Translations under genes and position numbers: made by a program
In this document: one piece after another, positions 1-64,000 of the stretch
How the letters are laid out: each line of letters begins with the position of its first letter
How positions within the stretch are numbered: position 1 is the first letter of the stretch
The notes under the pieces: generated by a model
Database searches by the model: none
What the model saw: the letters and a program-made list of their open reading frames with translations, nothing else
What the model was told of the DNA's origin: nothing
NCBI GenBank assembly: GCA_017447875.1
Contig: JAFSMP010000042.1
Location: 1 to 64,000, forward strand
DNA: 64,000 nt
Direction of reading: 5' to 3'
Origin: Paludibacteraceae bacterium
GTDB taxonomy: Bacteria > Bacteroidota > Bacteroidia > Bacteroidales > Paludibacteraceae

Positions 1-157
1 TAAGAAGGAACTGCCAAGAGAAATCAACTTGATCTGTCGCTTGTGCAATCCATAAGCCGGCATAGGCAATTGGAGTGCCGGGAAGTCCGGGCACGATACA
101 GCCGATGATTCCTATCAGCAGAAAGAGAAAAGCTAAGATTAAAAGAGCGATATTCAC
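1..157 (-). CDS. DUF456 family membrane protein (partial, C-terminus outside window)
   Basis: Reading the minus strand from a GTG at 157 gives an open frame to the window edge, about 52 residues. It opens with a hydrophobic helix (NIALLILAFLFLLIGIIG), followed by the turn CIVPGLPGTPIAYAGLW. This hairpin is typical of DUF456 small membrane proteins, whose function is unknown. The GTG overlaps the TAG stop of the upstream PH-like gene by one base (157), the same kind of stop/start coupling seen elsewhere in this window. The product is an inner-membrane protein by inference. The gene continues beyond base 1. Confidence 0.6.
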   Translation of the reverse strand, partial: MNIALLILAFLFLLIGIIGCIVPGLPGTPIAYAGLWIAQATDQVDFSWQFLL

Positions 158-441
158 TATCTGTCATTTAATAATTTAACGATTTCGTTGGCATCGGAGC
201 GGGTGAAGCCGTTGGCCAGGATGGTGACACCGCCGTTGGTCTCGATGGTCACATCGCAGAAGAGCAGACCGGCACTGCGGGACACGGAACCGATCGCGGA
301 ATAACGGATGGTCGTCTCATCATAACCGATGAGTTTCTTCTTGCGGTACGTCACCATCTGGGCATCGTCATCGATAACGAGTTGGTCGGGGAAGACAGCA
401 TTGCCGCCTGTTACCCTGCTTGCTGAAAAAGTATGTTTCAT
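157..441 (-). CDS. small PH-domain-like protein, unknown function
   Basis: Predicted protein of 94 residues starting MKHTFSASRV. A frame runs upstream to 504, but it crosses the promoter, so the ATG at 441 is preferred. The pattern of short beta strands (VIDDDAQMVTYRKKKLIGYDETTIRYSAIGSV ends in a strand pair, then a C-terminal helix SDANEIVKLL) resembles bacterial PH-like domains (bPH_2/YdbS type). No signal peptide or catalytic motif is visible, so it is probably cytoplasmic. It lies 25 bp downstream of a good promoter and is translationally coupled to the DUF456 gene. The fold call is by pattern only and moderately uncertain. Confidence 0.55.
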   Translation of the reverse strand: MKHTFSASRVTGGNAVFPDQLVIDDDAQMVTYRKKKLIGYDETTIRYSAIGSVSRSAGLLFCDVTIETNGGVTILANGFTRSDANEIVKLLNDR

Positions 442-461
442 CGTATTATTGATATTTGGCA

Positions 462-493
462 CAAAGGTACAATAATTTTCTGATATATGCAAA
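462..493 (-). promoter_or_regulatory. Bacteroidota promoter for the PH-like/DUF456 pair
   Basis: Minus strand: -33 box TTTGC (489-493), 19 bp, then -7 box TACCTTTG (462-469). The -33 box is followed by the extension ATATATC that recurs in other promoters of this window. Confidence 0.75.
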
Positions 494-528
494 TTTATTT
501 GCAAAAATTTGCAAGAAATGCAGAAAAA

Positions 529-560
529 CTTGTGTATGTCAGAATTTTTGCGTACCTTTG
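529..560 (+). promoter_or_regulatory. Bacteroidota promoter for mutS
   Basis: Plus strand: -33 box CTTG (529-532), 20 bp, -7 box TACCTTTG (553-560), 20 bp before the mutS ATG. It is divergent to the PH-like promoter, and the two share a short AT-rich control region. Confidence 0.75.
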
Positions 561-579
561 CACGAAATTTGTAAAAACC

Positions 580-3219
580 ATGTTAGCAGGACCAAACGAG
601 ACGACAGGCAAAGAGCTTACACCGATGATGAAGCAATTCCGCGACATCAAAGCGCAGTATCCGGACGCGATGCTGCTCTTCCGGTGCGGTGATTTCTACG
701 AGACATACGCGGAGGATGCGGTCAAAGCATCGAAGATCCTCAATATCACGCTTACCCACCGTTCCAACGGAGGCAGCAGTGCTGCTCCGGCCTTGGAGAT
801 GGCGGGTTTTCCGTTTCATGCCCTGGATACGTATCTGCCTAAACTCGTACGCGCGGGTTTGCGCGTAGCGATATGCGACCAGTTGGAGGATCCGAAACTG
901 GCGAAGAAACTGGTGAAACGCGGCGTGACAGAACTGGTGACGCCGGGTGTGAGTTACTCCGACACCACCCTCACGCAGAAAGAGAACAACTGGGTGGCCT
1001 GCCTGCATTTTGACAAACATGTGATAGGTGTCGCCTTCCTGGATATCTCCACGGGTGAGTTCGTAGCCGGACAAGGCGACAGCGATTATATCGACAAACT
1101 CTTGACCAATTTCGGACCGAAAGAGGTGCTGCACCTGCGTGGACGGAAGGCGGATTTGGAGAACCTGTTCGGCAGCAAATATTTCACCTTCGAGTTGGAG
1201 GACTGGATGCTGGTGGAGAGCACGGCGCATGAGCGTTTGCAGAAGTTATGGGGCGTGAGCAGTCTGAAGGGTTTTGGTCTGGAGCAGATGCCGGCAGGTG
1301 TGACGGCAGCGGGTGGTATATTGATGTATCTGGACATGACGCAGCACCTGCAAACGGGACATATCCAGCATCTGAGTCGTATCGAGGAAGACAAATACGT
1401 ATGGCTCGATAAGTTCACGGTTCGGAACTTAGAACTGAATCATCGCCAGACGGAGGACAGCGCCACACTATGTGACATCATCGACCGTACGATTACGCCT
1501 ATGGGCGGCCGCATGTTACGCCGCTGGATCGTTTTTCCGCTCAAAGATGTGCGTCCGATACGTAACCGCCAGACGGTGGTAGAGTTTCTGTTCAAGAATC
1601 CCGAAGCCCGTGAGACCATCCGTGAGGCGCTGGCACAGGTGCAAGACATGGAACGTATCGTAAGCAAGGTGTCCACGGGTCGTATCGGTCCGCGTGAGAT
1701 GGTGCAGTTGGGTCGTGCGTTACGTGCGGTCAAACCTATTAAGGATATATGCGAATCCGCGCGCGAAAACGCGTACCTGAGTCTGTTAGGCGAACAGTTG
1801 GATCCGTGCTCCGAGATGCGTAGCCGTATCGAACGGGAGATAGTGCCCGATCCGCCGGCAGTGCAGGGACGACCGAACATCATCGCACGGGGTGTAGATA
1901 CGGAGTTGGACGAACTGCGGGCTATCCAGTCGGACGGCAAGGACTACCTGCTGCAGATCCAGCAACGCGAGATTGAACGCACGGGCATCACGAGCCTCAA
2001 AATCGGTTATAACAACGTCTTCGGTTATTACCTGGAGGTGCGTAACACGTACAAAGAGCAGGTGCCGGCGGAATGGATCCGCAAGCAGACGCTGGTGAAC
2101 GCCGAGCGCTATATCACCGATGAACTGAAGGCGTATGAAGAGAAGATCACCACGGCGGAGGAGAAGATACAGGTCATTGAGAACCGGCTCTATCAGGAAC
2201 TGATGCTCGCCCTGTGCGAATGGGTGCCGCAGATGCAGTTAGATGCCAACGTGCTGGCGCAGTTGGACTGCCTGCTGAGTTTTGCTACGGTGGCAGCCGA
2301 GCACCGATACGTCTGTCCGGACGTGAACGACAGCCTGGTGATCGATATCCGGCAGGGTCGTCATCCGGTGATCGAACAACAGTTGCCGGTGGGTGAGCAG
2401 TATATCGCCAATGACGTACTGCTCGACAACAGCGGTCAGCAGATCATCATCATCACGGGACCGAACATGGCCGGAAAGTCCGCCCTACTCCGTCAGACAG
2501 CGCTGATCGTGCTGCTGGCTCAGATGGGTTCGTTCGTGCCGGCAGAGAGTGCGTCGATCGGTGTGGTGGACAAGATCTTCACGCGCGTAGGCGCAAGCGA
2601 TAATATATCGTTGGGTGAATCGACCTTCATGGTGGAGATGAACGAGGCGGCGTCGATCTTGAATAACCTCAGTGAGCGCAGTCTGGTGCTCTTCGATGAG
2701 TTGGGTCGCGGTACGAGCACGTACGACGGTATCTCTATCGCCTGGGCGATCGTGGAGTATATCCATGAGCATAAAGGGCATGCCAAGACGCTCTTTGCCA
2801 CGCATTACCATGAGCTGAACGAGATGGAGAAGACCTTCGACCGAATCCGTAACTATAATGTGTCCGTACGGGAGGTGAACGGTAAGATCATCTTCCTGCG
2901 CAAACTCGTGCGAGGCGGCAGTGAGCACAGTTTCGGTATCCATGTAGCGAAACTGGCGGGTCTGCCTAACTCGGTGGTAGAACGGGCGAATCAGATTCTG
3001 GCAGACCTGGAGCGCGCTGCCAAGAACGGCGATATCGCCAAGCCGATCGAGCATATCGGTGAGAGTCGTGAAGGCATGCAACTGAGTTTCTTCCAACTCG
3101 ACGATCCGGTGCTGGAGCAGATACGCGATGAGGTGAAATCGCTGGATATCAATAATCTAACGCCCTTGGAGGCACTGAATAAGCTATCGGAAGTCAAACG
3201 CCTCGTAGGAGGAAAATAA
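580..3219 (+). CDS. mutS: DNA mismatch repair protein MutS
   Basis: Mismatch-recognition ATPase of methyl-independent repair, cytoplasmic, 879 residues from the ATG at 580 (the frame extends upstream to 487 through the promoter, so that start is rejected). The N-terminal mismatch-binding domain has the Phe-x-Glu motif in GDFYETY. The C-terminal ATPase has Walker A GPNMAGKS, Walker [17 protein letters not shown] and the dimer-interface motif [11 protein letters not shown]. Length and domain order match MutS1 rather than MutS2. mltG follows after one base, so the two are probably cotranscribed. All key residues are present. Confidence 0.97.
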
Positions 3220-3220
3220 T

Positions 3221-4264
3221 ATGGTTAAGAAACGCTATATCATCCGTGCTATCCTGATCGTCTTAGGACTTATCCTGGCGCTTGCTGTGGCGTTTGTGGC
3301 GGAGCAGTACTACCGCTGGCATATCTGCAACTTCCGCGCCAAGGACGGTCAACCGCAGAGCATCTATGTCTATCCGGGTGCCTCGACGGACTCGGTGTTG
3401 AACCTACTGCGGGAACGGTATGATATCAGTTCAGAGACCGATTTGAAGTTACACATACGCTATTTCATTTTCCATTATCCGGAACCGGGTTATTATCTTT
3501 TCGATGCGCAGGTGGGTGACCGTGAAGTGATCGAACGGCTCAAATACGGACGTCAGACTCCTATTCGTCTGACCTGGAACAATTTCGTTCGTACCCGTGA
3601 GGACTTGGCGGGTAAGATCGCCGGCCGGCTTCAGATGGACAGTGTGACCCTGTTGCACTATCTCGAAGATGATGCTTTTCTGGCGACATACGGCTTGAAT
3701 AAGGAGACGAGCCGGTGCCTTTTTATCCCGAATACGTATGAGGTGTATTGGAATATCAGCCCGGAACAGTTGTTCGAACGCATGAACCGCGAATATAACT
3801 ACTTCTGGAACGAGGAACGCCGTGCCAAAGCCGATTCGATAGGTCTGAGTCCGGTGGAGATCGCTATCGTAGCGTCTATTGTCGAAGGCGAGAGCACCAA
3901 CAAGAGCGAACTGCCGATCATCGCCAGTCTGTATCTGAACCGCGTACGCAAAGGGATGCATCTGCAAGCCTGTCCGACGGTCAAATATGCGGTGGGAGAC
4001 TTTAAGTTACGCCGGATCCTGTACCGGCATCTGGCGGTTGACTCGCCTTATAACACCTATAAGTATCCGGGCTTGCCTCCGGGACCGATCCGCTGCCCGT
4101 CACCCGTGACGCTGGATATCGTGCTGAATGCGCCTAAGACGAACTATCTGTATATGTGCGCCAATCCTGAGCGGAACAACACGCATATCTTCTCCTCGGT
4201 CTTCTCGAACCATGTCAACGCGGCACGGCAATATCGGCACGTCATGGACACTATTCAATGGTAA
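3221..4264 (+). CDS. mltG: endolytic transglycosylase MltG (YceG family)
   Basis: Membrane-anchored lytic transglycosylase that cuts nascent glycan strands and so ends peptidoglycan polymerisation. It has 347 residues, with one N-terminal membrane helix (about residues 5-28) and the rest periplasmic. The catalytic Glu lies in VASIVEGES (usual form ASIVEKE), followed by the family signatures LQACPTVKYAVG and YPGLPPGPIRCPS. An AGGAGG ribosome-binding site lies at the end of mutS and the ATG is one base past the mutS stop. Its stop codon is formed by the heptamer repeat at 4258-4285. Confidence 0.93.
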   Translation: MVKKRYIIRAILIVLGLILALAVAFVAEQYYRWHICNFRAKDGQPQSIYVYPGASTDSVLNLLRERYDISSETDLKLHIRYFIFHYPEPGYYLFDAQVGDREVIERLKYGRQTPIRLTWNNFVRTREDLAGKIAGRLQMDSVTLLHYLEDDAFLATYGLNKETSRCLFIPNTYEVYWNISPEQLFERMNREYNYFWNEERRAKADSIGLSPVEIAIVASIVEGESTNKSELPIIASLYLNRVRKGMHLQACPTVKYAVGDFKLRRILYRHLAVDSPYNTYKYPGLPPGPIRCPSPVTLDIVLNAPKTNYLYMCANPERNNTHIFSSVFSNHVNAARQYRHVMDTIQW

Positions 4265-4285
4265 ATGGTAATTGGTAAATGGTAA
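4258..4285 (+). repeat. heptamer array (4 units, ATGGTAA type) at the mltG/usp junction
   Basis: Units ATGGTAA, ATGGTAA, TTGGTAA, ATGGTAA, then a partial fifth. Unit 1 carries the mltG stop (TAA 4262-4264) and unit 4 carries the ATG start of the next gene (4279). Confidence 0.85.
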
Positions 4286-4851
4286 ATGATTTGATTTGGG
4301 ATAATAACGAGGATATCAGAGTGATCGAATGCGAGAACAATGCTCGCACGATACGCAAGCGACTCAGCGAATGTCGGGAAGAACGGCGTCCGTATGTCTT
4401 TATCACGTCCACGATGACCATCAAACCGCTGCACCGGATCTTAGTGCCGGTGTCGATGCTGGAGGAAGAGACGTATAAGGCGGAGATATGTACCTATATC
4501 GCCCGCAAGACGGGTGCACATATTATCTTGCTGCAGGCCAATGACTACGGTTCGCACGCACGGCAGAACGTCAACCGGATCGTGACCCATATCAAGGCGG
4601 TGGCGGAACGGAGCGGTGAAGAAATCTCGTATGAAGTGGTGCTGGCGCGTAAGGACTCTTTCTCTCTCATGCGGGAAGCGGCAGAGCGGCAAAGGGATTT
4701 CCGGCACGACCTGTTGGTGCTTACTGCCAGCCGGGAATACGGCTTGGATGATATCTTCTTCGGACCGCAAGAACAGAAGGCGATCCAACGGGCACTGGTA
4801 CCGGTGATGCTGGTTAACCCTCGTGAAGATTTGTTCTCTCTTTGCGACTAA
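4279..4851 (+). CDS. universal stress protein-like (UspA fold)
   Basis: Predicted protein of 190 residues. From about residue 50 it has the Usp beginning IKPLHRILVPVSMLEEETYKAE, then a helix with ARKTGAHIILLQAND, and ends with a strand-helix-strand LVLTASREYGL and QRALVPVMLVNP. Usp proteins are cytoplasmic alpha/beta proteins that often bind ATP and are linked to stress survival. The classical G-x2-G-x9-G-S/T nucleotide loop is not clear here, so ATP binding is uncertain. An extra N-terminal stretch of about 45 residues precedes the fold. Its start codon is the last heptamer of the array joining it to mltG. Confidence 0.6.
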   Translation: MVNDLIWDNNEDIRVIECENNARTIRKRLSECREERRPYVFITSTMTIKPLHRILVPVSMLEEETYKAEICTYIARKTGAHIILLQANDYGSHARQNVNRIVTHIKAVAERSGEEISYEVVLARKDSFSLMREAAERQRDFRHDLLVLTASREYGLDDIFFGPQEQKAIQRALVPVMLVNPREDLFSLCD

Positions 4852-4914
4852 TTCTGCCTTTTTGTTAACTTAAATTTGCAAATTTTAGAAATTTGACACT
4901 TTTTCGTCAAAATA

Positions 4915-4946
4915 TTTGGCTATATGGTCAAAAAGCAGTACCTTTG
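4915..4946 (+). promoter_or_regulatory. Bacteroidota promoter for a small RNA
   Basis: Plus strand: -33 TTTG (4915-4918), 20 bp, -7 TACCTTTG (4939-4946). No gene of normal size follows. A terminator hairpin occurs about 50 bases downstream. Confidence 0.7.
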
Positions 4947-4950
4947 CACC

Positions 4951-5022
4951 GTGTTTTTCATGGTATTAGATTTAAGGTTAAATGAAAAGATTGGGTTGTC
5001 GTGAGACAACCTGCTTTTTTTT
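4951..5022 (+). ncRNA. putative small RNA with own promoter and terminator
   Basis: A transcript starting about 5 bases after the -7 box would be about 70 nt and end in a textbook intrinsic terminator: stem GGTTGTC (4994-5000), loop GTGA, GACAACC (5005-5011), then eight T (5015-5022). Its only ATG (4982) opens a 27-codon frame that runs through the terminator, so coding is unlikely. The stretch CATGGTATTAGATTTAAGG (4960-4978) looks like a conserved Bacteroidales small-RNA sequence from memory, possibly the Rfam Bacteroidales-1 class, but I could not verify this. Confidence 0.6.
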
Positions 5023-5029
5023 ATCTTTC

Positions 5030-5080
5030 GAAATTCGAGAGAATTTCAAAAGTAAAAGCAGGTAGCCCTGCTTTTACTTT
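5030..5080 (-). terminator. hairpins at the 3' end of the phosphoesterase gene
   Basis: There is a 14-bp perfect stem (5049-5062 with 5067-5080, loop TAGC) that includes the stop codon of the minus-strand gene. A second 7-bp stem (GAAATTC 5030-5036 with 5041-5047) lies just beyond. On the minus strand the U-tract is weak; the T-run of the facing small RNA lies next to it. Confidence 0.5.
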
Positions 5081-6594
5081 ATGACCTTTTTCCCGTCTTG
5101 GATATAGACTCCGTGGCGGGCAGGTTGCTCTACCCTACGTCCCAGGATGTCATAGACGGCACCATCGGTCATCAGCGGAGTCACGTTCCGGATGGCTTCC
5201 TCTTCTTTACCGTTACCCACGGTGAGCGTCAGATGCAGGTCATCCGTACGGTTCGCCCACTGCTTGCCCCACTGCGTCACATCTTCCACGAGCGACTGCA
5301 CCGGTGCTTTGGCCAAAGCCTCGGCATAGAGCGTCATCGGAACTTGTAATACCAGCTTAAGCGACTTATCTGCGTCCAGCATCTCACTGATCATCCCTTC
5401 CATGCCTGTATACACCTCATTGGCGAGTGAGTCGGCTTCGGGATGTTCGGGTTCATTGGCATCGCTATGCAGCAGGTACAGTTCAACGGTCGTCGAGCCC
5501 ATGTACTTATCCACCAGCGCCATCTTGGCCGAGTCGGTTTTCGGGATGCAGTTATTCACCAGACGGTCCGCTATTGTCTGATTGAACTCTTGCGCTACCC
5601 TGCTTTTGGCCTCATCTACCCGTTTCCATAGACGCAGCGACATCGCCGGCAACATGTTCCGTGCGTGTTCACGCATCCATTCGCGACTGTAGGTCGTCAG
5701 GTCCGGTTGGGACGCGATAGAGGTGATATAATCCGTCTCGACGGTGACGGTCTTACGGTTCGGCGAGAGCGTCAACCAGCGGTACGGGCAGGGGTATGTG
5801 ATCGGTGAACCGGTGGTTATCTCGACAATGCTGTCGTTACCGGTGATCGAGTCAAGGCGGGTGGTGATACCGTTGACATGGAAATGGCCGGTCAGCACCA
5901 GATGGACACCGTGGTTCATCAGGCTGTCACGTATCGCATCGGCATTCTTCAGACGGCACGAACTCTCCAGACGCGACTGCTTGTCGATATGCTCCAGCAG
6001 CTGCCAGTGGCACATCGCGATGATTGTGTTGCCTTTCTCGGTCGCTGCATCGGCTTGCTGTAAGATCCAGGCTAAGGTGTTCGCCGATAACGAACCGACC
6101 GAAGCAGTCGTGTGCGAACCGTCGATACCGATAACCGTCAGACCTTCAAAGGGTTCCGCTGCATAACTGTGTGACTCCGCGTCCTTGGCGATCGCTTGTG
6201 CATAAGTCAAAGGATAGGTCTTCTCCCAGGCCGTATCCGCCTCTATATCATGGTTACCGGGGATGACGAGAGAAGGTATACCCGCCTCGTTCAGTTGCTC
6301 CAGCGAGGCAGCCACCAGGGCATGACTCTCCGCTTCGGCTTGACGGGTCAGGTCACCGGGAATGAGCACCAGGTCCGGTTGGTACTTCAGCGCCGTATCC
6401 ACCAGCGCGTACCATATCTCTTCACTTAGATGCAGCATCTTCCGCTGGCTCTGCATGTACTTGTCGAACGTCGAGTCGGCTTCGATCAGCGTCTGCGGGT
6501 ATACATGCGGGTCGGCAATGACCATGATTCGTTCCTGTCCGATAGCCATCAGCGGCATCAGCATCAATAATACTATTTTGCTTATATATCTCAT
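5074..6594 (-). CDS. exported calcineurin-like metallophosphoesterase
   Basis: About 506 residues from the ATG at 6594 (a TTG two codons upstream at 6600 is less likely). The signal peptide is MRYISKIVLLMLMPLMAIG. Metallophosphoesterase motifs occur in order: VIADPHVY (usual D-x-H), LIPGDLTRQAE, VIPGNHDIE, MCHWQLLEH and LTGHFHVNG. This gives the complete two-metal site, so it hydrolyses phosphoester bonds, substrate unknown. The C-terminus (VYDILGRRVEQPARHGVYIQ then DGKKVIK) is the short tail seen on many secreted Bacteroidales proteins, suggesting cell-surface delivery. It is last in the operon; the upstream stop TGA lies 2 bases before its ATG. Confidence 0.88.
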   Translation of the reverse strand: MRYISKIVLLMLMPLMAIGQERIMVIADPHVYPQTLIEADSTFDKYMQSQRKMLHLSEEIWYALVDTALKYQPDLVLIPGDLTRQAEAESHALVAASLEQLNEAGIPSLVIPGNHDIEADTAWEKTYPLTYAQAIAKDAESHSYAAEPFEGLTVIGIDGSHTTASVGSLSANTLAWILQQADAATEKGNTIIAMCHWQLLEHIDKQSRLESSCRLKNADAIRDSLMNHGVHLVLTGHFHVNGITTRLDSITGNDSIVEITTGSPITYPCPYRWLTLSPNRKTVTVETDYITSIASQPDLTTYSREWMREHARNMLPAMSLRLWKRVDEAKSRVAQEFNQTIADRLVNNCIPKTDSAKMALVDKYMGSTTVELYLLHSDANEPEHPEADSLANEVYTGMEGMISEMLDADKSLKLVLQVPMTLYAEALAKAPVQSLVEDVTQWGKQWANRTDDLHLTLTVGNGKEEEAIRNVTPLMTDGAVYDILGRRVEQPARHGVYIQDGKKVIK

Positions 6595-6596
6595 AA

Positions 6597-7787
6597 TCAA
6601 TAATGAATGGTTATCTCTACACGTCTGTTAAGTTGTCGTCCTTCTTCGGTGTCGTTAGGAGCCACCGGACGGGTGTCTCCGTAACCGTAGGCCTTGATGG
6701 CTTCGGGTGCGCAACCGTACGCGATCAGTTGTCGGCGTACGGACTCGGCACGCGCTTGCGAGAGCGTCTTGTTGGACTCGGGTTGACCGATATTATCCGT
6801 ATGACCGGCTAACTGCACCTTATAACCGTAGGTCTGTACATGGGTGGCGATACGCTTGAGTTCCGGCAACGATGCCTCCATGATCACGTCACTGGCGGTC
6901 TCGAAGAGCAGGTTATCGATCGCCACGGGTTCGTTCACCGTTAATACGGTGATGGACTCCGGCCGTTTGTCCTGCGGCAGCGTCACCGCGTATATATCAT
7001 GCATCCGACCGATCTTCTGCGCATAATAGGCGGTGGTACCGTCCGTCGATATCTTATACCAGCAGTCACGACCGACGGTGTTGATCTCCGGTCCGAGATT
7101 CTCCGGTTCCGACCAGCAGTTCCAACAGGTATCTGCCAGACGACGGGTCACCCATACGTCCAGATCACCCAAGGTGCCTTCGCGGTCCGAAGAGAAATAA
7201 AGGGTCTTCAGGTCCGGATGCAGGAAGGGTGAACGCTCCATACCGGTGGTGTTGATAGCCGAACCGATGGAGTACGGTGTGCCCCAACGGCCTTGTGCGT
7301 CCCGTTCGGAGACGAAGATGTTTAACGAGGGTTTGTCTTCTCCTTCTGCCGGATAGTTGGCGGCAAAGAGCAGGGCCTTGCCATCTGCGGTGATCATCGC
7401 GTCCGCTTGCCAGTTACCCAACTGCAGGTACTGCGGTAAGGGTCGCGGTTCGGTCCATCCGTAGGCAGCACGCACCGAGAAACACATCCGTCCTTCCACG
7501 AACAGCAGCATCGTCCGGCCGTCACCGCTCACCGAGGTAGGTGCCTCATTGCGATGCGGGTTACTGAGTGCATCGATCTTACGGGCTGCACCCCACTCTC
7601 CGGTTTTTTTATCGCGGTACGAGACGTATATATCTTCCGTGTAAGACCCGTCTTCACGGTTCAGACCCACGAAATACAACGTGTTATCGTCGATGGTCAG
7701 CGTCGGACCGTACTCCTCTCCCCGCGGTGTATTCACCGTAGGAGGCAGCAGGATAGCCAATAATATGAAGAATAAGGTTATCAGCAT
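6597..7787 (-). CDS. PD40 beta-propeller/OmpA-like envelope protein
   Basis: Predicted protein of 396 residues with an N-terminal hydrophobic segment (MLITLFFILLAILLPP). It has repeated PD40/TolB-like blades (for example DLKTLYFSSDREGTLGDLDV), then a C-terminal OmpA domain with the peptidoglycan-binding pattern VQLAGHTDNIG, LSQARAESVRRQL and NRRVEITI. Such proteins anchor the outer membrane or surface machines to peptidoglycan; in Bacteroidota, related PorE-type proteins belong to the type IX secretion system. No lipobox Cys is visible. The partner is unknown. It is joined to cinA by a heptamer array that also supplies its start region. Confidence 0.8.
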   Translation of the reverse strand: MLITLFFILLAILLPPTVNTPRGEEYGPTLTIDDNTLYFVGLNREDGSYTEDIYVSYRDKKTGEWGAARKIDALSNPHRNEAPTSVSGDGRTMLLFVEGRMCFSVRAAYGWTEPRPLPQYLQLGNWQADAMITADGKALLFAANYPAEGEDKPSLNIFVSERDAQGRWGTPYSIGSAINTTGMERSPFLHPDLKTLYFSSDREGTLGDLDVWVTRRLADTCWNCWSEPENLGPEINTVGRDCWYKISTDGTTAYYAQKIGRMHDIYAVTLPQDKRPESITVLTVNEPVAIDNLLFETASDVIMEASLPELKRIATHVQTYGYKVQLAGHTDNIGQPESNKTLSQARAESVRRQLIAYGCAPEAIKAYGYGDTRPVAPNDTEEGRQLNRRVEITIHY

Positions 7788-7815
7788 TCAGTAATCAGTA
7801 TTCAGTTTTTCAGTA
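7787..7815. repeat. heptamer array (TTCAGTA type) between cinA and the PD40 gene
   Basis: Units TTCAGTA (7787), ATCAGTA (7794), TTCAGTT (7801) and, after one extra base, TTCAGTA (7809). The array covers the cinA stop and C-terminal codons and ends at the downstream start codon. Confidence 0.8.
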
Positions 7816-9040
7816 TTTTCAATAATCCGACCAGTGCTTTCATGCACGCGCGATCGGTTACCTGTTCACGCAGTTTGCCCAGATGGAAGCACTCGGCGGT
7901 GGTGCCTTCAGGTGTTGCCCAAGCTATCCAGACGGTGCCTACGGGCTTCTCCGCAGAGCCTCCGGACGGTCCGGCTATACCACTGGTGGCGATAGCATAA
8001 TCCGTTCCGATTTGTGCGCGAACGCTTTCTGCCATCACGCGCACCACTTCTTCGCTTACTACGCCGTGCGCTTTTATCAGTTCGGCAGGAACACCTAACA
8101 GGTGCTCTTTGACCGAGTTATCGTAACTGATGACCGAACCGTAATAGAAGGCGGATGACCCTGCATGTTTGTTCAGCAGCGAGGCTAACTTTCCTCCGGT
8201 ACAGGACTCAGCCGTAGCGATCGTCTGAGCTCGTGACTTGAGGAGTTGACCGACGATCACTTCCAGCGGTTCATCGGTCTCGGCGATCAGATAATCGCTC
8301 ACAAGCCCTTTGAGACGGTCGAACCAGGTCTCCATCTCTGATTCACTCAGCCCGCCGTAGGACGATAACCGCAGACGGATGATACCGTCCTTGGGCAGAT
8401 AAGCCAGATGCAGGGTATGCGGCATGGAGGCCTCATACTCCTCAAGCAGGATAGCTAAAGATGATTCAGGTATGCCCGTCACCTGCAGCGTCTTATGAAT
8501 AATGGCTTTCGACTTTCGACTTTCGACTTTTGACTCGATATACGGCAGTATCTGCTCTTCCATCCCGATCTTCATCTCGTACGGCACACCGGGCATGCAA
8601 GCCAGCAGTTGGTTGCCCTTATGGAAGATCATCAGCGGAGCGGAGCCTACCCGATTCTCCAGAATGTCCGCGCACTCCGGCACGAGCCACTGCGTAGCGG
8701 TCAGGCGGTTAAGCACATCCGGGCGGTCGGCATACAGCTTATGAATATGTGCGCGCACACGGGTGTCTTCAATAAGGTGCGAACCGAAGTACTCACACAG
8801 CACATGTTTGGTGATATCGTCCTTGGTCGGACCGAGCCCACCGGTAGTCAGGACGATATCCACCCGGCTGAACGCCTCGTTGAGAGCTGCGACGATATGG
8901 TCCCGGTCGTCATGCACCGAGGTGATCTGGTACAACTCGATACCGCACTCATTGAGTTTTTCCGCCATCCAGGCAGAGTTCGTATCGACTACCTGACCGA
9001 TCAGCAGTTCGTCTCCTATGGTGATTATTTCTGCGCGCAT
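7802..9040 (-). CDS. cinA: CinA, competence/damage-inducible and nicotinamide-nucleotide amidase
   Basis: Two-domain protein of 412 residues from the ATG at 9040 (MRAEIITIGDELLIG is the usual CinA beginning; an ATG at 9052 is possible). The N-terminal MoaB/MogA-like domain has TTGGLGPTKDD. The C-terminal PncC amidase domain has ATAESCTGGKLASLL and ATSGIAGPSGGS; this domain deamidates NMN in pyridine-nucleotide recycling. In frame, around residues 170-180, it carries a heptamer array encoding the linker SKVESRKSKA, which is not part of the normal family. It overlaps the upstream DUF3109 gene by 16 bases, suggesting coupling. Confidence 0.93.
   Translation of the reverse strand: MRAEIITIGDELLIGQVVDTNSAWMAEKLNECGIELYQITSVHDDRDHIVAALNEAFSRVDIVLTTGGLGPTKDDITKHVLCEYFGSHLIEDTRVRAHIHKLYADRPDVLNRLTATQWLVPECADILENRVGSAPLMIFHKGNQLLACMPGVPYEMKIGMEEQILPYIESKVESRKSKAIIHKTLQVTGIPESSLAILLEEYEASMPHTLHLAYLPKDGIIRLRLSSYGGLSESEMETWFDRLKGLVSDYLIAETDEPLEVIVGQLLKSRAQTIATAESCTGGKLASLLNKHAGSSAFYYGSVISYDNSVKEHLLGVPAELIKAHGVVSEEVVRVMAESVRAQIGTDYAIATSGIAGPSGGSAEKPVGTVWIAWATPEGTTAECFHLGKLREQVTDRACMKALVGLLKILKN
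8507..8534. repeat. heptamer array (TTTCGAC type) inside cinA
   Basis: Three perfect TTTCGAC units and one TTTTGAC, in frame in cinA, translating as VESRKSK-type residues in an apparent loop. Confidence 0.9.
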
Positions 9041-9594
9041 TGTTTTTTCCATTCATTTGCGGTTAATTCCAATTCATCGTACCACTCCTGTCCGAAGCGA
9101 CGGATGAGGGGTTCTTTGAGAAACTGATAGAGCGGCAGATGCAGTTTCTTACCCTTGATCCGTGCACAATGACAAATGTCCCAACGGTGGTATTCTACGC
9201 CGGTGTATTCCCCTACTCTGGTCAACCGTATCGGGTATAGATGGCAGGATATGGGTTTGGCAAAGCCCATCTTCTCTATCAGGCAATAACACCAGCCCTG
9301 GTGGTCGGTTCGGGCAAAGACACAGTCCTTCCCGTTGACGATCGACAGCACCTGTTCACCAGAGGGGTCAAAGTACGACAGTCCTTGCTGCTCCACCACT
9401 TCCCGTGCTTCCTTGGTCATCTTGGGCAGCAGTTGCGGGAGGATGGTCTCTATCTGATGCAGCTCTTCATCGGTGATCGGACAACCGGCATCGCCTTCGA
9501 TGCAGCAGCAGCCGCGACAGGTGTCGAGGTCACAGCAGAATTCCTTCTCCAGCACGTCCAGGCTGACCAATGTGTTATTACCGATTACAAACAT
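9025..9594 (-). CDS. DUF3109 family cysteine-cluster protein
   Basis: Predicted protein of 189 residues starting MFVIGNNTLVSLDVLEKEF. The ATG at 9594 is chosen because the upstream extension is just mntP read in another frame. A dense cysteine cluster (FCCDLDTCRGCCCIEGDAGC) and later cysteines in DCVFARTDHQGWCYCLIE and ISCHLYPIR define DUF3109, related to the YkgJ metal-cluster (probably Fe-S or Zn) family. The function is unknown and the protein is probably cytoplasmic. It overlaps mntP by 10 bases and cinA by 16, so it lies inside a tightly coupled operon; the pairing with a manganese exporter is suggestive only. Confidence 0.82.
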   Translation of the reverse strand: MFVIGNNTLVSLDVLEKEFCCDLDTCRGCCCIEGDAGCPITDEELHQIETILPQLLPKMTKEAREVVEQQGLSYFDPSGEQVLSIVNGKDCVFARTDHQGWCYCLIEKMGFAKPISCHLYPIRLTRVGEYTGVEYHRWDICHCARIKGKKLHLPLYQFLKEPLIRRFGQEWYDELELTANEWKKQCAQK

Positions 9595-10136
9595 CCTTCC
9601 AAACAAATCTTTATTCCTAAGCCAATCAGCACAAGTCCGCCGACTATCTCCATCTTCAGTCGCAGTCTGCCCACGAACACGCCTACCAGGTAACCGCCTA
9701 AGGAGAAACAAGCGGTGATGGCGCCTATCGTCACGACGGACGGATAGAGCCAATCGGGATACGGCACAAACAGCAGTCCGGTGGCCAGGACGTCGATACT
9801 GGTAGCGATGGCCAGTAGCAGCAGGTTGGAGACATGCCAGTTAGCACATTTCTCTTTCTCGGGATTCTCATGAAACGACTCCCAGATCATCTTTCCGCCC
9901 AAGAGGCTGAGAAGCACCAAGGCGATCCATGGGGCATACAGGCGCACGAAGTTCACGAAGAGGGAACCGGCATAAAAACCGACGACAGGCATGCCCATGT
10001 GGAAAAGTCCGAAGATCCCGGCCATGAGCAATGCTCTCGGGTGCCAGCGCCCTTGGTTCAAGCCCTGCACGGCCGATACCGCACAGCAGTCTGCTGCCAG
10101 ACCAATTGCCATTATGATGACATTAAACCAATCCAT
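9585..10136 (-). CDS. mntP: manganese efflux pump MntP
   Basis: Six-helix inner-membrane exporter, 183 residues, matching the family's usual length (about 185). Two homologous halves begin with acidic membrane motifs: IGLAADCCAVSAVQG in the first half (usual form AMDAFAVS) and ATSIDVLATGLLF in the second. The helices around GKMIWESF and VGFYAGSLF are also typical. It exports Mn2+ and so protects from metal excess. Its ATG shares one base with the def stop (TAATG). The usual yybP-ykoY Mn riboswitch is not seen, in keeping with its position inside an operon. Confidence 0.9.
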   Translation of the reverse strand: MDWFNVIIMAIGLAADCCAVSAVQGLNQGRWHPRALLMAGIFGLFHMGMPVVGFYAGSLFVNFVRLYAPWIALVLLSLLGGKMIWESFHENPEKEKCANWHVSNLLLLAIATSIDVLATGLLFVPYPDWLYPSVVTIGAITACFSLGGYLVGVFVGRLRLKMEIVGGLVLIGLGIKICLEGCL

Positions 10137-10684
10137 TAGTTCCTTCTGTACTTGTAGCGAGCTACGGTTTTGCCTTTGGCAATAGAGGCTAATTTATTGC
10201 GGACAAAGGTCTTGCGGATGGGAGATATACGATCGGTGAAGACATGTCCCTCAAGGTGGTCATACTCATGCTGCACGATACGTGCCTGAAAACCCGTGAA
10301 GGTCTCTTCATGCTCGTTGAAATCCTCGTCCAGATAATGCAGGGTCACGGTCTTCGGCCGCACCACGTTCTCACTGATGCCGGGCAGCGAAAGGCAGCCT
10401 TCGGAATAGGTACAGGTCTCTTCGCTCTCTTCGAGCAGTTCCGGATTGATAAATGCCCGCTTGAAACCCTTGCACTCCGGATAGTCTTCTGCCAGTTCAT
10501 TACCGTCTACGACGAACAAACGCCAGGGTTTGCCCACCTGCGGAGCTGCCAGACCGCAACCTTCCGCTTGCGTGAGTGTCTCGTACATGTCGGCAATGAA
10601 CTGCTTGAGTTCCGGTGTGTTCTCTATCTCTTCCGCTTCTTTTCTCAGTACGGGCTGACCGTACAAATATATTGGTAATATCAT
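10136..10684 (-). CDS. def: peptide deformylase
   Basis: Removes the formyl group from nascent N-terminal Met; cytoplasmic Fe2+/Zn2+ enzyme, 182 residues. All three catalytic motifs are present: GCGLAAPQVG, EGCLSLPG and QHEYDHLEG. The start MILPIYLYG at 10684 is preferred over an upstream frame beginning at 10750. The first codons lie in the attachment core of the neighbouring integrated element, and a second copy of the first eight residues (MILPIYLY) lies at the element's far end next to ruvX. In this strain def is therefore transcribed from a promoter inside the element. Confidence 0.96.
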   Translation of the reverse strand: MILPIYLYGQPVLRKEAEEIENTPELKQFIADMYETLTQAEGCGLAAPQVGKPWRLFVVDGNELAEDYPECKGFKRAFINPELLEESEETCTYSEGCLSLPGISENVVRPKTVTLHYLDEDFNEHEETFTGFQARIVQHEYDHLEGHVFTDRISPIRKTFVRNKLASIAKGKTVARYKYRRN

Positions 10685-10685
10685 A
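10667..10685. repeat. attachment-site core at the def end of the integrated element
   Basis: 19 bp matching 16012-16030 with one mismatch (10679 T versus 16024 A), including 12 identical bases ATATATTGGTAA. It overlaps the start codon and first six codons of def. Confidence 0.85.
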
Positions 10686-10742
10686 CTATTTTGTGTTAAC
10701 TTGCTTATTTTCAAAAGAATAGCCCTCGCATTCAAGCGAGCG

Positions 10743-10762
10743 GGTAACAAAGTGGTAACAAA
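10743..10762 (+). repeat. two GGTAACAAA sites 11 bp apart near the def end
   Basis: GGTAACAAA at 10743-10751 and 10754-10762, 11 bp apart. The same word occurs with the same 11-bp phase at the integrase end (15863-15895). These are possible arm-type integrase or excisionase sites. Confidence 0.6.
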
Positions 10763-10810
10763 AAGGCACTTTTATTCGCTTGTGCGGGGCTATCTATTCA
10801 AAATCGGCTG

Positions 10811-10842
10811 CAAAGTTACAACTTTTTTTTGACATACGCAAG
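10811..10842 (-). promoter_or_regulatory. element-borne promoter reading into def
   Basis: Minus strand: -33 CTTGC (10838-10842), extension GTATGTC, -7 TAACTTTG (10811-10818). The leader to the def ATG is about 120 bases and contains a hairpin (CTCGC, loop ATTCAA, GCGAG) near 10724-10740. It lies immediately after the terminator of the element's own operon. Confidence 0.75.
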
Positions 10843-10869
10843 AAAAAGCACCGATTTTTTGTCGGTGCT
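10843..10869 (-). terminator. intrinsic terminator of the element's nuclease/terS operon
   Basis: Minus-strand stem AGCACCGA / TCGGTGCT (10862-10869 with 10847-10854), 7-base loop, followed by five U (10843-10847). It follows the terS-like stop at 10876. Confidence 0.8.
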
Positions 10870-10875
10870 CTGCTT

Positions 10876-11283
10876 TTATTGCGGTTCTTCGTGTCCGGGC
10901 TTCAGTTCGTGCGGCATAAAGTCCTTGTACATTAAGCCGTGCGGCATAATATCCGCGTATTGTACCGGCTTTGTAGCGGTCACGTCTAATTGCATTTCGC
11001 TCTTTTCAGTCCATCCCCGGTCTTTATATTTGGTCTTAAGCGCAAAGATTATTGCCGTTGTGTCTCCCGCCTCTATACGAGCCATAAGCGCGCTTTCTAT
11101 TATGTCCCCGCACTCTTCTCTCACCTCTTGCGCTTCGGCGGCAAAATCGGGATCTTTCTCCCTCCAGTTCGCAAAGGTTTGCCTGCTTATTTTATGCACC
11201 CGGCACGTCTCCGTAAGATTTCCGTGCGTTTCCCTATAAGTAGCCATTACAGCCGCTTTCTTCTTATCGCTATACTTGTACAT
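10876..11283 (-). CDS. terminase small subunit-like HTH protein
   Basis: Predicted protein of 135 residues starting MYKYSDKKKAAVM. The ATG at 11283 has an unusually strong ribosome-binding site (AAGGAGG, 5 bases away), favouring it over 11310. The N-terminal helix-turn-helix (NLTETCRVHKISRQTFANW) is followed by FAAEAQEVREECGDIIESAL and a C-terminal motif AIIFALKTKYKDRGWTEKSE. The last is characteristic of phage DNA-packaging/terminase small subunits that select DNA for headful packaging. With no large terminase present, it may redirect a helper phage's packaging, as in phage satellites; it could instead be a transcription regulator. Confidence 0.65.
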   Translation of the reverse strand: MYKYSDKKKAAVMATYRETHGNLTETCRVHKISRQTFANWREKDPDFAAEAQEVREECGDIIESALMARIEAGDTTAIIFALKTKYKDRGWTEKSEMQLDVTATKPVQYADIMPHGLMYKDFMPHELKPGHEEPQ

Positions 11284-11360
11284 ATGTACCTCCTTTTTTA
11301 TAGTGTCCATTTTGACCAGTTCCGCAAGCGCTGAGGCTGTGCGTTGTTTGTCAGTTGTTC

Positions 11361-11894
11361 TTAGGTTGTTAGGGTCTTATATATTGCCACGTATTCAGCG
11401 AACGAGTGTACGAACTCGTAAACGCCTCCGGCGGCTTGTACCTCGTCACGCACTCGCAGTTGCTCAGTACGCGGGCGGTCTTTCCCGGCTTTCACCTCCA
11501 GTTGCACGGAACGGCCATTGATTACAGCCGTCACGTCAGCCAGTCCCCTGCGCGCATTGGACGTTCGCCACGTTCCCCGGCGTTGATCATATACGCCGGT
11601 CGAATTTACACGCGCTGCGAAGTGTCCGTGAAACGTAAGGTGCGCTATTATTGCGCGTGTCAGGCTGTTAGCGTCTTTGTCCGAAAAGGTATAGCGAGCA
11701 CGGCACTCCGGGGGGATCTTCGGAAACTTAAGCGCGTGTGCTTCGTTGTACTCTCGTTCAAACTCTACCAGTTCCGGCGGTTTGACGTACCGGGTGCGCG
11801 GTTTGCTCTGCTTCGGCTTGTTAGCCTCAGCCGGTGACGCTTTATAGGATCTGCGCAATATACTCCAGTCACCTACAATTATTTCGTTGCTCAT
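11361..11894 (-). CDS. VRR-NUC-like endonuclease
   Basis: Predicted protein of 177 residues. The C-terminal half has the PD-(D/E)xK order of the VRR-NUC family: VNSTGVYDQRRGTW, then RRGLADVTAV with the catalytic Asp, then QLEVKAGKDRPRTEQ with the E-x-K pair and a trailing Gln, then AAGGVYEFVHSFAEYVA. These nucleases are common in phages and islands and cut branched or specific DNA structures. The N-terminal about 70 residues are basic and unrecognised. The ATG overlaps the upstream stop as ATGA (11891-11894), so it is coupled to the 302-residue gene. Confidence 0.72.
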   Translation of the reverse strand: MSNEIIVGDWSILRRSYKASPAEANKPKQSKPRTRYVKPPELVEFEREYNEAHALKFPKIPPECRARYTFSDKDANSLTRAIIAHLTFHGHFAARVNSTGVYDQRRGTWRTSNARRGLADVTAVINGRSVQLEVKAGKDRPRTEQLRVRDEVQAAGGVYEFVHSFAEYVAIYKTLTT

Positions 11895-12799
11895 TGCCTC
11901 GTAAAGTATTGGTAAAACTCTCGTGTCTTCTTATCCAGTAGCGCGTCAGCCTCAGCGCATACGATTTCGGATATCGCGTCTTCAATTCGAGCGGTGGGGG
12001 TCTTTTCCTCGTTGGTCAAATTGCGTTCCGCTTCTATCCATTGTTTGAAAAGCACCTCCGTTCGCCACGTCTTAAAATTGATATTGTGGTCAACTATCTG
12101 CGTCCACGTGTCCGGGTGGTTTTCGCGCAAATAGTCCGCTTGCATAACGAACTCCGTGCCCGCCTCTTCTCCGGGATCGGGTGGCAAGTTCTTCAAGGCC
12201 TCAGCGATTTGCACCGGCATTGTGTTTTCTATCCGGCTGCAGATCGGTTCGGGGCGGGTCGTTCGCCATCGGACGGCTTGCACCTTGCAGCGTGTCAGGA
12301 TCGGCGTAAGATCTGCGCGCCTCATAAGTCCATCGTACTGCCGTGCTTCGCTCTCAGTAGTACCAGGCGCAAGCCATACTTGCAGGGTATTATCCGACAC
12401 GCTTACGCGCTCTATACTGCATAATACGCTGAGGCTTGCACATTGCCACATTTCGCAAAAGTCAGCTATTTGCGCGCCCTCGTTCGGTGACACGTTATTG
12501 CGGCAAGATATTTGCCATTTCGACAAATAGCGTTCCGGATACGCAATAGGGTTTCCGGCTGCTTCTCTCGCTCGCAGAAAGTCCACGTATCGGCACGCTT
12601 CGTTCTTAAGCCTTGCGCCTATATATCCCCGGCGCAAAAGTTCGTAAGCCGTGCTTATTGTTACGTCACTTTCACTTGTTACATTGTCACGTGACGTTAC
12701 AATTTTTTCTTTTAGGGGTATGGGGGTATTTTCTTTTTGCTCGTCCATCGCACTAATTATTTTAATTAGTTTGTAATAATTTTGATTACTTTCCCCCAT
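11891..12799 (-). CDS. element protein of unknown function (302 residues)
   Basis: I do not recognise a family. The ATG at 12799 lies within the last codons of the HTH gene; an alternative ATG at 12748 gives 285 residues and lies just after an inverted repeat (ACTAATTA/TAATTAGT, 12752-12770). The protein is soluble and basic to neutral. It has a possible winged-helix-like stretch (TISTAYELLRRGYIGARLKNEACRYV ends it) and ERYLSKWQIS. Its position between an excisionase-like regulator and a nuclease is where small islands often carry a replication or DNA-processing gene, but no primase, AAA+ or HUH motif is visible. Confidence 0.6.
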   Translation of the reverse strand: MGESNQNYYKLIKIISAMDEQKENTPIPLKEKIVTSRDNVTSESDVTISTAYELLRRGYIGARLKNEACRYVDFLRAREAAGNPIAYPERYLSKWQISCRNNVSPNEGAQIADFCEMWQCASLSVLCSIERVSVSDNTLQVWLAPGTTESEARQYDGLMRRADLTPILTRCKVQAVRWRTTRPEPICSRIENTMPVQIAEALKNLPPDPGEEAGTEFVMQADYLRENHPDTWTQIVDHNINFKTWRTEVLFKQWIEAERNLTNEEKTPTARIEDAISEIVCAEADALLDKKTREFYQYFTRQ

Positions 12800-13079
12800 C
12801 GAGCACGCTGCGGCTTACTGCCTGCGTCTCCAGTTCTTCGTCAGTAGCCACACGCACGGACGTAAGCCAGTCTTCTAACTCCGTACGCTTAAAATACGTC
12901 AGTTTCCCGCCTGCGCTCTTATAATATGGGATCTTCTTAGCGCTTACGAGTTTGTAAAGGTTCGCCATTGTCACGCCCATAAAGAGCGCGGCCTCTTTCA
13001 TTGTCAAAATCGGTTTTGCAGCGAGCAAAGTAAGCCCTTTGATCTCCTGCAACTCTTTCAAAATTGCGTCTTCTGCCAT
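12786..13079 (-). CDS. helix-turn-helix protein, excisionase (AlpA/Xis)-like
   Basis: Predicted protein of 97 residues. The central MerR-type DNA-binding domain (ILTMKEAALFMGVTMANLYK, then KKIPYYKSAGGKLTYFKRTELEDWL) is the HTH_17 pattern used by excisionases and island regulators in Bacteroidota. It probably directs excision with the integrase and/or switches the downstream operon. The frame begins after a -7-like box at 13200-13207. It overlaps the next gene by 14 bases. Confidence 0.8.
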   Translation of the reverse strand: MAEDAILKELQEIKGLTLLAAKPILTMKEAALFMGVTMANLYKLVSAKKIPYYKSAGGKLTYFKRTELEDWLTSVRVATDEELETQAVSRSVLDGGK

Positions 13080-13120
13080 CGTTGTAAGATTTAGCAGTTC
13101 GGCGGGTGGGGTCTGCTACA

Positions 13121-13132
13121 GCCTCAGCCCTC
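13121..13132 (+). repeat. 12-mer GCCTCAGCCCTC, copy 1 of 3 in the element
   Basis: Identical 12-mers lie at 13121-13132, 14395-14406 and 15947-15958, all in the same orientation and all in non-coding gaps or gene ends of the element. Copies 1 and 3 also share the preceding TA and AG context. Confidence 0.7.
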
Positions 13133-13199
13133 CCCCTTTGCCGGTTCGCCATCGTTCCGGCGGGTGCTGTATTGCCTGCCGTTCTATTGTTTGGCGGTG

Positions 13200-13207
13200 C
13201 AAAGGTA
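13200..13207 (-). promoter_or_regulatory. -7 box (TACCTTTG) upstream of the HTH operon
   Basis: A good minus-strand -7 box TACCTTTG lies about 120 bases upstream of the HTH start. No clear TTG -33 box is found at the usual distance, so it may need an activator. The gap 13080-13348 otherwise holds the terminator at 13277-13315 and one 12-mer repeat. Confidence 0.5.
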
Positions 13208-13276
13208 CTGCTTTTTTGAGACGTAAGGAAACAGCGAAAGCGAGCAAAGGAAAGAAAACGCAAACAAGTAGCAAAA

Positions 13277-13315
13277 GAAAAACTGCAAATTGCTTTCTTT
13301 CAGCAACTTGCAGTT
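13277..13315 (-). terminator. intrinsic terminator after the 314-residue gene
   Basis: Long stem: 13281-13294 pairs with 13302-13315 (one bulge/mismatch), loop TTCTTTC, followed on the minus strand by UUUUUC. A second hairpin, TATAAC/GTTATA, overlaps the gene end. It separates the integrase operon from the HTH operon. Confidence 0.75.
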
Positions 13316-13348
13316 GTATAGGTTACGAGCGTATATTATAACTTGCGG

Positions 13349-14293
13349 TTATAACTGCGTACTCTCATATTTCGGGAACTTTATCCCGTAAGCCTCTCCC
13401 CACATTGTAAGCCATCGTTTCCACGTAAGCACGTCTTTCTTGCCGGTTATTTTCCACACGTTGGAAACGTGTTTGTCGTATATCTCTCGTATTATCCGGG
13501 CTGCGGCTTTCATTCCCCGGTCGGTGCTCGCATACTTGTATATATCTTGCTCTTCCGTGTCAAAATTCTTGTTTACGTTGTACGTGGTTCGCTTCGTATA
13601 GTTCTCGTCACAATATCGCTTCAATAGTTCCCGGCTCTCCGCGCTCATTGGGCGGCATTGTGTCACGTTTGCGGCGGGCTGCTTCGGTTGCAGTCTCTCC
13701 GGGGATATCTGCGCGGTTAATGTCTCCGCTTGCTCTTCAATATAAGCACGTTCGGCGTACTTGCGCAAATATACCGGCATATCGTTATATATGAAAGCCG
13801 GTTTGCTCATTATAAGGCTCTTCGTATATACGTGCGTAAGACGTTCGCGCTCTTCGGCGTTTGTCTCTTTGCCTCTCAGGATCAAAACGGCTGCGGCTAT
13901 CGGTGCAAACACATTGCCTTGCGCTCTCCAGTCTCTCGCCCATCGAGCGGCTTCTCTCCGGCCTCGCAGTTTAATAAGAGCGCACAGCATTGTTTTGTAG
14001 TATATAAAATAGTACGCTGCAAGATCTTTGCGCAGTTGGTCAATATCCGTTCCGTGTGCCTCGCAATAGTTCGCTACGTTCTCCGGATCTATCATAACAG
14101 CGTCAACCGGCGTGCCGGTCTCTATCATAAGCGGCACACGCACGCGGTTTTCCGTGCTTCGGTGACAGCCGTCTGCGTCTGCTATCATATACCGGCCATC
14201 GTTCAAGGCGTAAGCGCCTTTTGCAAAGTAGGGGCGCAAGATCTCACGGCATAACTGCGTTGCGTCCATATCGTTTACTTTACTTTGTTCCAT
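13349..14293 (-). CDS. element protein of unknown function (314 residues)
   Basis: I do not recognise a family. It is soluble and rich in Arg, Ala and Tyr, with no membrane segments. The N-terminal part (DATQLCREILRPYFAKGAYA and a beta-rich stretch to about residue 75) is followed by a helical middle (ALIKLRGRREAARWARDW) and a basic C-terminus (NVWKITGKKDVLTWKRWL). The overall composition resembles phage or island DNA-binding or replication accessory proteins, but nothing specific can be claimed. It lies downstream of the integrase and ends at a strong terminator. Confidence 0.6.
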   Translation of the reverse strand: MEQSKVNDMDATQLCREILRPYFAKGAYALNDGRYMIADADGCHRSTENRVRVPLMIETGTPVDAVMIDPENVANYCEAHGTDIDQLRKDLAAYYFIYYKTMLCALIKLRGRREAARWARDWRAQGNVFAPIAAAVLILRGKETNAEERERLTHVYTKSLIMSKPAFIYNDMPVYLRKYAERAYIEEQAETLTAQISPERLQPKQPAANVTQCRPMSAESRELLKRYCDENYTKRTTYNVNKNFDTEEQDIYKYASTDRGMKAAARIIREIYDKHVSNVWKITGKKDVLTWKRWLTMWGEAYGIKFPKYESTQL

Positions 14294-14394
14294 CGTTACC
14301 AGTTTTTAGCGCGTTTGCGCGGTTTTCTCTCTCCGGGTGGGTTCTTTATCAGCCGTGCGCTTCGTAAGCGTACAGCGGTCAAATATAAGTGCGA

Positions 14395-14406
14395 GCCTCA
14401 GCCCTC
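14395..14406 (+). repeat. 12-mer GCCTCAGCCCTC, copy 2 of 3 in the element
   Basis: Overlaps the stop codon of the 78-residue gene. See copy 1 at 13121. Confidence 0.7.
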
Positions 14407-14634
14407 AGCGGACACGCCGTCCGGGAACTCGCAAGCCAGTAGCACGGACACGCCCACAAGTTCGCCCGCTTTCCGTTGGTACTCCGAAAATTTGGCATTC
14501 AGTTCTTCAGCCTCCGGGCTGTTTTCTCCGTACTCTCTCGCCACAAGGTCAAATAAACGTCCGTGCGCTTGTTGTACCTCCTTTGCTGCGGCTATCAGTT
14601 CGTTAGCCGTTGCGTCTAAAATCGTGTGTTTCAT
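14398..14634 (-). CDS. small element protein of unknown function (78 residues)
   Basis: Predicted protein of 78 residues, almost wholly helical (LDATANELIAAAKEVQQAHG and SPEAEELNAKFSEYQRKAGE), acidic, with no recognised family. It starts 24 bases after the integrase stop and looks cotranscribed with it. The gap to the next gene (14294-14397) contains no frame of note. Helical pairing suggests a small multimeric or accessory protein; a role in excision or anti-helper function cannot be judged. Confidence 0.5.
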   Translation of the reverse strand: MKHTILDATANELIAAAKEVQQAHGRLFDLVAREYGENSPEAEELNAKFSEYQRKAGELVGVSVLLACEFPDGVSAEG

Positions 14635-14658
14635 TTGTTCGTTGCTTTTATTGGTTCG

Positions 14659-15804
14659 TTATAATATGTTATCGAGCAGGCTTACAGCCTCTTGCTTCTT
14701 TTCGTCAACTATCTTTGCGTATATCTGCGTTGTGCTTATATCGGTATGTCCTAACAATTTGCTTGTTGTGTAAAGGTCTGCGCCCTCAGTAAGCAACAGC
14801 GTTGCGAACGTGTGCCGTGCCGTGTGAAACGTAACGTGCTTCTTTATCCCTGCTGAGGCTGCTAATTGGGCTACGTGCTTATTCAGTCTGCTATCCGTTG
14901 TCAGGTACAAAAATACGTTGTCTTCGTCCGTGCTGTTTCCACGTTCCGGCAAATAGTCAAGAGCACACTGCGAAAGTGGCACGTACAGCGGTTCTTGCGT
15001 CTTCTTCATTACGATCTCTATTTGCTTGCGTCCGTTGCTCTCCTTTATATCTCCCCATTTGAGCCGTTCAATATCTGACACACGCAGGCCACAAAAGCAC
15101 GAAAACAAAAAGGCTTGCTTCGTATAGGTTGCGCCATCGGAAAGGGGCTGCGCGTTCACGAACGCTTGCAGTTCTTCGCGCGTCAAATAACTGCGCTGCG
15201 CCTCCGTGTCTTTGATCTTCTCGCTTGTGGATATTTGGTCGTTCGGGTTTTGGGCTATTAGTCCGCTGCGCACAGCTGCGTTCAAGCACGCCACAAATAA
15301 CGAATAATAGTGCCCTGCGGAACGCGGTGCAAGCGGCTTGTTTTTCTCGTTGTTATATACCCTGCAGTCGTTCAATAGAAAGCGCATAAAGCGCAGGCAA
15401 AAATCTCTATCCACGTCCGAAAGGCGTGCTTTCGGTGCGAACTGCATAAGCACGTTGTACGTGTTCTTATACGAACGTATCGTGCCCGCCTGCGTCTTCT
15501 TCTTTGAGCACGTCAAAAGCCAGTCCGCAAGTAAGATCTTATTGCCCTGCTTCGGTGCTATCCCGGCCGTGCCGTTCGCCAGTTCAATAATACGCTGTGA
15601 CTTTATAGCGTTAGCCGCGCGCATTGTTTGTTCGTTCTGCGTGCGGTCGGTTTGGTTACGTTCCGGGATCAGGTACAACTTAAGAAAGTCGTACGTGCGT
15701 TTGCCGTTTACGTAAATGTCAAGATAAATTGATTTGTTGCCGTTAGAAAGCGTCTTAAAACGAAGACGTACCGGCTCTTTTGCCTTAAGTGATTTGCGTG
15801 CCAT
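14659..15804 (-). CDS. tyrosine recombinase/integrase (Bacteroides phage/island type)
   Basis: Predicted protein of 381 residues from MARKSLKAKEPVRLRFK (ATG 15804; a frame extends to 15873 through the promoter and is rejected). The N-terminal arm-binding and SAM-like core-binding domains are followed by a catalytic domain with the expected residues: Arg in CGLRVSDIERLKWGDI, Lys in VMKKTQEPLYVPL, HTARHTFATLL (H-x-x-R), GHTDISTTQIYAKI (H and the nucleophile Tyr). The enzyme should integrate and excise the element at def. It is transcribed from a typical promoter flanked by GTAACA repeats, which suggests autoregulation. Confidence 0.95.
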   Translation of the reverse strand: MARKSLKAKEPVRLRFKTLSNGNKSIYLDIYVNGKRTYDFLKLYLIPERNQTDRTQNEQTMRAANAIKSQRIIELANGTAGIAPKQGNKILLADWLLTCSKKKTQAGTIRSYKNTYNVLMQFAPKARLSDVDRDFCLRFMRFLLNDCRVYNNEKNKPLAPRSAGHYYSLFVACLNAAVRSGLIAQNPNDQISTSEKIKDTEAQRSYLTREELQAFVNAQPLSDGATYTKQAFLFSCFCGLRVSDIERLKWGDIKESNGRKQIEIVMKKTQEPLYVPLSQCALDYLPERGNSTDEDNVFLYLTTDSRLNKHVAQLAASAGIKKHVTFHTARHTFATLLLTEGADLYTTSKLLGHTDISTTQIYAKIVDEKKQEAVSLLDNIL

Positions 15805-15807
15805 AAA

Positions 15808-15895
15808 TGTTACATTTTTGTTACCGGGTGCAAAGGTACTACTTTTTTTTGATATATGCAAGAAAAGTAACAAAAAAGTAACAAAAAAGTAACAA
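15808..15895 (-). promoter_or_regulatory. integrase promoter with phased GTAACA repeats
   Basis: Minus-strand promoter: CTTGC with extension ATATATC near 15856-15862, and -7 TACCTTTG near 15832-15840. Upstream of -33 are three perfect 11-bp repeats AAAAGTAACAA (15863-15873, 15874-15884, 15885-15895). Between -7 and the ATG are two inverted copies TGTTAC (15808-15813, 15819-15824), also 11 bp apart. One-turn spacing suggests cooperative binding on one DNA face by integrase or Xis. Confidence 0.65.
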
Positions 15896-15904
15896 AAAAA
15901 GCAT

Positions 15905-15932
15905 AAAAAAAGAAAACAAACACGATTTGTTT
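15905..15932 (-). terminator. terminator between ruvX and the integrase promoter
   Basis: Minus-strand stem AAACAAA/TTTGTTT (15914-15920 with 15926-15932, 5-base loop) followed by a U-rich tract (15905-15911). It would stop readthrough from the gyrA-ruvX operon into the element. Confidence 0.6.
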
Positions 15933-15946
15933 GCTTTCCTTGTATA

Positions 15947-15958
15947 GCCTCAGCCCTC
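15947..15958 (+). repeat. 12-mer GCCTCAGCCCTC, copy 3 of 3 in the element
   Basis: Lies between the terminator and the attachment core at the ruvX end. See copy 1 at 13121. Confidence 0.7.
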
Positions 15959-15975
15959 TATTTTACTTGCATTTG

Positions 15976-16029
15976 TTACGCTTTTGCTTTCCTTTGCTTT
16001 CCGCTATAAAGATATATTGGTAAAATCAT
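15976..16029 (-). pseudogene. def: displaced 5' end of def
   Basis: Starting at the ATG that overlaps the ruvX stop (ATGA, 16026-16029), the frame reads MILPIYLY, identical to the first eight residues of the intact def at 10684. It then diverges (SGKQRKAKA) and stops. This is the original def start left behind by integration of the element. Confidence 0.8.
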
Positions 16030-16030
16030 A
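16012..16030. repeat. attachment-site core at the ruvX end of the element
   Basis: Matches 10667-10685 with one mismatch. It covers the overlapping ruvX stop and original def start. Confidence 0.85.
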
Positions 16031-16439
16031 GTCTGCTATCCAAATAGTCTTCTAAAATGATACAAGCGGCTATTTTGTCAACTACCGCTTTGTCTTGTCG
16101 GTTTTTCTTCTTCATTCCCCCGTCAATCATCGCCCGATGCGCCAGAACCGACGTGAAGCGCTCGTCATACATAGTTATCGGTTTATCCGGAAAAGTCTTC
16201 TTGAATACGCCCATGAACGGCCGGATATAGTTCATGCTCTCCGAGTCTGTTCCGTTCATCTGCGTGGGATGACCGATGACCACCTCGTCCACGGGTTCGT
16301 GGGCGAAATAGTCGGTCAACCAGGTGATCAGTTGGTTGGTCTCGATCGTAAGTAACGGATTAGCCGTGATGCGGAGGACATCCGTTACGGCTAATCCGGT
16401 ACGTTTACGACCGTAGTCTATCGCAAGAATTCGACCCAT
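16026..16439 (-). CDS. ruvX: RuvX/YqgF pre-16S rRNA processing nuclease
   Basis: Predicted protein of 137 residues, the normal length. RNase H-like fold motifs: ILAIDYGRKRTGLAVTD with the first catalytic Asp, EVVIGHPTQMNGTDSE, MYDERFTSVLAHRAM, and DKIAACIILEDYLDSR with the last Asp. YqgF processes the 5' end of 16S rRNA; it was earlier called a Holliday-junction resolvase. Its ATG overlaps the upstream TPR stop (TAATG), and its TGA overlaps the displaced def start. The ancestral operon therefore ran straight from ruvX into def. Confidence 0.92.
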   Translation of the reverse strand: MGRILAIDYGRKRTGLAVTDVLRITANPLLTIETNQLITWLTDYFAHEPVDEVVIGHPTQMNGTDSESMNYIRPFMGVFKKTFPDKPITMYDERFTSVLAHRAMIDGGMKKKNRQDKAVVDKIAACIILEDYLDSRL

Positions 16440-17680
16440 TAGAGGTTCTCCAATTTCTCACGCATCTCGTTCTCTTTGGCTTCGTTGCCAAAGCGGTAGT
16501 ACAGGCCCTTGAGCGTCTGGATATAACTGCGCTCTTCCGGAGCCATCTCGTGTGCTTTCTCGAAGAACGGCAGGGATTTCTTGAATACCTCGTTCATCTC
16601 TTCGAGTGCTTTCTTGTACTCCTTGTTATCCTGAATCATCGCAGCAGCCTCGTTCAGTTTGACAGCCTGGTTGTAATACACACGGCCCTTACCTGCCATA
16701 GCATCTGCCATCGTCGGATCGAGCGCCAGTGCGGCATCGAAATCAGCCAGAGCGGTCTCGTAGTTTCCTTGGTTCTCATCGAGGTTACCCTTGATCAGGT
16801 GATACTGCGCTACGTTCGGTTCGCGCTCGATAGCCTGAGCGAGGTAGTCGATCGCCGTCTGCTCCTGACCGGAGAAGATATAATGGTTGATCAGGTTCTG
16901 TAGGAACCAGGGCTCTTGCGGGAAACGAACGACTGCTGCTTGCAGGGTCTCGACAGCCTTGACGGTGTCCTTGACGTTCATGTACTCCTGGAAGAGGAAC
17001 TGGTTGGTCGAGATACCCTCGTACTCACCGTCCTTGAGTTGCTCGAGCAGGATGATGGCCTCCGGGTGCATCTCTGACTGGATAGCGAAGATAGCAGCGT
17101 AGTACTTGTACTGGATGTAGGTGGTGTCACGCGGCATGTCTTTCTGCAGTTTGTCGTTCTGCATCATCGCCAGTTCAGGGATGTCCAGGTGCATCTTGAA
17201 GGCCTTGTACGCACCGGCAAAATCACGGCTCTCGTTGAGTGCTACACCGTATTTCACCAACTCCTGCTGTTTGTAGTACTCGAGCATCTTCTTGCTGACA
17301 TTACCACGCATCTTCGGGTCGGTCGGTACTTCCACACCTTTCTTGTTGAGCACCGGAACCTGTGCCAACTCATCTGCCTTCAGCCAGTACTCGTAGCTCT
17401 CTTCTACGGCGGCACCGGCTGCATGGACGTCAACAGCCTGACCCATCATCTGGTTGATGTTCTCACGCTCCAGTTGTTTGTAACCGATCATACCTGCCCA
17501 GTAGTAGGTCTCAGCGGTCGGTTCGGTCTCCAGTGCCTCTGCGATAGCCGCACGTGCAGCGCCGAAGTCCGGAGTCTCGGACATGATGTAACTCTTGGCT
17601 TTCTTCGTAGCCGGGTTTTTCTGTGCAAAGCAGACGGTGCTCATGAGCACCAGAGCTGCCAAAAAGATTGATTTCTTCAT
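16439..17680 (-). CDS. exported tetratricopeptide-repeat protein
   Basis: Predicted protein of 413 residues from MKKSIFLAALVLMSTVCFAQ (ATG 17680; the longer frame to 17752 overlaps gyrA and is rejected). A clear signal peptide ends at AQ. TPR motifs occupy most of the protein, for example INHYIFSGQEQTAIDYLAQA and NYETALADFDAALALDPTMA. It is probably a periplasmic scaffold for unknown partners. It starts 5 bases after the gyrA stop. A gyrA-TPR-ruvX-def order is usual in Bacteroidales. Confidence 0.85.
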   Translation of the reverse strand: MKKSIFLAALVLMSTVCFAQKNPATKKAKSYIMSETPDFGAARAAIAEALETEPTAETYYWAGMIGYKQLERENINQMMGQAVDVHAAGAAVEESYEYWLKADELAQVPVLNKKGVEVPTDPKMRGNVSKKMLEYYKQQELVKYGVALNESRDFAGAYKAFKMHLDIPELAMMQNDKLQKDMPRDTTYIQYKYYAAIFAIQSEMHPEAIILLEQLKDGEYEGISTNQFLFQEYMNVKDTVKAVETLQAAVVRFPQEPWFLQNLINHYIFSGQEQTAIDYLAQAIEREPNVAQYHLIKGNLDENQGNYETALADFDAALALDPTMADAMAGKGRVYYNQAVKLNEAAAMIQDNKEYKKALEEMNEVFKKSLPFFEKAHEMAPEERSYIQTLKGLYYRFGNEAKENEMREKLENL

Positions 17681-17684
17681 GATT

Positions 17685-20273
17685 TTATTCATTTGTTTCG
17701 TTATTGTTTTCATCATTTGCATCATTTTCACCATTAAGCGAAGCGTCACCATTCTCTTCCTCGTCCTTCGGTACGATACAACCGCTCATGAGGCTGTCGT
17801 TACGTTTCTGCAGGTCGATCAGTTTGACACCCTGCGCCGCACGGCCGGTCTGACGGATGGTCGATATATCCATGCGGATAGCGGTGCCGGACTTGGTGAT
17901 GAGCATCAGGTCGTCGCTGTCGGTAACGGCGTGAATACCAATCAGATGACCGGTCTTCTCGGTGATCTCGATCGTCTTAACACCCTTACCGCCACGGTTC
18001 GTGACACGATAGATCGGGTTACCTTCCTCGTCGTCCACCGGTGTACGTTTACCGAAACCGTTCTCCGAGATGACCAAGATGGTCTTGTCTGTACCCTTCT
18101 CTACACAAACCGTGCCAATCACGCGATCCTGTCCGTCTTCTTCGAGTGTGATCGCTTTCACACCGGTTGCCGAACGACCCATCGGACGTACGCCGCCTTC
18201 ATTGAAACGACAAACCTTACCGTTGTACGAAGCCACTAACATCTCGCTCTGGCCGTCGGTCAGTGTCACGCCGATCAATTCGTCGCCTTCACGCAGACCG
18301 AGTGCAATGATACCGTTGGCGCGAGGACGCGAATAAGCCTCCAGCGTGGTCTTCTTCATCAGACCGTTCTTGGTGACGAAGATCAGGTAGTGATTCTCCA
18401 CGTACTCCGGATCATTCAGGCCCTTCACGTTGATGCACGTACGAACCTTATCGCCCTTCTGCAGGTTGATCATATTCTGGATCGCACGGCCCTTCGACTG
18501 CTTGTTGCCTTCCGGCAGCTCATAAACCTTGAGCCAGTAGAGACGGCCCATCTCCGTGAAGAACATCATCATCGAGTGCATCGATGCCTGGTGAACATAC
18601 TCGATGAAGTCCTGATCACGCGCCGAACCGGCTTTCGAGCCTACGCCACCGCGTGTCTGCTGACGGAAATCAGCCAGCGGAGTACGTTTGATATAACCCA
18701 GATGCGAGATGGTGATCACCATATCATCATCCGCATACATATCCTCCGGATTGAACTCCGTAGCCATCTTCACAATCTTCGTACGGCGCTCATCGCCGTA
18801 TTTCTCTTTTACTTCAATCAGTTCGTTCTCAATCAGTTCATAACGCATCTCCTCGTTGTTGAGCAACTCATTCAAGTGCGCAATCAACTTCTCTATCTCC
18901 GCATACTCGTTCTTCAACTCATCGATACGCAAGCCGGTGAGAGCCGACAGACGCATATCGACGATGGCCTTCGATTGCAGGTTATCGAGGTTGAAACGTG
19001 CCTCGAGGTTAGCCTGTGCATCGGCCGGCGTACGGCTGGCACGGATGATTCGAACCACCTCGTCGATGTTATCCACGGCGATGATCAATCCTTCCAAGAT
19101 ATGAGCACGTTCCTCGGCTTTCTTGAGCTCGTATTTTGTTCTGCGGATGACAATATCCATGCGGTGCTCGATAAAGTTACCGATGAGCTGCTTGAGGTTC
19201 AAGAGCATCGGACGGCCTTTCACGAGTGCGATGTTATTGACGGCAAAACTCGACTGCAGGGCGGTGAACTTATACAGTTTGTTGAGCACCACCTGTGCGT
19301 TGGCGTCACGCTTCACCTCTACCACGATACGGATATCGCGCTTGGAATAGTCGTTGATGTCGGCGATGCCTTCGATCTTCTTGTCGGCTACGAGGTCTGC
19401 GATGTTCTGCACCAGGTCTTTCTTCACCACGCCGTACGGCAGTTCAGTGATCACGATATGCTCACGGCCGTTGTCGTCGGTCTCGATATCCGCATTCGAA
19501 CGGATGATGATTCGTCCGCGACCGGTCTCGTACGCGTCCTTGACACCCTGATAACCGTAGATCGTACCGCCGGTCGGGAAATCCGGAGCCTTGATATGCT
19601 CCATCAACTCCTCCACCGTGATGTCCTCTATCGTCGCGTCATGCATACGCGCTACGATATTCTTGATATACGCGCAGGAGCCGTCGATGACCTCGGAGAG
19701 GTTATGCGTCGGCATGTTCGTTGCCATACCTACGGCAATACCGCTGGCTCCGTTCACCAACAGGTTCGGGAAACGGCAAGGCAACACTGTCGGCTCTTTG
19801 AGCGAGTCGTCGAAGTTATTCTGCATGTCAACGGTATCCTTCTCGATATCGCGCAGCATCTCCTCGGCAAGTTTAGACAGACGTGCCTCCGTATAACGCA
19901 TAGCGGCTGCACCGTCGCCGTCCACCGAACCGAAGTTACCTTGTCCGTCTACCAGGCAATAACGCATAGCCCACGGTTGCGCCATACGCACGAGCGTGCC
20001 GTAGATTGAACTGTCACCGTGCGGGTGATATTTACCCATTACCTCACCGACGATACGTGCAGATTTCTTGGTCGGTTTGTCGCTCGTGTTACCGAGCTCA
20101 TTCATTCCGAACAGCACACGTCTGTGTACCGGTTTGAAACCGTCGCGCACATCCGGCAGCGCACGCGACACTATCACACTCATCGAGTAGTCGATATACG
20201 AGGACTTCATTTCCTCATCAATCTTCACCGGAATGATGTGATCATTCTTAATAATCTCGTTGTTTTCTTCCAT
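17685..20273 (-). CDS. gyrA: DNA gyrase subunit A
   Basis: Predicted protein of 862 residues. Breakage-reunion subunit of the type II topoisomerase that introduces negative supercoils. The active-site Tyr lies in AAAMRYTEARL. The quinolone-determining stretch KYHPHGDSSIYGTLVRMAQP keeps the usual Ser, while the position of E. coli Asp87 is Gly. The C-terminal beta-pinwheel has the GyrA-box-like region QTRGGVGSKAG, then an acidic Asn/Glu-rich tail (ENGDASLNGENDAND). It is driven by the promoter at 20338-20369, with a heptamer array in its leader. Confidence 0.97.
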   Translation of the reverse strand: MEENNEIIKNDHIIPVKIDEEMKSSYIDYSMSVIVSRALPDVRDGFKPVHRRVLFGMNELGNTSDKPTKKSARIVGEVMGKYHPHGDSSIYGTLVRMAQPWAMRYCLVDGQGNFGSVDGDGAAAMRYTEARLSKLAEEMLRDIEKDTVDMQNNFDDSLKEPTVLPCRFPNLLVNGASGIAVGMATNMPTHNLSEVIDGSCAYIKNIVARMHDATIEDITVEELMEHIKAPDFPTGGTIYGYQGVKDAYETGRGRIIIRSNADIETDDNGREHIVITELPYGVVKKDLVQNIADLVADKKIEGIADINDYSKRDIRIVVEVKRDANAQVVLNKLYKFTALQSSFAVNNIALVKGRPMLLNLKQLIGNFIEHRMDIVIRRTKYELKKAEERAHILEGLIIAVDNIDEVVRIIRASRTPADAQANLEARFNLDNLQSKAIVDMRLSALTGLRIDELKNEYAEIEKLIAHLNELLNNEEMRYELIENELIEVKEKYGDERRTKIVKMATEFNPEDMYADDDMVITISHLGYIKRTPLADFRQQTRGGVGSKAGSARDQDFIEYVHQASMHSMMMFFTEMGRLYWLKVYELPEGNKQSKGRAIQNMINLQKGDKVRTCINVKGLNDPEYVENHYLIFVTKNGLMKKTTLEAYSRPRANGIIALGLREGDELIGVTLTDGQSEMLVASYNGKVCRFNEGGVRPMGRSATGVKAITLEEDGQDRVIGTVCVEKGTDKTILVISENGFGKRTPVDDEEGNPIYRVTNRGGKGVKTIEITEKTGHLIGIHAVTDSDDLMLITKSGTAIRMDISTIRQTGRAAQGVKLIDLQKRNDSLMSGCIVPKDEEENGDASLNGENDANDENNNETNE

Positions 20274-20291
20274 TGGTTATAATTGTTTAGT

Positions 20292-20319
20292 AATCAGTTA
20301 TCAGTAATCAGTAATCAGC
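20292..20319. repeat. heptamer array (AATCAGT type) in the gyrA leader
   Basis: Units AATCAGT, TATCAGT, AATCAGT, AATCAGC between the promoter and the gyrA start. Confidence 0.85.
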
Positions 20320-20337
20320 TTTGCGCCAAATCGGCTG

Positions 20338-20369
20338 CAAAGTTACAAAAAATTTTTCATATACGCAAG
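20338..20369 (-). promoter_or_regulatory. promoter of the gyrA operon
   Basis: Minus strand: -33 CTTGCG (20364-20369), extension TATATG, 20 bp, -7 TAACTTTG (20338-20345). Upstream bases are nearly the same as at the 38720 promoter. The gap 20370-20520 holds no gene or clear motif. Confidence 0.8.
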
Positions 20370-20538
20370 CGCGCGCGTACTTTTTTTACTATTTTATGCA
20401 TTTTTAGCCCTTTTTAGCCATTTTAAGCCACTCTACTCTCCTTTTCGACACCCCCTCGGTAGCGATCACACATCATCTTAGAATTAAAATTCATTTCTCG
20501 TGCTTTTAAGTTTTTTATGCAAGAAAAAACAAAAAAAA

Positions 20539-20570
20539 CTTGCGTATGTCAAAAAAAAACAGTACCTTTG
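20539..20570 (+). promoter_or_regulatory. promoter of the DUF4465/BtuF-like operon
   Basis: Plus strand: CTTGCG with TATGTC extension (from 20539), -7 TACCTTTG (20563-20570). The 40-base leader is too short for a cobalamin riboswitch. Confidence 0.75.
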
Positions 20571-20611
20571 CAGGCGCAAAGGTTTTAACAATAAAATAAA
20601 TGGTCAAGCAA

Positions 20612-21304
20612 ATGAAAAAGACAATTCTGATGTTGGCTGCAGTGGCAGCGGTTTTTGCTGCATGCGGCAAGAAAGAGAAAGCGGATGAGAACTTCGTCGC
20701 TACCTTCGAAGAGGCAGCGATCAGTCCGGCTGAGTTGGACAGCGAGTACAAGTTGGACACCACCGGTACGTTCCAAAGCGGTAACTTCATCTTCAAACAG
20801 ACGGCTATGCCTTCCCAGAGTTATTATTCCTGCAACGTGGTATCGAACCACGAGGATACGACGTTTGCGGATTGGAATGATGCGTGGAAATCGGCTGTAG
20901 GCGGTGCATACGAAGGCAAGAACTACGTAGTATGGAACATGGACTACTACGGAGCCGATACGATCAAGTTGGTGAAAGCAGCCAAAGTACCGGGATTGTA
21001 TGTGACCAACTGCATCTATGCGTACAACACGATGAAATACGGCGACTGGTCAGGCGAGCCGTTCTCTACGGGCGATAAGTTCCTGCTCACCATCACCGGT
21101 GTGCTGGATGGCAAAGAGACGAGTAAGGTTGAGTTCTATCTGGCTGTAGCCGATAAGATCTTGGACGAATGGGAGTATGTGGACCTGAGCACGCTCAATG
21201 AGGTGGACGGTCTGGTGTTCTCGCTCAGCGGTAGCCGCAACGGTGACTACGGACTACTTACTCCGGCTTATTTCGCATTCGATAACCTGGGCGCTAAGAA
21301 ATAA
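20612..21304 (+). CDS. DUF4465 family lipoprotein
   Basis: Predicted protein of 230 residues from MKKTILMLAAVAAVFAACG (ATG 20612 preferred; another at 20600). Lipoprotein signal with lipobox Cys at VFAAC. DUF4465 hallmarks are VGGAYEGKNYVVWN, GLYVTNCIYAYNTMKYGDW and FSLSGSRNGDYGLLTPAYFAFDNLG. DUF4465 members are often encoded in Bacteroidota cobalamin-uptake loci and some bind corrinoids (my recollection is BtuH; not verified). A paralogue lies at 26221 behind the cobalamin riboswitch. It is probably a surface or periplasmic cofactor-binding protein cotranscribed with the BtuF-like gene. Confidence 0.8.
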   Translation: MKKTILMLAAVAAVFAACGKKEKADENFVATFEEAAISPAELDSEYKLDTTGTFQSGNFIFKQTAMPSQSYYSCNVVSNHEDTTFADWNDAWKSAVGGAYEGKNYVVWNMDYYGADTIKLVKAAKVPGLYVTNCIYAYNTMKYGDWSGEPFSTGDKFLLTITGVLDGKETSKVEFYLAVADKILDEWEYVDLSTLNEVDGLVFSLSGSRNGDYGLLTPAYFAFDNLGAKK

Positions 21305-21312
21305 GACCAACA

Positions 21313-22344
21313 GTGAACAGACTGCTCATCGTCGGAATAACCGTACTCTGCTTTGTAGGTTGCGCCAAACAGCCTACGGAGCAGGGTACGATTCCTTTAG
21401 GTAACCGCTACGCGACGGGTTTTCAGATCACGGAGACTGACAGCGGCACGGTCGTGGAGGTTTTTCAGCCGTACCAGCGTGTATGCGTGCGGCAACCGAT
21501 GCGTCGTATCGGTACGATGAGCACGGTGCAGGTGGGTTTTCTCGATGCGATAGAGGCGCTGGACTGTCTGGTAGCCGTATGCAATCCGGAGTTGATCTAC
21601 ACGCCGGTCAAAGGCGACGAGATCGACTTAGGGGACAGCATGAAACCTTCTGCGGAACGGACTCTGCAAGCCGGACTGGATGCGCTGCTGGCGGTGAACT
21701 ACGGTCAGTACGACAACCTGGAGGCGACGCGGTTGGAGAAACTGGGTGTCTTCACGATCTATATCAATGAATGGCAGGAAGGCAGTCCGCTGGCCCGTGC
21801 CGAATGGATCCGCGTGCTCGGTGCACTAACCGGCAAGTTACCGCAGGCCGACAGCGTGTTCCGGGCGGTAGAGCGCCAATATAATAGTTTTCAGCAATCA
21901 GTGATCAGTAGTCGGTCCGCGAAGCGGTCTATCATGTCCGGCAATAATTTTAGAGGCACGTGGTATGTCCCGAGCGGAAAGAACTACCTGGCGTACCTGT
22001 TTAAGGACGCAGGTGCGGACTATCCGTTCTACGACGATGCACGCGAGACCTCTATCCCGCTGACGATCGAAGAGACGCTCCGTTATTTCCACGAGGCGGA
22101 TGTATGGGTCGGAGCCGGCGGTAACAGTCTGGCGGAACTGGCGGAGATAGACGAGAAACACACGTGGTTCAAGGCCTATCAGGACGGCCGCGTCTATAAC
22201 TGGCGCAAGCAGACCAAGCCGAGCGGAGCGAATAACTTCTGGGAACGCGGCGTGGTGCACCCCGAAGAAATGCTCGAGGACATTATTCATATACTGAATA
22301 ATGCCCCCGACAGTGTACTACATTTCGCGACTCACTTGCAGTAA
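21313..22344 (+). CDS. BtuF-like ABC-type substrate-binding lipoprotein
   Basis: Predicted protein of 343 residues with a GTG start (21313), 8 bases after the DUF4465 stop. Lipobox at TVLCFVGC. The fold of helical-backbone periplasmic binding proteins for Fe-siderophore or cobalamin is indicated by RIGTMSTVQVGFLDAIEAL, DLGDSMKPSAERTLQAGLDA and DVWVGAGGNSLAEL. It delivers its ligand to an inner-membrane ABC transporter, but no permease or ATPase genes are nearby. Cobalamin is inferred from the DUF4465 partner. A degenerate heptamer array lies in frame (QQSVISSRSAKRS). The operon ends at the 22457 terminator. Confidence 0.75.
   Translation: MNRLLIVGITVLCFVGCAKQPTEQGTIPLGNRYATGFQITETDSGTVVEVFQPYQRVCVRQPMRRIGTMSTVQVGFLDAIEALDCLVAVCNPELIYTPVKGDEIDLGDSMKPSAERTLQAGLDALLAVNYGQYDNLEATRLEKLGVFTIYINEWQEGSPLARAEWIRVLGALTGKLPQADSVFRAVERQYNSFQQSVISSRSAKRSIMSGNNFRGTWYVPSGKNYLAYLFKDAGADYPFYDDARETSIPLTIEETLRYFHEADVWVGAGGNSLAELAEIDEKHTWFKAYQDGRVYNWRKQTKPSGANNFWERGVVHPEEMLEDIIHILNNAPDSVLHFATHLQ
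21890..21917 (+). repeat. degenerate heptamer array (TCAGT type) inside the BtuF-like gene
   Basis: Units TTCAGCA, ATCAGTG, ATCAGTA, GTCGGTC, in frame in an apparent loop. Confidence 0.65.
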
Positions 22345-22456
22345 GCATGCGCGACATAAGCAGTCCTTATAATTAGCGCGTAGATACGCTCGCGCCTGAG
22401 CCGATAATTCTATTCCTGCACATTGGCAGATAGCAGGATCGTCGTGCAAACAAAGA

Positions 22457-22488
22457 AACTCTGTCCCACAACGAGGACAGAGTTTTTT
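22457..22488 (+). terminator. intrinsic terminator between the BtuF-like and amylase genes
   Basis: Stem AACTCTGTCC/GGACAGAGTT (22457-22466 with 22475-22484), 8-base loop, six T (22483-22488). It is shared by converging genes and overlaps the amylase stop. Confidence 0.85.
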
Positions 22489-24344
22489 CATTTGGTTAAC
22501 TTGACGATGAGTGTTCCGAGTGCCGGTACCTCGATATCCGTGCGGTTGAGATCGATGGTCTCACCGGTGATCGGACTGAAGCCTACGGAATTGTATTGAC
22601 CGAGGATCTCCGCATAGGTCTCGGTAGGGATACGACGTGCCTCTTCCGCTGCGTTGACGAAGACGAAGACGGCTTCCTTATCGTTATAGCGGAAATAAGA
22701 ATAGGTGTTATTCCGCGCGAGGAAATGCATGGTCTTACCGAAATGCAGCACGGGTTCATCCTTACGCCACTGGAAGAGCTTGCTCTGGAAATCGTACATC
22801 TCTTGCATGTCTGCCGTCACCTGGTCTCCTTGCGGCAGCGGAGCACGCAGATAAGAGTGGTTATTGGGATCCTCGAGATTCGCGGATGTCATCGCGTACT
22901 CATCGCCGTAGAGCACCTGCGGTATACCACGCATGGTTGCCAGGAGCACGTAGCCCAACTTAACGCGACGCGGATCCTTATCCTTGACGACATCGGTGAT
23001 ACGCGCCATATCGTGGTTACCAAGGAAGGTGAGCAGTTTATTCACGTCGGCATACATATAATCCATCGTCATCGCGTCGTACACACGGGTCAGACCGTTA
23101 CCCCACCCGCTTCCGTCATTCTCGAGCGCCTGACGGATCGCCTCCTCTACAGGGAAGTCCATGACGGTAGGCAGGTACGAGTCAAAACCGTCAAAGTTCT
23201 TAACACCGCTCTGCCAGTAAGCCACCGCCGGAGCCGGACGTGTCCAGCACTCGCCAACGATATTGATATTCGGATATTCTTCGCGAATAGCCTTGAGCCA
23301 CAGGCTGCCCGGTATCTTCTCGATATACGGATAGGTGTCCACACGCAGACCGTCGAGGTTCGCATACTCGATCCACCAGATCGCCCATTGCTGGAAATAC
23401 TTCAGCAGATCGGGGTTCTCGAGGTTCATATCCGGCATCGGCGTATCGAACCAACCGCGGTTGGAGAGCTTGCGGTCGTACTGGGACGCATTGATATCGT
23501 AATTGGCGGTGAAGACATTATTGGTGTTGGTGAACTGCGGGAACTGGTTGATCCAGTTCTGGTACGGCAGGTCTTTCATCCACCAGTGCGCAGCGCCGCA
23601 GTGGTTAGGTACCATATCCATGAGGATCTTCAGACCCTTGGCATGCGCCTCACGTACCATCTGGGCATACAGTTCGTTACTACCGTAACGCGGGTCGATA
23701 TGATAATAGTCGGAGCAAGCGTAACCATGATAGGACCAAGCGGCTTCGTCGTCACCTAACATCGGCGTCGGCCAAATAGCGGTGCAACCGAGTTTGGCGA
23801 TATGGTCAAAGGAGTTGATGATTCCTTGGATATCCCCACCCCAACGGCCGTTGACGTTGCTCTTGTCGGCTTTCTCCTGCGTGTCCTTGGTGCTGTTGTT
23901 CGTAGTATCGCCGTCCACGAAACGGTCACTCATGATGAGGTAGATCACGTCCGAAGCATCAAAACTCTTACGCTCGCGGCTACCGGCTCTGCGCTCTGCG
24001 ATGGTGTAGTCATAGGTAGCTTTCTTCTTGCCCTTCTGGAGCGTGATACGATAGACACCGGGTTGGTTCACCGCCATGTCCACAAACAGGTAGTTCGGAC
24101 TCTCGGCATTATGCTGCGCCGTAGGAATCAATCCTTGGCATGCACCACGCATGACCTTACCGTTCGACACCTGCTGTACGCTCACCTGCGCATCCTGCAA
24201 GTCCTCTCCATGGAAAAGGAGGGTAAGCGGTGTGCTCATGTTCGTCCACCAGCATAAGGGTTCTACTTGTTGAATCTTGGGAGCAGCCAGCATCATCTGA
24301 CTCATCAGCATGATGGCTGCAAAAAGAAGACTGTGTTTTTTCAT
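22488..24344 (-). CDS. SusA-like neopullulanase/cyclomaltodextrinase (GH13)
   Basis: Predicted protein of 618 residues with signal peptide MKKHSLLFAAIMLMSQMMLAA, so periplasmic. The N-terminal domain is of the cyclomaltodextrinase type (residues about 22-120), then comes the GH13 barrel. Conserved regions: MDMVPNHCG, GLRVDTYPYI with the nucleophile Asp, NIVGECWTRP with the acid Glu, and FLGNHDMAR with the third Asp; then a C-terminal beta domain. It hydrolyses alpha-1,4 (and some 1,6) maltooligosaccharides in a starch-utilisation role like SusA. No Sus genes lie beside it. No clear promoter is seen; a 20-bp palindrome (24354-24373) lies just upstream. Confidence 0.92.
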   Translation of the reverse strand: MKKHSLLFAAIMLMSQMMLAAPKIQQVEPLCWWTNMSTPLTLLFHGEDLQDAQVSVQQVSNGKVMRGACQGLIPTAQHNAESPNYLFVDMAVNQPGVYRITLQKGKKKATYDYTIAERRAGSRERKSFDASDVIYLIMSDRFVDGDTTNNSTKDTQEKADKSNVNGRWGGDIQGIINSFDHIAKLGCTAIWPTPMLGDDEAAWSYHGYACSDYYHIDPRYGSNELYAQMVREAHAKGLKILMDMVPNHCGAAHWWMKDLPYQNWINQFPQFTNTNNVFTANYDINASQYDRKLSNRGWFDTPMPDMNLENPDLLKYFQQWAIWWIEYANLDGLRVDTYPYIEKIPGSLWLKAIREEYPNINIVGECWTRPAPAVAYWQSGVKNFDGFDSYLPTVMDFPVEEAIRQALENDGSGWGNGLTRVYDAMTMDYMYADVNKLLTFLGNHDMARITDVVKDKDPRRVKLGYVLLATMRGIPQVLYGDEYAMTSANLEDPNNHSYLRAPLPQGDQVTADMQEMYDFQSKLFQWRKDEPVLHFGKTMHFLARNNTYSYFRYNDKEAVFVFVNAAEEARRIPTETYAEILGQYNSVGFSPITGETIDLNRTDIEVPALGTLIVKLTK

Positions 24345-24408
24345 TGTGTATCTAATTTTTATATATAAAAATTCACCTATACAGGTCCCCGAAGGGAAAG
24401 AGCAAGCC

Positions 24409-24662
24409 TATAAGCCGGGTTCTGTACCCCGAAGGGCGTCTATCATTAATCTGACGCTTCCTACCCTCCGACTTGCGCGAGCAACGCTCAGACATCGGTA
24501 TACTTGGAATTGCAGCCTATAGTATGCTCGTTTCACCCGCCCGAAGGCGACTCGTCTCTGTAGCAGGGACCAGACATCACTGCCTGACGGCCGTTAACCG
24601 CTATAGTGCTCTGTGCTGCCCGGACTTTCCTCACCTTTGCAGGCGCGATAGACCGGCTTACT
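24409..24662 (-). ncRNA. rnpB: RNase P RNA (compact)
   Basis: Catalytic RNA that removes tRNA 5' leaders. Minus strand begins GUAAGCCGGU and ends ACCCGGCUUAU, which pair to form P1. The universal core sequences are present: GAGGAAAGUCCGGGC near the 5' end and ACAGAACCCGGCUUA at the 3' end, plus GGGUGAAA in the middle. At about 254 nt it is clearly shorter than the 330-400 nt usual in Bacteria, so several peripheral helices must be missing. It begins about 5 bases after the 3' end of tRNA-Gly on the same strand. A short CCC-UUCG-GGG hairpin follows its 3' end. Confidence 0.9.
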
Positions 24663-24667
24663 CATTG

Positions 24668-24738
24668 AGCGGTGTACGGGAATCGAACCCGCCTCCTCGG
24701 CTTGGGAAGCCGATGCACTACCGATGTGCTAACACCGC
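24668..24738 (-). tRNA. tRNA-Gly (anticodon CCC)
   Basis: 71-nt cloverleaf: acceptor GCGGTGT/ACACCGC, D arm GCAC/GTGC, anticodon stem TCGGC/GCCGA with loop TTCCCAA (anticodon CCC, reads GGG), T arm with TTCGATT, discriminator U as usual for tRNA-Gly. CCA is not encoded. It is immediately followed by rnpB. The gap upstream (24739-24851) shows no promoter of the usual type, so it may be cotranscribed with the 24852 gene. Confidence 0.95.
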
Positions 24739-24851
24739 GCGCTTACATTAGAACTCGCGTGATTCGCGACCCCGTCGCTCAGTTACGCTACGTTCTATGC
24801 TACGCTTTTCGGTCGGAATATCGCTTAGCTAGCATTCCTCCCGAGATTATA

Positions 24852-26120
24852 TCAGTATATCTCGACGATCTCGCGTTTGACGCGATGGGTGATGCTGGTT
24901 TTGGGCATAGGGGTGACACCCTCCGTCTCCAGCTCCGTCACGCGTTGCGTCGCTTGGATGATCAACGGGATGGCTGTATTCTTGCTGCCGATAATATCGG
25001 CAAAGGTAACCATATTCTTCTCCAGCGTATAGACCTGTTTGTTCCGACGCTGGTAGATCGTGTTGTATGCGACCGAACCGTTCATCTTCCTCAGGCGGAA
25101 CTTATCAATACGCTTGTTGTCCATATTCAGCAGATTGAGCATCTGCAGTTGGTCGGCATTGAGTTTGACGCCGAAGGGGATGGTGATCTTCACGTCCATG
25201 TGCTCCGAGAAACGCCGTACGGCATAGGTGCGCGAATCGACGATATAATGGCGTTTGACGGTGACTTTAAAGCACCCGAGGTATTTGTTGATCTTCTCCG
25301 TATAGGTCAGCACCGTCTCTCCTTCGGACTCATTGCTGACGGACCAATGCTTGAGATCATTCATCTCCTGCTCGAAGTCATAGCGCATGTTGCCCCAAGA
25401 GAAGAGCGCCTTATGTACCACCACGCCGCTATCGACGGCATTGGCGGCCTTATGCAGGAAATTAGCCGGTGCGCCTACGGGATTCTTCGTTTTCTTCTCG
25501 ATACGCTCCAGCACCTCGCCGGACATCAGTTCGTTGGCTTGTGCCCGTTTCTCGGCATCGAAGAAACGCTTGCAGTACTTACCTTGAAACTGTACGGAGT
25601 CCAGTCCGTTCTTACCGGCCTCGGGCATAACGACGATGTTCGCGATCATCTGCTCCATGCCCCAGGTGTTACCCTCCGATAACATACGCACGTCGCTCAC
25701 GATCTGGTAACGGGCGTTATTATCCGGAAACTCCTCTTCCAACTTCAGATACACCGCATGCAGCAGCACCGCCATCTGCTTGCGTTTATTCTTCTGCTTG
25801 CTGGCTTTGGCTGCCACGACGGTCTCTTCGAGCGCTATCGGTTGCTCATGCAGCACGACGGTCATGACCGTATCTTCGTTGGCCAACAGTATCTCGCCGA
25901 ACACCTCCCGTTTCTCATATCCGATACAACTGATGATCACTTTCTCCTCGGACGTCAGGTCGGTCTGGAAAGAGAAGTAACCGTCATTGTTCGTCGCTGT
26001 ACCGGTCTGCGGTTGCGATACCGGATAGACCGTAGCGTAAGGCACTGGTTCGCCGTTCTGGTCCACCACGCGTCCTACGTAACTCGATACTAGCGCCAAT
26101 ATGAATAACAGGGTCTTCAT
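24852..26120 (-). CDS. CarboxypepD_reg-like domain envelope protein
   Basis: Predicted protein of 422 residues. Signal peptide MKTLLFILALVSSYVG, then a carboxypeptidase-regulatory-like beta-sandwich (GRVVDQNGEPVPYATVYPV, DGYFSFQT, KVIISCIGYEKREV) of the type that precedes TonB receptors. No plug or barrel follows. Instead there are about 320 residues of a family common in Bacteroidota and of unknown function. It probably sits in the outer membrane or periplasm. It has its own promoter at 26143. The tRNA-Gly/rnpB pair follows 113 bases downstream. Confidence 0.8.
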   Translation of the reverse strand: MKTLLFILALVSSYVGRVVDQNGEPVPYATVYPVSQPQTGTATNNDGYFSFQTDLTSEEKVIISCIGYEKREVFGEILLANEDTVMTVVLHEQPIALEETVVAAKASKQKNKRKQMAVLLHAVYLKLEEEFPDNNARYQIVSDVRMLSEGNTWGMEQMIANIVVMPEAGKNGLDSVQFQGKYCKRFFDAEKRAQANELMSGEVLERIEKKTKNPVGAPANFLHKAANAVDSGVVVHKALFSWGNMRYDFEQEMNDLKHWSVSNESEGETVLTYTEKINKYLGCFKVTVKRHYIVDSRTYAVRRFSEHMDVKITIPFGVKLNADQLQMLNLLNMDNKRIDKFRLRKMNGSVAYNTIYQRRNKQVYTLEKNMVTFADIIGSKNTAIPLIIQATQRVTELETEGVTPMPKTSITHRVKREIVEIY

Positions 26121-26142
26121 GCTCGTACCTTTGAATCGACTG

Positions 26143-26173
26143 CAAAGGTACTACTTTTTTTTGACATACACAA
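26143..26173 (-). promoter_or_regulatory. promoter of the CarboxypepD_reg gene
   Basis: Minus strand: TTGTGTATGTC -33 region (TTG at 26171-26173), 20 bp, -7 TACCTTTG (26143-26150). It touches the preceding terminator. Confidence 0.7.
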
Positions 26174-26204
26174 AAAAATCCGCACAAAAATGCGGATTTT
26201 TTTT
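26172..26204 (-). terminator. terminator of the cobalamin-uptake operon
   Basis: Stem of 13 bp (AAAAAAATCCGCA 26172-26184 with 26191-26203), loop CAAAAA, with T/A runs on both sides, so active in both directions. It lies 17 bases after the DUF4465 stop. Confidence 0.85.
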
Positions 26205-26220
26205 AATTTAGGGGTGTTTT

Positions 26221-27015
26221 TCAAAGTTCAACACCCATTACGTTGTACATCTTACCGTCACGAACGATGATAACCTGACCGTTGCGGATCATCTTGGTAG
26301 CCTTAATCTCAGCCTTGGTATTGGTGATTGCCTCCACCGGAGCGGTAGCACCGATATTGTCGATACAGAAATACGTCGGAGTCAATACGCCATAATCATT
26401 AGCACGGCTACCACTGAAAGCGAATGTCAGTTCATCGATCTCACCCAGCGAGCTGAGGTCCACGTAGGTCCATTTGTCCATGATGTTGGTGCCTTCTGCC
26501 AAATCAACAAACACTCTTGCGTTCACACCCACACCATTCAACTTAGCGTAAACGATCAGCGTGAAATAATCGGTCTCACCAAACGGTTCACCGGCCATTG
26601 CATCACCGTACTTCATCGAGTTGTACGCATAGTTGTTGTTGCAAACAAACATACCCGGAACTACTGCTGCTTCGTTCAGTTTGATGCTGTTCGGAATCCA
26701 TCCATCCTCGTACCATACGGCATAGTTCTGGCCTTCGTATGCACCACCTGCAATCGACTTGTTAGCATCCTGAAGACCACCGAAAACCGTGTCAGAGTGG
26801 CTGGAGATAACAGCACCGGCAACAGAGCTACCGCTGTAAGAAACGGTCTCTTGGAGACTGAAACTACCGCTCTCGAAAAAAACGGTCGTGTCATTAGCGA
26901 ACTTTAACTCCTGTTCAGCTGCGAGGTTAATGTTCTCGAAATCTGCTACTTGCAGATCAGCATACATTGCGGCACTCATCATAGCTGCCGCTGCAAAAAG
27001 GAAAACTTTTTTCAT
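26221..27015 (-). CDS. DUF4465 family secreted protein, cobalamin locus
   Basis: Predicted protein of 264 residues with signal peptide MKKVFLFAAAAMMSAAMYA (no lipobox). The same family marks as the 20612 gene: AGGAYEGQNYAVWYEDG, GMFVCNNNYAYNSMKYGD and FSGSRANDYGVLTPTYFCIDN. It ends with the tail AEIKATKMIRNGQVIIV-type sequence typical of Bacteroidales secreted proteins, suggesting surface delivery. It is third in the riboswitch-controlled operon after BtuB- and BtuG-like genes. The likely role is corrinoid capture (BtuH-like), an inference from context. Confidence 0.82.
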   Translation of the reverse strand: MKKVFLFAAAAMMSAAMYADLQVADFENINLAAEQELKFANDTTVFFESGSFSLQETVSYSGSSVAGAVISSHSDTVFGGLQDANKSIAGGAYEGQNYAVWYEDGWIPNSIKLNEAAVVPGMFVCNNNYAYNSMKYGDAMAGEPFGETDYFTLIVYAKLNGVGVNARVFVDLAEGTNIMDKWTYVDLSSLGEIDELTFAFSGSRANDYGVLTPTYFCIDNIGATAPVEAITNTKAEIKATKMIRNGQVIIVRDGKMYNVMGVEL

Positions 27016-27048
27016 ACTGTTTTTTGTTTTTAATTGTTAATAAATACG

Positions 27049-28932
27049 TTAATTATTGATGTGTAAATCAATAGCTCCTGTTATCTCGGTACTGATCTCC
27101 CCGGTAGGATCGTTGATCTCATCGACGGCGGTATAGACCCGCACAAAATCGACGGAAGGCAGCGTGACGGGCAGGCCGTTGGCATCCACCGCCCATGCTA
27201 TATCGAACGACGTACCGTCTTTATCCTTATTGGGTTTATTATCCACGTACCCGTATTCGAGGATGCGCTGCACGACCTGTCCGCTGATTTTCTCGGTTTG
27301 CGACGGCAGTTTGGCACCGTACAGCGTATATTCGTCCGCCGTGATCCATTGCGGGTAATACGGTTGGTTATGGTAGGGGTTTTGCAGCGTATCACCGGCA
27401 CGGGTATAGGTACGGGAATAATGATGATCGGTGAGCGGGTCGTCATAGAGACAGCCTTTGAGTTCGTACCAGGTGTCATCGGGCAGTCCGTTGCCGTTCT
27501 CATCGCGGCAGACAAGCACGATACCGGGTTCTGAACTGCCGTAGGTCTCATTACCGCTCATCTTGTACGCGTTGCCCAGGATCTGGATATCGCGTCCTTC
27601 GAGGTTCTCCACCGGATGGTCAAAACCGAAGGTGATATACCCACCCCAGCCTCCTAAGCAAACCATACCTCCGGCGTTGTTGGCGATCGCCTGTTCACAT
27701 TTGCGGCACATTGCTTGGGCATCATCGCCGGTCTCGTATTTGGGTAACATATTAACGAACTGCCCCATACCCGGCAGGTACTCATAGACACGGCTGATGT
27801 ATGCGGACTGAGGCGTGACGGTGTCAGTCGTATCCGTATGCATCGCTTCACCTACGCGGCATAAGTGACCCGGGATGTCTCCCGTCAGCGCCTGCCAACG
27901 TTCACGTCCGTCGTACGCATAACAATGCAATACACCGGATGAGACATAGTTCTTGGCATCGGTGACGTAGAATGCATCGGCGGTGGCCAAGAGGCCGTAA
28001 GGGGTCTCAAAGGAGGAAAGGTGATAGGTGACAGGTGATAGGTTATAGTTGATCGTCGAATACACCTTCAGTTCCTTATTCTCGTTATCGAGAATATAGG
28101 CATGGGTTCCTTGGATCGATATGTTCGCACAAGGAGTCTGAATACGCGGACCTCCGACGACTACTACCTGCGGCTTGATATCCTTGTAGTTTCCTTGGCT
28201 GCAGACCCAGAGGTGCCCCTGTTCATCTGCCCGCACACGGGTTGGGTTGATGCCTACGGTGATCTTCTGTATCTCCGTAAAGGAGGTAAGGTCGATGACC
28301 GAGAGAGTCGAGTCATAACGGTTGGTGAGGTACCCTCCGGAATTGGTCACATAGAGTTTGTCATCCAGGATACAGAGTTCATCGGGTTGATGGCCGACTT
28401 TGACTTCCCGGGTGATGGTCAGGGTGGCGGTATCGACCTCGAAGACCGAACCCAGGAGTTCCGGATCGGCTATCGAGCCCACATAAGCGCTGACGTACAT
28501 CTTATTTCCATGAAAAGCAAGGTAACGACAGTTGGGGATATCCACCTGCCCGATATGCCGCGCCTGCAGGTCCATGACCTCCACCTTATGGGAACAGTTG
28601 ATGACGGCATAGAGACGGGAACCGTAGGTTTGGATGTCGTTGCCCACATCGCCTAACTCCTTGACTTGCTTCGGATTCTGTGCCCCGTACCAGTTGGAGT
28701 AATAGGTGCCGGTCTCCAGATTCATATAGTCCAAGCGGGCTTTATTGGCACCCATGTTTCCTTCGCAGAGCACGTATAACCCACCCTGCTGCACCTCGTC
28801 GGTGACGTCGGTCGGGATCGTCGGATAGACGACCTCGTCCTTGCGGCAGGACCATAGGAGTACACATACCAAAATGGTAAATGGTAAATGGTAACTGGTA
28901 AATGGTTTTAGTATTTGAAAGCGAGTGTGCAT
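27049..28932 (-). CDS. BtuG-like beta-propeller surface lipoprotein with C-terminal extension
   Basis: Predicted protein of 627 residues. Lipoprotein signal ends at LLWSCRKDE. Residues about 45-345 are a YncE-like seven-bladed propeller (YVLCEGNMGANKARLDYMN, QPDELCILDDKLYVTNSGGY, INPTRVRADEQGHLWVCSQG), as in BtuG, the surface protein that captures cobalamin and hands it to BtuB. A second domain of about 250 residues follows (SAYISRVYEYLPGMGQF, GGWGGYITFGFDHPVEN), function unknown. The region before the lipobox is encoded by a heptamer array, and a second array lies between propeller blades. The start overlaps the end of the receptor gene by 25 bases. Confidence 0.75.
   Translation of the reverse strand: MHTRFQILKPFTSYHLPFTILVCVLLWSCRKDEVVYPTIPTDVTDEVQQGGLYVLCEGNMGANKARLDYMNLETGTYYSNWYGAQNPKQVKELGDVGNDIQTYGSRLYAVINCSHKVEVMDLQARHIGQVDIPNCRYLAFHGNKMYVSAYVGSIADPELLGSVFEVDTATLTITREVKVGHQPDELCILDDKLYVTNSGGYLTNRYDSTLSVIDLTSFTEIQKITVGINPTRVRADEQGHLWVCSQGNYKDIKPQVVVVGGPRIQTPCANISIQGTHAYILDNENKELKVYSTINYNLSPVTYHLSSFETPYGLLATADAFYVTDAKNYVSSGVLHCYAYDGRERWQALTGDIPGHLCRVGEAMHTDTTDTVTPQSAYISRVYEYLPGMGQFVNMLPKYETGDDAQAMCRKCEQAIANNAGGMVCLGGWGGYITFGFDHPVENLEGRDIQILGNAYKMSGNETYGSSEPGIVLVCRDENGNGLPDDTWYELKGCLYDDPLTDHHYSRTYTRAGDTLQNPYHNQPYYPQWITADEYTLYGAKLPSQTEKISGQVVQRILEYGYVDNKPNKDKDGTSFDIAWAVDANGLPVTLPSVDFVRVYTAVDEINDPTGEISTEITGAIDLHINN
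28019..28053. repeat. heptamer array (AGGTGAT type) inside the BtuG-like gene
   Basis: Units AGGTGAT, AGGTGAC, AGGTGAT, AGGTTAT, AGTTGAT, in frame between propeller blades (peptide NYNLSPVTYHLSS). Confidence 0.85.
28874..28908. repeat. heptamer array (ATGGTAA type) at the BtuB-like/BtuG-like junction
   Basis: Units ATGGTAA three times, CTGGTAA, ATGGTTT. It encodes part of the signal peptide of the BtuG-like protein (FTSYHLPFTI) and touches the receptor stop codon. The unit is the same as in the mltG/usp array. Confidence 0.85.
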
Positions 28933-30932
28933 CTGATGTTTTGTTTAGGCATCGGGTAGTTCTGTATGACTTCATAGTCCTGCCCGAGCAGGTTATTGAT
29001 TTCCAGATCGGCCTTGAGCCGGTAGCGTGCTATACCCCATTCTCCGTACAGCGACAGGTCATGGGTGTACCAAGGCTGGACGTAGTTATAGACCGTGTTC
29101 TGCTGTTGACTATAGCGTTCACCGACATAGATGAAGGAGTAGTTGAATCCGTAATGGTCACCACGGCGGGCGGTCCATTCGAGACCCAGCACCGCGCTAC
29201 CGCTATGCCGCGGGATATAAGGGATCTGATCCTTGTAATAGGTGTCGTTCGGGTTGGTGACATCGATCGCGGTCTGGTAGGTATAGTTCAAGCGGGTACG
29301 GAGCACGAAGCGCAAAGGCAGGTAGAACGACATATCCGCTTTGGCATCGACGCCGTTGATCTTGACGGTACCTAAGTTGAGCATCGTCCAGCGAAACTGC
29401 TGTCCCTTCGGATAAGCGATGATCTTGTCGGTGACTCTATTGTAGTAGTACGAAGCCGAGAAACTCAGGTCATATTTCTTATCCGTCTTACGGTAGGCCA
29501 GTTCAACGCTGTGTTGGCGGGCTAATTCCGGACGGAGGTCTGCATTACCTAAATCGGTGTAATAGAGATCATTGAAGGTCGGATAGCGGTAACTCTGCTT
29601 GTAGAACGCGTTGAGACTGAGGTCGATCTTCGGATACGGCCGGAAGGAGACGAAAACACCGGGGGTGAATTTAGGTTTGGTGATTGGTGATTGGTGATTG
29701 GTGATTTGGGTCATGAGTACGGACGCCTGGAGGCGCAGGTACTCTTGGACATTGAAGGCGGTAGCGGCGCTGAGCCAATGACTGTAGCGGTCAAAATGCT
29801 CGACGGACTCGTCCAGGAGCAGGTTTTGTTTATCCAGCACATTGTACTGAAAATCATACGCCACGGACAGGTCCCACCAGTTGAAGACCTGTATCTTGTT
29901 GGCGAAAGAGAGGTAGGCTTCTTCCTGCAGGTACTCGTTATTCGACGGCAGCAGTTTGACGTCGTAGTTCTTGTAGTGGGTAAAGTCGTTCGCCCATTTG
30001 GCGAGCAGACGGGTGCTCCAGCGGTTGAACCACTCGTCCTGCCATTCGGCTTGGACGAAGGTGTTGCGGTCCCAGAGTCGTTCACCGTTGCGCCACACGT
30101 TATTGACGATCGCGCCCGGTATACCACGTTCCGACCAGTAGTTATAGGCATGGATACGGAAGAAACCGGTGTTGCTGTAATAGTCGTGCAGACCCATCTC
30201 CACCCGCACGGCGTTCACGTCGCCGTTATGCCGCACAGCGGTGGTATCATACGCCGTCTCACCGTCCGGTAGCACACGCTTGTAGCGGAACTTATACTTA
30301 CCGTTGGCGTACAGGTACTCGGCATCGAAAGTAAAAGAGAGGGTCTCGGACAGTTTGACATCAACGCCTATGTTCGGATTGGCCAAGCCGAAGGAACCGA
30401 AGCGCATTTGCGCGTGTACGTGCGTACGCTCGCCTGATTTAAAATAAGGTCTGCGGGTGGTGAGGTAAATATTTCCTGCGGCACCGAACTCTCGTGCGGA
30501 CTGGAAGATATCGGACTTCTGCCCATGGAAGAGCTGTATCTGCTCCATGTTATCGAGCGAGAAACGTCCCAGGTCCACCTGTCCGTTCTGGGCGTTTCCC
30601 AACTGGACACCGTTATAAAAGACGGCCGTATGCTGGCTACCCATCGAGCGGACGTTGATAGTCTTGATACCTCCTACTCCGCCGTAGTCCTTGAGTTGTA
30701 CGCCTGCGAAATAGCGCAAGGCATCGGCTACGGAGAGGGCTGCCAGACGTTGCAGTTCTTCCCCTTTGAGCGTCTGCGGAACGATGATGTCTTTGGTTAA
30801 GGCCCGCGCAGAAACCTCCACCTCTTCTATTTGGAAGAGGCGGTATAACGAGTCCTGCTCTGCTTCGTTGATCGCGAAGACAGTGCCTGCACAGAGTGCC
30901 AAAAACAGTATGAGTATGCTTCGTCTTTTCAT
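28908..30932 (-). CDS. btuB: TonB-dependent outer-membrane receptor, BtuB-like
   Basis: Predicted protein of 674 residues. Signal peptide MKRRSILILFLALCAGTVFA. The plug domain has VSARALTKDIIVPQTLKGEEL, IKTINVRSMGSQHTAVFYNG and FGAAGNIYLTTRRP; a beta-barrel follows, ending in the aromatic residue (CTLAFKY). The family includes BtuB and other small-ligand receptors. The cobalamin riboswitch directly upstream and the BtuG-like and DUF4465 partners point to cobalamin or corrinoid uptake. A heptamer array in frame (QITNHQSPITKPK) lies at an apparent extracellular loop. Confidence 0.85.
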   Translation of the reverse strand: MKRRSILILFLALCAGTVFAINEAEQDSLYRLFQIEEVEVSARALTKDIIVPQTLKGEELQRLAALSVADALRYFAGVQLKDYGGVGGIKTINVRSMGSQHTAVFYNGVQLGNAQNGQVDLGRFSLDNMEQIQLFHGQKSDIFQSAREFGAAGNIYLTTRRPYFKSGERTHVHAQMRFGSFGLANPNIGVDVKLSETLSFTFDAEYLYANGKYKFRYKRVLPDGETAYDTTAVRHNGDVNAVRVEMGLHDYYSNTGFFRIHAYNYWSERGIPGAIVNNVWRNGERLWDRNTFVQAEWQDEWFNRWSTRLLAKWANDFTHYKNYDVKLLPSNNEYLQEEAYLSFANKIQVFNWWDLSVAYDFQYNVLDKQNLLLDESVEHFDRYSHWLSAATAFNVQEYLRLQASVLMTQITNHQSPITKPKFTPGVFVSFRPYPKIDLSLNAFYKQSYRYPTFNDLYYTDLGNADLRPELARQHSVELAYRKTDKKYDLSFSASYYYNRVTDKIIAYPKGQQFRWTMLNLGTVKINGVDAKADMSFYLPLRFVLRTRLNYTYQTAIDVTNPNDTYYKDQIPYIPRHSGSAVLGLEWTARRGDHYGFNYSFIYVGERYSQQQNTVYNYVQPWYTHDLSLYGEWGIARYRLKADLEINNLLGQDYEVIQNYPMPKQNIRCTLAFKY
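29677..29704. repeat. heptamer array (TTGGTGA type) inside the BtuB-like gene
   Basis: Four perfect TTGGTGA units followed by TTTGGGT, in frame; peptide TNHQSPIT. Confidence 0.9.
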
Positions 30933-30936
30933 TGTT

Positions 30937-31050
30937 CGTCCTATAACCAGGAGGACTCATCAATCGTACAAAGAGGGAAGCGATCTGGCTTAGGTCGTGA
31001 GACCATCACAGTTGCCGGTCAGCCCGGGATTTGCACCCGTGTTCTCTTAC
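30937..31050 (-). promoter_or_regulatory. cobalamin riboswitch
   Basis: The minus-strand leader between the DUF1846 stop (31052) and the receptor ATG (30932) has the cobalamin aptamer core: GGGTGCAAATCCCGGGCTG, then ACCGGCAACTGTGATGG, then AAGCCAGAT (B12 box region). A final hairpin GTCCT...AGGAC (near 30939-30957), whose loop could form the L5-L13 kissing pair, sits 7 bases before the ATG. No poly-U terminator follows, so control is probably at translation start. No Bacteroidota promoter is visible between DUF1846 and the aptamer. Confidence 0.88.
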
Positions 31051-31051
31051 C

Positions 31052-32530
31052 CTATTTGCGTGCGGGATCGGTCGTGAGATCGATGCCTAATTTCTTAAAT
31101 GTTCTCCAATCTACTTCTTTGAGCATGACGGTCGAGTGCGCCTGGCAACCCTTGAGTTGCGGCAGCGTGTCGAGTGCCTTACGGCAGTTCTCGTCATGCA
31201 GCGACAGTACGGAAAGGGCTACGAGCACCTCGTCCGTATGCAGTCGCGGGTTTTGTCCATGCAGATAACTGATCTTCGTTTTCTGGATGGGTTCGATGAT
31301 ATTCTCCGGAATCAGGCGCACCGCATGGTCGATGCCTGCCAGTTCCTTCATCGCGTTCAGTAACAGCGCCGCTGAAGAGCCGAGCAGTTGTCCGGCTTCG
31401 GCGGTGATGATCTTGCCGTTCGGCAGTTCGATAGCGGCTGCATGGGCAAAGGCTCCGTCATGCATGGCACCGGTAAGGGCGCGACGTTCCCGAGCAGCTA
31501 CGGTGGTGCGGCGATACGCGGTGTTGATACCTACCTGCTGCTGCAAGAGGGCTAACTTCTTCACCTCCGCATCGTTGCACTTGCCGTTAGCCAGATGGCA
31601 CAGCGCCTGAAAATAACGCCGTATGATCTCCTGCTTGCTGGCTTCCCGTACAGCATCGTCATCGCTGATGCAGAAACCCACCATGTTCACGCCCATGTCG
31701 GTAGGTGAATGGTACGGACTCTTGCCGTAAATCGAAGTGAACAGTGCATCCAGCACCGGGTATATCTCGATATCGCGGTTATAGTTGACAGCCGTCTTAC
31801 CGGTAGCTTCCAGATGGAAGGGATCGATCATATTGACGTCATTGAGGTCTGCCGTAGCGGCTTCGTAGGCTACGTTGAGCGGATGCTTGAGCGGCAGGTT
31901 CCACACCGGGAAAGTCTCGAACTTGGCGTAGCCGGCTTCCTTGCCCCGTGCATGCTCGTTGTACAGCTGACTCAGACAAACCGCCATCTTACCGCTACCG
32001 GGACCCGGAGCCGTGACGACAACGAGCGGACGCTTGGTCTCGATATAATCATTGCGTCCGAAGCCGTCTTCCGAAGCGATCAGGTCCACGTTATGCGGGT
32101 AGCCCTCGATGGTATAATGGTAATACACGCGTATGTCCTTACGCTCCAGACGTTGGCGATAGGCATCCGCCGAACGTTGGCCGGAATAGTGGGTGATCAC
32201 CACCGAAGAAACCAGGAATCCGCGTTTAGCAAACTCTTCGCGCAAGCGCAGCACGTCTTCGTCATAGGTGATACCCAAGTCCTGGCGGATCTTATTGCGC
32301 TCGATATCGAGGGCGGAGATGACGATGACGATCTCCAAGGAGTCACGCAGTTGGGTAAGCATCTGCAGCTTACTGTCCGGCATGAAACCCGGCAGCACCC
32401 TACTCGCGTGCAGATCATCGAAGAGCTTACCGCCTAACTCAAGGTACAGCTTGTTACCAAACTGCGCAATGCGTTCGCGGATGTGCTCCGACTGAATGCG
32501 GATATATTTGTCGTTATCAAAAGGAGTCAT
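31052..32530 (-). CDS. DUF1846 family protein
   Basis: Predicted protein of 492 residues, close to the family's usual length (about 500). Recognisable family stretches: LELGGKLFDDLHASRVLPGF near the N-terminus, VVTAPGPGSGKMAVCLSQLY in the middle and the end VDWRTFKKLGIDLT. The function is unknown; the glycine-rich stretch suggests nucleotide or phosphate binding, without proof. Cytoplasmic. It sits between the capsule-export genes and the cobalamin riboswitch and starts inside a heptamer array that also forms the wzc stop. Confidence 0.9.
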   Translation of the reverse strand: MTPFDNDKYIRIQSEHIRERIAQFGNKLYLELGGKLFDDLHASRVLPGFMPDSKLQMLTQLRDSLEIVIVISALDIERNKIRQDLGITYDEDVLRLREEFAKRGFLVSSVVITHYSGQRSADAYRQRLERKDIRVYYHYTIEGYPHNVDLIASEDGFGRNDYIETKRPLVVVTAPGPGSGKMAVCLSQLYNEHARGKEAGYAKFETFPVWNLPLKHPLNVAYEAATADLNDVNMIDPFHLEATGKTAVNYNRDIEIYPVLDALFTSIYGKSPYHSPTDMGVNMVGFCISDDDAVREASKQEIIRRYFQALCHLANGKCNDAEVKKLALLQQQVGINTAYRRTTVAARERRALTGAMHDGAFAHAAAIELPNGKIITAEAGQLLGSSAALLLNAMKELAGIDHAVRLIPENIIEPIQKTKISYLHGQNPRLHTDEVLVALSVLSLHDENCRKALDTLPQLKGCQAHSTVMLKEVDWRTFKKLGIDLTTDPARK

Positions 32531-32557
32531 ACCTTTAACCTATAACCTTTAACCTTT
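32530..32557. repeat. heptamer array (AACCTTT type) at the wzc/DUF1846 junction
   Basis: Units TACCTTT, AACCTAT, AACCTTT, AACCTTT. It covers the wzc stop (32549-32551) and reaches the DUF1846 start codon. Confidence 0.85.
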
Positions 32558-35203
32558 ATTCTCTGTGTTCTGCTTTGCATCCTCATCATCCTCGTCATGA
32601 TGGTAATAGTAATACGAGCGGTAGGCCTTATCTTCCTTGACGAACTTACCGTACAGCTTGCCGTACAGTTTACCATAACGGGAAGCATTGCGGTTGCTGT
32701 TGCCGTAGCCGTAACCGTATCCGCCGTATCCGCCATAACCGAGGTGACCGTAACCGTAACCGCCGTAACCGCCGTAACCGTATCCGTAACCGGAACCGTA
32801 CGAGTGACGACCTTCGGTCGGGATATCCGAGAGGACGATCTGAACCTTCTCCGGATTCTCCACTACTTGCGTCATCTGCTCCAGAGTCTGCTTGCAGAAC
32901 GACTTATTGGTCTGCATACAACGGATGATGAACAAGCACATATCGCTTTGCTCGATGATAGCATACGCATCCGGAACCAGTCCGATAGGCGATGTATCGA
33001 TGACGATATAGTCGTAACTCTCGCGTAAGGTCTTGAGCGTGTTGGCCAACTTATCCGAGTGCACCAGTTCGCCCGGGTTTGGCGGGATCGTACCGGCACG
33101 CAAGAAGTCGAAACCGAAAGGCGTATCCGTCATCTGAATCTCTTCCAGTTCGCAGTCTCCGATCAAGTAGTTCGACATACCGTTGCCGGTCTCCAGACCT
33201 AACTTGGTGTGGATGTTCGGTTTACGAAGGTCAAGGTCGATCAGAAGGGTCTTCTTACCGGTCATCGCGTAGAGCGATGCGAGGTTGGTAGAGAGGAAAG
33301 TCTTACCGTCACCGGACTCGGTGGAGGTGACGCAGATGACCATCTTCTCTTTGCGTCGCAGCACGAACTCGATACGGGTTCGGATCGCACGAAGCATCTC
33401 CGCATAACTGGATCGAGGTGAAGCCCGCACGAGTGTCGGATTCTGGTTACGCGCATGACGCAGCGTACCGATCAGGCGGAAGAATTTGAGTTTGACTACA
33501 TCCTTCGGACTACGGATCTTATTATTGAGTAACTCACTTAAGATGATGAGTACCAGCGGAATAAGGAAACCGATAACGAGATAGGTCGTCGTGGTTTTCG
33601 ATTTCGCCTTGGCATTCATGATGGCCTGCACACGTGCCTTATCCATGATCGAGTTATCCGGCGTGTTGGAGGCTTTCTGGATCTCCGCCTCGGCGCGTTT
33701 CTGCAAGAAGAAGGTGTAGTAGTTATCGTCGATACGGTAGTTACGCTCGATCGCCACCATCTGCAGTTCTTTCTCCGGCAGGGTCTTGATCATCTCCTCC
33801 ACCTCGTTATTACGCCGCTTGAGGTCCGCTTTCTCAATCTCGAGCGATGCCTTCATCGTGGTCACCACCTCTTCGATCGCCGCCTTGACATTCTCCATAT
33901 CCTTGGTGTACTTGGCGTAATAGACGTTCTTCTCGGTCAACTCACCGCGTTGAATACGCAGGTCATTGAGTTGCTGCACCAGTCCGACCAACATCGGTTC
34001 GCTCACGCCCATCGTCGCCGGAGCGATGACGGCGTCGTTCTCAATATTCGTATGGACGTAGTTGATGAGGTAATCGAAATAGGTCTCTTTCAAACGAAGC
34101 TCCATAGCTTGCTGGTCGTATTCGGAGATAAGACTCATGAGCTGACCGGCATAAGAGTTGACATCGACGAACTTATTCTCCTGACGGAAATCGGTCATCG
34201 CGCCTTCGCTCACCTGCAATGAAGCCTGCAGGCTCTCCAGCTGCTGGTTGATGAACTTGATCGAGTTCTCTGCCACCTCATTCTTCTGCTCCAGGTTCTG
34301 CAACAGGTAGATCTTAGCAAGCATATCGAGGAACTCACAGTCGCGTTGCGGTGTCTCGCTGACCATCGAAAGGGCAAGCACCGTCGATCCTTCCCGCACA
34401 AACGACAGTTGCAGACGACTCATGAACTCATTGACGAGCGACTCATGGTCACGGAAGCGGAAATAGACCTTACCGGAGTTCATCATAAACTCCGTCGGCC
34501 ATATCTTGATATCGAACAGGCTGCAGGAGATGGGTTCGCCGTACCGCGCGTGGATATCCACGGGTTGCGACTCATCGGTGGACGAGATCTGAACCGATCC
34601 GTCCGGCAGGAAATTCAGTTGGTACAGAATACCGTATGCCCGGGCATCCAGACGCGTGTACTCGACCACGATCGGTGTCTGACGGAAGAGCTGACGGGTC
34701 TTGAATCGTCCCTGCGTGATATACTCCACGTTAAAGAACGGCAAGGAGTCGACCACGCGGCTCGTCAGGTCGTACGAACCGAGCATGATCATCTGGTTAT
34801 TGACGTTCTTGTAACCGGCGTCCACACCGAAACCCTGCATCAGCGCCAAGCTGGCACCGCCGTAACCGGTGTTCTCCTTGATGACCAACGAACCCTGCGA
34901 CAGGTAGGTCGGCATCCAACGACGGTTCTTGAGCATCGCCAGACCTAAAGAGATCGCCAAGGCAATGACGAACAGATACCAGTAATGCAGGAAAGTGAAT
35001 AACCACTCTACCGGGTTGAAATTCAGAGATCCATCCTCATCATCTCCACCCTGCTGTTGCTGCGGATCCTGCATGTAATACTGCTGATTACCACCCGGTT
35101 GGTAGTAGTTATTCGCTCCGGGCTGGTAGTACTGGTTGTTTCCTCCGGGTTGGTAATAATGATTATTACCTCCCGGTGTGTAATATTGTTGATTATCGTT
35201 CAT
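32549..35203 (-). CDS. Wzc-type polysaccharide co-polymerase and tyrosine autokinase
   Basis: Predicted protein of 884 residues. Inner-membrane protein controlling capsule or exopolysaccharide chain length and export. After a 50-residue Tyr/Gln/Gly-rich cytoplasmic leader (repeats of YYQPGGNN), the first membrane helix is at about 75-95, a Wzz domain with long coiled coil (about 300-530) follows, and the second helix (TYLVIGFLIPLVLIILSEL). The BY-kinase domain has Walker A STESGDGKTFLS, A' LLIDLDLRKPN and B YDYIVIDTSP. The C-terminus has about 20 tyrosines in GYGYGGYGGYGYG-like repeats and YRSYYYYHHDE, the likely autophosphorylation cluster. It follows two Wza genes. Confidence 0.93.
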   Translation of the reverse strand: MNDNQQYYTPGGNNHYYQPGGNNQYYQPGANNYYQPGGNQQYYMQDPQQQQGGDDEDGSLNFNPVEWLFTFLHYWYLFVIALAISLGLAMLKNRRWMPTYLSQGSLVIKENTGYGGASLALMQGFGVDAGYKNVNNQMIMLGSYDLTSRVVDSLPFFNVEYITQGRFKTRQLFRQTPIVVEYTRLDARAYGILYQLNFLPDGSVQISSTDESQPVDIHARYGEPISCSLFDIKIWPTEFMMNSGKVYFRFRDHESLVNEFMSRLQLSFVREGSTVLALSMVSETPQRDCEFLDMLAKIYLLQNLEQKNEVAENSIKFINQQLESLQASLQVSEGAMTDFRQENKFVDVNSYAGQLMSLISEYDQQAMELRLKETYFDYLINYVHTNIENDAVIAPATMGVSEPMLVGLVQQLNDLRIQRGELTEKNVYYAKYTKDMENVKAAIEEVVTTMKASLEIEKADLKRRNNEVEEMIKTLPEKELQMVAIERNYRIDDNYYTFFLQKRAEAEIQKASNTPDNSIMDKARVQAIMNAKAKSKTTTTYLVIGFLIPLVLIILSELLNNKIRSPKDVVKLKFFRLIGTLRHARNQNPTLVRASPRSSYAEMLRAIRTRIEFVLRRKEKMVICVTSTESGDGKTFLSTNLASLYAMTGKKTLLIDLDLRKPNIHTKLGLETGNGMSNYLIGDCELEEIQMTDTPFGFDFLRAGTIPPNPGELVHSDKLANTLKTLRESYDYIVIDTSPIGLVPDAYAIIEQSDMCLFIIRCMQTNKSFCKQTLEQMTQVVENPEKVQIVLSDIPTEGRHSYGSGYGYGYGGYGGYGYGHLGYGGYGGYGYGYGNSNRNASRYGKLYGKLYGKFVKEDKAYRSYYYYHHDEDDEDAKQNTENKG

Positions 35204-35208
35204 ATCGT

Positions 35209-35979
35209 TTATTTATATACGTACGCTACATAGTTGAGAACCGTGGTGAGTAATGCCACCGAGCTGGTGATCAGACCCGTGAAAGCCGAGTAGTTCGGTA
35301 CGGTATAGAAACTGTTCTTCGTACGGGCTACATAGATCACATCGTTCGGATAGACGTAGTAATATTTCGAGTCGATGATGCTGTTGGTACGCATATCGAA
35401 CTCAAGGATCTCGGGTTCCTGACCGTTGTCTCTCGGACGAATGATACGGATATGACGGCGGTCACCGCTGTTCATCACATCGCCGGTCATCGCCAGCGCC
35501 TGGAAGATATTCATCTTCTCCTTGTAGATATAATACTGTCCCGAGTGGGCATCACCGATGACGGAGAAATACTTGTTGTACAGCACCAGTTTGACATCGG
35601 CATCCGGGATGATCTCGCGGAACGCAGCACATAAGGCGTCCTGTGCCTCTACCTCCGTCAGGCCTTGAATCTTCAACGGCCGCAAGAAAGGTAACTCGAT
35701 CGTTCCGTCCGAATGAACACGATAGGAATTGGCATACTGACCGCTGGAGATATTGTTGTTCGTACCCAGCATCTTCGTGTAGGTCTCGTCCATCGTCACC
35801 AGACGATAGATGATCTCATCGTTGATGCGGATGCGGTAAGGCTCATACGCTACGCTGTCGTATACCGGTAACTTGTTGCTCTTGGTCGGTTCTTGCAGAT
35901 AGCCGATCACGCGATGACTGTAACAACTGCTCATCATTACGGCTACCAGGCCCAATAGTATGATAGATATCTTTCTCAT
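35209..35979 (-). CDS. polysaccharide export lipoprotein (Wza-like), paralogue 2
   Basis: Predicted protein of 256 residues. Lipoprotein signal MRKISIILLGLVAVMMSSC. Poly_export and SLBB-type regions: YRIRINDEIIYRLVTMDE, SDGTIELPFLRPLKIQGLTE and VIGDAHSGQYYIYKEKMNIF, with a C-terminal hydrophobic stretch. It should form, or help form, the outer-membrane channel for capsule export with the Wzc-type kinase next door. It overlaps its paralogue by 4 bases (ATGA). It is about as long as, but clearly diverged from, paralogue 1. Confidence 0.88.
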   Translation of the reverse strand: MRKISIILLGLVAVMMSSCYSHRVIGYLQEPTKSNKLPVYDSVAYEPYRIRINDEIIYRLVTMDETYTKMLGTNNNISSGQYANSYRVHSDGTIELPFLRPLKIQGLTEVEAQDALCAAFREIIPDADVKLVLYNKYFSVIGDAHSGQYYIYKEKMNIFQALAMTGDVMNSGDRRHIRIIRPRDNGQEPEILEFDMRTNSIIDSKYYYVYPNDVIYVARTKNSFYTVPNYSAFTGLITSSVALLTTVLNYVAYVYK

Positions 35980-36830
35980 TTCTTGTCCTTTCCGTAATAT
36001 TTGTTCACATGATTGATACCAGTCTGCACGATGGTGTAGATGAAGACACCGAAGGAGATGGTAGCCGCCGTCACGCCGATGGCTGTCGTCACGTGGTTGA
36101 TACCGAAGCTATATCCCGGTATCTGACGGATATAGATGATATCATTCGGTTCGATATAGTAATACTCCGAATTGACGATATCTTCCGAGCGGGCATCGAA
36201 GGTCTTGATGGTCGTTACGCCGTTCTTCTCGCGCACCAGTTTGATCTCCTTACGGCTGTTGAACTCTCCCAAGTCTCCGGCCATAGCCAGGGCCTCGAAG
36301 ATGGTCATCTTCTCCTTGTTGATCATATACCGGCCGCTCTGCGCACCGATGATGGAGAACGAGCGGTTCACGATATTCACCTCCACGGAGACACTGCTGT
36401 ATCCGGGTATCTCCTGCACGAGGGTCTTGAGCTGATCCTCCAGCAGGTACTTCACCTCCCGTGTGGTCTTGCCCTGCACGAACACTTTGCCGATGGTCGG
36501 GAAATTGATCATTCCTTCTTCGTCCACCAGATAGGTATAGAGGTCATAACTGCCGTACGTACCTCCTTGCTGCATCTGCTGACGCATCTGCGAGGCATTC
36601 GTTCCGCCTGCATTGTACATCCGCATCACCTCTTCGTTGAGCGAATAAACATAGACATACAGTCGGTCGCCGATTCGCAGCACATAATCCTCAAAACTGA
36701 GGGTGTCTGCATAACTCGGTATCTGCTTGTCCGGCTTTTGCATATAGTTCACTTTACGCGAGGTCACGCAGGACGCCAACGCAAAGCCTACTATTGTAAG
36801 GAATAATATATTCCGAAGCTTTAAAATCAT
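35976..36830 (-). CDS. polysaccharide export lipoprotein (Wza-like), paralogue 1
   Basis: Predicted protein of 284 residues. Lipoprotein signal ending FALASCVTSRK. Poly_export motif EDYVLRIGDRLYVYVYSLNE, then VDEEGMINFPTIGKVFVQGK, SLBB-type strand IIGAQSGRYMINKEKMTIF, and a C-terminal hydrophobic helix (ATISFGVFIYTIVQT). Same role as the overlapping paralogue; the tandem suggests a hetero-oligomeric export channel or two assemblies. A heptamer array lies directly before its ATG. Confidence 0.88.
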   Translation of the reverse strand: MILKLRNILFLTIVGFALASCVTSRKVNYMQKPDKQIPSYADTLSFEDYVLRIGDRLYVYVYSLNEEVMRMYNAGGTNASQMRQQMQQGGTYGSYDLYTYLVDEEGMINFPTIGKVFVQGKTTREVKYLLEDQLKTLVQEIPGYSSVSVEVNIVNRSFSIIGAQSGRYMINKEKMTIFEALAMAGDLGEFNSRKEIKLVREKNGVTTIKTFDARSEDIVNSEYYYIEPNDIIYIRQIPGYSFGINHVTTAIGVTAATISFGVFIYTIVQTGINHVNKYYGKDKK

Positions 36831-36855
36831 AAATCTTAAATCTTAAATTTTAAAT
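36831..36855. repeat. heptamer array (AAATCTT type) before the first wza
   Basis: Units AAATCTT, AAATCTT, AAATTTT and a partial fourth, abutting the wza start and 12 bases from the oxidoreductase stop. Confidence 0.8.
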
Positions 36856-36866
36856 ACGATGATTCA

Positions 36867-37850
36867 TCATCGTCTCTCGTCCCAACCGAAGGGATGTTTT
36901 GCTAAGGGTAATTTCGCTAAGGGATGATATTCTCCTACCAAGCCGATGGGTTCGCTATGACGGATCTGCGCCACCGTCTCGATGCACGGACGCGCCTCCG
37001 AGATACGGAAACCGTTACCCGCCAGGATCTGCTTGTAACTCTCCGTATGCAGCTCCGTGAAGCCTGCGCTGAACTCAAACTCCTCGCCATCGATACTCAA
37101 GGTACGGAAGGTGCGTTTCTCGCCCTGCACCGCATTGGCCGGCAGACACTCGGCATTTATACTAAGGAAATAGCGCACGCGCGCGCGCTCAAGTTCGAGG
37201 TAACCCGCCACGCGGTCAAAAGACATCACGTGAACTATATTTCGCTTCACAGAACCGAAGATCCACTGGAGCATGTCGTAGAAATGCACGCCGATATTCG
37301 TTGCTATACCTCCGGACTTATGCACATCGCCTTTCCAGGACGAATAATACCACTTGCCGCGGCTGGTGATATAGGTCAGATCCACGTCGTAGATCTTGTC
37401 TTTCGGTCCGGCTTCCACTTTCTGTTTCAGCGCACGGATCTTATCGTGCAGACGCAGCTGCAGGATCGTGTACGCCTTATGTCCCGTCTCGGCTTCCAGT
37501 TCTACGAGGTTATCAATGTTATAGGGGTTGAGCACCAGCGGTTTCTCACAGATCACATCGCATCCCAGACGCAGACCGTAACGGATGAACGCGTCATGCG
37601 TGTAGTTAGGCGTACAAATCGACATCCAACTGAGCGGATTGTTTGTACGCATCTGCTTGGAGCAAAAACGGTCGAACTGCTCATTCTCCGTGAAGAACGA
37701 ACAGTCCGGGAAGGACGAGTCCAATCGTCCCACACTGTCAAACTTATCATACGCCACGAGCAGGTTATTGCCCGTCTCTGCTATCGCTTTGATATGTCGC
37801 GGCGCTATGTATCCGGCCGCACCGATCAATGCAAAATTTTGTTTACTCAT
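36867..37850 (-). CDS. Gfo/Idh/MocA oxidoreductase, WbpB/WlbA-like
   Basis: Predicted protein of 327 residues from MSKQNFALIGAAGYIAPRHI (ATG 37850). N-terminal Rossmann fold, then DVICEKPLVLNPYNID and HKSGGIATNIGVHFYDML, which are very close to WbpB/WlbA. These enzymes oxidise the 3-OH of UDP-N-acetylglucosaminuronate in the route to 2,3-diamino-sugar uronates of surface polysaccharides. Cytoplasmic. Near the C-terminus it has a short internal duplication (PLAKLPLAKHPF). Its ATG overlaps the upstream stop (TAATG), in an operon with deacetylase and export genes. Confidence 0.85.
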   Translation of the reverse strand: MSKQNFALIGAAGYIAPRHIKAIAETGNNLLVAYDKFDSVGRLDSSFPDCSFFTENEQFDRFCSKQMRTNNPLSWMSICTPNYTHDAFIRYGLRLGCDVICEKPLVLNPYNIDNLVELEAETGHKAYTILQLRLHDKIRALKQKVEAGPKDKIYDVDLTYITSRGKWYYSSWKGDVHKSGGIATNIGVHFYDMLQWIFGSVKRNIVHVMSFDRVAGYLELERARVRYFLSINAECLPANAVQGEKRTFRTLSIDGEEFEFSAGFTELHTESYKQILAGNGFRISEARPCIETVAQIRHSEPIGLVGEYHPLAKLPLAKHPFGWDERR

Positions 37851-38671
37851 TATTGTTGTTTTACTATGATTCGCTTTACTATATTCTTGGCGCCTTGCAG
37901 CAACCGTTCTTTCCACCAGGCAGCGGTGTCGTTCGTCCAGCGCTGCGGATGGGTGGTGATCATCACGTGGTTCGGTAACTTCCCCTGCTCTACCGCCTCG
38001 ATCAAAGCGTGCGTCGTGTGCCAAGTCAGCCCTGCAGCGGTCCATTGCTCCTGATAACCGGGTATCTTATCCCGTACGCTCACCTTGTATCCGTCCCAGC
38101 AGCGACCCGTGTCCGTCAGGTAGAACACACCGCTGGAGCAATCGTTCCGTAAGGATAAGAAGTCCGTGTCAAAATACGGTTCGCCGATGATGCCCAAGGC
38201 CTTGTAGTCGTATTTCTTCCACAGCTCCTTGCCGTCCCATTTGCTGGTCGGAGCACCGTGCATGCAGATCGTCTCCACCGCGTAGTACTGCCGGAAATAC
38301 GCGAGCCAGGTTGTAAAATGGTCATACGCCTTGTCAATATCGCCGTCGCACAGACTCATATCCTCGTAGTGGTACCCTATCTCGTGCCCCAGCGCCGTTA
38401 TCGCCCGGATGATTTCCGGTTGGTTACTCTCCGGGATGATGCGGAAGTAATACGTCGCTTTCGCCCCTATCGCATGCTCTATCTGCGCGGTCTTCAGACT
38501 GTTCGGTGCCTTCAGGTCCACATCGTGCCTTAAAACAACGAATTTCTCGTTATCTCGAGATCTCGAGGTTTCGAGATCTCGGCAATACTCTGCAAACGAT
38601 ATCAGCCGATATCCCTTCGCCTGCAGCGTCTCTAACAAGGTCCGATATATGTCCAGCGTAAAGTCCCGCAT
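37850..38671 (-). CDS. polysaccharide deacetylase-like protein
   Basis: Predicted protein of 273 residues from MRDFTLDIYRTLLETLQ (ATG 38671). NodB-like motifs: VVLRHDVDLKAPN with the catalytic Asp and metal Asp, GHEIGYHYEDMS with the metal His pair, and a late ITTHPQRW. It probably N-deacetylates a sugar in surface polysaccharide synthesis; the substrate is unknown. It is first in the capsule operon, after the 38720 promoter. An octamer array lies in frame near residues 30-42 (RDLETSRSRDNEK). Confidence 0.78.
   Translation of the reverse strand: MRDFTLDIYRTLLETLQAKGYRLISFAEYCRDLETSRSRDNEKFVVLRHDVDLKAPNSLKTAQIEHAIGAKATYYFRIIPESNQPEIIRAITALGHEIGYHYEDMSLCDGDIDKAYDHFTTWLAYFRQYYAVETICMHGAPTSKWDGKELWKKYDYKALGIIGEPYFDTDFLSLRNDCSSGVFYLTDTGRCWDGYKVSVRDKIPGYQEQWTAAGLTWHTTHALIEAVEQGKLPNHVMITTHPQRWTNDTAAWWKERLLQGAKNIVKRIIVKQQ
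38544..38583. repeat. octamer array (ATCTCGAG type) inside the deacetylase gene
   Basis: Units TTCTCGTT, ATCTCGAG, ATCTCGAG, GTTTCGAG, ATCTCGGC; period 8. The unit is self-complementary, so the array could also fold. Confidence 0.75.
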
Positions 38672-38719
38672 TATCGTTATGCCCGCATTTTTCCAATTTA
38701 ATAAATCTAAAAAAGCGTG

Positions 38720-38751
38720 CAAAGATACAAAGAATTTTTCATATACGCAAG
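38720..38751 (-). promoter_or_regulatory. promoter of the capsule operon
   Basis: Minus strand: CTTGCG (38746-38751) with extension TATATGAAAAA, 20 bp, -7 TATCTTTG (38720-38727). Nearly identical to the gyrA promoter, including the CGCG-rich upstream bases. Confidence 0.78.
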
Positions 38752-38832
38752 CGTGCGCGTACTTTTTTCAAAAAAAAACGCCTATATACGCAGATTTTCC
38801 ATTTTTCATTTTCAATTTTCGGATTTTTTTTG

Positions 38833-38840
38833 TAATTTTG
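38833..38840 (+). promoter_or_regulatory. -7 box (TAATTTTG) before the outer-membrane protein gene
   Basis: A plus-strand -7 box 40 bases before the ATG at 38881. The -33 region is AT-rich without a clear TTTG. Confidence 0.5.
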
Positions 38841-38880
38841 CGCCCAAATTTGTAAAATTTAAGTGAATTGTATAAAGCCT

Positions 38881-39624
38881 ATGAAGAAAATTTTTACCCT
38901 TCTGCTTTCTGTTCTTACCGTCGGTAGTTTGTCTTCCGCGATCAAACTGGACACCTTCCCGGACATTAACCCGGGTGAGCACTCGGTGGTTGAGTTTAAG
39001 ACAGAATACGGATTCAATGACGTATGGGGACATCATGCTAATTTTGATTTGGGTGCCACCATCCCCATCCACAAACATTTTGACTTGATTGCCGGAGCGC
39101 AGTTCTCCACAGCAAATGTGTACACGCTCAATGTAGAGTTGGACACGAAGTTCTTACTGACCCGGAAACATCACCGCGAGCTGTACTTCAAATCGCGTTT
39201 CATGCCCCGTTTCGTCGTTCGTTCCGAAGCGGTAGAATTTAACCTGGCCTTGGGTCTGGGTTATCGTCAGGACTACGTCAACATCATGATCGGAACCAAT
39301 ATCCGCATGATGGACGAGTTGCACCGCAAGGAAGGCATGCACCTGAACGAGATGATCGCCGAGACTTTCTATCCGGCTTATTTCCTGGAGGTCTTCGGTC
39401 GTCCTATCGACTGCAACTGGAATATATCCTTGCGCATGACCAACCTGGGTGACTTCCAGATCGAGCGTATGTGGAACCCGATCTTCTCGCTCGCAGGACG
39501 TTACGATCCGGCGGACCATTGGAGAGTGAGTCTGCGCGCAGAATGCAAACCTGCAGGTATGTTTAATATGACCGCCGGATTCTTTGGCGTCAATGTGATT
39601 GCAGGATGTTCGTACACCTTTTAA
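38881..39624 (+). CDS. outer-membrane beta-barrel protein, unknown function
   Basis: Predicted protein of 247 residues from MKKIFTLLLSVLTVGSLSSA, a signal peptide. The rest alternates hydrophobic and polar residues with many aromatics (HHRELYFKSRFMPRFVVRS, FNLALGLGYRQDYVNIMIG) and ends in a strand closing with Phe (VNVIAGCSYTF). That is the pattern of an 8-10-stranded outer-membrane barrel. No family is recognised. It is followed 18 bases later by a phosphoesterase lipoprotein, so the two are probably cotranscribed. Confidence 0.75.
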   Translation: MKKIFTLLLSVLTVGSLSSAIKLDTFPDINPGEHSVVEFKTEYGFNDVWGHHANFDLGATIPIHKHFDLIAGAQFSTANVYTLNVELDTKFLLTRKHHRELYFKSRFMPRFVVRSEAVEFNLALGLGYRQDYVNIMIGTNIRMMDELHRKEGMHLNEMIAETFYPAYFLEVFGRPIDCNWNISLRMTNLGDFQIERMWNPIFSLAGRYDPADHWRVSLRAECKPAGMFNMTAGFFGVNVIAGCSYTF

Positions 39625-39642
39625 TTTCAATTGATTAGACCT

Positions 39643-40632
39643 ATGAAAAAGAATAGATACATTACTTTGTTGCTCGGTTTGATGATCGCCTTCAGCGGTT
39701 GCGAGCGCCTGGACATCGCCGGTATCTTCGGTGGTTGTACCCCTCATCATGAAGCCCGTTACAAACAGTCGATCGCGTGGAACGAGAGTTACTGTGCGGC
39801 GAACGGACTGGAAGAAGACTGTATCGCACATCTCAAAGCGAGAAACAACGCGTATTACGAGATTTACTGGGCAGCCGACCTGCATATCCAGGGCGAAGGC
39901 ATGACCGTCATGCTCGATACCTTCGTCAACCTCGCAATGGGAGACTATACGGTAGACGGCATCACGTTTAACACCGGTGACACCTGCGACGCAGTGATCT
40001 TCGCCGGAGACATCATCGATGCCAAGAATAACTATCCTGTCTTCTACAAGCATATCGAGCCTCTCCGCAAAGCCGGCGTACCGGTCTTCTGTACCCCGGG
40101 TAACCACGACCTGTGCTTCGGACAATGGACGGAATATGTGGACTACTGGCATACGAGTTGTTACTGGTTCGATATCACAATGCCGAACGGCACGAAGGAC
40201 CTGTTCATCTCCTGCGACTCGGGTGATGCAACCCTCGGACAGAAGCAGTATAAATGGCTCAAGAACCTGCTGGAGCGCAAGTCCAAAGAGGGTTACCGTC
40301 ATATTTTCTTCTTCACCCATACCCATATGTTCAAGCGTGACTCGAACAATGCGCACGGTGCCAACTACTGCGTGGAGGAGATATACGAGTTAACCTATCT
40401 CTTCTCCAAATATCACGTCGATTATTATATCTGCGGTCATGACCATACGCATGAAGAGACGACCTATAAGAATGTGGTTTACTACACCATCGGAGCGATG
40501 AAAGACAGTTACCTGGGTCGGGCTGCCTACATGACAATGACCGTCTATAACACGAACGGTAAGGATGCTGCTCCTGTTTATCTGGAGCTTCACCGTATGA
40601 GCGGAGAGAATTATTTTTCCTTTGAAGACTAA
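39643..40632 (+). CDS. calcineurin-like metallophosphoesterase lipoprotein
   Basis: Predicted protein of 329 residues from MKKNRYITLLLGLMIAFSGC, with the lipobox Cys at SGC. Metallophosphoesterase motifs: IYWAADLHIQGEG, VIFAGDIIDA, CTPGNHDLC, FFFTHTHMFK and YICGHDHTHEE, so the two-metal site is complete. It lies in the outer membrane or periplasm and hydrolyses an unknown phosphoester. Many cysteines occur in the N-terminal part (GGCTPHH, YCAANGLEEDC). fbp follows within 4 bases. It is not closely similar to the phosphoesterase at 5074. Confidence 0.87.
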   Translation: MKKNRYITLLLGLMIAFSGCERLDIAGIFGGCTPHHEARYKQSIAWNESYCAANGLEEDCIAHLKARNNAYYEIYWAADLHIQGEGMTVMLDTFVNLAMGDYTVDGITFNTGDTCDAVIFAGDIIDAKNNYPVFYKHIEPLRKAGVPVFCTPGNHDLCFGQWTEYVDYWHTSCYWFDITMPNGTKDLFISCDSGDATLGQKQYKWLKNLLERKSKEGYRHIFFFTHTHMFKRDSNNAHGANYCVEEIYELTYLFSKYHVDYYICGHDHTHEETTYKNVVYYTIGAMKDSYLGRAAYMTMTVYNTNGKDAAPVYLELHRMSGENYFSFED

Positions 40633-40635
40633 ACG

Positions 40636-42636
40636 ATGCAAGACGAGCGGTATCTGAGACTGTTAAGCGAGAAATTCCCGAATGAGCAGTCCGTCATCTC
40701 GGAGTTGATCAACCTGCGGGCGATTTTGTCATTACCCAAAGGCACGGAGCATTTCGTGTCCGACCTGCACGGTGCGTCGCTGGCGTTCATACACATGCTC
40801 AAGAATGCCTCGGGAGTGGTGCGTAAGAAAGTGGACGAGGTGTACGGAGACTCGATCGCTGAAGAAGAGAAACGGGCTATATGTGCCCTTATCTACTATC
40901 CCGAAGAGCGCATGGACCTCATCAAGCGTTTCTACGCCGGCGAACAAGTGGACGGGATACTGACGCTCAACTCACAGATCTCCAATCTCCAATCGCAGGA
41001 AGACTGGTACCGCACTCGTCTGCATCAACTCATCCACATCGCTCGGGCTGTGACGATCAAATACAGTCGGTCGAAGGTCTATCGCTTGCTGCCGGATAAC
41101 TATGCGTACGTCATCAAAGAACTGCTGCATGAGTCGCATCTGGAGCAGCATGACCGGCAGACCTATTATAACGCCATCATCGATGCGATCATCGAGACCG
41201 GCTGTGCCGACCAACTCATCATCGCCGTCTGTTACCTCATCCATTCGCTTACCATCGACACGCTTCATATTGTCGGTGATATTTTCGACCGCGGTTCAGG
41301 AGCCGCTAAGATTCTCGACGTGCTCTCGACCGTGCGTAACTACGATATCGAGTGGGGCAACCACGATATCGAATGGATGGGTGCGATGACCGGCAACCTG
41401 GCGCTGTTGGCTACCGTCCTACGTGTCAGCATCCGCTACGCCAATATCGAAACCCTCGAAGAGGGTTACGGCATCAACCTCCTGCCGCTCGCTAACTTCG
41501 CGATGGAGACCTACGGCGAGGATCCGTGTACGATCTGGCAGACCAAGGACTTCGACAACAACCCGCGTCTGACGCGTTCGGCACAACTGATGGCGAAGAT
41601 GCACAAGGCCATCTCTATCATCCAGTTCAAACTCGAAGGACAAACTGTGCTGCGTCATCCGGAGTGGAAGATGGATGACCGGGCGATACTCGGTAAATGT
41701 ACATTGGTCAATGGTACATGGTCTTTGGATGGTCAGGCCTTATTGGATCAGAATCTGCCGACGGTCGATCCCAAAGACCCGTATGCACTCAGTCAGGAAG
41801 AAGAGGACCTGATGAACCAGTTATGGCGGTCGTTCCGTAAGTCCGAGAAGATGCAAAAGCACCTGCGCATGCTCTATGAGCATGGATCGCTCTATCTCGT
41901 GCGCAACGGTTTCCTACTCTACCACGCAGCCATCCCGCTCAATGCCGACGGTTCGTTCACCGAAACCGACGTATGCGGTCAACGCGTCTCCGGCAAGGCC
42001 CTCATGGATCGCACCGATGCCATCATCCGGCAAGCCTACTACGGTACCGGCCAAGCCAAACAGGATGCACTGGACTACATGCTCTATCTGTGGGAAGGAG
42101 CCAATTCTCCGCTCTATAACAAAGATAAGATGACCACTTTCGAGCGTTATTTCCTGCCCAAAGGTGAGGCTTGGGATGAACATAAAGGTGCTTATTTCAC
42201 CCTCGCTGACGATGAGAAGACTTGCGAGAAAATTCTCCGAGAATTCGGCTTAGACCCAGCGACGGGGCGTATTGTGAATGGTCACGTGCCTGTTCGTACT
42301 ATCAAAGGCGAGACACCGATGCGGGCGAACGGCAAGCGGTTTGTGATAGACGGAGGTTTCTCCAAGCCTTATCAGGAGAAGACCGGTATCGCCGGGTACA
42401 CCCTTATCTACAACAGCCACGGAATCCAACTCGTCGAGCATGACTCGTTCGAGAGTCGGGAACAGGCTATCCTCTCCGGTTCGGACATCCACAGCCGCAC
42501 CCTACTCCAGGACTTCAGCGGTCAACGCATCCGCATCAAAGATACGGACAAAGGAAAAGAGTTGCTCGAGCAGATTCACTCACTCGAACAACTCTTGGAA
42601 GCGTACCGAAACGGATCGTTCAGACAAGCGCTTTAA
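40636..42636 (+). CDS. fbp: fructose-1,6-bisphosphatase class III
   Basis: Predicted protein of 666 residues. Gluconeogenic enzyme that converts fructose-1,6-bisphosphate to fructose-6-phosphate; class III is typical of Firmicutes and Bacteroidota and has a phosphoesterase metal site: FVSDLHGASLAFIH, LHIVGDIFDRGSGA and EWGNHDIEWMGAM. The C-terminal motifs IVNGHVPVRTIKGE and FVIDGGFSKPYQ are also diagnostic. Two heptamer arrays lie in frame (ISNLQSQED at about residue 115, and KCTLVNGTWSLDG at about 355). It ends in a 17-base convergent overlap with ddh. Confidence 0.94.
   Translation: MQDERYLRLLSEKFPNEQSVISELINLRAILSLPKGTEHFVSDLHGASLAFIHMLKNASGVVRKKVDEVYGDSIAEEEKRAICALIYYPEERMDLIKRFYAGEQVDGILTLNSQISNLQSQEDWYRTRLHQLIHIARAVTIKYSRSKVYRLLPDNYAYVIKELLHESHLEQHDRQTYYNAIIDAIIETGCADQLIIAVCYLIHSLTIDTLHIVGDIFDRGSGAAKILDVLSTVRNYDIEWGNHDIEWMGAMTGNLALLATVLRVSIRYANIETLEEGYGINLLPLANFAMETYGEDPCTIWQTKDFDNNPRLTRSAQLMAKMHKAISIIQFKLEGQTVLRHPEWKMDDRAILGKCTLVNGTWSLDGQALLDQNLPTVDPKDPYALSQEEEDLMNQLWRSFRKSEKMQKHLRMLYEHGSLYLVRNGFLLYHAAIPLNADGSFTETDVCGQRVSGKALMDRTDAIIRQAYYGTGQAKQDALDYMLYLWEGANSPLYNKDKMTTFERYFLPKGEAWDEHKGAYFTLADDEKTCEKILREFGLDPATGRIVNGHVPVRTIKGETPMRANGKRFVIDGGFSKPYQEKTGIAGYTLIYNSHGIQLVEHDSFESREQAILSGSDIHSRTLLQDFSGQRIRIKDTDKGKELLEQIHSLEQLLEAYRNGSFRQAL
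40971..40998 (+). repeat. heptamer array (ATCTCCA type) inside fbp
   Basis: Units ATCTCCA, ATCTCCA, ATCGCAG, preceded by a degenerate copy; in frame, peptide ISNLQSQ. Confidence 0.7.
41690..41731 (+). repeat. heptamer array (TTGGTCA type, 6 degenerate units) inside fbp
   Basis: Units TCGGTAA, ATGTACA, TTGGTCA, ATGGTAC, ATGGTCT, TTGGATG, in frame. Units share the xTGGTxx core seen in other arrays. Confidence 0.75.
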
Positions 42637-43474
42637 CTAACTGTTCCGTATCTCCCGGTAACAGATCTATCGGAGCCAACTCGATCATCGTCTTGGCTCC
42701 GTATTTTCCACGCTCTTTCAGACGGATAGCGGCACGGGCACAACTAACCAGTACCTGACCGGTGAGCGCCGGGTTATTGATCGTCATGTTGAACTCAAAA
42801 CGCTGGTTATGCGTGTCTCCGCTTACGCCGTTACGAACGAGGTTGACACCGTGCGCCACGTTATTGAGCGCATCGATACTCGGCACCGGGATGACGTGGG
42901 TCTCATCGTGTGCGAAATAATCATCGGCCAAGAGTGCCGCTTCCACCGTCTTGAAGTCTGCACCCTCTTCGAGCTCGATATACACCATACGACGATGGAT
43001 ACCGGTGCCCAAAGGAATGGTCATACTCAGCGCGTTCTTCACGCCCTTGATGGCTTTGGCAGCTACGGTGTGACCCATACTGCGACCCGGACCGAAATTG
43101 GTGTAAGTCAGACCTTTCGGAGCCAGTGCCAGCAGGATAGCACGGATCATCGAGTCCGAACCCGGATCCCAACCGGCAGAGATAATGCTGACGGCTTGGT
43201 TGGTCTTGCAAACGGGATCAAGGGCACTACGGAGCGACCAGATCTGGCCGTGGATATCAAAACTGTCCACCGTGCATATGCCGCGTGCGGCAAGCACAGC
43301 AGCGAACTTCTGCACCTCGCGGGTCGGTGTACAAACCAGGACGGCATCTGCATCGATGCAGTCCAGACAGTCATTGTGGTGATAGATGCCGGAAAGATCC
43401 ATATCCGGCGCAGCCTTGATGGCTTCTTCTGCGGCACGGCCGATATTGCCGTAACCTAAAATTGCAACTTTCAT
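42620..43474 (-). CDS. ddh: meso-diaminopimelate dehydrogenase
   Basis: Predicted protein of 284 residues. One-step NADPH-dependent formation of meso-DAP from tetrahydrodipicolinate, for peptidoglycan and lysine. N-terminal Rossmann motif AILGYGNIGRAAEEAI, then VSIISAGWDPGSDSMIRAI, TNFGPGRSMGHTVAAKA and HDETHVIPVPSIDALNNVAH, which match Ddh. Slightly shorter than the C. glutamicum enzyme (about 320). It converges with fbp (17-base overlap) and ends the glnN-glmS-4HB-ddh run; the octamer array at 43484 lies just upstream of its start. Confidence 0.93.
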   Translation of the reverse strand: MKVAILGYGNIGRAAEEAIKAAPDMDLSGIYHHNDCLDCIDADAVLVCTPTREVQKFAAVLAARGICTVDSFDIHGQIWSLRSALDPVCKTNQAVSIISAGWDPGSDSMIRAILLALAPKGLTYTNFGPGRSMGHTVAAKAIKGVKNALSMTIPLGTGIHRRMVYIELEEGADFKTVEAALLADDYFAHDETHVIPVPSIDALNNVAHGVNLVRNGVSGDTHNQRFEFNMTINNPALTGQVLVSCARAAIRLKERGKYGAKTMIELAPIDLLPGDTEQLVKALV

Positions 43475-43483
43475 ATTATTAAT

Positions 43484-43520
43484 GGGTTAGTGGGTTAGTG
43501 GGTTAGAGGTTATTGGGTCA
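43484..43520. repeat. octamer array (GGGTTAGT type) between ddh and the four-helix-bundle gene
   Basis: Units GGGTTAGT, GGGTTAGT, GGGTTAGA, then GGTTATT and GGGTCAA. It encodes the last residues of the four-helix-bundle protein (PITSNPLTH) and its stop. The same unit recurs inside glmS (45115). Confidence 0.9.
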
Positions 43521-43891
43521 ATTGGTTGTTTTTTCAAACGTTTATTCCGAATACCGGACAGGATAGCTGAAACATTATTTATTTGTTTCTCTATTTCGGA
43601 ATACTCTGACGAGGATATATACTCCAAGTCGCAAGCAATGTCCATTTGACAATCTATTTCTCTTAATGAACCATACGCGATTTCGAAGAAATGGACTTGT
43701 TCTTTCGAGGAAAAACGTCCGAAACCTTCAGAAATATTGGAAGGAACTGATATAACAGCTCTTCTCAATTGATCACACAAAGCATATTGTTCCTCCTTTG
43801 GGAACTTTTTTAGTAATAAATATACCATTTTAACGAGTATTTTTGACTCGATGTAAACATTTAATTTTTTATAATCGTATTTTGTTTCCAT
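43487..43891 (-). CDS. four-helix-bundle protein (S23/IVP, Avd-like)
   Basis: Predicted protein of 134 residues from METKYDYKKLNVYIESKILV (ATG 43891). The family pattern is clear: QLRRAVISVPSNISEGFGRFSSKEQVHFFEIAYGSLREIDCQ. Members form pentameric four-helix barrels, occur in 23S rRNA intervening sequences, and as Avd are part of diversity-generating retroelements; free-standing copies have no known role. No reverse transcriptase or rRNA is near. The gene is clearly more AT-rich than its neighbours. It sits between two different octamer arrays, one on each side, and its C-terminus is encoded by one of them. Confidence 0.88.
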   Translation of the reverse strand: METKYDYKKLNVYIESKILVKMVYLLLKKFPKEEQYALCDQLRRAVISVPSNISEGFGRFSSKEQVHFFEIAYGSLREIDCQMDIACDLEYISSSEYSEIEKQINNVSAILSGIRNKRLKKQPIDPITSNPLTH

Positions 43892-43904
43892 AATTATATA
43901 TATT

Positions 43905-43944
43905 TTAATCCTCTCATCCACTCATCCTCTCATCCACTCATCCA
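43905..43944. repeat. octamer array (CTCATCCA type) upstream of the four-helix-bundle gene
   Basis: Units TTAATCCT, CTCATCCA, CTCATCCT, CTCATCCA, CTCATCCA, ending at the glmS stop codon. The same unit recurs inside glmS (45162). Confidence 0.9.
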
Positions 43945-45846
43945 TTATTCAACCGTGACCGATTTTGCCAAATTACGGGGTTGATCCACGTCGCAACCCT
44001 TGACGACAGCGATGTGGTAAGCAAGCAGCTGGAGCGGTATCACCGTCAGCAGCGGCGTGAGACACTCTTCGGTCTGCGGCACTTCGATGATATAGTCGGC
44101 GATCTTGCTGACCAGTTCATCGCCTTCCGTGACGACGGCGATCACCCTACCCTTGCGGGCTTTGATCTCCTGGATGTTACTTACCACTTTCTCGTACGTG
44201 CCGCAATGCGGTGCCACCACGACTACCGGCATCTCTTGCGAGATAAGGGCGATCGGGCCGTGTTTCATCTCGGCGGCAGGATAACCCTCCGCATGGATAT
44301 AGGAGATCTCCTTCAGTTTGAGCGCTCCTTCCATCGCTACCGGGAAATTGTATCCGCGGCCCAGATAGATGAAGTTCTGCGCATAGGTAAAGGTTTTGGC
44401 GAAATCGGCTATCCGTTTGTTTTGTCCGAGCACTCGTTCAATCTTATCGGGTATCTGACCCAGTTCGCGCACGATACGCAGGTACTGCTCTTGCGTCATC
44501 GTGCCTTTCTCCTTGCCGATACAGAGAGCCAGCATCGTGAGCGCTACCACCTGCGCCGTGAAGGCTTTGGTGGACGCCACGCCGATCTCCGGTCCTACGT
44601 GGGTGTAGCATCCGCTGTCACTCACACGCGGGATAGAAGCACCGACGACGTTACATATCGAGAAGATGAACGCTCCTTTGGACTTGGCCAACTGGATCGC
44701 AGCCAGCGTGTCTGCGGTCTCACCCGACTGCGAGATAGCGATTACTACGTCGTCTTTGTTGATGACGGGTTTGCGGTAGCGGAACTCGGACGAGTACTCC
44801 ACCTCCACCGGTATCTGCGCGAACTCCTCGATCGCGTACATAGCGATCAGTCCGGCGTGCCAACTGGTGCCGCAAGCCGTGATGATGATACGTTTGGCAT
44901 TGAGGAAACGGTCTTTGTTGTCAATAAAACCGGATAACGCGATATTGTCCTGCCGCACGTTCACACGACCGCGCATAGAATCGGTCAACGTACGCGGCTG
45001 CTCGAAAATCTCCTTAAGCATGAAATGCGGATAACCGCCTTTCTCCAGTTGACTCAGCGATAACTCAAGACGCTTGATCTCCGGGGTCTTCGTCACATTA
45101 TTGATGGTAGTAACGGTTAGTGGGTTAGTGGTTAGTGGGTTAGTGGATTCCTCAGATTCACTCATCCTCTCATCCTCTAATCCTCTCATCCTTATACACA
45201 CCACCTCTTCATCTTCGATGTAGATCACTTGATCCGTGTACTCAACGATAGGAGTTGCGTCGGAAGCGAGGAAGTACTCGTCTTCACCGATACCGACTAC
45301 CAACGGAGAACCCTTACGGGCAGCAATCAACGTATCCGGATGTTCCTTATCGAGGATGGCAATGGCATAAGCACCGATCACCTGCTGCAGCGCCAGTTGC
45401 ACGGCGGTCTTCAGGTCCACGTGTTGGTTCACCTGGGTGTATTCCACCAACTGCACCAGCACCTCGGTATCGGTGTCGGACTTGAAGGTGTAACCTTGCT
45501 CCATCAGACCGGCCTTGAGCACCGCGTAGTTCTCGATGATGCCGTTGTGGATGATCGCCAGGCGCTCCGACTCCGAGTAATGCGGATGGGCGTTGACCGT
45601 GTTCGGTTCACCGTGCGTAGCCCAGCGCGTATGCGCGATACCGATACATCCGTTCGTGTCTTTCTCCGCGCAGAAAGCCTCCAGTTCCTCCACCTTGCCT
45701 TTCGCCTTATAGACGTTCAGTTGTCCCTGCTCGTTGATGAGCGCCACGCCGGCACTGTCGTACCCGCGGTATTCCAAACGATGCAAACCTTTAATAAGTA
45801 TAGGATAAGCTTTCCGCTTTCCTATGTATCCAACAATTCCACACAT
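43945..45846 (-). CDS. glmS: glutamine-fructose-6-phosphate aminotransferase (isomerising)
   Basis: Predicted protein of 633 residues. It makes glucosamine-6-phosphate, the first step to UDP-GlcNAc. The mature N-terminus is MCGIVGYIGKRKA with the catalytic Cys2; the glutaminase domain includes HTRWATHGEPN. Two SIS domains follow (CGTSWHAGLIAMY, ISQSGETADTLAAI), and the end is PRNLAKSVTVE. Between the domains, around residues 228-255, is an extra stretch (DERMSESEESTNPLTTNPLT) encoded by two octamer arrays; it is not part of the usual enzyme. The glmS start follows glnN by one base, coupling glutamine synthesis and use. Confidence 0.96.
   Translation of the reverse strand: MCGIVGYIGKRKAYPILIKGLHRLEYRGYDSAGVALINEQGQLNVYKAKGKVEELEAFCAEKDTNGCIGIAHTRWATHGEPNTVNAHPHYSESERLAIIHNGIIENYAVLKAGLMEQGYTFKSDTDTEVLVQLVEYTQVNQHVDLKTAVQLALQQVIGAYAIAILDKEHPDTLIAARKGSPLVVGIGEDEYFLASDATPIVEYTDQVIYIEDEEVVCIRMRGLEDERMSESEESTNPLTTNPLTVTTINNVTKTPEIKRLELSLSQLEKGGYPHFMLKEIFEQPRTLTDSMRGRVNVRQDNIALSGFIDNKDRFLNAKRIIITACGTSWHAGLIAMYAIEEFAQIPVEVEYSSEFRYRKPVINKDDVVIAISQSGETADTLAAIQLAKSKGAFIFSICNVVGASIPRVSDSGCYTHVGPEIGVASTKAFTAQVVALTMLALCIGKEKGTMTQEQYLRIVRELGQIPDKIERVLGQNKRIADFAKTFTYAQNFIYLGRGYNFPVAMEGALKLKEISYIHAEGYPAAEMKHGPIALISQEMPVVVVAPHCGTYEKVVSNIQEIKARKGRVIAVVTEGDELVSKIADYIIEVPQTEECLTPLLTVIPLQLLAYHIAVVKGCDVDQPRNLAKSVTVE
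45115..45145. repeat. octamer array (GGTTAGTG type) inside glmS
   Basis: Units GGTTAGTG, GGTTAGTG, GTTAGTG, GGTTAGTG, in frame in the interdomain linker. Same unit as 43484-43520. Confidence 0.9.
45162..45193. repeat. octamer array (TCATCCTC type) inside glmS
   Basis: Units TCATCCTC, TCATCCTC, TAATCCTC, TCATCCTT, 16 bases from the previous array. Same unit as 43905-43944 and the same order on the strand. Confidence 0.9.
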
Positions 45847-45847
45847 A

Positions 45848-48034
45848 TTAGTGAATAAACATTAGTTCTCTGTATTTAGGTAACGTCCACAACTCGTCAT
45901 CGACGATCAGTTCGAGGGCGTCTGCATGAGCTCTAATCTCCGCCATCAGCGGCAGGACGGTATCGTGGTACGCGACGGCTTTGCTGCGCTCGTCGGGTTG
46001 ACGGTTGGCTTTATGCCGGGCTTCGGTCATCCGCTCTACTCCGTCAAGGATCGCACCTGAGTGTTCTTCGATCTGCTTGATGATGATATAGTCCATGGCG
46101 TTGAGGGATGCCGTCTCGTCGGCGGAGAAGACTTGTTTCACCGCCAGCACGTTCTGCAGCAGCATCGTCTGGTAGCGTTTGGCGGCAGGTAGCACGTGGT
46201 TCACTACGAGATCTCCCATCACGCGACTCTCGATCTGCAGTTTCTTGACGTAGGTCTCCCATTTGACCTCACAACGGCTCTGCAATTCCGCGTGCGTGAG
46301 TACGCCTGTGCGCTCGAACATATTTATACTGCTGTCACTCAGGTAACGGTCAATCACTACCGGCACCGAAGTCTCGCAGTCCAAACCGCGTTTCTCCGCT
46401 TCTGTTTTCCATTCCTCGCTGTAGCCGTTGCCGTCAAAGCGGATCGCCTTGCAAGCCACGATATATTTCTTGATCACGTCGAACAGCACCCGCTCTTTGG
46501 CTTCGCCCTTGTCGATACGTGCATCGACCTCTTGCTTGAAGAGCATCAACTGATCGGCCACCGCTGCGTTGAGCGCTAACATCGCGGCACCGCAGTTGGC
46601 ACTCGATCCTACCGCACGGAACTCGAACCGGTTACCGGTGAAGGCAAACGGCGAGGTGCGGTTGCGGTCGGTGTTATCCAAGAGGATCTCCGGGATGTTG
46701 GCCACACCGAGCTTCATCTCTTTCTTGGCATTGATGATGATGGCTTCCTCAGCCTTAGCGTGCTCCAGTTTGTCGAGCACCTCGCTGATCTGCTTGCCTA
46801 AGAAGACGGAAATGATAGCGGGCGGTGCCTCGTTCGCGCCCAGACGGTGCTCGTTGGTCGCACTCACGATAGATGCTTTGAGCAGACCGTTATGACGTTG
46901 AACAGCCATGAGGACATTGACGAGGAAGGTGATGAACTGCAGGTTCTGATACGGGTTCTTACCCGGTGCCAGCAGGTTGATGCCTGTGTTCGTGGACATC
47001 GACCAGTTGCAGTGCTTACCGCTTCCGTTTACACCCGCATAGGGTTTCTCATGCAATAAAACGCGGAAATGATGCTTCTCCGCCACGCGCTCCATGATAC
47101 TCATCACGAGCAGGTTATGATCGTTGGCCAGGTTGACCTCTTCGAAGATCGGCGCCATCTCAAACTGGTTAGGTGCCACCTCGTTATGACGCGTCCGAAC
47201 AGGGATACCGGCTTTCAGCGCTTCGTATTCCAGTTCCCGCATGAAGGCTAACACACGTGCCGGTATCGCACCGAAATAATGATCCTCCAGCTGCTGACTC
47301 TTGGCGCTGTTATGTCCCATCAGCGTGCGACCCGTCAGCATCAGATCCGGACGGGCGTTATACAAAGCTTCGTCCACTAAGAAATACTCCTGCTCCCAAC
47401 CCAAATTCGCGTGTACGTGTTTCACTTGTTTATCGAAATACGCGCACACCTCGCGTGCGGCGTGACAGAGCGAGGCCGTCGAACGGATCAGCGGTGTCTT
47501 ATAATCCAGCGCCTCACCTGTATAGGCCACAAACACCGTCGGTATACAGAGCGTATCGCCGATCAGGAACACCGGACTCGAAGGATCCCAAGCCGAGTAA
47601 CCGCGGGCCTCGAAGGTGTTACGGATACCTCCGGATGGGAAAGACGAAGCGTCCGGCTCCTGCTGGTACAGACTCTCTCCGCTGAACTCCTCCAGCAGCG
47701 TACCGTTCTTTAGCGTGAAGAACGCATCGTGCTTCTCAGCCGTACCACCGGTCAGCGGCTGGAACCAGTGCGTGAAATGCGTCGCACCGCGATCCATCGC
47801 CCATTTGCGGATACCGATCGCCACCACTCCGGCAATGTCACGGTGAATCGTCCGACCGTTATCCACATCGTCGAAGAGTTGGTCCAGTACATCCTGTGCG
47901 ATATATTCCTTCATCTTCTCACGCGTGAAGACGTCAGAAGCGAAATAGTCCTTCACTTTACCTTCCGGTTCTTCTACAACCGCAGGTTTACGGTCAAATG
48001 CCATTTTTAACGCATCAAAACGAATATTGCTCAT
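45848..48034 (-). CDS. glnN: type III glutamine synthetase
   Basis: Predicted protein of 728 residues from MSNIRFDALKMAFDRKPAVV (ATG 48034; a frame to 48061 is less likely). GSIII assimilates ammonia into glutamine with ATP. Family signatures: WFQPLTGGTAEKHDAF, NLGWEQEYFLVDE with metal-binding Glu, GIPVRTRHNEVAPNQFEMAP, EKPYAGVNGSGKHCNWSM and FRAVGSSANCGAAMLALN. Length fits GSIII (about 730), much longer than GSI. First gene of the glnN-glmS unit behind the 48087 promoter. Confidence 0.97.
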   Translation of the reverse strand: MSNIRFDALKMAFDRKPAVVEEPEGKVKDYFASDVFTREKMKEYIAQDVLDQLFDDVDNGRTIHRDIAGVVAIGIRKWAMDRGATHFTHWFQPLTGGTAEKHDAFFTLKNGTLLEEFSGESLYQQEPDASSFPSGGIRNTFEARGYSAWDPSSPVFLIGDTLCIPTVFVAYTGEALDYKTPLIRSTASLCHAAREVCAYFDKQVKHVHANLGWEQEYFLVDEALYNARPDLMLTGRTLMGHNSAKSQQLEDHYFGAIPARVLAFMRELEYEALKAGIPVRTRHNEVAPNQFEMAPIFEEVNLANDHNLLVMSIMERVAEKHHFRVLLHEKPYAGVNGSGKHCNWSMSTNTGINLLAPGKNPYQNLQFITFLVNVLMAVQRHNGLLKASIVSATNEHRLGANEAPPAIISVFLGKQISEVLDKLEHAKAEEAIIINAKKEMKLGVANIPEILLDNTDRNRTSPFAFTGNRFEFRAVGSSANCGAAMLALNAAVADQLMLFKQEVDARIDKGEAKERVLFDVIKKYIVACKAIRFDGNGYSEEWKTEAEKRGLDCETSVPVVIDRYLSDSSINMFERTGVLTHAELQSRCEVKWETYVKKLQIESRVMGDLVVNHVLPAAKRYQTMLLQNVLAVKQVFSADETASLNAMDYIIIKQIEEHSGAILDGVERMTEARHKANRQPDERSKAVAYHDTVLPLMAEIRAHADALELIVDDELWTLPKYRELMFIH

Positions 48035-48086
48035 ACTTTTGACGTGATTTTTTGTTTTCAATCCGATTAATTTTCAAAATCGACCG

Positions 48087-48118
48087 CAAAATTACTGTTT
48101 TTTTTTGATATATGCAAA
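48087..48118 (-). promoter_or_regulatory. promoter of glnN
   Basis: Minus strand: TTTGC (48114-48118), extension ATATATC, -7 TAATTTTG (48087-48094), about 55 bases before the ATG. Confidence 0.75.
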
Positions 48119-48134
48119 TTTTCGAGCAAAAAAA

Positions 48135-48159
48135 TCAAAAAAAGAGCACCTTTCGGTGC
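48135..48159 (-). terminator. short-stem terminator upstream of the glnN promoter
   Basis: Minus-strand stem GCACC/GGTGC with GAAA loop (48146-48159) followed by a U-rich tract (48135-48143). It isolates glnN from upstream transcription. Confidence 0.65.
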
Positions 48160-48452
48160 GTAGTGGTAACGATGTGGTATCGTAAATGGATGCCAAATAC
48201 CTGCTAAATGACAATGGCCCTACAGGGACGTTCAGGATGGTCGCGGGATGGTCGCGGGTGAACATGCTAAATGAAAGTAAAATATAAGCTAAAAATACTG
48301 ATTTTTTGGGCTTCTAAAATTCAACTATAATCTATTGGTTTATAATGATTTACATTGACACAAAAATATACATACTCTAGGATTGCCTGCTGATGCCTTG
48401 TATATACCCTGCATGGAGTACTTATTTTGAGTGCAGAAAGAGGTTCAAACAA
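48160..48452. other. non-coding gap of about 290 bases
   Basis: AT-rich, no convincing gene on either strand; a 90-codon frame (48321-48593, minus) overlaps the next gene's end and terminator. The only structure seen is a tandem pair of the 11-mer GATGGTCGCGG (48237-48258), and a TGCTAAATGA pair (48206 and 48267). Confidence 0.5.
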
Positions 48453-48485
48453 TAAAAAAGCAGCACTCTTTTGATTGTGTGCTGC
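48453..48485 (-). terminator. terminator of the 48514 gene
   Basis: Minus-strand stem GCAGCAC/GTGCTGC (48479-48485 with 48460-48466), followed by UUUUUU (48453-48459 region). Confidence 0.8.
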
Positions 48486-48513
48486 GGTTGAAAGATTGTT
48501 TTGAGATTTGCCT

Positions 48514-49215
48514 TTATTGTGCGATCTGCTCTTTGATGACGGCAGAGATTTTGGGAGCGATTTTATGGTAGGCTTCCTGCGCCGCTTGCTCAAAGCCGAA
48601 CGGAGAACCGCCTTTCTCGGTCACGCTGTTTTCTTGCAGACGTTTGCCGGTTGCCGTCTTTACGATGACGGTTTTGGCATCCACATAGGCGAAATACGTA
48701 CTCATACCACCAAAGTCGGCTTTGTTGTACTCGCGTGCTTTGGCAGTGATGGTGACCGTCCAATCCGACATGGAGACGCTATCCACAAAAGACACATCGC
48801 TCTCGGAAAGGGCGCTTTGCACTTCATCCAACAATGCGCCATACTCACCGTCAAACAGTTTCGCCTCACAAGAAATATACACGTTTGTATAGCGCAACTG
48901 ATTTGCTTTGTTTGTCAGGTAACGCTTAGTTTCCTGTAGTTGCGAGAGAGATGGCACATCTGCGCTTTCTGCATCGTTCATTTGCCCCAACTGCTTGTAG
49001 CTAGCCTCTACGGTTTCTATCTGCCGGATCGTTTTCTCAATCAGCGTCTTTGCCTGCCCCTTTTCGCCTTTCTTGATAAGGATGTTTATTTGCGGCAAGG
49101 TCGCATCTATAGCATCTATTTCCGTCGTGATTTGTTGGGTAAGTTGTCGGGAATCCGTTTGCGCAAAGGCTGAAAGAGAAATGGCAGAAAGCAAAATAAG
49201 TAATAGTTTTTTCAT
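48514..49215 (-). CDS. exported protein of unknown function
   Basis: Predicted protein of 233 residues, signal peptide MKKLLLILLSAISLSAFAQ. The N-terminal half is a long amphipathic helical region (DATLPQINILIKKGEKGQA, TIRQIETVEASYKQL). The C-terminal half is beta-rich with YTNVYISCEAKLFDGEYGALLD and a conserved-looking FVDSVSMSDWTVTITAKARE. Possibly related to small envelope proteins of the LPP20 type, but no family can be named. It lies 14 bases downstream of the CsgG-like gene and shares its transcript; both have lower GC than their neighbours. Confidence 0.7.
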   Translation of the reverse strand: MKKLLLILLSAISLSAFAQTDSRQLTQQITTEIDAIDATLPQINILIKKGEKGQAKTLIEKTIRQIETVEASYKQLGQMNDAESADVPSLSQLQETKRYLTNKANQLRYTNVYISCEAKLFDGEYGALLDEVQSALSESDVSFVDSVSMSDWTVTITAKAREYNKADFGGMSTYFAYVDAKTVIVKTATGKRLQENSVTEKGGSPFGFEQAAQEAYHKIAPKISAVIKEQIAQ

Positions 49216-49229
49216 TGATGTAATTATTT

Positions 49230-50132
49230 TTATTTAACAAGACGAATAGACAGTCCTCCTTTCCAAATAGCATAACCTAAGGAGGCATCCACTTTATCTG
49301 GCCCAAAACTAAATGTATATGAATGGTCAGAATTATATAATGTTGATGACCAATATGCACCGAGAGTACCAACGCTTATGACACCTATAACATCAACAGG
49401 ATTACGAGCACCGGCTGCTGGCAAAAAAATGGATTCTCCGTTCCTCCCTTTTACATTATATCCATTCTGTCTCCATACCCAAAGACAATTGTCTCTCAGT
49501 TCTTCCCATTGTTCTTTTGTAGGTATACTACTCCCGTAGAAATTATAGGCCTTGTCAAATGTAATAAGTCCGCAATCTTCGTTTGTGGATTTCCACAGCG
49601 TGCCACTGGGAAGTCCAAGATCCACATACCCAATAGCAGATACTTTGCGTTTCGTACGAATTTCTGACAACATGTTTTTTGCCAATTCCGAACAAGCACT
49701 CGGTAAAAGCATATAATTCTCATTCTTAACATTTATATATTGCGTGGCAGCATTGGTCATTTCGCCTGTTTCTATATTTACTAAATATGCTTCAATATAA
49801 AGTTGTGTGCCGTATTTGGTAATTGTAGAAACACATATATATTGTGCACCGGTCATAATACCAATCTGTTTCCGCTGTGCATTCTCAACCATACCCGAAC
49901 GTTGGAAACCTTGCTCTTCCAACATAATATCCACATCAGCGCGTGTCAGTACTTGGAAACTTGATTCTTTACTGAATGCCTTACGTAACTCGCCACGTAC
50001 CATGTTGAGTTCCATAGGTGTGCATTGTTCCGAACCTTCCGCCACGCGAGGTTGCAGCAGTGCTAATTTAACATCGTCTGCGCTTGCCATCATTCCAAAC
50101 ATGCAGAACAAGATTGTAAATAATTTTTTCAT
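49230..50132 (-). CDS. CsgG/LpoB-like N-terminus with C-terminal FISUMP-type domain
   Basis: Predicted protein of 300 residues from MKKLFTILFCMFGMMASADD (ATG 50132), a signal peptide. Residues about 20-150 resemble the penicillin-binding-activator/CsgG fold (VKLALLQPRVAEGSEQCTPM, FQVLTRADVDIMLEEQGFQRSGM, AQYICVSTITKYGTQLYIEA). The C-terminal part begins GYVDLGLPSGTLWKSTNEDC, has TKEQWEELRDN and FLPAAGAR, and ends YWSSTLYN...GLSIRLVK, the pattern of FISUMP/major paralogous surface domains. The fusion points to a surface or periplasmic assembly factor. Low GC suggests transfer. Its transcript starts at 50417, giving a 280-base structured leader. Confidence 0.72.
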   Translation of the reverse strand: MKKLFTILFCMFGMMASADDVKLALLQPRVAEGSEQCTPMELNMVRGELRKAFSKESSFQVLTRADVDIMLEEQGFQRSGMVENAQRKQIGIMTGAQYICVSTITKYGTQLYIEAYLVNIETGEMTNAATQYINVKNENYMLLPSACSELAKNMLSEIRTKRKVSAIGYVDLGLPSGTLWKSTNEDCGLITFDKAYNFYGSSIPTKEQWEELRDNCLWVWRQNGYNVKGRNGESIFLPAAGARNPVDVIGVISVGTLGAYWSSTLYNSDHSYTFSFGPDKVDASLGYAIWKGGLSIRLVK

Positions 50133-50189
50133 TGTTTTATTGATTTTAATAATATACAAATTAAAAGCGTGCGTTTTCGTTCGCTTCAT

Positions 50190-50327
50190 TTGATTTTCTG
50201 AGGTCCTAGACTTACCTTATCTATTCAAACTTACGCACGGAAAACTCACGCTGATACGTGAGCGTGCATAAACCGTACTTGAATAGATAATGATTTCTTT
50301 AACTTGTCTAGGGTTTCAGAAAATCAA
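50190..50327. other. nested inverted-repeat structure in the leader of the CsgG-like gene
   Basis: 138 bases with several paired segments in register: TTGATTTTCTGA (50190-50201) with 50316-50327; CCTAGAC (50205-50211) with 50306-50312; TTATCTATTCAA (50217-50228) with 50279-50290; CTCACG (50245-50250) with 50257-50262. It could be a structured 5' leader, a small RNA, or a miniature element with 12-bp terminal inverted repeats. No obvious target duplication is seen. Confidence 0.7.
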
Positions 50328-50380
50328 GTTTTGGCTTATTACGCTTTGTCTGGCGCTCGCTTGCGCCGTATTTCTATTTA

Positions 50381-50400
50381 ATCGGTCAAGCTTGGCCGAT
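50381..50400. promoter_or_regulatory. 20-bp near-palindrome, possible operator
   Basis: ATCGGTCAAGCTTGGCCGAT reads the same on both strands except at one base pair. It lies just downstream of the minus-strand start site of the CsgG-like gene and is followed by another palindrome, ACCTTTGC-GGCT-GCAAAGGT (50404-50423), which overlaps the -7 box. Confidence 0.5.
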
Positions 50401-50416
50401 CAAACCTTTGCGGCTG

Positions 50417-50448
50417 CAAAGGTACAAATAATTTTTGATATATGCAAA
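50417..50448 (-). promoter_or_regulatory. promoter of the CsgG-like operon
   Basis: Minus strand: TTTG (50445-50448) with extension CATATATC, 20 bp, -7 TACCTTTG (50417-50424). It points through the inverted-repeat structure. Confidence 0.78.
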
Positions 50449-50476
50449 TAAATTTGCAAAAAAAATATCGTGCGCG

Positions 50477-50508
50477 CTTGCATATGTCATTTTTTTTGTG
50501 TACCTTTG
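50477..50508 (+). promoter_or_regulatory. promoter of the TlpA/Omp28 operon
   Basis: Plus strand: CTTG (50477-50480), extension CATATGTC, 20 bp, -7 TACCTTTG (50501-50508), 22 bases before the ATG. Confidence 0.8.
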
Positions 50509-50530
50509 CAGCCGGAATTAGTGAAAAGTT

Positions 50531-51004
50531 ATGAAAAAGATTTGGATTAGTTTGTTATGTTGCTGTCTGTGGGGACAGGTATGGAGTACGGAATTACCGG
50601 AAGTGGTGCTGCGCGATATAGAGGGTCATGACGTGAATGTGGCTCATCTGGTGGCGAAAGGCAAACCGGTGATTCTATCGTTTTTTGCGACCTGGTGCAA
50701 GCCGTGTATGCGTGAGTTGACGGCGCTGAACGAGTTATATCCCGACTGGCAGGAAGAGACGGGTGTGGAGATCGTGTTGGTGTCGATCGACCAAGCGCAG
50801 GACGCGCTCAAAGTGAAACCGTTGGTGGACGGTAACGGATGGGAGTTCCGGGTGCTACTCGACCCCAACGGAACGCTGAAACGGGAGATGAACGTGCAGA
50901 ACGTGCCGCATTTGTTTGTGATAGACGGAAAGGGTCATATCATCTATAATCACACAGGATACACCGAAGGTGACGAGACGGAAATTCGTAAATATTTACG
51001 TTAG
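50531..51004 (+). CDS. TlpA-like periplasmic thiol-disulfide oxidoreductase
   Basis: Predicted protein of 157 residues, signal peptide MKKIWISLLCCCLWGQVWS. Thioredoxin fold with active-site FFATWCKPCMREL and the cis-Pro motif NVQNVPHLFVI. TlpA-type proteins reduce or oxidise exported cysteines. It heads an operon whose later members (the two Omp28-like lipoproteins) carry CxxC sites, so they are its likely substrates or partners. The next gene overlaps its end by 35 bases. Confidence 0.9.
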   Translation: MKKIWISLLCCCLWGQVWSTELPEVVLRDIEGHDVNVAHLVAKGKPVILSFFATWCKPCMRELTALNELYPDWQEETGVEIVLVSIDQAQDALKVKPLVDGNGWEFRVLLDPNGTLKREMNVQNVPHLFVIDGKGHIIYNHTGYTEGDETEIRKYLR

Positions 51005-52595
51005 TCTGCTCTGTTGCGCGACCCTAAGTGCTAAAGACACGACGTATGTAAGCGGAGGAATTCAGCATGACGGATTGCTGGACTGGAACCCCGTGCGATA
51101 CCATAGCAACAGTTACGTGGATCTGTCGGTATTCTATGTGAACGACTCTAACGCGGCGCATTTCCATAGTCTGCGTGCGACGGCACGCGGGGAATTGACC
51201 AAATGGCCGTTATACGGTTATGAGTCGGATTTCGGAGGTTACGGCATGAGTCATCTGAGTGTGGCCGCGACCTTCGACTGGGGCGAGATCACGGTTGGCG
51301 ATGTGTACGGTCAGTTCGGTAACGGCCTGGTGCTGAACCTGCGTGAAGACCGCGCGATGGGTATCGACGGTGCGCTGCGTGGCGGAAAGATAGCCGTGAA
51401 CCCGTATAAGGGCTTGTACATGACGGTGATAGGCGGTAAGCAAAGGCGGTACTGGAATTGTTACAAAGACGGTGCGTTCGGTTGGAACTACAAGCAGGAT
51501 GCAGCGATAGGCGGCGATGTGGAGATACATATCGATCAATGGTCGAAACGCATGCAGGAGAAAGAGATGCAGTTACTGTTCGGCGGCAGTTATGTAAGTA
51601 AATACCAGGCCTTTGACACGGTGATGACCCTGCAGCCGGACGGGATATATATGTACAACCTGCCTCGCTGGGTAGGAGCCGGAGCGGTGCGTGCGGCATG
51701 GTCGATGAGAGGCTGGCAGGTGTCGGCGGAATACGCGCACAAGGCGAATGACCCGTGTGCCGAAAACGGGTATAACTACCGGGACGGTCATGCGATGCTG
51801 GTGAGCGTGAGCTATTCGCGCAAAGGTTTGTCGGTTCTGGCGCAAGCCAAGCGATCGAACAACATGGCTTTTCGTTCGGACCGTCAACGTATCGGTACCT
51901 GCGGACGGTACAACGACATGCCGCCCTTCACGCATCAACACACGTACGCTTTGCCGGCTTTGCGACCGTACGTGACGCAGTACGCAGAAGGCGAATGGGC
52001 GTTCCAAGGGGAGGTGATGTATTCCGCTCCGCGACGGACGGGATTCGGCGGTAAGTACGGCACGACCCTGCGTTTGGGTGCGTCGCATGTGCGCGGTGAG
52101 AGCAAAGGCGAAGGTGAGTTCTATACGGATGTCCATCTGGAGTTGAACAAACGGATCAGTAAGAACTGGTGGTTGAACGCGATGGTGATGTATCAGGGGT
52201 ATAACCAACTGGTGATCGAAGGTCACGGAGGGATGATCCGTTCGGGTATCGCAGTGGTGGACGCGCGCGTACATATCCATGACAACGTGGGGATGCGCGG
52301 TGAGTTGCAGTACTTGTACAGTCCTCATGCGGACGGACAATGGTGCTTCGCGCTGTATGAGTTGAGTCTGTTTAAGCACTGGACGCTGAGCGGAGAATGG
52401 ATGTACAATATCGGTTTTGCACCGGATGCGAACAACGAACATTTCTACACGGTATCAGCGACGTACAGCTACAAGGCCCATCATGTGATGGCAGGATATA
52501 CCAAGACCCAAGAGAGGTATCAGTGTTCCGGCGGAGTATGTCGATGGGTACCCAGACAAGAAGGAGTATGCGTAAGTTATTCTTATACATGGTGA
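50970..52595 (+). CDS. DUF6029 family outer-membrane protein
   Basis: Predicted protein of 541 residues with a GTG start at 50970 inside the TlpA-like gene. Signal peptide KFVNIYVSLLCCATLSA. Then alternating beta strands with many aromatic residues and periplasmic turns (DVYGQFGNGLVLNLREDRAMGI, KGLYMTVIGG, NKRISKNWWLNAMVMYQGYN), ending in an aromatic strand (VCVSYSYTW), as in an outer-membrane barrel of 16 or more strands. DUF6029 proteins are found in Bacteroidota beside TlpA and Omp28 genes; the function is unknown, possibly export or assembly of the partner lipoproteins. Confidence 0.78.
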   Translation: MTRRKFVNIYVSLLCCATLSAKDTTYVSGGIQHDGLLDWNPVRYHSNSYVDLSVFYVNDSNAAHFHSLRATARGELTKWPLYGYESDFGGYGMSHLSVAATFDWGEITVGDVYGQFGNGLVLNLREDRAMGIDGALRGGKIAVNPYKGLYMTVIGGKQRRYWNCYKDGAFGWNYKQDAAIGGDVEIHIDQWSKRMQEKEMQLLFGGSYVSKYQAFDTVMTLQPDGIYMYNLPRWVGAGAVRAAWSMRGWQVSAEYAHKANDPCAENGYNYRDGHAMLVSVSYSRKGLSVLAQAKRSNNMAFRSDRQRIGTCGRYNDMPPFTHQHTYALPALRPYVTQYAEGEWAFQGEVMYSAPRRTGFGGKYGTTLRLGASHVRGESKGEGEFYTDVHLELNKRISKNWWLNAMVMYQGYNQLVIEGHGGMIRSGIAVVDARVHIHDNVGMRGELQYLYSPHADGQWCFALYELSLFKHWTLSGEWMYNIGFAPDANNEHFYTVSATYSYKAHHVMAGYTKTQERYQCSGGVCRWVPRQEGVCVSYSYTW

Positions 52596-53254
52596 TCTTG
52601 GCACTTTGCGGATGCGAGGTGATCAAAGAGGAAGACCGTCTGATCCATATGGATGCGGTGGAAGGGGAACGCGTGCATGTGCTGTTGGAGTTCACGGGTT
52701 TCCGTTGCGTCAATTGTCCGACTGCAGCCGAGTTGGCGAATGCCCTGAGCGAGCAGTACGACGAGCAACTGGTGGTGGTGGCACTCCACCCTGCTTCCAA
52801 CCCGTTCACGCAAGGCAAATACGACTATACCTGTCCGGGTGCGGACAGTATCTATACGTGGATGGGTGGTACGGCATCGACCTCGTTTCCGAAGGGTAAC
52901 GTGGACATGCGACTGATGGAAGGAGAGTACCTGCATGACGCAAGCGAATGGGCAACGATGGTGTACGAAGCGATGAAAGAGACGACGGTACCGAGTCTGG
53001 CTAACGCAGAGGTGTCGTATTGGTTGGCGGAAGATAGTGTGTTAGGTGTTCAGGCAATGCCCGACGGGTCGGTCAACATGCATTATTATCACCGGCATAT
53101 GCTGCGCGACATCCAAACGAACAAGGCCGATATTGCTATCCCGAGTGATGCGGATACGGCCCGGTTGAGTCTCTTGACCATCTATACGGATAAAAGTGAC
53201 AATCATATTTTAAACGCGTATGAAACTACTATTGATTTTGGGCTTAATCATTAA
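52568..53254 (+). CDS. Omp28-like surface lipoprotein with CxxC
   Basis: Predicted protein of 228 residues from MRKLFLYMVILALCGCEVI, lipobox Cys at CGC. The ATG at 52568 follows AAGGAG and overlaps the upstream gene by 28 bases. Omp28/thioredoxin-like core: VHVLLEFTGFRCVNCPTAAELANAL with a CVNC pair at the helix start, then VVVALHPASNPFT and GGTASTSFPKGNVD. It probably binds or is oxidised by the TlpA-like protein and is exposed on the outer membrane. The substrate is unknown. Confidence 0.8.
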   Translation: MRKLFLYMVILALCGCEVIKEEDRLIHMDAVEGERVHVLLEFTGFRCVNCPTAAELANALSEQYDEQLVVVALHPASNPFTQGKYDYTCPGADSIYTWMGGTASTSFPKGNVDMRLMEGEYLHDASEWATMVYEAMKETTVPSLANAEVSYWLAEDSVLGVQAMPDGSVNMHYYHRHMLRDIQTNKADIAIPSDADTARLSLLTIYTDKSDNHILNAYETTIDFGLNH

Positions 53255-53717
53255 TGTAGCCGGTTTCGGAGAGATCCCGGCAGAAGGTTTGCATATCGAG
53301 TTGACCCAAGCGGAGGAAGATCCGCTGACGGGTGAGATGCGAATGGACGTGAATGGCACGCTGCTGTGTTCCAGTGCGTTGAGTGTGTCCATCACCCGTT
53401 CTGAAGCAGGATTAGAGGACGAGTTCTGTTGTGCCGACCAATGTACGCCGGGTAACGGTGAACAGACGGAACTCCTGACGTTTATGCCGGGAGGTATGGC
53501 CAATTGGTTTGCGCATTACACCCCCGCGCTGAACAGCGACGTGAACATCGTCTATGTCTTCTCGGACGGCTCCGAGACACGCACGCTGACGGTGCGTTAT
53601 CTGTACTCCACAGAAGGGATCGATGCGGTACAGAGTAAGCAAACAAAAGTGCAGAAGATCCTGAAGGACGGCATTTTATACATCGAAAAAGACAATAAAA
53701 CCTATACAGTATTATGA
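53220..53717 (+). CDS. small secreted protein with Bacteroidales C-terminal tail
   Basis: Predicted protein of 165 residues, signal peptide MKLLLILGLIINVAGFG. The middle has cysteines in a FCCADQCTPG motif. The end, KVQKILKDGILYIEKDNKTY, is the short tail found on many secreted Bacteroidales proteins and probably directs surface export. It overlaps both neighbours (35 bases upstream, the stop TGA inside the next start region), so it belongs to the Omp28 operon. No family is recognised for the body. Confidence 0.72.
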   Translation: MKLLLILGLIINVAGFGEIPAEGLHIELTQAEEDPLTGEMRMDVNGTLLCSSALSVSITRSEAGLEDEFCCADQCTPGNGEQTELLTFMPGGMANWFAHYTPALNSDVNIVYVFSDGSETRTLTVRYLYSTEGIDAVQSKQTKVQKILKDGILYIEKDNKTYTVL

Positions 53718-55150
53718 TTTCAAATTTCAAATTTCAAATTTTCACTGCTTTAGCTGCATTATGCTTGGTGGCATGTGAAAAAGACATAAAGGTGGAGCCG
53801 AAAGACACTCCGACGGATACGGTAACGCCGATCACACTCCCCCTCTCCTTCCCCAAGAAACATCTGATCGAGGAGTTCACGGGTCAGGACTGCGGTTATT
53901 GTCCTTATGGAATGAACTGTGTTCATGACTTTATGGAGAAGGACACCAACTGGGTGTTGATCCTGCACCATTACGGCTATCAAGCCGACCATTTCTCGGT
54001 TGCCGGTAGCAAGAAGATTACCAGTGCGTTGGGAGTCAACGGTGCTCCGGCTATGGCTATCAACCGCGCGAAGACCAAGACTTCCGGAACGAATACGATC
54101 GTGTTCCATCCGGGGTATCTGCCGGGAACGAGCAAGAGTCAGTTTGATACCGAGACCTATGCGTCGGTGAACATCGCCAACAGTTATGATGCGGGATCAC
54201 GGGAATTGAAGGTGACCGTATCGGGTCTGGTGGACACCACCGATCATACCAACTTGTTCCTGACCGTGGTGCTCAAAGAATCCGGTATGATTGACTATCA
54301 GTCGGACTATTACTACTCGTACGAAGGCTGGCAGGAGTTCCGTCACTGCAACGCGGTGCGCGCTTTCATGACCGCACCCAAGGGTGACATGCTCCATATT
54401 GCGAATTGCACCTACAGCCATGAGTTTACGCTTGCTTGGGATGACAAATGGGATCCGAATAACTGCTCGGTGGTGGCCTTTATCACGGAGAGTTTCAAAC
54501 CGGTGGTTCAAGCAGAACAACGTCCGGTGGTGGAAGGTACGGCAGGTGGTAATGACATCGAACACGGTGGTGTCACACCGGTGCCGGTAGAAGACTATTA
54601 CCCCGAACCCAATGCGACAGACGGTCCTGCGGCCTACACAGGCAATCAGGCGGATACCTGCGACGTGGCACAAGCGTGGTACGAACTGAGTTCGGACTAT
54701 ACGTTCTGGCAGATTCAGTCCTACGGTACACAAACGGTCAAAGTGAACAATACGAACTGTGTGCCTTTTGCGTTCATTTATCTGTTCACGGAGCCGGGCA
54801 CGAAGACCATTGAGGAAGGTACATATGAGATCAATACGAGCGGTGAACCGGGTACCGTGATGGCCGGATTCCGCGATGACAGTCAGTTCCTGATTGGCGG
54901 AAGTCAGTTCTACCTGACCAGCTATTCGTACCTGCAGCAAGGTTATCTGGTGCCGGAAGCACAATGGATGATCGCCGAAGGAACGATGACTATCCAAAGC
55001 AAGAGCTGGGAGCTCAGCGGTAAAGCCCTTAACGGTTCCACGATTCGGCTTGTCGGTACTACCGGTATCAGCGTGGAAGGTAAAGCAAGTGCACCGCGAC
55101 GCGCTCCGAAACGCAAGACGGACAAAGGGAGTTTCGAACTGTGCCAATAG
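53714..55150 (+). CDS. large Omp28-like lipoprotein with CxxC
   Basis: Predicted protein of 478 residues, lipoprotein signal ending ALCLVACEKD. Omp28 domain: HLIEEFTGQDCGYCPYGMNCVHDFM with a CGYC active-site-like motif, followed by LILHHYGYQADHFSVAG and GAPAMAINR. The C-terminal half is a beta-rich carbohydrate- or protein-binding-like domain. The start of the signal peptide (ISNFKFQIF) is encoded by a heptamer array. Last gene of the envelope operon before dnaE, which starts 9 bases later. Confidence 0.82.
   Translation: MISNFKFQIFTALAALCLVACEKDIKVEPKDTPTDTVTPITLPLSFPKKHLIEEFTGQDCGYCPYGMNCVHDFMEKDTNWVLILHHYGYQADHFSVAGSKKITSALGVNGAPAMAINRAKTKTSGTNTIVFHPGYLPGTSKSQFDTETYASVNIANSYDAGSRELKVTVSGLVDTTDHTNLFLTVVLKESGMIDYQSDYYYSYEGWQEFRHCNAVRAFMTAPKGDMLHIANCTYSHEFTLAWDDKWDPNNCSVVAFITESFKPVVQAEQRPVVEGTAGGNDIEHGGVTPVPVEDYYPEPNATDGPAAYTGNQADTCDVAQAWYELSSDYTFWQIQSYGTQTVKVNNTNCVPFAFIYLFTEPGTKTIEEGTYEINTSGEPGTVMAGFRDDSQFLIGGSQFYLTSYSYLQQGYLVPEAQWMIAEGTMTIQSKSWELSGKALNGSTIRLVGTTGISVEGKASAPRRAPKRKTDKGSFELCQ
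53717..53744 (+). repeat. heptamer array (ATTTCAA type) in the signal-peptide codons of the large Omp28-like gene
   Basis: Units ATTTCAA three times, then ATTTTCA, beginning at the second codon. Confidence 0.88.
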
Positions 55151-55158
55151 GATAAGCT

Positions 55159-58100
55159 ATGAATTTTGCGCATTTACATGTACACTCGCACTACTCGCTG
55201 TTGGACGGATTGAGTAAGGTGGAGGATATAGTGGATAAATGTATCGCGACCGGCATGAACGCTGTGGCGCTGACCGATCATGGAAACATGTACGGCATCA
55301 AGGACCTGCTGGACTATTGTAAGAAGGTGAATGGTGATCGGTCAAAGGTTATCGGTGAGGGGTATGTGCCGTTCAAGCCGATTGTGGGTTCGGAGGTATA
55401 TTGTGCCCGTCGCGGTCGGCACTCGATGAAGGATGATAAGGCAGTGAACGGCGAGGGGCGGACGTACGTCATCGACCGCTCGGGATGGCACCTGATATTG
55501 CTGGCAAAGAACAAAGAGGGGTATCATAACCTCTGCCGGTTGGTGTCGCACGGCTACATGACTGATGCGTTCTACCATACGCCGCGTATCGATAAGGAGC
55601 TGCTGGAGAAATGGCATGAGGGGATCATCTGCTGCTCGGCGTGCTTAGGCGGCGAACTACCACAAAAGATCCTTGAGGGAGTAGAAAGACAAAAGACCGC
55701 TTCGCTCAAAGATAAAAGCATTCAGACCGCAATAGAGGCGGGCGTATTCAAAGAGGCGGAAGAGACGGTGAAGTGGTTTAAGGCGCTTTTCGGGGACGAC
55801 TATTATATCGAGCTGCAGCGGCATGAGACGCAGAAAGCGGGTGCGGATGTAGAGGTATATGAGCGGCAGAAACAGGTGAATCCGGTGCTGATTGAGTTGG
55901 CGAAGAAGTATAATGTAAAGATCATCTGTACCAACGACAGTCACTTCGTGAACGAAGAAGATGCGGAGGCGCATGACCGGTTGATTTGCTTGAGTACGAA
56001 CCATTTCGTGAATGACGTGAACCGGATGCATTATACGAAGCAGGAATGGCTGAAGACGCCGGAAGAGATGGCGGAGATATTCGCGGATATCCCGGAAGCG
56101 CTGGAGAACACGCAGGAGATTGTGGACAAAGTAGAGGTATATGACATCGACCACGGACCGATCATGCCTAAGTTCGACATCCCTGCCAGTTTCGGTAAGG
56201 AAGAGGACTATCCGGATCGTCTGGCGTTCGAGAGTGCATACCTAAGGCACCTGACGATGGAAGGTGCTAAGGAGCGGTACGGCGAGGAGCGGTTAGCGAC
56301 AGATGAGGTGCTGAAAGAGCGTATCGAGTTTGAGTTGAACACCATCATCTCGATGGGTTTCCCGGGATATTTCCTGATCGTGATGGACTTCATCCGTGCG
56401 GCACGGGAAGAACTGGATGTGTCGGTAGGACCGGGTCGTGGTAGTGCGGCAGGTTCGGTAGTCGCCTACTGTCTGAAGATCACGGATCTCGATCCGCTGA
56501 AATATGACTTGCTGTTCGAGCGTTTCCTCAATCCCGACCGTATCTCCCTACCCGATATCGATACGGACTTCGAGGACTGCGGTCGCGGCAAGGTGCTGGA
56601 CTACGTGAGTCGTAAATACGGCGAGACGCATGTGGCGCATATCGTGACGTACGGAAAGATGGCGACAAAGAGTGCGTTAGCGGACGTGGGTCGTGTGCAG
56701 CAGATCCCCCTATCCCGCGTGAATGAGTTGAAGGCGATGATTCCTGATCGGGATTTCCCGGATAGCGTGCTGAAGGGTCTGCCGGAAGGGGCGAAGAAAC
56801 CGAAAGTGAACCTGCGCAACTGCTATAAGTATATCGAGGAACTGAAGCGCGAGTACGAACAGGGTGATCCAAACACGCGGTCGATGCTCGAATATGCGGC
56901 ACGACTGGAAGGAACGATCCGGCAAGTGGGTGTCCATGCCTGCGGCGTTATCATCGGTGCGGATGACCTGACGAACTTCGCTCCGCTGAGTTCGGTGGAA
57001 GACAAAGCGAGCAAGAAACGTGTGCTGGTGACCGAATACGACGGGCATGTGGTGGAGAGCGTGGGACTGATCAAGATGGACTTCTTGGGACTGATCACGC
57101 TGACGATCATCAAGGAGTGTCTGAGGAACGTGAAGAAAGCACGCGGCATCGATATCGACATCGATCATATACCTATCGACGATGAGTTGACGTATAAGTT
57201 GTTCCAGGAAGGCCGGACGGTAGCGGTGTTCCAGTTCGAGTCGGCTGGTATGCAGAAATACCTGCGAGAGTTGAAACCGACCGTGATCGGAGACCTGATC
57301 GCGATGAACGCCCTGTATCGTCCGGGACCGATGGATTATATCCCGCAGTTCATCCGCCGTAAGCAAGGCATGGAGGAGGTGACGTACGACATCCCGGTGA
57401 TGGAGAAATACCTGAAGGACACCTACGGTGTAACGGTCTATCAGGAGCAGGTGATGCTACTGAGTCGTCTGCTGGCTAACTTCACCCGCGGCGAGAGCGA
57501 CAAGCTCCGTAAGGCGATGGGTAAAAAGCAGATGGCGGTGCTGGCGAGCTTGAAAGACAAGTTCATGGAAGGCGGTCGGTCGAACGGGCATGACGAGAAG
57601 ACGCTGAATAAGATCTGGGCGGACTGGGAGAAGTTCGCTTCGTACGCGTTCAATAAGTCGCACGCGGCTTGTTACTCGTGGGTGGCATACCAGACGGGTT
57701 ACCTGAAGGCCCACTACCCTGCCGAGTTCATGGCGGCTAACCTGACCGTCCACAAGGACGATATCAAGGAGGTGACGAAGCTGATGGACGAGTGCCGGGC
57801 GCTGGGACTGAGTGTGTTAGAGCCGGACGTGAACGAGTCGGAGTTGTCGTTTACGGTAAATAAAGAAGGGGCTATCCGCTTCGGTCTGGGCGGTATCAAG
57901 GGTGTAGGCGAAGGAGCGGCGGAAGCGATCATCGCGGAACGGGAGAAGAACGGCAAGTACAGCGGCATCTTCGATTTCCTGGAGCGTGTGAACCTGCAGA
58001 GCTGCAACCGCAAGACGATCGAGAATCTGGCACAGGCAGGTGCTTTCGAGTGCTTCGACGATATCTACCGCGAGCAGTTCTTCGGCGTCGATGAGGACGG

Positions 58101-59040
58101 TCATTCGGGTCTGGACCTGCTGATGAACTACGGTCAGAAATGGCAGGCGGACAAGCAGAACAATGCCAACTCGCTGTTCGGTGACCTGGATCTGGCGATT
58201 GAGGTGCGTCATCCGGACCTGCCTAATGCAGCCCGATGGGACACGATCGAGCGACTGAACAAAGAGAAAGACCTGATCGGTATCTACCTCTCGGCGCACC
58301 CGCTGGATGAGTATGAATACGAGGTGAAGGAACTATGCAACCTGACCGCCAATGAGTTGGCTCAGTTCGACGGCTGGCGCAAACCGGAGATGCGGGCAGA
58401 AGTGGAGAAACAGGTGAAGATAGCCTTAGAAGAGGAGACGGAAGAGAAACCGATCCTGCCTTCGCAGTTCATTGCTTCCCATAAGAACCAATCGGGCCTG
58501 ATCGGAGGTCTGGTTACTGAGGCAGAGCAACTGCGCAGTCAGAAGGGCAATCCGTACGGCCGATACACGATCGAGGACTATACCGGCAGTTACCAGTTCG
58601 TGCTCTTCGGTAACGCGTATAACCAGTTCGCGCACCTGATGCTCAAGGACCTGTACGTGATGGTGACAGGTGTGGTGCAACAGAAAGGTGCCGGCATGAA
58701 ATGGTTCAAGGAAGGTAAGGACGAGGAGGCGGAGTTCGAGTTCGTGGTACAGCGCGTGGACATGTTGTCGGAGGTGCAGGATAAACTGACAGACGGCATC
58801 GATATCCGCCTGTCGTTGGACAAAGTGACACCCGAGACGATCGATGAGTTGGCCGACATGGTGGACGCTAATCCGGGTAAAGGTCGGTTGCACGTGAGTG
58901 TGTACAACCCGATCAACCGGCAGAACGTGGCACTGACCAGTCGTCAGCATGCGATCCGCGTGACACCGAAAATGTATAAATGGCTCTGCATGAAACGGGC
59001 GGAAGAAATTTTGGATTTTAAGGTCGTGACCAAGCAATGA
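55159..59040 (+). CDS. dnaE: DNA polymerase III alpha subunit
   Basis: Predicted protein of 1293 residues. Replicative polymerase. N-terminal PHP domain (FAHLHVHSHYSLLDGLSKVED, ALTDHGNMYGI), polymerase palm with SVGPGRGSAAGSVVAYCL and PDIDTDFEDCGR (catalytic Asp pair), fingers with FNKSHAACYSWVAYQTGYLK, a helix-hairpin-helix region (KGVGEGAAEAI) and an OB domain (GGLVTEAEQLRSQKGNPYGR). No intein. Compared with other DnaE proteins an extra segment lies in the PHP domain (CKKVNGDRSKVIGEGYVPFK), encoded by a heptamer array. nadD overlaps its stop by 4 bases. Confidence 0.97.
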   Translation: MNFAHLHVHSHYSLLDGLSKVEDIVDKCIATGMNAVALTDHGNMYGIKDLLDYCKKVNGDRSKVIGEGYVPFKPIVGSEVYCARRGRHSMKDDKAVNGEGRTYVIDRSGWHLILLAKNKEGYHNLCRLVSHGYMTDAFYHTPRIDKELLEKWHEGIICCSACLGGELPQKILEGVERQKTASLKDKSIQTAIEAGVFKEAEETVKWFKALFGDDYYIELQRHETQKAGADVEVYERQKQVNPVLIELAKKYNVKIICTNDSHFVNEEDAEAHDRLICLSTNHFVNDVNRMHYTKQEWLKTPEEMAEIFADIPEALENTQEIVDKVEVYDIDHGPIMPKFDIPASFGKEEDYPDRLAFESAYLRHLTMEGAKERYGEERLATDEVLKERIEFELNTIISMGFPGYFLIVMDFIRAAREELDVSVGPGRGSAAGSVVAYCLKITDLDPLKYDLLFERFLNPDRISLPDIDTDFEDCGRGKVLDYVSRKYGETHVAHIVTYGKMATKSALADVGRVQQIPLSRVNELKAMIPDRDFPDSVLKGLPEGAKKPKVNLRNCYKYIEELKREYEQGDPNTRSMLEYAARLEGTIRQVGVHACGVIIGADDLTNFAPLSSVEDKASKKRVLVTEYDGHVVESVGLIKMDFLGLITLTIIKECLRNVKKARGIDIDIDHIPIDDELTYKLFQEGRTVAVFQFESAGMQKYLRELKPTVIGDLIAMNALYRPGPMDYIPQFIRRKQGMEEVTYDIPVMEKYLKDTYGVTVYQEQVMLLSRLLANFTRGESDKLRKAMGKKQMAVLASLKDKFMEGGRSNGHDEKTLNKIWADWEKFASYAFNKSHAACYSWVAYQTGYLKAHYPAEFMAANLTVHKDDIKEVTKLMDECRALGLSVLEPDVNESELSFTVNKEGAIRFGLGGIKGVGEGAAEAIIAEREKNGKYSGIFDFLERVNLQSCNRKTIENLAQAGAFECFDDIYREQFFGVDEDGHSGLDLLMNYGQKWQADKQNNANSLFGDLDLAIEVRHPDLPNAARWDTIERLNKEKDLIGIYLSAHPLDEYEYEVKELCNLTANELAQFDGWRKPEMRAEVEKQVKIALEEETEEKPILPSQFIASHKNQSGLIGGLVTEAEQLRSQKGNPYGRYTIEDYTGSYQFVLFGNAYNQFAHLMLKDLYVMVTGVVQQKGAGMKWFKEGKDEEAEFEFVVQRVDMLSEVQDKLTDGIDIRLSLDKVTPETIDELADMVDANPGKGRLHVSVYNPINRQNVALTSRQHAIRVTPKMYKWLCMKRAEEILDFKVVTKQ
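55324..55365 (+). repeat. heptamer array (xxGGTxA type, 6 units) inside dnaE
   Basis: Units AAGGTGA, ATGGTGA, TCGGTCA, AAGGTTA, TCGGTGA, GGGGTAT, in frame in the PHP domain. Confidence 0.75.
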
Positions 59041-59567
59041 AGATAGGGCTTTACGGGGGAAGTTTCAACCCGGTGCACTTCGGGCATGTGGGTTTGGCGA
59101 AGTGGGTCATTGAGCACACGGACCTGGATGAGTTATGGTTGATAGTGAGTCCGAATAACCCGCTCAAACCAGCCGGAATACTGGCACCGGAAGAAGAACG
59201 GTTACGTGGCGTACAGGAAGCCATCCAAGACATCCCGCATGTGAAAGCCTCGAACTTTGAGTTCGGTTTACCGCGTCCGAGTTATACCGCCAATACCTTA
59301 CGCGAACTGCAAAAAGCCTATCCCGAACACGAGTTCACGCTCGTCATCGGTGAGGATAACCTCGCTATCTTCGATCAATGGCGGGAATACAAGTATATCG
59401 CATCGAACTTTCGCATTTTCGTGTATCCACGAAAAGGAAGTTCGATAATTGAAGATTGTAGATTGAAGATTGAAGATTTTCATTCTCTTCTTTTTCTCAA
59501 AGAAGCTCCGCTTTTTGATATCTCTTCGACAGAACTTCGCCAACGAGGTAATTGCTGCCACCGATAA
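59037..59567 (+). CDS. nadD: nicotinate-nucleotide adenylyltransferase
   Basis: Predicted protein of 176 residues. It makes deamido-NAD from nicotinate mononucleotide and ATP. Nucleotidyltransferase motifs GLYGGSFNPVHFGHVGLA with the HxGH pair, LPRPSYTANTLRELQ, FTLVIGEDNLAIFDQW and the late ISSTELRQR (SSTxIR motif). The protein ends a few residues after this motif (GNCCHR), so the usual C-terminal helix of about 15-25 residues is missing; the end overlaps folC by 71 bases on the other strand. A heptamer array in frame (IIEDCRLKIEDFH) precedes the last motif. Probably active but atypical. Confidence 0.9.
   Translation: MKIGLYGGSFNPVHFGHVGLAKWVIEHTDLDELWLIVSPNNPLKPAGILAPEEERLRGVQEAIQDIPHVKASNFEFGLPRPSYTANTLRELQKAYPEHEFTLVIGEDNLAIFDQWREYKYIASNFRIFVYPRKGSSIIEDCRLKIEDFHSLLFLKEAPLFDISSTELRQRGNCCHR
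59441..59482 (+). repeat. heptamer array (ATTGAAG type) inside nadD
   Basis: Units ATTGAAG, ATTGTAG, ATTGAAG, ATTGAAG, ATTTTCA, preceded by TTCGATA; in frame. Confidence 0.88.
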
Positions 59568-60762
59568 AGATGGCATCATCCGATGCCGCCTGTTCAATCG
59601 CATAGTTGAGCGCCTCTTGCGGATCTTCGATCGCCATCCCTTCTCTGCCCCATAGGGTTAACATCTCTTGTGCGGATCGCGCCCGTTGCGTATTGGGACG
59701 CGTGAAGATATAATGATACCGCTCGCCTTGCGGCATGAGACGCATGACGATATCCGTGTCTTTGTCGTTCACCATCCCGAAGACCAACCATACATGGTTG
59801 GCGGTCAGTTCCTTCAGTTGTCGCGCCACATACTGCAGACCGTGACTGTTATGTCCCGTATCGCAGATGGTGAGCGGTCGCTCACAAAGGGTCTCCCATC
59901 GTCCTCGTAAGCCGGTCAAGGTGCAGACATGCGCAAAGCCTTCGGCTATTTGGATATTGGATATTGGACATTGGATATTGGTCAATTCTCTCAGCGCCAC
60001 AAACGCCGTCTGTAGGTTATGCTCCTGATAGTTGCCGTGCAGCTCGCAGTCCGGTGCTACTTGCAGTCTCGTACGACGCAGGTACTCACATTGGTCGGCA
60101 AAAAAGATCTCCGAACCGCATTCTTGTGCTTTAGCTAAGAACACATTCATCGTCTGCGGGTGGGTCTCACCGATGACCACCGGGACCTGCGGTTTGATGA
60201 TACCGGCTTTCTCACGGGCAATCTGCGTAAGGGTATTTCCAAGAAACTCCGTATGGTCCAAACCAATATTGGTGATCACACTTAAGATCGGAGTGAGTAC
60301 ATTTGTACTATCTAACCGCCCGCCCAATCCTACTTCGATAACGGCTATATCCACGTTCTGCTGCACAAAATACCAAAAACCGAGTGCGGTCATGGTTTCA
60401 AAGAAAGACGGTTGCACTGCGTCCAGGAACGCCTTGTGCTCGGTGACAAAATCCGCGATGACCTGTTCCGGTATCGGTTGACCGTTGATACGGATCCGTT
60501 CGGTAAGCGAGACGAGATGCGGGCTGGTGAACAGTCCTACTTTGCGACCCGAGGCATGTAAGGCCGCCGCTATCAGATGAGCGGTTGATCCTTTTCCATT
60601 GGTGCCGGCTACATGGATGGCTTTCAGATGGAGATGCGGATCACCGACATGCGCCATCAAACGGAGCGTATTCTCCAAGCCCGGTTTATAGGCACTCGCA
60701 CCCACCTGGTGAAAAGGCGGGCGAGAGGCATAGAGATACTGTATCGCTTCGGAATAGGTCAC
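59497..60762 (-). CDS. folC: bifunctional folylpolyglutamate/dihydrofolate synthase
   Basis: Predicted protein of 421 residues, standard length. Adds glutamates to (dihydro)folates. Mur-ligase-like ATP site HVAGTNGKGSTAHLIAAAL, then LFTSPHLVSLTERIRINGQP, VIEVGLGGRLDSTNVLTP, and C-terminal ICDTGHNSHGLQYVARQL and IFIGGSNYLVGEVL. A heptamer array in frame adds a segment (TNIQCPISNIQIAEG). The gmk gene overlaps its start by 4 bases; its 3' end runs 71 bases into nadD. Confidence 0.95.
   Translation of the reverse strand: MTYSEAIQYLYASRPPFHQVGASAYKPGLENTLRLMAHVGDPHLHLKAIHVAGTNGKGSTAHLIAAALHASGRKVGLFTSPHLVSLTERIRINGQPIPEQVIADFVTEHKAFLDAVQPSFFETMTALGFWYFVQQNVDIAVIEVGLGGRLDSTNVLTPILSVITNIGLDHTEFLGNTLTQIAREKAGIIKPQVPVVIGETHPQTMNVFLAKAQECGSEIFFADQCEYLRRTRLQVAPDCELHGNYQEHNLQTAFVALRELTNIQCPISNIQIAEGFAHVCTLTGLRGRWETLCERPLTICDTGHNSHGLQYVARQLKELTANHVWLVFGMVNDKDTDIVMRLMPQGERYHYIFTRPNTQRARSAQEMLTLWGREGMAIEDPQEALNYAIEQAASDDAIFIGGSNYLVGEVLSKRYQKAELL
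59950..59984. repeat. heptamer array (TTGGATA type, 5 units) inside folC
   Basis: Units TTGGATA, TTGGATA, TTGGACA, TTGGATA, TTGGTCA, in frame. Confidence 0.9.
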
Positions 60763-61310
60763 TTGCCGTCAATGATAGCATCCAGTTGTTCGAACGCGGA
60801 GAGGAGGTCATCGTTGACCACCACCCGGTCGAACTGCGGTTTGTACGACAGTTCTTCTTCAGCTTTAGCCAGTCGTTTCTCAATCATCTCGGGCGAGGTG
60901 TCACCGCGACCTTCGAGACGACGACGCAGTTCTTCGATGGAAGGCGGGCAGATGAAGATGGAGGTGGCTTGGTCACCGAGGATACCTTTGAGTTTGAGCC
61001 CACCTTTGACGTCTACGTCAAAGAGCACCTGCCGTCCTGCTGCTTCGATACGGTCGATCTCCTCTTTGAGCGTACCGTAATAAAGGCCGTCATAGACCTG
61101 CTCGTACTCGATGAAGTCATCGTTCTCGATGCGTTTCTGGAACTCCTCCACCGTAATGAAATAATACTCACGACCATGTACCTCCTGCCCGCGCGGCGGA
61201 CGAGTGGTGCAAGAAACCGAGAGTTCAAAGAGATTCGGATGCATGGTCAGCAGATGCTTTACCATGGTGGATTTACCGCTACCCGAAGGTGCACAAAAAA
61301 TATAAATCAT
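60759..61310 (-). CDS. gmk: guanylate kinase
   Basis: Predicted protein of 183 residues. Phosphorylates GMP to GDP. P-loop APSGSGKSTMVKHLL, GMP-binding SVSCTTRPPRGQEVHGREYYF, VLFDVDVKGGLKLK and the lid region RLEGRGDTSPEMIEKRLAKA. Normal length; all key residues are present. Coupled by 4-base overlaps to both yicC (upstream) and folC (downstream). Confidence 0.96.
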   Translation of the reverse strand: MIYIFCAPSGSGKSTMVKHLLTMHPNLFELSVSCTTRPPRGQEVHGREYYFITVEEFQKRIENDDFIEYEQVYDGLYYGTLKEEIDRIEAAGRQVLFDVDVKGGLKLKGILGDQATSIFICPPSIEELRRRLEGRGDTSPEMIEKRLAKAEEELSYKPQFDRVVVNDDLLSAFEQLDAIIDGK

Positions 61311-62200
61311 AATACGTTGAGCACTTGCTCTTTTATTTGTTCAAGGATATCCTTCATTTTGACAACGAGGATCTGCATCTCGGATTGGTTGGATTTGGAA
61401 CCGAGGGTGTTGATCTCACGACCCATCTCTTGGGCAATGAATCCGAGTTTTTTTCCGACACCGCTACCCTCTCCTGCCATCGTCTCGCGGAAGTATTTGA
61501 TGTGATTGGTGAGGCGCACTTTCTCTTCCGTGATGTCCAATTTCTCCAGATAGTAAATCATCTCCTGTTCCAGTCGGTTCCGGTCGATCTGCGCTTGGGT
61601 TTCGGCACTCAGTTGGGCAAGACTCTGCTCCAGCCGTTCTTTAATTTTGGCTACCCTATTCTTCTCGAACGGTTCCACCTGCGCGAGCAGATCCGCGATA
61701 CCGTCGAGTTTCTCATTGAACATGTTTTGCAGCGCTGCCCCTTCTTGTGTCCGGAAGGCGATGAAGGCATCAATGGCGGTATTCAGCAGGGCCTGTATGT
61801 CGCTCCATTCTGCATCGGTAAGGTCGGACGTATCTTCCTGCTGTTTGAGTACATCCGGGAAGCGAAGAATAGTCGCCATTACCTCTGCCGGCACTTCGCC
61901 AATATTCATCTGCGATTTATATTGCTCGGCGTAGGTCTGTACGGCTTGCCAATTGATGGGAGTAAGTCCTTCATTCGTTAATTCGTTCACTCCTTCATTC
62001 ATTATGGAAAGATCCACTTTTCCACGCTCCAGACGCTGCGTAACGATGGTTCGCAGGTCCAGTTCATGGGCACGCAGTTGCGGAGCCAGACGCACACTCA
62101 GATCCATCGATTTTGAGTTGAGTGAACGGATCTCACACACGATTTTCTTTCCTCTCAATTGGCTTTCGGCTTTGCCATAACCGGTCATGGATAAAATCAT
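61307..62200 (-). CDS. yicC: YicC family endoribonuclease-like protein
   Basis: Predicted protein of 297 residues. N-terminal ILSMTGYGKAESQLRGKKIV and SLNSKSMDLSVRLAPQLR, and the C-terminal DUF1732 end GKKLGFIAQEMGREINTLGSK, are diagnostic. YicC is an endoribonuclease in E. coli that affects small-RNA stability; the yicC-gmk pair is conserved in many bacteria. An octamer array in frame (NEGVNELTNEGLTPIN) lies at about residues 66-80. Start and stop overlap neighbours by 4 bases. Confidence 0.93.
   Translation of the reverse strand: MILSMTGYGKAESQLRGKKIVCEIRSLNSKSMDLSVRLAPQLRAHELDLRTIVTQRLERGKVDLSIMNEGVNELTNEGLTPINWQAVQTYAEQYKSQMNIGEVPAEVMATILRFPDVLKQQEDTSDLTDAEWSDIQALLNTAIDAFIAFRTQEGAALQNMFNEKLDGIADLLAQVEPFEKNRVAKIKERLEQSLAQLSAETQAQIDRNRLEQEMIYYLEKLDITEEKVRLTNHIKYFRETMAGEGSGVGKKLGFIAQEMGREINTLGSKSNQSEMQILVVKMKDILEQIKEQVLNVL
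61967..62006. repeat. octamer array (TCCTTCAT type, 5 units) inside yicC
   Basis: Units TCCTTCAT, TCGTTAAT, TCGTTCAC, TCCTTCAT, TCATTATG, in frame. Confidence 0.8.
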
Positions 62201-63507
62201 TTGCCTATACAGAATTTACTAAAAATGTTCGATAATACTTCTTGGTTGGTTATCTGGCCGGTGACTTCTCCGAGTGCCGACAAGCAGTCCTGCAAATCCA
62301 GCGACAGCAGTTCACCGGATAAGCCGGAGTCTAAACCCTCTTGCACCCGCTCGATCGCTTCGTGTGCCCGGCAAATCGCCTCATAATGCCGCACATTACT
62401 GAGCATGACCGCCGAAGTTTGCATCGACTCCCGTGCGATACGCACCAGTTCTTTCTTCAGAGGCTCTATTTCGCCATTCTTGGCGGAAATGGCGATTTGT
62501 GATTGGTAATTGGTGATTGGTGATTGGTCTATCTTATTCAACACGTGGATGACCGTTCCGGAATGGTCAATATCCAATGTCCATTGTCCGTTGTCGCTCA
62601 GATAGATGATGATCTGCGCTTTCTGCGCGGCTTGGCGACTGCGCTCGATGCCTAAGTTCTCTATGGCGTCGTTGGTCTCGCGCAGTCCGGCGGTGTCGAT
62701 AAGACGGAAGAGGATACCGTCCAGGATGATTGTGTCTTCGATGGTGTCCCGGGTGGTACCTTGGATGTCACTGACGATTGCCCTTTGTTCGCCCAGCAGG
62801 GCATTGAGAAGCGTGGATTTACCTACGTTCGGTGCACCTACAATCGCAACAGGGATACCGTTGCGGATCGCGTTACCGGTTCGGAAGGACGACTGCAGTG
62901 CTGCCAGTTTGGAGGCGATCTCCTCTGCCAGGGAGCTTAACTCCGTGCGATCCGCGAACTCCAGTTCTTCGTGATCCGCAAAGTCCAACTCTAATTCGAT
63001 AAGAGAGGTGAAATGCAGCAAGCGCTCCCGCAGAATCTTCAGTTCGTTAGATACAGAACCGCGTAACTGACTGAGTGCCAAGTCCTTCTCTGCCTTCGAT
63101 TGGGCTGCTATCAGATCTGCCACCGCTTCAGCTTGCGTTAGGTCCATCTTTCCGTTAAGGAACGCCCTACGGGTGAATTCCCCGGGTTCTGCGGCTCTGC
63201 AACCCGCATCGATTAACCATCTAAGAATCTCCTGCTGAATGAACACGCTACCGTGACAGGCTATCTCGACCGTGTCTTCGCCGGTGAACGAGTGCGGTGC
63301 CCGAAAGACAGAACACATCACTTCATCCAGCACCTCTCCGTTGCGCTGTATCTTTCCGTGCCGCACCGTATTGGCAGGCGTGTCCGAAAGGGCTGTGCGA
63401 CCGGCAAAGAGCGTATCTACGATAGAGATAGCGTCCTTACCGGACACACGGATGATGGCAATTCCACCTGTTCCGTAAGCAGTTGATATAGCACAAATCG
63501 TGTTCAT
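62197..63507 (-). CDS. mnmE: tRNA modification GTPase MnmE
   Basis: Predicted protein of 436 residues. With MnmG it makes the 5-carboxymethylaminomethyl group on wobble U34. N-terminal folate-binding domain (AISTAYGTGGIAIIRVSG, HGSVFIQQEILRWLI). G domain with GAPNVGKSTLLNALL (P-loop), IQGTTRDTIED, DTAGLRETNDAIE and the NKID specificity motif. C-terminal CIGK with the catalytic Cys. Directly after NKID is an extra segment (QSPITNYQSQ) encoded by a heptamer array. First in the mnmE-yicC-gmk-folC operon. Confidence 0.96.
   Translation of the reverse strand: MNTICAISTAYGTGGIAIIRVSGKDAISIVDTLFAGRTALSDTPANTVRHGKIQRNGEVLDEVMCSVFRAPHSFTGEDTVEIACHGSVFIQQEILRWLIDAGCRAAEPGEFTRRAFLNGKMDLTQAEAVADLIAAQSKAEKDLALSQLRGSVSNELKILRERLLHFTSLIELELDFADHEELEFADRTELSSLAEEIASKLAALQSSFRTGNAIRNGIPVAIVGAPNVGKSTLLNALLGEQRAIVSDIQGTTRDTIEDTIILDGILFRLIDTAGLRETNDAIENLGIERSRQAAQKAQIIIYLSDNGQWTLDIDHSGTVIHVLNKIDQSPITNYQSQIAISAKNGEIEPLKKELVRIARESMQTSAVMLSNVRHYEAICRAHEAIERVQEGLDSGLSGELLSLDLQDCLSALGEVTGQITNQEVLSNIFSKFCIGK
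62494..62528. repeat. heptamer array (GATTGGT type, 5 units) inside mnmE
   Basis: Units GATTTGT, GATTGGT, AATTGGT, GATTGGT, GATTGGT, in frame immediately after the NKID codons. Confidence 0.9.
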
Positions 63508-63522
63508 CCTACAAATTGGCTA

Positions 63523-63554
63523 CAAAATTACAACAAAAATCGCATATACGCAAG
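63523..63554 (-). promoter_or_regulatory. promoter of the mnmE operon
   Basis: Minus strand: CTTGCG (TTG 63551-63553), extension TATATGCG, 20 bp, -7 TAATTTTG (63523-63530), 16 bases before the ATG. Confidence 0.78.
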
Positions 63555-63588
63555 TGTTTGGTTAAATAATTTGTCAGCAGGGCTATTT

Positions 63589-64000
63589 TTACAGATACTG
63601 CAGCAGTTGATCGAGGGTGGTGATAATGGTTATATGTGATTGGTTATTGGTGATTGGCTCATTGCGACGATTAAAATAGATCGCATCGATGCCGGCCGCT
63701 TGTGCACCAAGGATGTCGGTGGTCATCGAGTCACCGACCATGATTACTTCGGAGGGTTGAAGACCGCAACGCCGCAGTGCTTCTTGGTAGAACCGCACAT
63801 CGGGCTTGTCGTAACCTATATCCATGGATATATACGTGTCCTCGAAGAGGTGTAATATACCTGCGTGTTGCAGACGGGAACGCTGCAGATGCCCGAAACT
63901 GTTGGAGGCGGCAAAGAGTCGGTAACCCTTGTTTTTCAAGGCTTCAAGCGTCTCTTTGGCTTCCGGCACCAGCGTATGAGTGGTACCCCACGCGGCACGA
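63589..64000 (-). CDS. HAD-superfamily hydrolase, YjjG-like (N-terminus outside window)
   Basis: The frame is open from the stop at 63589 to the window edge (about 136 codons); the GTG at 63969 is internal, since the coding sense continues upstream (RAAWGTTHTLVPEAKE). Visible motifs: motif II region FAASNSFGHLQRSRL, motif III Lys-like region SMDIGYDKPDVRFYQEAL, and motif IV EVIMVGDSMTTDILGAQAAGID. The motif I Asp must lie upstream. Such enzymes are small-molecule phosphatases, often for nucleotides. A heptamer array in frame lies near the C-terminus (NNQSHITIIT). Confidence 0.85.
   Translation of the reverse strand, partial: RAAWGTTHTLVPEAKETLEALKNKGYRLFAASNSFGHLQRSRLQHAGILHLFEDTYISMDIGYDKPDVRFYQEALRRCGLQPSEVIMVGDSMTTDILGAQAAGIDAIYFNRRNEPITNNQSHITIITTLDQLLQYL
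63625..63659. repeat. heptamer array (ATTGGTx type, 5 units) inside the HAD gene
   Basis: Units AATGGTT, ATATGTG, ATTGGTT, ATTGGTG, ATTGGCT, in frame. Confidence 0.8.

Follow-up and report, generated by a model that had tools for sequence, protein, structure and literature searches.

Arrays of 7- and 8-bp Units in the Window

The window, i.e. the whole 64-kb stretch of DNA that was analyzed, carries short tandem arrays at the junctions, at the ends and in the interior of its genes; unless other evidence is named, those described here were located with the autocorrelation scan given below. At the junction of the MltG gene and a Usp-like gene, a period-7 array of AATGGTA (4257..4288, plus strand, scans and gene calls) contains both the end of the MltG ORF (4264) and the start of the next ORF (4279). 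A borderline period-7/14 array of ATCAGTA-like units (7780..7806, minus strand, score 10) lies between an OmpA-family gene (6597-7787) and cinA (7802-9052), and a period-7 array of AGTAATC (20289..20318, unstranded) lies upstream of gyrA (17685-20273, minus strand). On the minus strand, period-7 arrays occupy the interval from the stop codon of a TonB-dependent receptor gene to the start of its neighbor (AAATGGT, 28872..28906), the junction of a DUF1846 gene (31052-32530) with a tyrosine autokinase gene (32549-35203; ACCTTTA, 32531..32558), and the gap separating a polysaccharide-export gene (35976-36830) from an oxidoreductase gene (36867-38045; AAATCTT, 36824..36855). Around glmS (43945-45846, minus strand), one period-8 array, TTAGTGGG (43479..43518, unstranded), separates it from a DapDH-like gene, and another, ATCCTCTC (43908..43944, unstranded), stands just past its 3' end.

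Other arrays lie within genes. A period-7 array of CTTTCGA (8506..8535, minus strand, scan and relatives) is in frame within cinA and encodes the peptide ESKVESRKSKA in a segment that varies among relatives. Further minus-strand arrays of period 7 are found inside a gene with a weak DUF5074 match (27049-28932; AGGTGAT, 28019..28053), in the TonB-dependent receptor gene (28908-30932; TTGGTGA, sense AATCACC, 29677..29706), where the array is in frame and falls in a loop, inside a Mur-ligase-family gene (59497-60762; TTGGATA, 59950..59981), and in frame in mnmE, in the part of the GTPase domain that the NKxD and SAK motifs flank (TGGTGAT, 62490..62528, scan and relatives). A borderline period-8 array, ATCTCGAG, stands near the 5' end of gene 37850-38722 (38545..38581, minus strand, Tandem Repeats Finder and scan). 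Two period-8 arrays inside glmS (45115..45192, minus strand, Tandem Repeats Finder and scan), GGTTAGTG at 45115-45146 and CTCATCCT at 45161-45192, fall roughly at residues 219-244, in the stretch that separates the glutamine-amidotransferase match from the SIS match. On the plus strand, ATTTCAA (53717..53741, period 7) directly follows the ATG of an Omp28-like gene (53714-55150), and ATTGAAG (59448..59478, period 7) lies near the 3' end of ORF 59037-59567, which has a cytidylyltransferase-like match; the 3' end of the Mur-ligase-family gene, which runs convergently, comes just after it.

In the autocorrelation scan (match +1, mismatch -2, cut-off score at least 14) the window yielded 12 period-7 and 3 period-8 arrays, whereas 10 dinucleotide-preserving shuffles gave a mean of 0.0 at every period from 4 to 30; shuffling does not reproduce the arrays. 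When the cut-off was loosened to at least 10 for periods 7 and 8, 20 arrays were detected, and 30 shuffles averaged 0.2 with a top score of 12. The sequence-only reading of this DNA had listed 24 arrays, of which, by scan scores and Tandem Repeats Finder, 16 proved solid, namely 12 of period 7 (4258, 8507, 20292, 28019, 28874, 29677, 32530, 36831, 53717, 59441, 59950 and 62494) and four of period 8 (43484, 43905, 45162 (looser scan), and 45115 from Tandem Repeats Finder). Three were borderline, with scores of 10-11 (7787, 38544 and 40971), and five were weak, with scores of 5-9 (21890, 41690, 55324, 61967 and 63625). Two of these five (61967 and 63625) do appear in the Tandem Repeats Finder rows, and two (41690 and 55324) have no support. 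The remaining one corresponds to a weak array in a periplasmic-binding-protein gene (21880..21930, plus strand, score 6, related loci); because clear arrays, of 5 different units in all, occur at that site in 10 related loci, the site near 21902 is probably a decayed array.

Distribution in the Genus

In nine genomes of the genus (1.50 Mb sampled) we counted 195 period-7 and 37 period-8 arrays; the other periods gave 0 (periods 4 and 5), 7 (period 6), 12 (period 9), 7 (period 10), 31 (period 11) and 9 (period 12). Densities across the sampled genomes ranged from 3 to 30 arrays per 100 kb, the array-poor G002 and G004 having about 3 and the array-rich G015 and G034 about 30. In genome G000, of which about 726 kb of 2.25 Mb was sampled, 76 period-7 arrays were found in about 722 kb versus 0 in one shuffle. 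Twenty other families of the same order (358 kb) gave one period-7 array. The trait is thus genus-wide, in uncultured Paludibacteraceae mostly of the ruminant gut, and all of the genomes compared are metagenome assemblies. Called genes cover 78-89% of the sequence, and 119 of the 195 period-7 arrays lie at gene ends or outside genes (47 at or straddling 3' ends, 19 at or straddling 5' ends) and 76 within called genes, the gene calls being home-made, with uncertain starts and a few genes missed. The array letters are 71% A+T. In agreement with the earlier claim of many different units on one period, period 7 dominates and 39 arrays fall into 27 unit classes.

Fixed Sites and Changing Units

We compared 58 related loci from 56 isolates, two of which have two loci each, the second being array-free. 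These loci, which in related species are not independent of one another, contain 158 arrays, 61 of them unmappable and 97 mappable, the latter falling on 15 sites. Ninety-six of the 97 stand on sites that recur in two or more loci, compared with a mean of 19.9 and a maximum of 34 under random placement with all positions treated as permissive. The units differ between relatives at one and the same site, so the arrays are not ordinary conserved sequence. Thus, the stop/start junction at 28880 carries 15 units across 20 related loci, the site of 36824..36855 carries 8 units in 11 loci, that of 28019..28053 carries 6 in 6, and that of 38545..38581 carries 5 in 5. On a gene tree of the receptor loop with 59 tips, 25 tips bear arrays (15 unit classes), 22 have short loops and 12 have other loops, which requires at least 29 changes on a tree that recombination may affect. 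Conversely, unrelated species can carry the same unit at one site.

Near relatives differ by whole units and by whole arrays. Pairs that are 94-96% identical show array differences of 8, 14, 21 and 35 bp or a wholly different insert, and the differences of 8, 14 and 21 bp occur in pairs that are 95.7-96.1% identical. Several of these changes exchange the whole array in a single step, for an unrelated one or for a hairpin-like insert, and simple slippage does not account for them. Unit changes inside an array are often common to all of its copies (e.g. the first array, L097 versus L113), which is what slippage turnover would give. In that same pair (94.8% identical) the receptor loop and its flanking codons differ together. 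Changes of this kind, reaching beyond the array itself, are seen in some cases, so some of the arrays may have come from other species by recombination. No de novo birth with an outgroup-supported empty site was caught in the near-relative pairs; the best candidate, the empty site of L115 compared with L112, more likely reflects a loss, since the array in question is also carried by other loci. With dozens of species carrying different arrays of similar copy number at the same permissive sites, the genus offers many natural replicates of array filling, so that birth, turnover and step size become measurable.

In-frame Arrays in the Loops of Core Proteins

MnmE loci were obtained from 30 of the 46 genomes with a match and CinA loci from 30 of the 43 with a match. 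Loop arrays were present in MnmE of 7 of 29 congeners and in CinA of 10 of 29. Internal stops were absent from the 29 MnmE segments and from the receptor matches listed, and in CinA a stop occurred in 2 of 29 matches, at query residue 3, ahead of the next methionine. In the metagenome assemblies, the frames across the arrays of the receptor, MnmE and CinA are open. The genus shows that slippage-type repeats can take the place of segments of conserved enzymes (MnmE, CinA and GlmS), in frame and with no obvious loss of the gene, and such repeats are a simple route to new linker sequence.

Length, Step Size and Unit Sharing

The arrays peak at about 32 bp, or 4.5 copies, and 32 bp is the median both inside and outside genes. 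The sequence-only reading had put the total length always at about 25-45 bp; this is nearly right for the period-7 arrays of the nine genomes (median 32 bp, quartiles 29-35), although 11 of the 195 reach at least 50 bp. A threshold start to plain slippage predicts more three-copy than four-copy arrays, and the peak at 32 bp counts against it. Array length modulo 7 is non-uniform, with an excess at 4 (p 0.009), a weak clue that fits seeds with about 4 nt of microhomology. Among indels of at least 5 bp, 6 of 17 near period-7 sequence were multiples of 7, compared with 12 of 91 elsewhere (Fisher p 0.036); for all such indels in 12 pairs (18 of 108) there was no strong excess.

Within a genome, unlinked sites share units more often than expected (137 pairs versus 84 ± 9), and this unit preference survives testing. 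In genome G015 an irregular array stretch of 40 bp is identical at two sites 10 kb apart. The idea that ordered arrays are copied from one site of a genome to another was rejected: identity of at least 24 bp was found in 21 within-genome cases, and permutation of the unit order gave a null mean of 17.4 and a maximum of 26, so that the long identical stretches are not exceptional. After this permutation only the 40-bp case of G015 stays striking. A general search for dispersed repeats by k-mers turned up mainly promoter-like and gene-family repeats.

Origin of the Arrays

The sequence-only reading proposed that the arrays stem from an active process and not from a single transposed repeat. This is supported by the diverse units, the turnover at fixed sites and the clustering of lengths near 32 bp; a single transposed repeat was rejected because the units are too diverse. 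We give a probability of roughly 0.55 to a lineage-specific, very active slippage or microhomology process of 7/8 nt, filtered by selection for tolerance and frame. DNA synthesis would err with a 7-nt step, through strand slippage or through re-priming on microhomologies 7-8 nt apart, and arrays of 7-bp (less often 8-bp) units would be born, homogenized, shortened and replaced at a high rate. The arrays would be made in place by a process acting everywhere in the genome, and selection would retain them only at permissive places (operon junctions, gene ends and variable protein loops) and, inside genes, only when their net length preserves the frame. Loops and spacers of the genus would be repeatedly rewritten by arrays that have no sequence-specific function. 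Loss of mismatch repair was rejected as a cause, because 38 of 41 genomes have a MutS that clears the family cut-off and its gene is intact within the window (625-3219).

A dedicated activity (a polymerase, a terminal-transferase-like enzyme or a repair complex) might instead write ready-made arrays of ~4-5 units, or copy arrays, into breaks at tolerant positions. The narrow length peak inside and outside genes, the unrelated arrays or hairpin-like inserts of near relatives at the same spot, and the within-genome unit sharing with the 40-bp stretch of G015 agree with such an activity, which we nevertheless consider doubtful, given that identity between unlinked arrays of the same unit is unexceptional once unit order is permuted and that 29 of the 37 genomes examined in the genus lack RVT_1. 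A reverse transcriptase of the DGR, DRT or retron type was discarded as the array maker on the latter count: among the genomes without RVT_1 are G000 (77% complete) and the array-rich G034 (97%), and the 8 with it include both the array-rich G015 and the array-poor G002. No candidate for an array-writing enzyme was found in this survey, which among polymerase families covered RVT_1. Quite doubtful, too, is that the genus as such possesses a dedicated activity writing fresh stretches of about 4-5 units of 7 or 8 nt, in many cases with no relation between the new unit and its predecessor, at breaks or gaps in permissive DNA; if it did, protein loops and operon spacers would be rewritten as a routine source of variation.

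The 119 arrays outside genes or at their ends, despite the high gene cover, and arrays that contain a gene's stop codon together with the start of its neighbor (4257-4288) would suit regulatory elements kept at gene junctions for translation coupling or an RNA-binding protein, as proposed for TAACTGA repeats. However, the unit is not conserved at one and the same junction (28880), 76 arrays lie inside genes, core enzymes included, and a common motif was not found among the arrays, which makes this role unlikely. If congeners passed arrays on chiefly by exchanging alleles through homologous recombination, and new arrays seldom formed, this would explain the joint change of loop and flanking codons in L097/L113 and the units shared by unrelated species at one site; we hold it to be very unlikely, because recombination is no source of the ~15 units that single sites show and leaves the near-absence of the process in the 20 other families unexplained. 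Phase variation, in which a change of one 7-bp unit would shift the frame and turn a gene off, seems the least likely: 7 is not a multiple of three, near relatives differ in unit number and some arrays lie in a surface receptor gene (29677), but housekeeping genes (MnmE, CinA and GlmS) are affected, and internal stops are missing from the listed receptor matches and MnmE segments and confined to residue 3 in CinA. In tolerant spots, i.e. gene gaps and flexible loops of core proteins, related species carry arrays of different letters, and this points to an unusually busy mutational process.

Relation to Known Heptamer Repeats

As a class, heptamer repeats have been described before, also from Bacteroidetes, and the many-unit, site-fixed form described here is new; no prior description of such arrays in Paludibacteraceae was found in the open-licence literature searched. 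Why bacteria prefer 7-nt repeats is a long-standing question. Rickettsia palindromic elements, which form fixed palindromic families, are likewise small repeats that enter protein-coding genes in frame, at surface positions that tolerate them, whereas here tandem arrays of changing units are involved. The short tandemly repeated repetitive sequences of cyanobacteria (Calothrix) are heptamer arrays with several units per genome, a likeness found here in a different phylum. Turnover at orthologous protein loops, present here, is not described for the Calothrix repeats in the portions of PMC4692102 consulted.

Heptanucleotides are the commonest long simple repeats in most genomes (Mrazek et al. 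2007, as cited in PMC4679880). According to the consulted portions of PMC4679880 and PMC4692102, long repeats of this kind avoid gene interiors when the unit is not a multiple of three, and slippage tied to the polymerase footprint has been proposed for them. The arrays of this genus resemble them in the 7-nt excess over chance, in period 7 being the commonest, in lying preferentially outside gene interiors and in copy number varying in near relatives. They differ in being concentrated in one genus with, by extrapolation, hundreds of different units per genome, in the change of unit between species at fixed sites and in the in-frame arrays in loops of core enzymes. The GGGAATC repeats of Xanthomonas and GGGGA(C/T)T repeats of Nostoc (PMC4692102, in part) are also heptamers in the same gene gaps of related species, near gene ends and variable in length and sequence, but each is one G-rich, quadruplex-forming unit, whereas the units here are diverse and AT-rich.

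The sequence-only reading knew of no described equivalent in Bacteroidales, which is not supported: TAACTGA direct repeats occur in Beggiatoaceae, Cyanobacteria and five Bacteroidetes, with two sets in Paludibacter propionicigenes, whose family name is that of the present genus (MacGregor 2015, PMC4679880, in part). Both systems have heptamers in short arrays near starts or stops with no tie to gene function. As described in that source, however, the TAACTGA system has one shared unit, related heptamers being rarely repeated, and its repeats are mostly intergenic, just upstream of a start codon and in forward orientation, whereas here a genome carries many different units, and a good part of the arrays lies inside genes or at 3' ends. 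The TAACTGA class itself (canonical AATCAGT) occurs once among the 39 arrays classified.

Tandem arrays in the window and in related genomes

When the window (bases 1-64000 of contig 9 in an assembly of 2.25 Mb that is 77% complete) was scanned by self-match at a fixed lag for periods 4 to 30, 12 period-7 and 3 period-8 arrays were found, and 10 dinucleotide-preserving shuffles of the same sequence gave no array at any of these periods. The view of the sequence-only reading that the period-7 arrays are not a product of composition was thus borne out (12 against 0), and 16 of the 24 array coordinates that it had listed proved solid, with 3 borderline and 5 weak. Arrays lie inside cinA, mnmE, glmS (period 8), a Mur-ligase-family gene, a TonB-dependent receptor gene and a gene with a weak DUF5074 match. 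Four period-8 arrays are grouped in and around glmS (window 45115-45192 and 43479-43944), two of them internal to it, in the stretch that separates the glutamine-amidotransferase and SIS matches. The window also contains, at 4951-5023 and downstream of a Usp-like gene, a match to the Bacteroidetes FopS sRNA family (Rfam RF04319, 76 bits).

Related contigs are labelled as uncultured members of the Bacteroidales or Paludibacteraceae; by their labels many are ruminant-associated, and at least one comes from pig. A sample of 1.50 Mb from nine genomes of the genus contained 195, 37, 12, 7 and 31 arrays of periods 7, 8, 9, 10 and 11, respectively; arrays of periods 4 and 5 were absent. Period-7 density ranged from 3.3-3.5 per 100 kb (G004, G002) to 29-30 (G034, G015), with 10.5 in G000, the genome of the window. 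In other families of the order a single period-7 array was found in 358 kb (20 stretches from 20 families, mostly of lower G+C content). Elsewhere in the order, lineages may each have a favourite heptamer of their own; in two genomes from other families, G110 and G164, a CTAACCA heptamer repeat used as reversed control pattern matched 34 and 21 times, figures that are not array counts because the matches overlap. Within G000 the arrays were somewhat unevenly spread over 18 sampled contigs (p 0.013). Against an expectation of about 4 period-7 arrays per contig, the 40-kb contigs C20 and C16 had 0 and 1, respectively, whereas C66 had 25 in 140 kb; the array-poor contigs are possibly foreign to the bin or reflect a regional effect.

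Array length and position relative to genes

The length of period-7 arrays peaked at 32 bp and dropped steeply beyond 35 bp in the nine genomes, and again in 80 named loci. The median was 32 bp both inside and outside genes. For period 8, medians of 34 and 36.5 bp were obtained, and for period 11, medians of 42 and 45.5 bp; the detection threshold influences the longer periods. Since the medians rise with period, arrays vary less in their number of copies (about 4-4.5) than in their length. Lengths modulo 7 showed an excess at 4 (43/195, p 0.009).

Called genes made up 78-89% of the sequence scanned, and 76 of the 195 period-7 arrays lay inside them; 43 crossed a 3' end and 13 a 5' end, 4 and 6 were within 30 bp of a 3' and a 5' end, respectively, and 53 were intergenic (34 co-directional, 9 divergent, 4 convergent and 6 unclassified). 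The consensus units of the in-gene arrays were free of stop codons in 53/76 cases on the sense strand and in 38/76 on the opposite strand; composition predicts about 48%.

Turnover of units at fixed sites

Around the receptor gene, 58 loci carried 158 period-7 or period-8 arrays, and the 97 that could be placed on the window fell at 15 sites, 96 of them at sites common to at least two loci (mean 20 and maximum 34 under random placement). At the junction between the receptor and the next gene (window 28880), 20 loci showed 15 units. The in-frame receptor loop at 29677 is in relatives a short loop, an array (AATCACC, AATCGAA, AATCACA, AATCTCC, AATCAGC or AACAGCC type) or another insert, the loops holding arrays being mostly 60 or 63 bp. 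On a 59-tip tree of the rest of the gene (22 tips with a short loop, 25 with an array from one of 15 unit classes and 12 with another insert), the loop required at least 29 state changes. At least 18 of these switched it from one of these three kinds to another; when labels were shuffled more were needed (mean 26, minimum 19), and the loop states are therefore partly inherited.

Among the matches listed, the NKxD-SAK interval of MnmE held a period-7 array in 6/29 congeners and a period-8 array in 1/29, every unit being different, and CinA held an array in 10/29. The reading frames of these array-bearing genes remain open: none of the 29 listed MnmE segments had a stop codon, and two of the listed CinA matches had one at query residue 3 only, ahead of the likely start. 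In MnmE of one congener locus, L243, a second variable loop (alignment column 56-64) has an extra RLRVTGDGLRDT-like segment, whose amino-acid sequence suggests a further heptamer array.

In locus pairs 94.5-96.1% identical, some arrays were identical, others differed by 8, 14 or 21 bp, and others again were unlike at equal length or were swapped for an unrelated array or a hairpin-like insert. L112 and L115 differed by the presence or absence of a 35-bp array, probably a loss, because loci of three other species (L085, L087, L103) carry the same array at that place. Twelve pairs (190,554 aligned bases) contained 108 indels of at least 5 bp, 18 of them multiples of 7 (6/17 near period-7 sequence versus 12/91 elsewhere).

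Origin of the arrays

Of 327 pairs of unlinked arrays with the same unit, 137 joined arrays of one genome, a value reached in none of 5000 shuffles (null 75 ± 10, or 84 ± 9 with G+C held); individual genomes therefore prefer certain units. Ordered identity of at least 24 bp was seen 21 times, with no excess over 60 unit-order permutations (mean 17.4, maximum 26), and whole-array copying is thus not supported, apart from one 40-bp stretch common to two sites in G015. MutS, also encoded in the window, was above cut-off in 38/41 genomes, and reverse transcriptase domains were found in 8/37, in poor match with array density.

We consider it somewhat better than an even bet (about 0.55) that the arrays arise by rapid slippage or microhomology re-priming at a 7/8-nt step, a process that would be special to this lineage, would become visible at permissive sites and would be filtered by reading frame inside genes. 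Because simple slippage explains neither the narrow copy number nor the one-step replacement of arrays, it is possible that a dedicated activity writes them. Heptamer repeats as such are a known class (PMC4679880, PMC4692102); as far as our literature searches show, the novelty lies in how varied the units are, in their turnover at fixed sites and in the placement of arrays within loops of core enzymes.

Other inserts at array sites

Some sites that carry heptamer arrays in relatives are occupied instead by a second kind of insert, which is hairpin-like and richer in G+C: near 4056 in L114, 620 in L094 and 17740 in L104, and in the MnmE loops of L240, L241, L247 and L254. Its sequence is TCCCTTCAGGGAGAAACC-like in MnmE and CCCCTTCCCGACCTTCCCCTGTAGGGGCAGG-like at the other sites. 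A third type, with GAAGCGGTC-like units of about 14-20 bp (ACAGCGnAGCGGTCT), occupies a loop of a periplasmic-binding-protein gene at the site of window 21902 in L059, L060, L062, L065, L067 and L068; these loops are in frame in length, and congeners have heptamer arrays there. Degenerate period-8 stretches of the CCTAGTnn/CTAGGATn type lie close to one gene (L101/L107 near 15741, L104/L128 near 15654 and L094 at 13898) and vary between near relatives.
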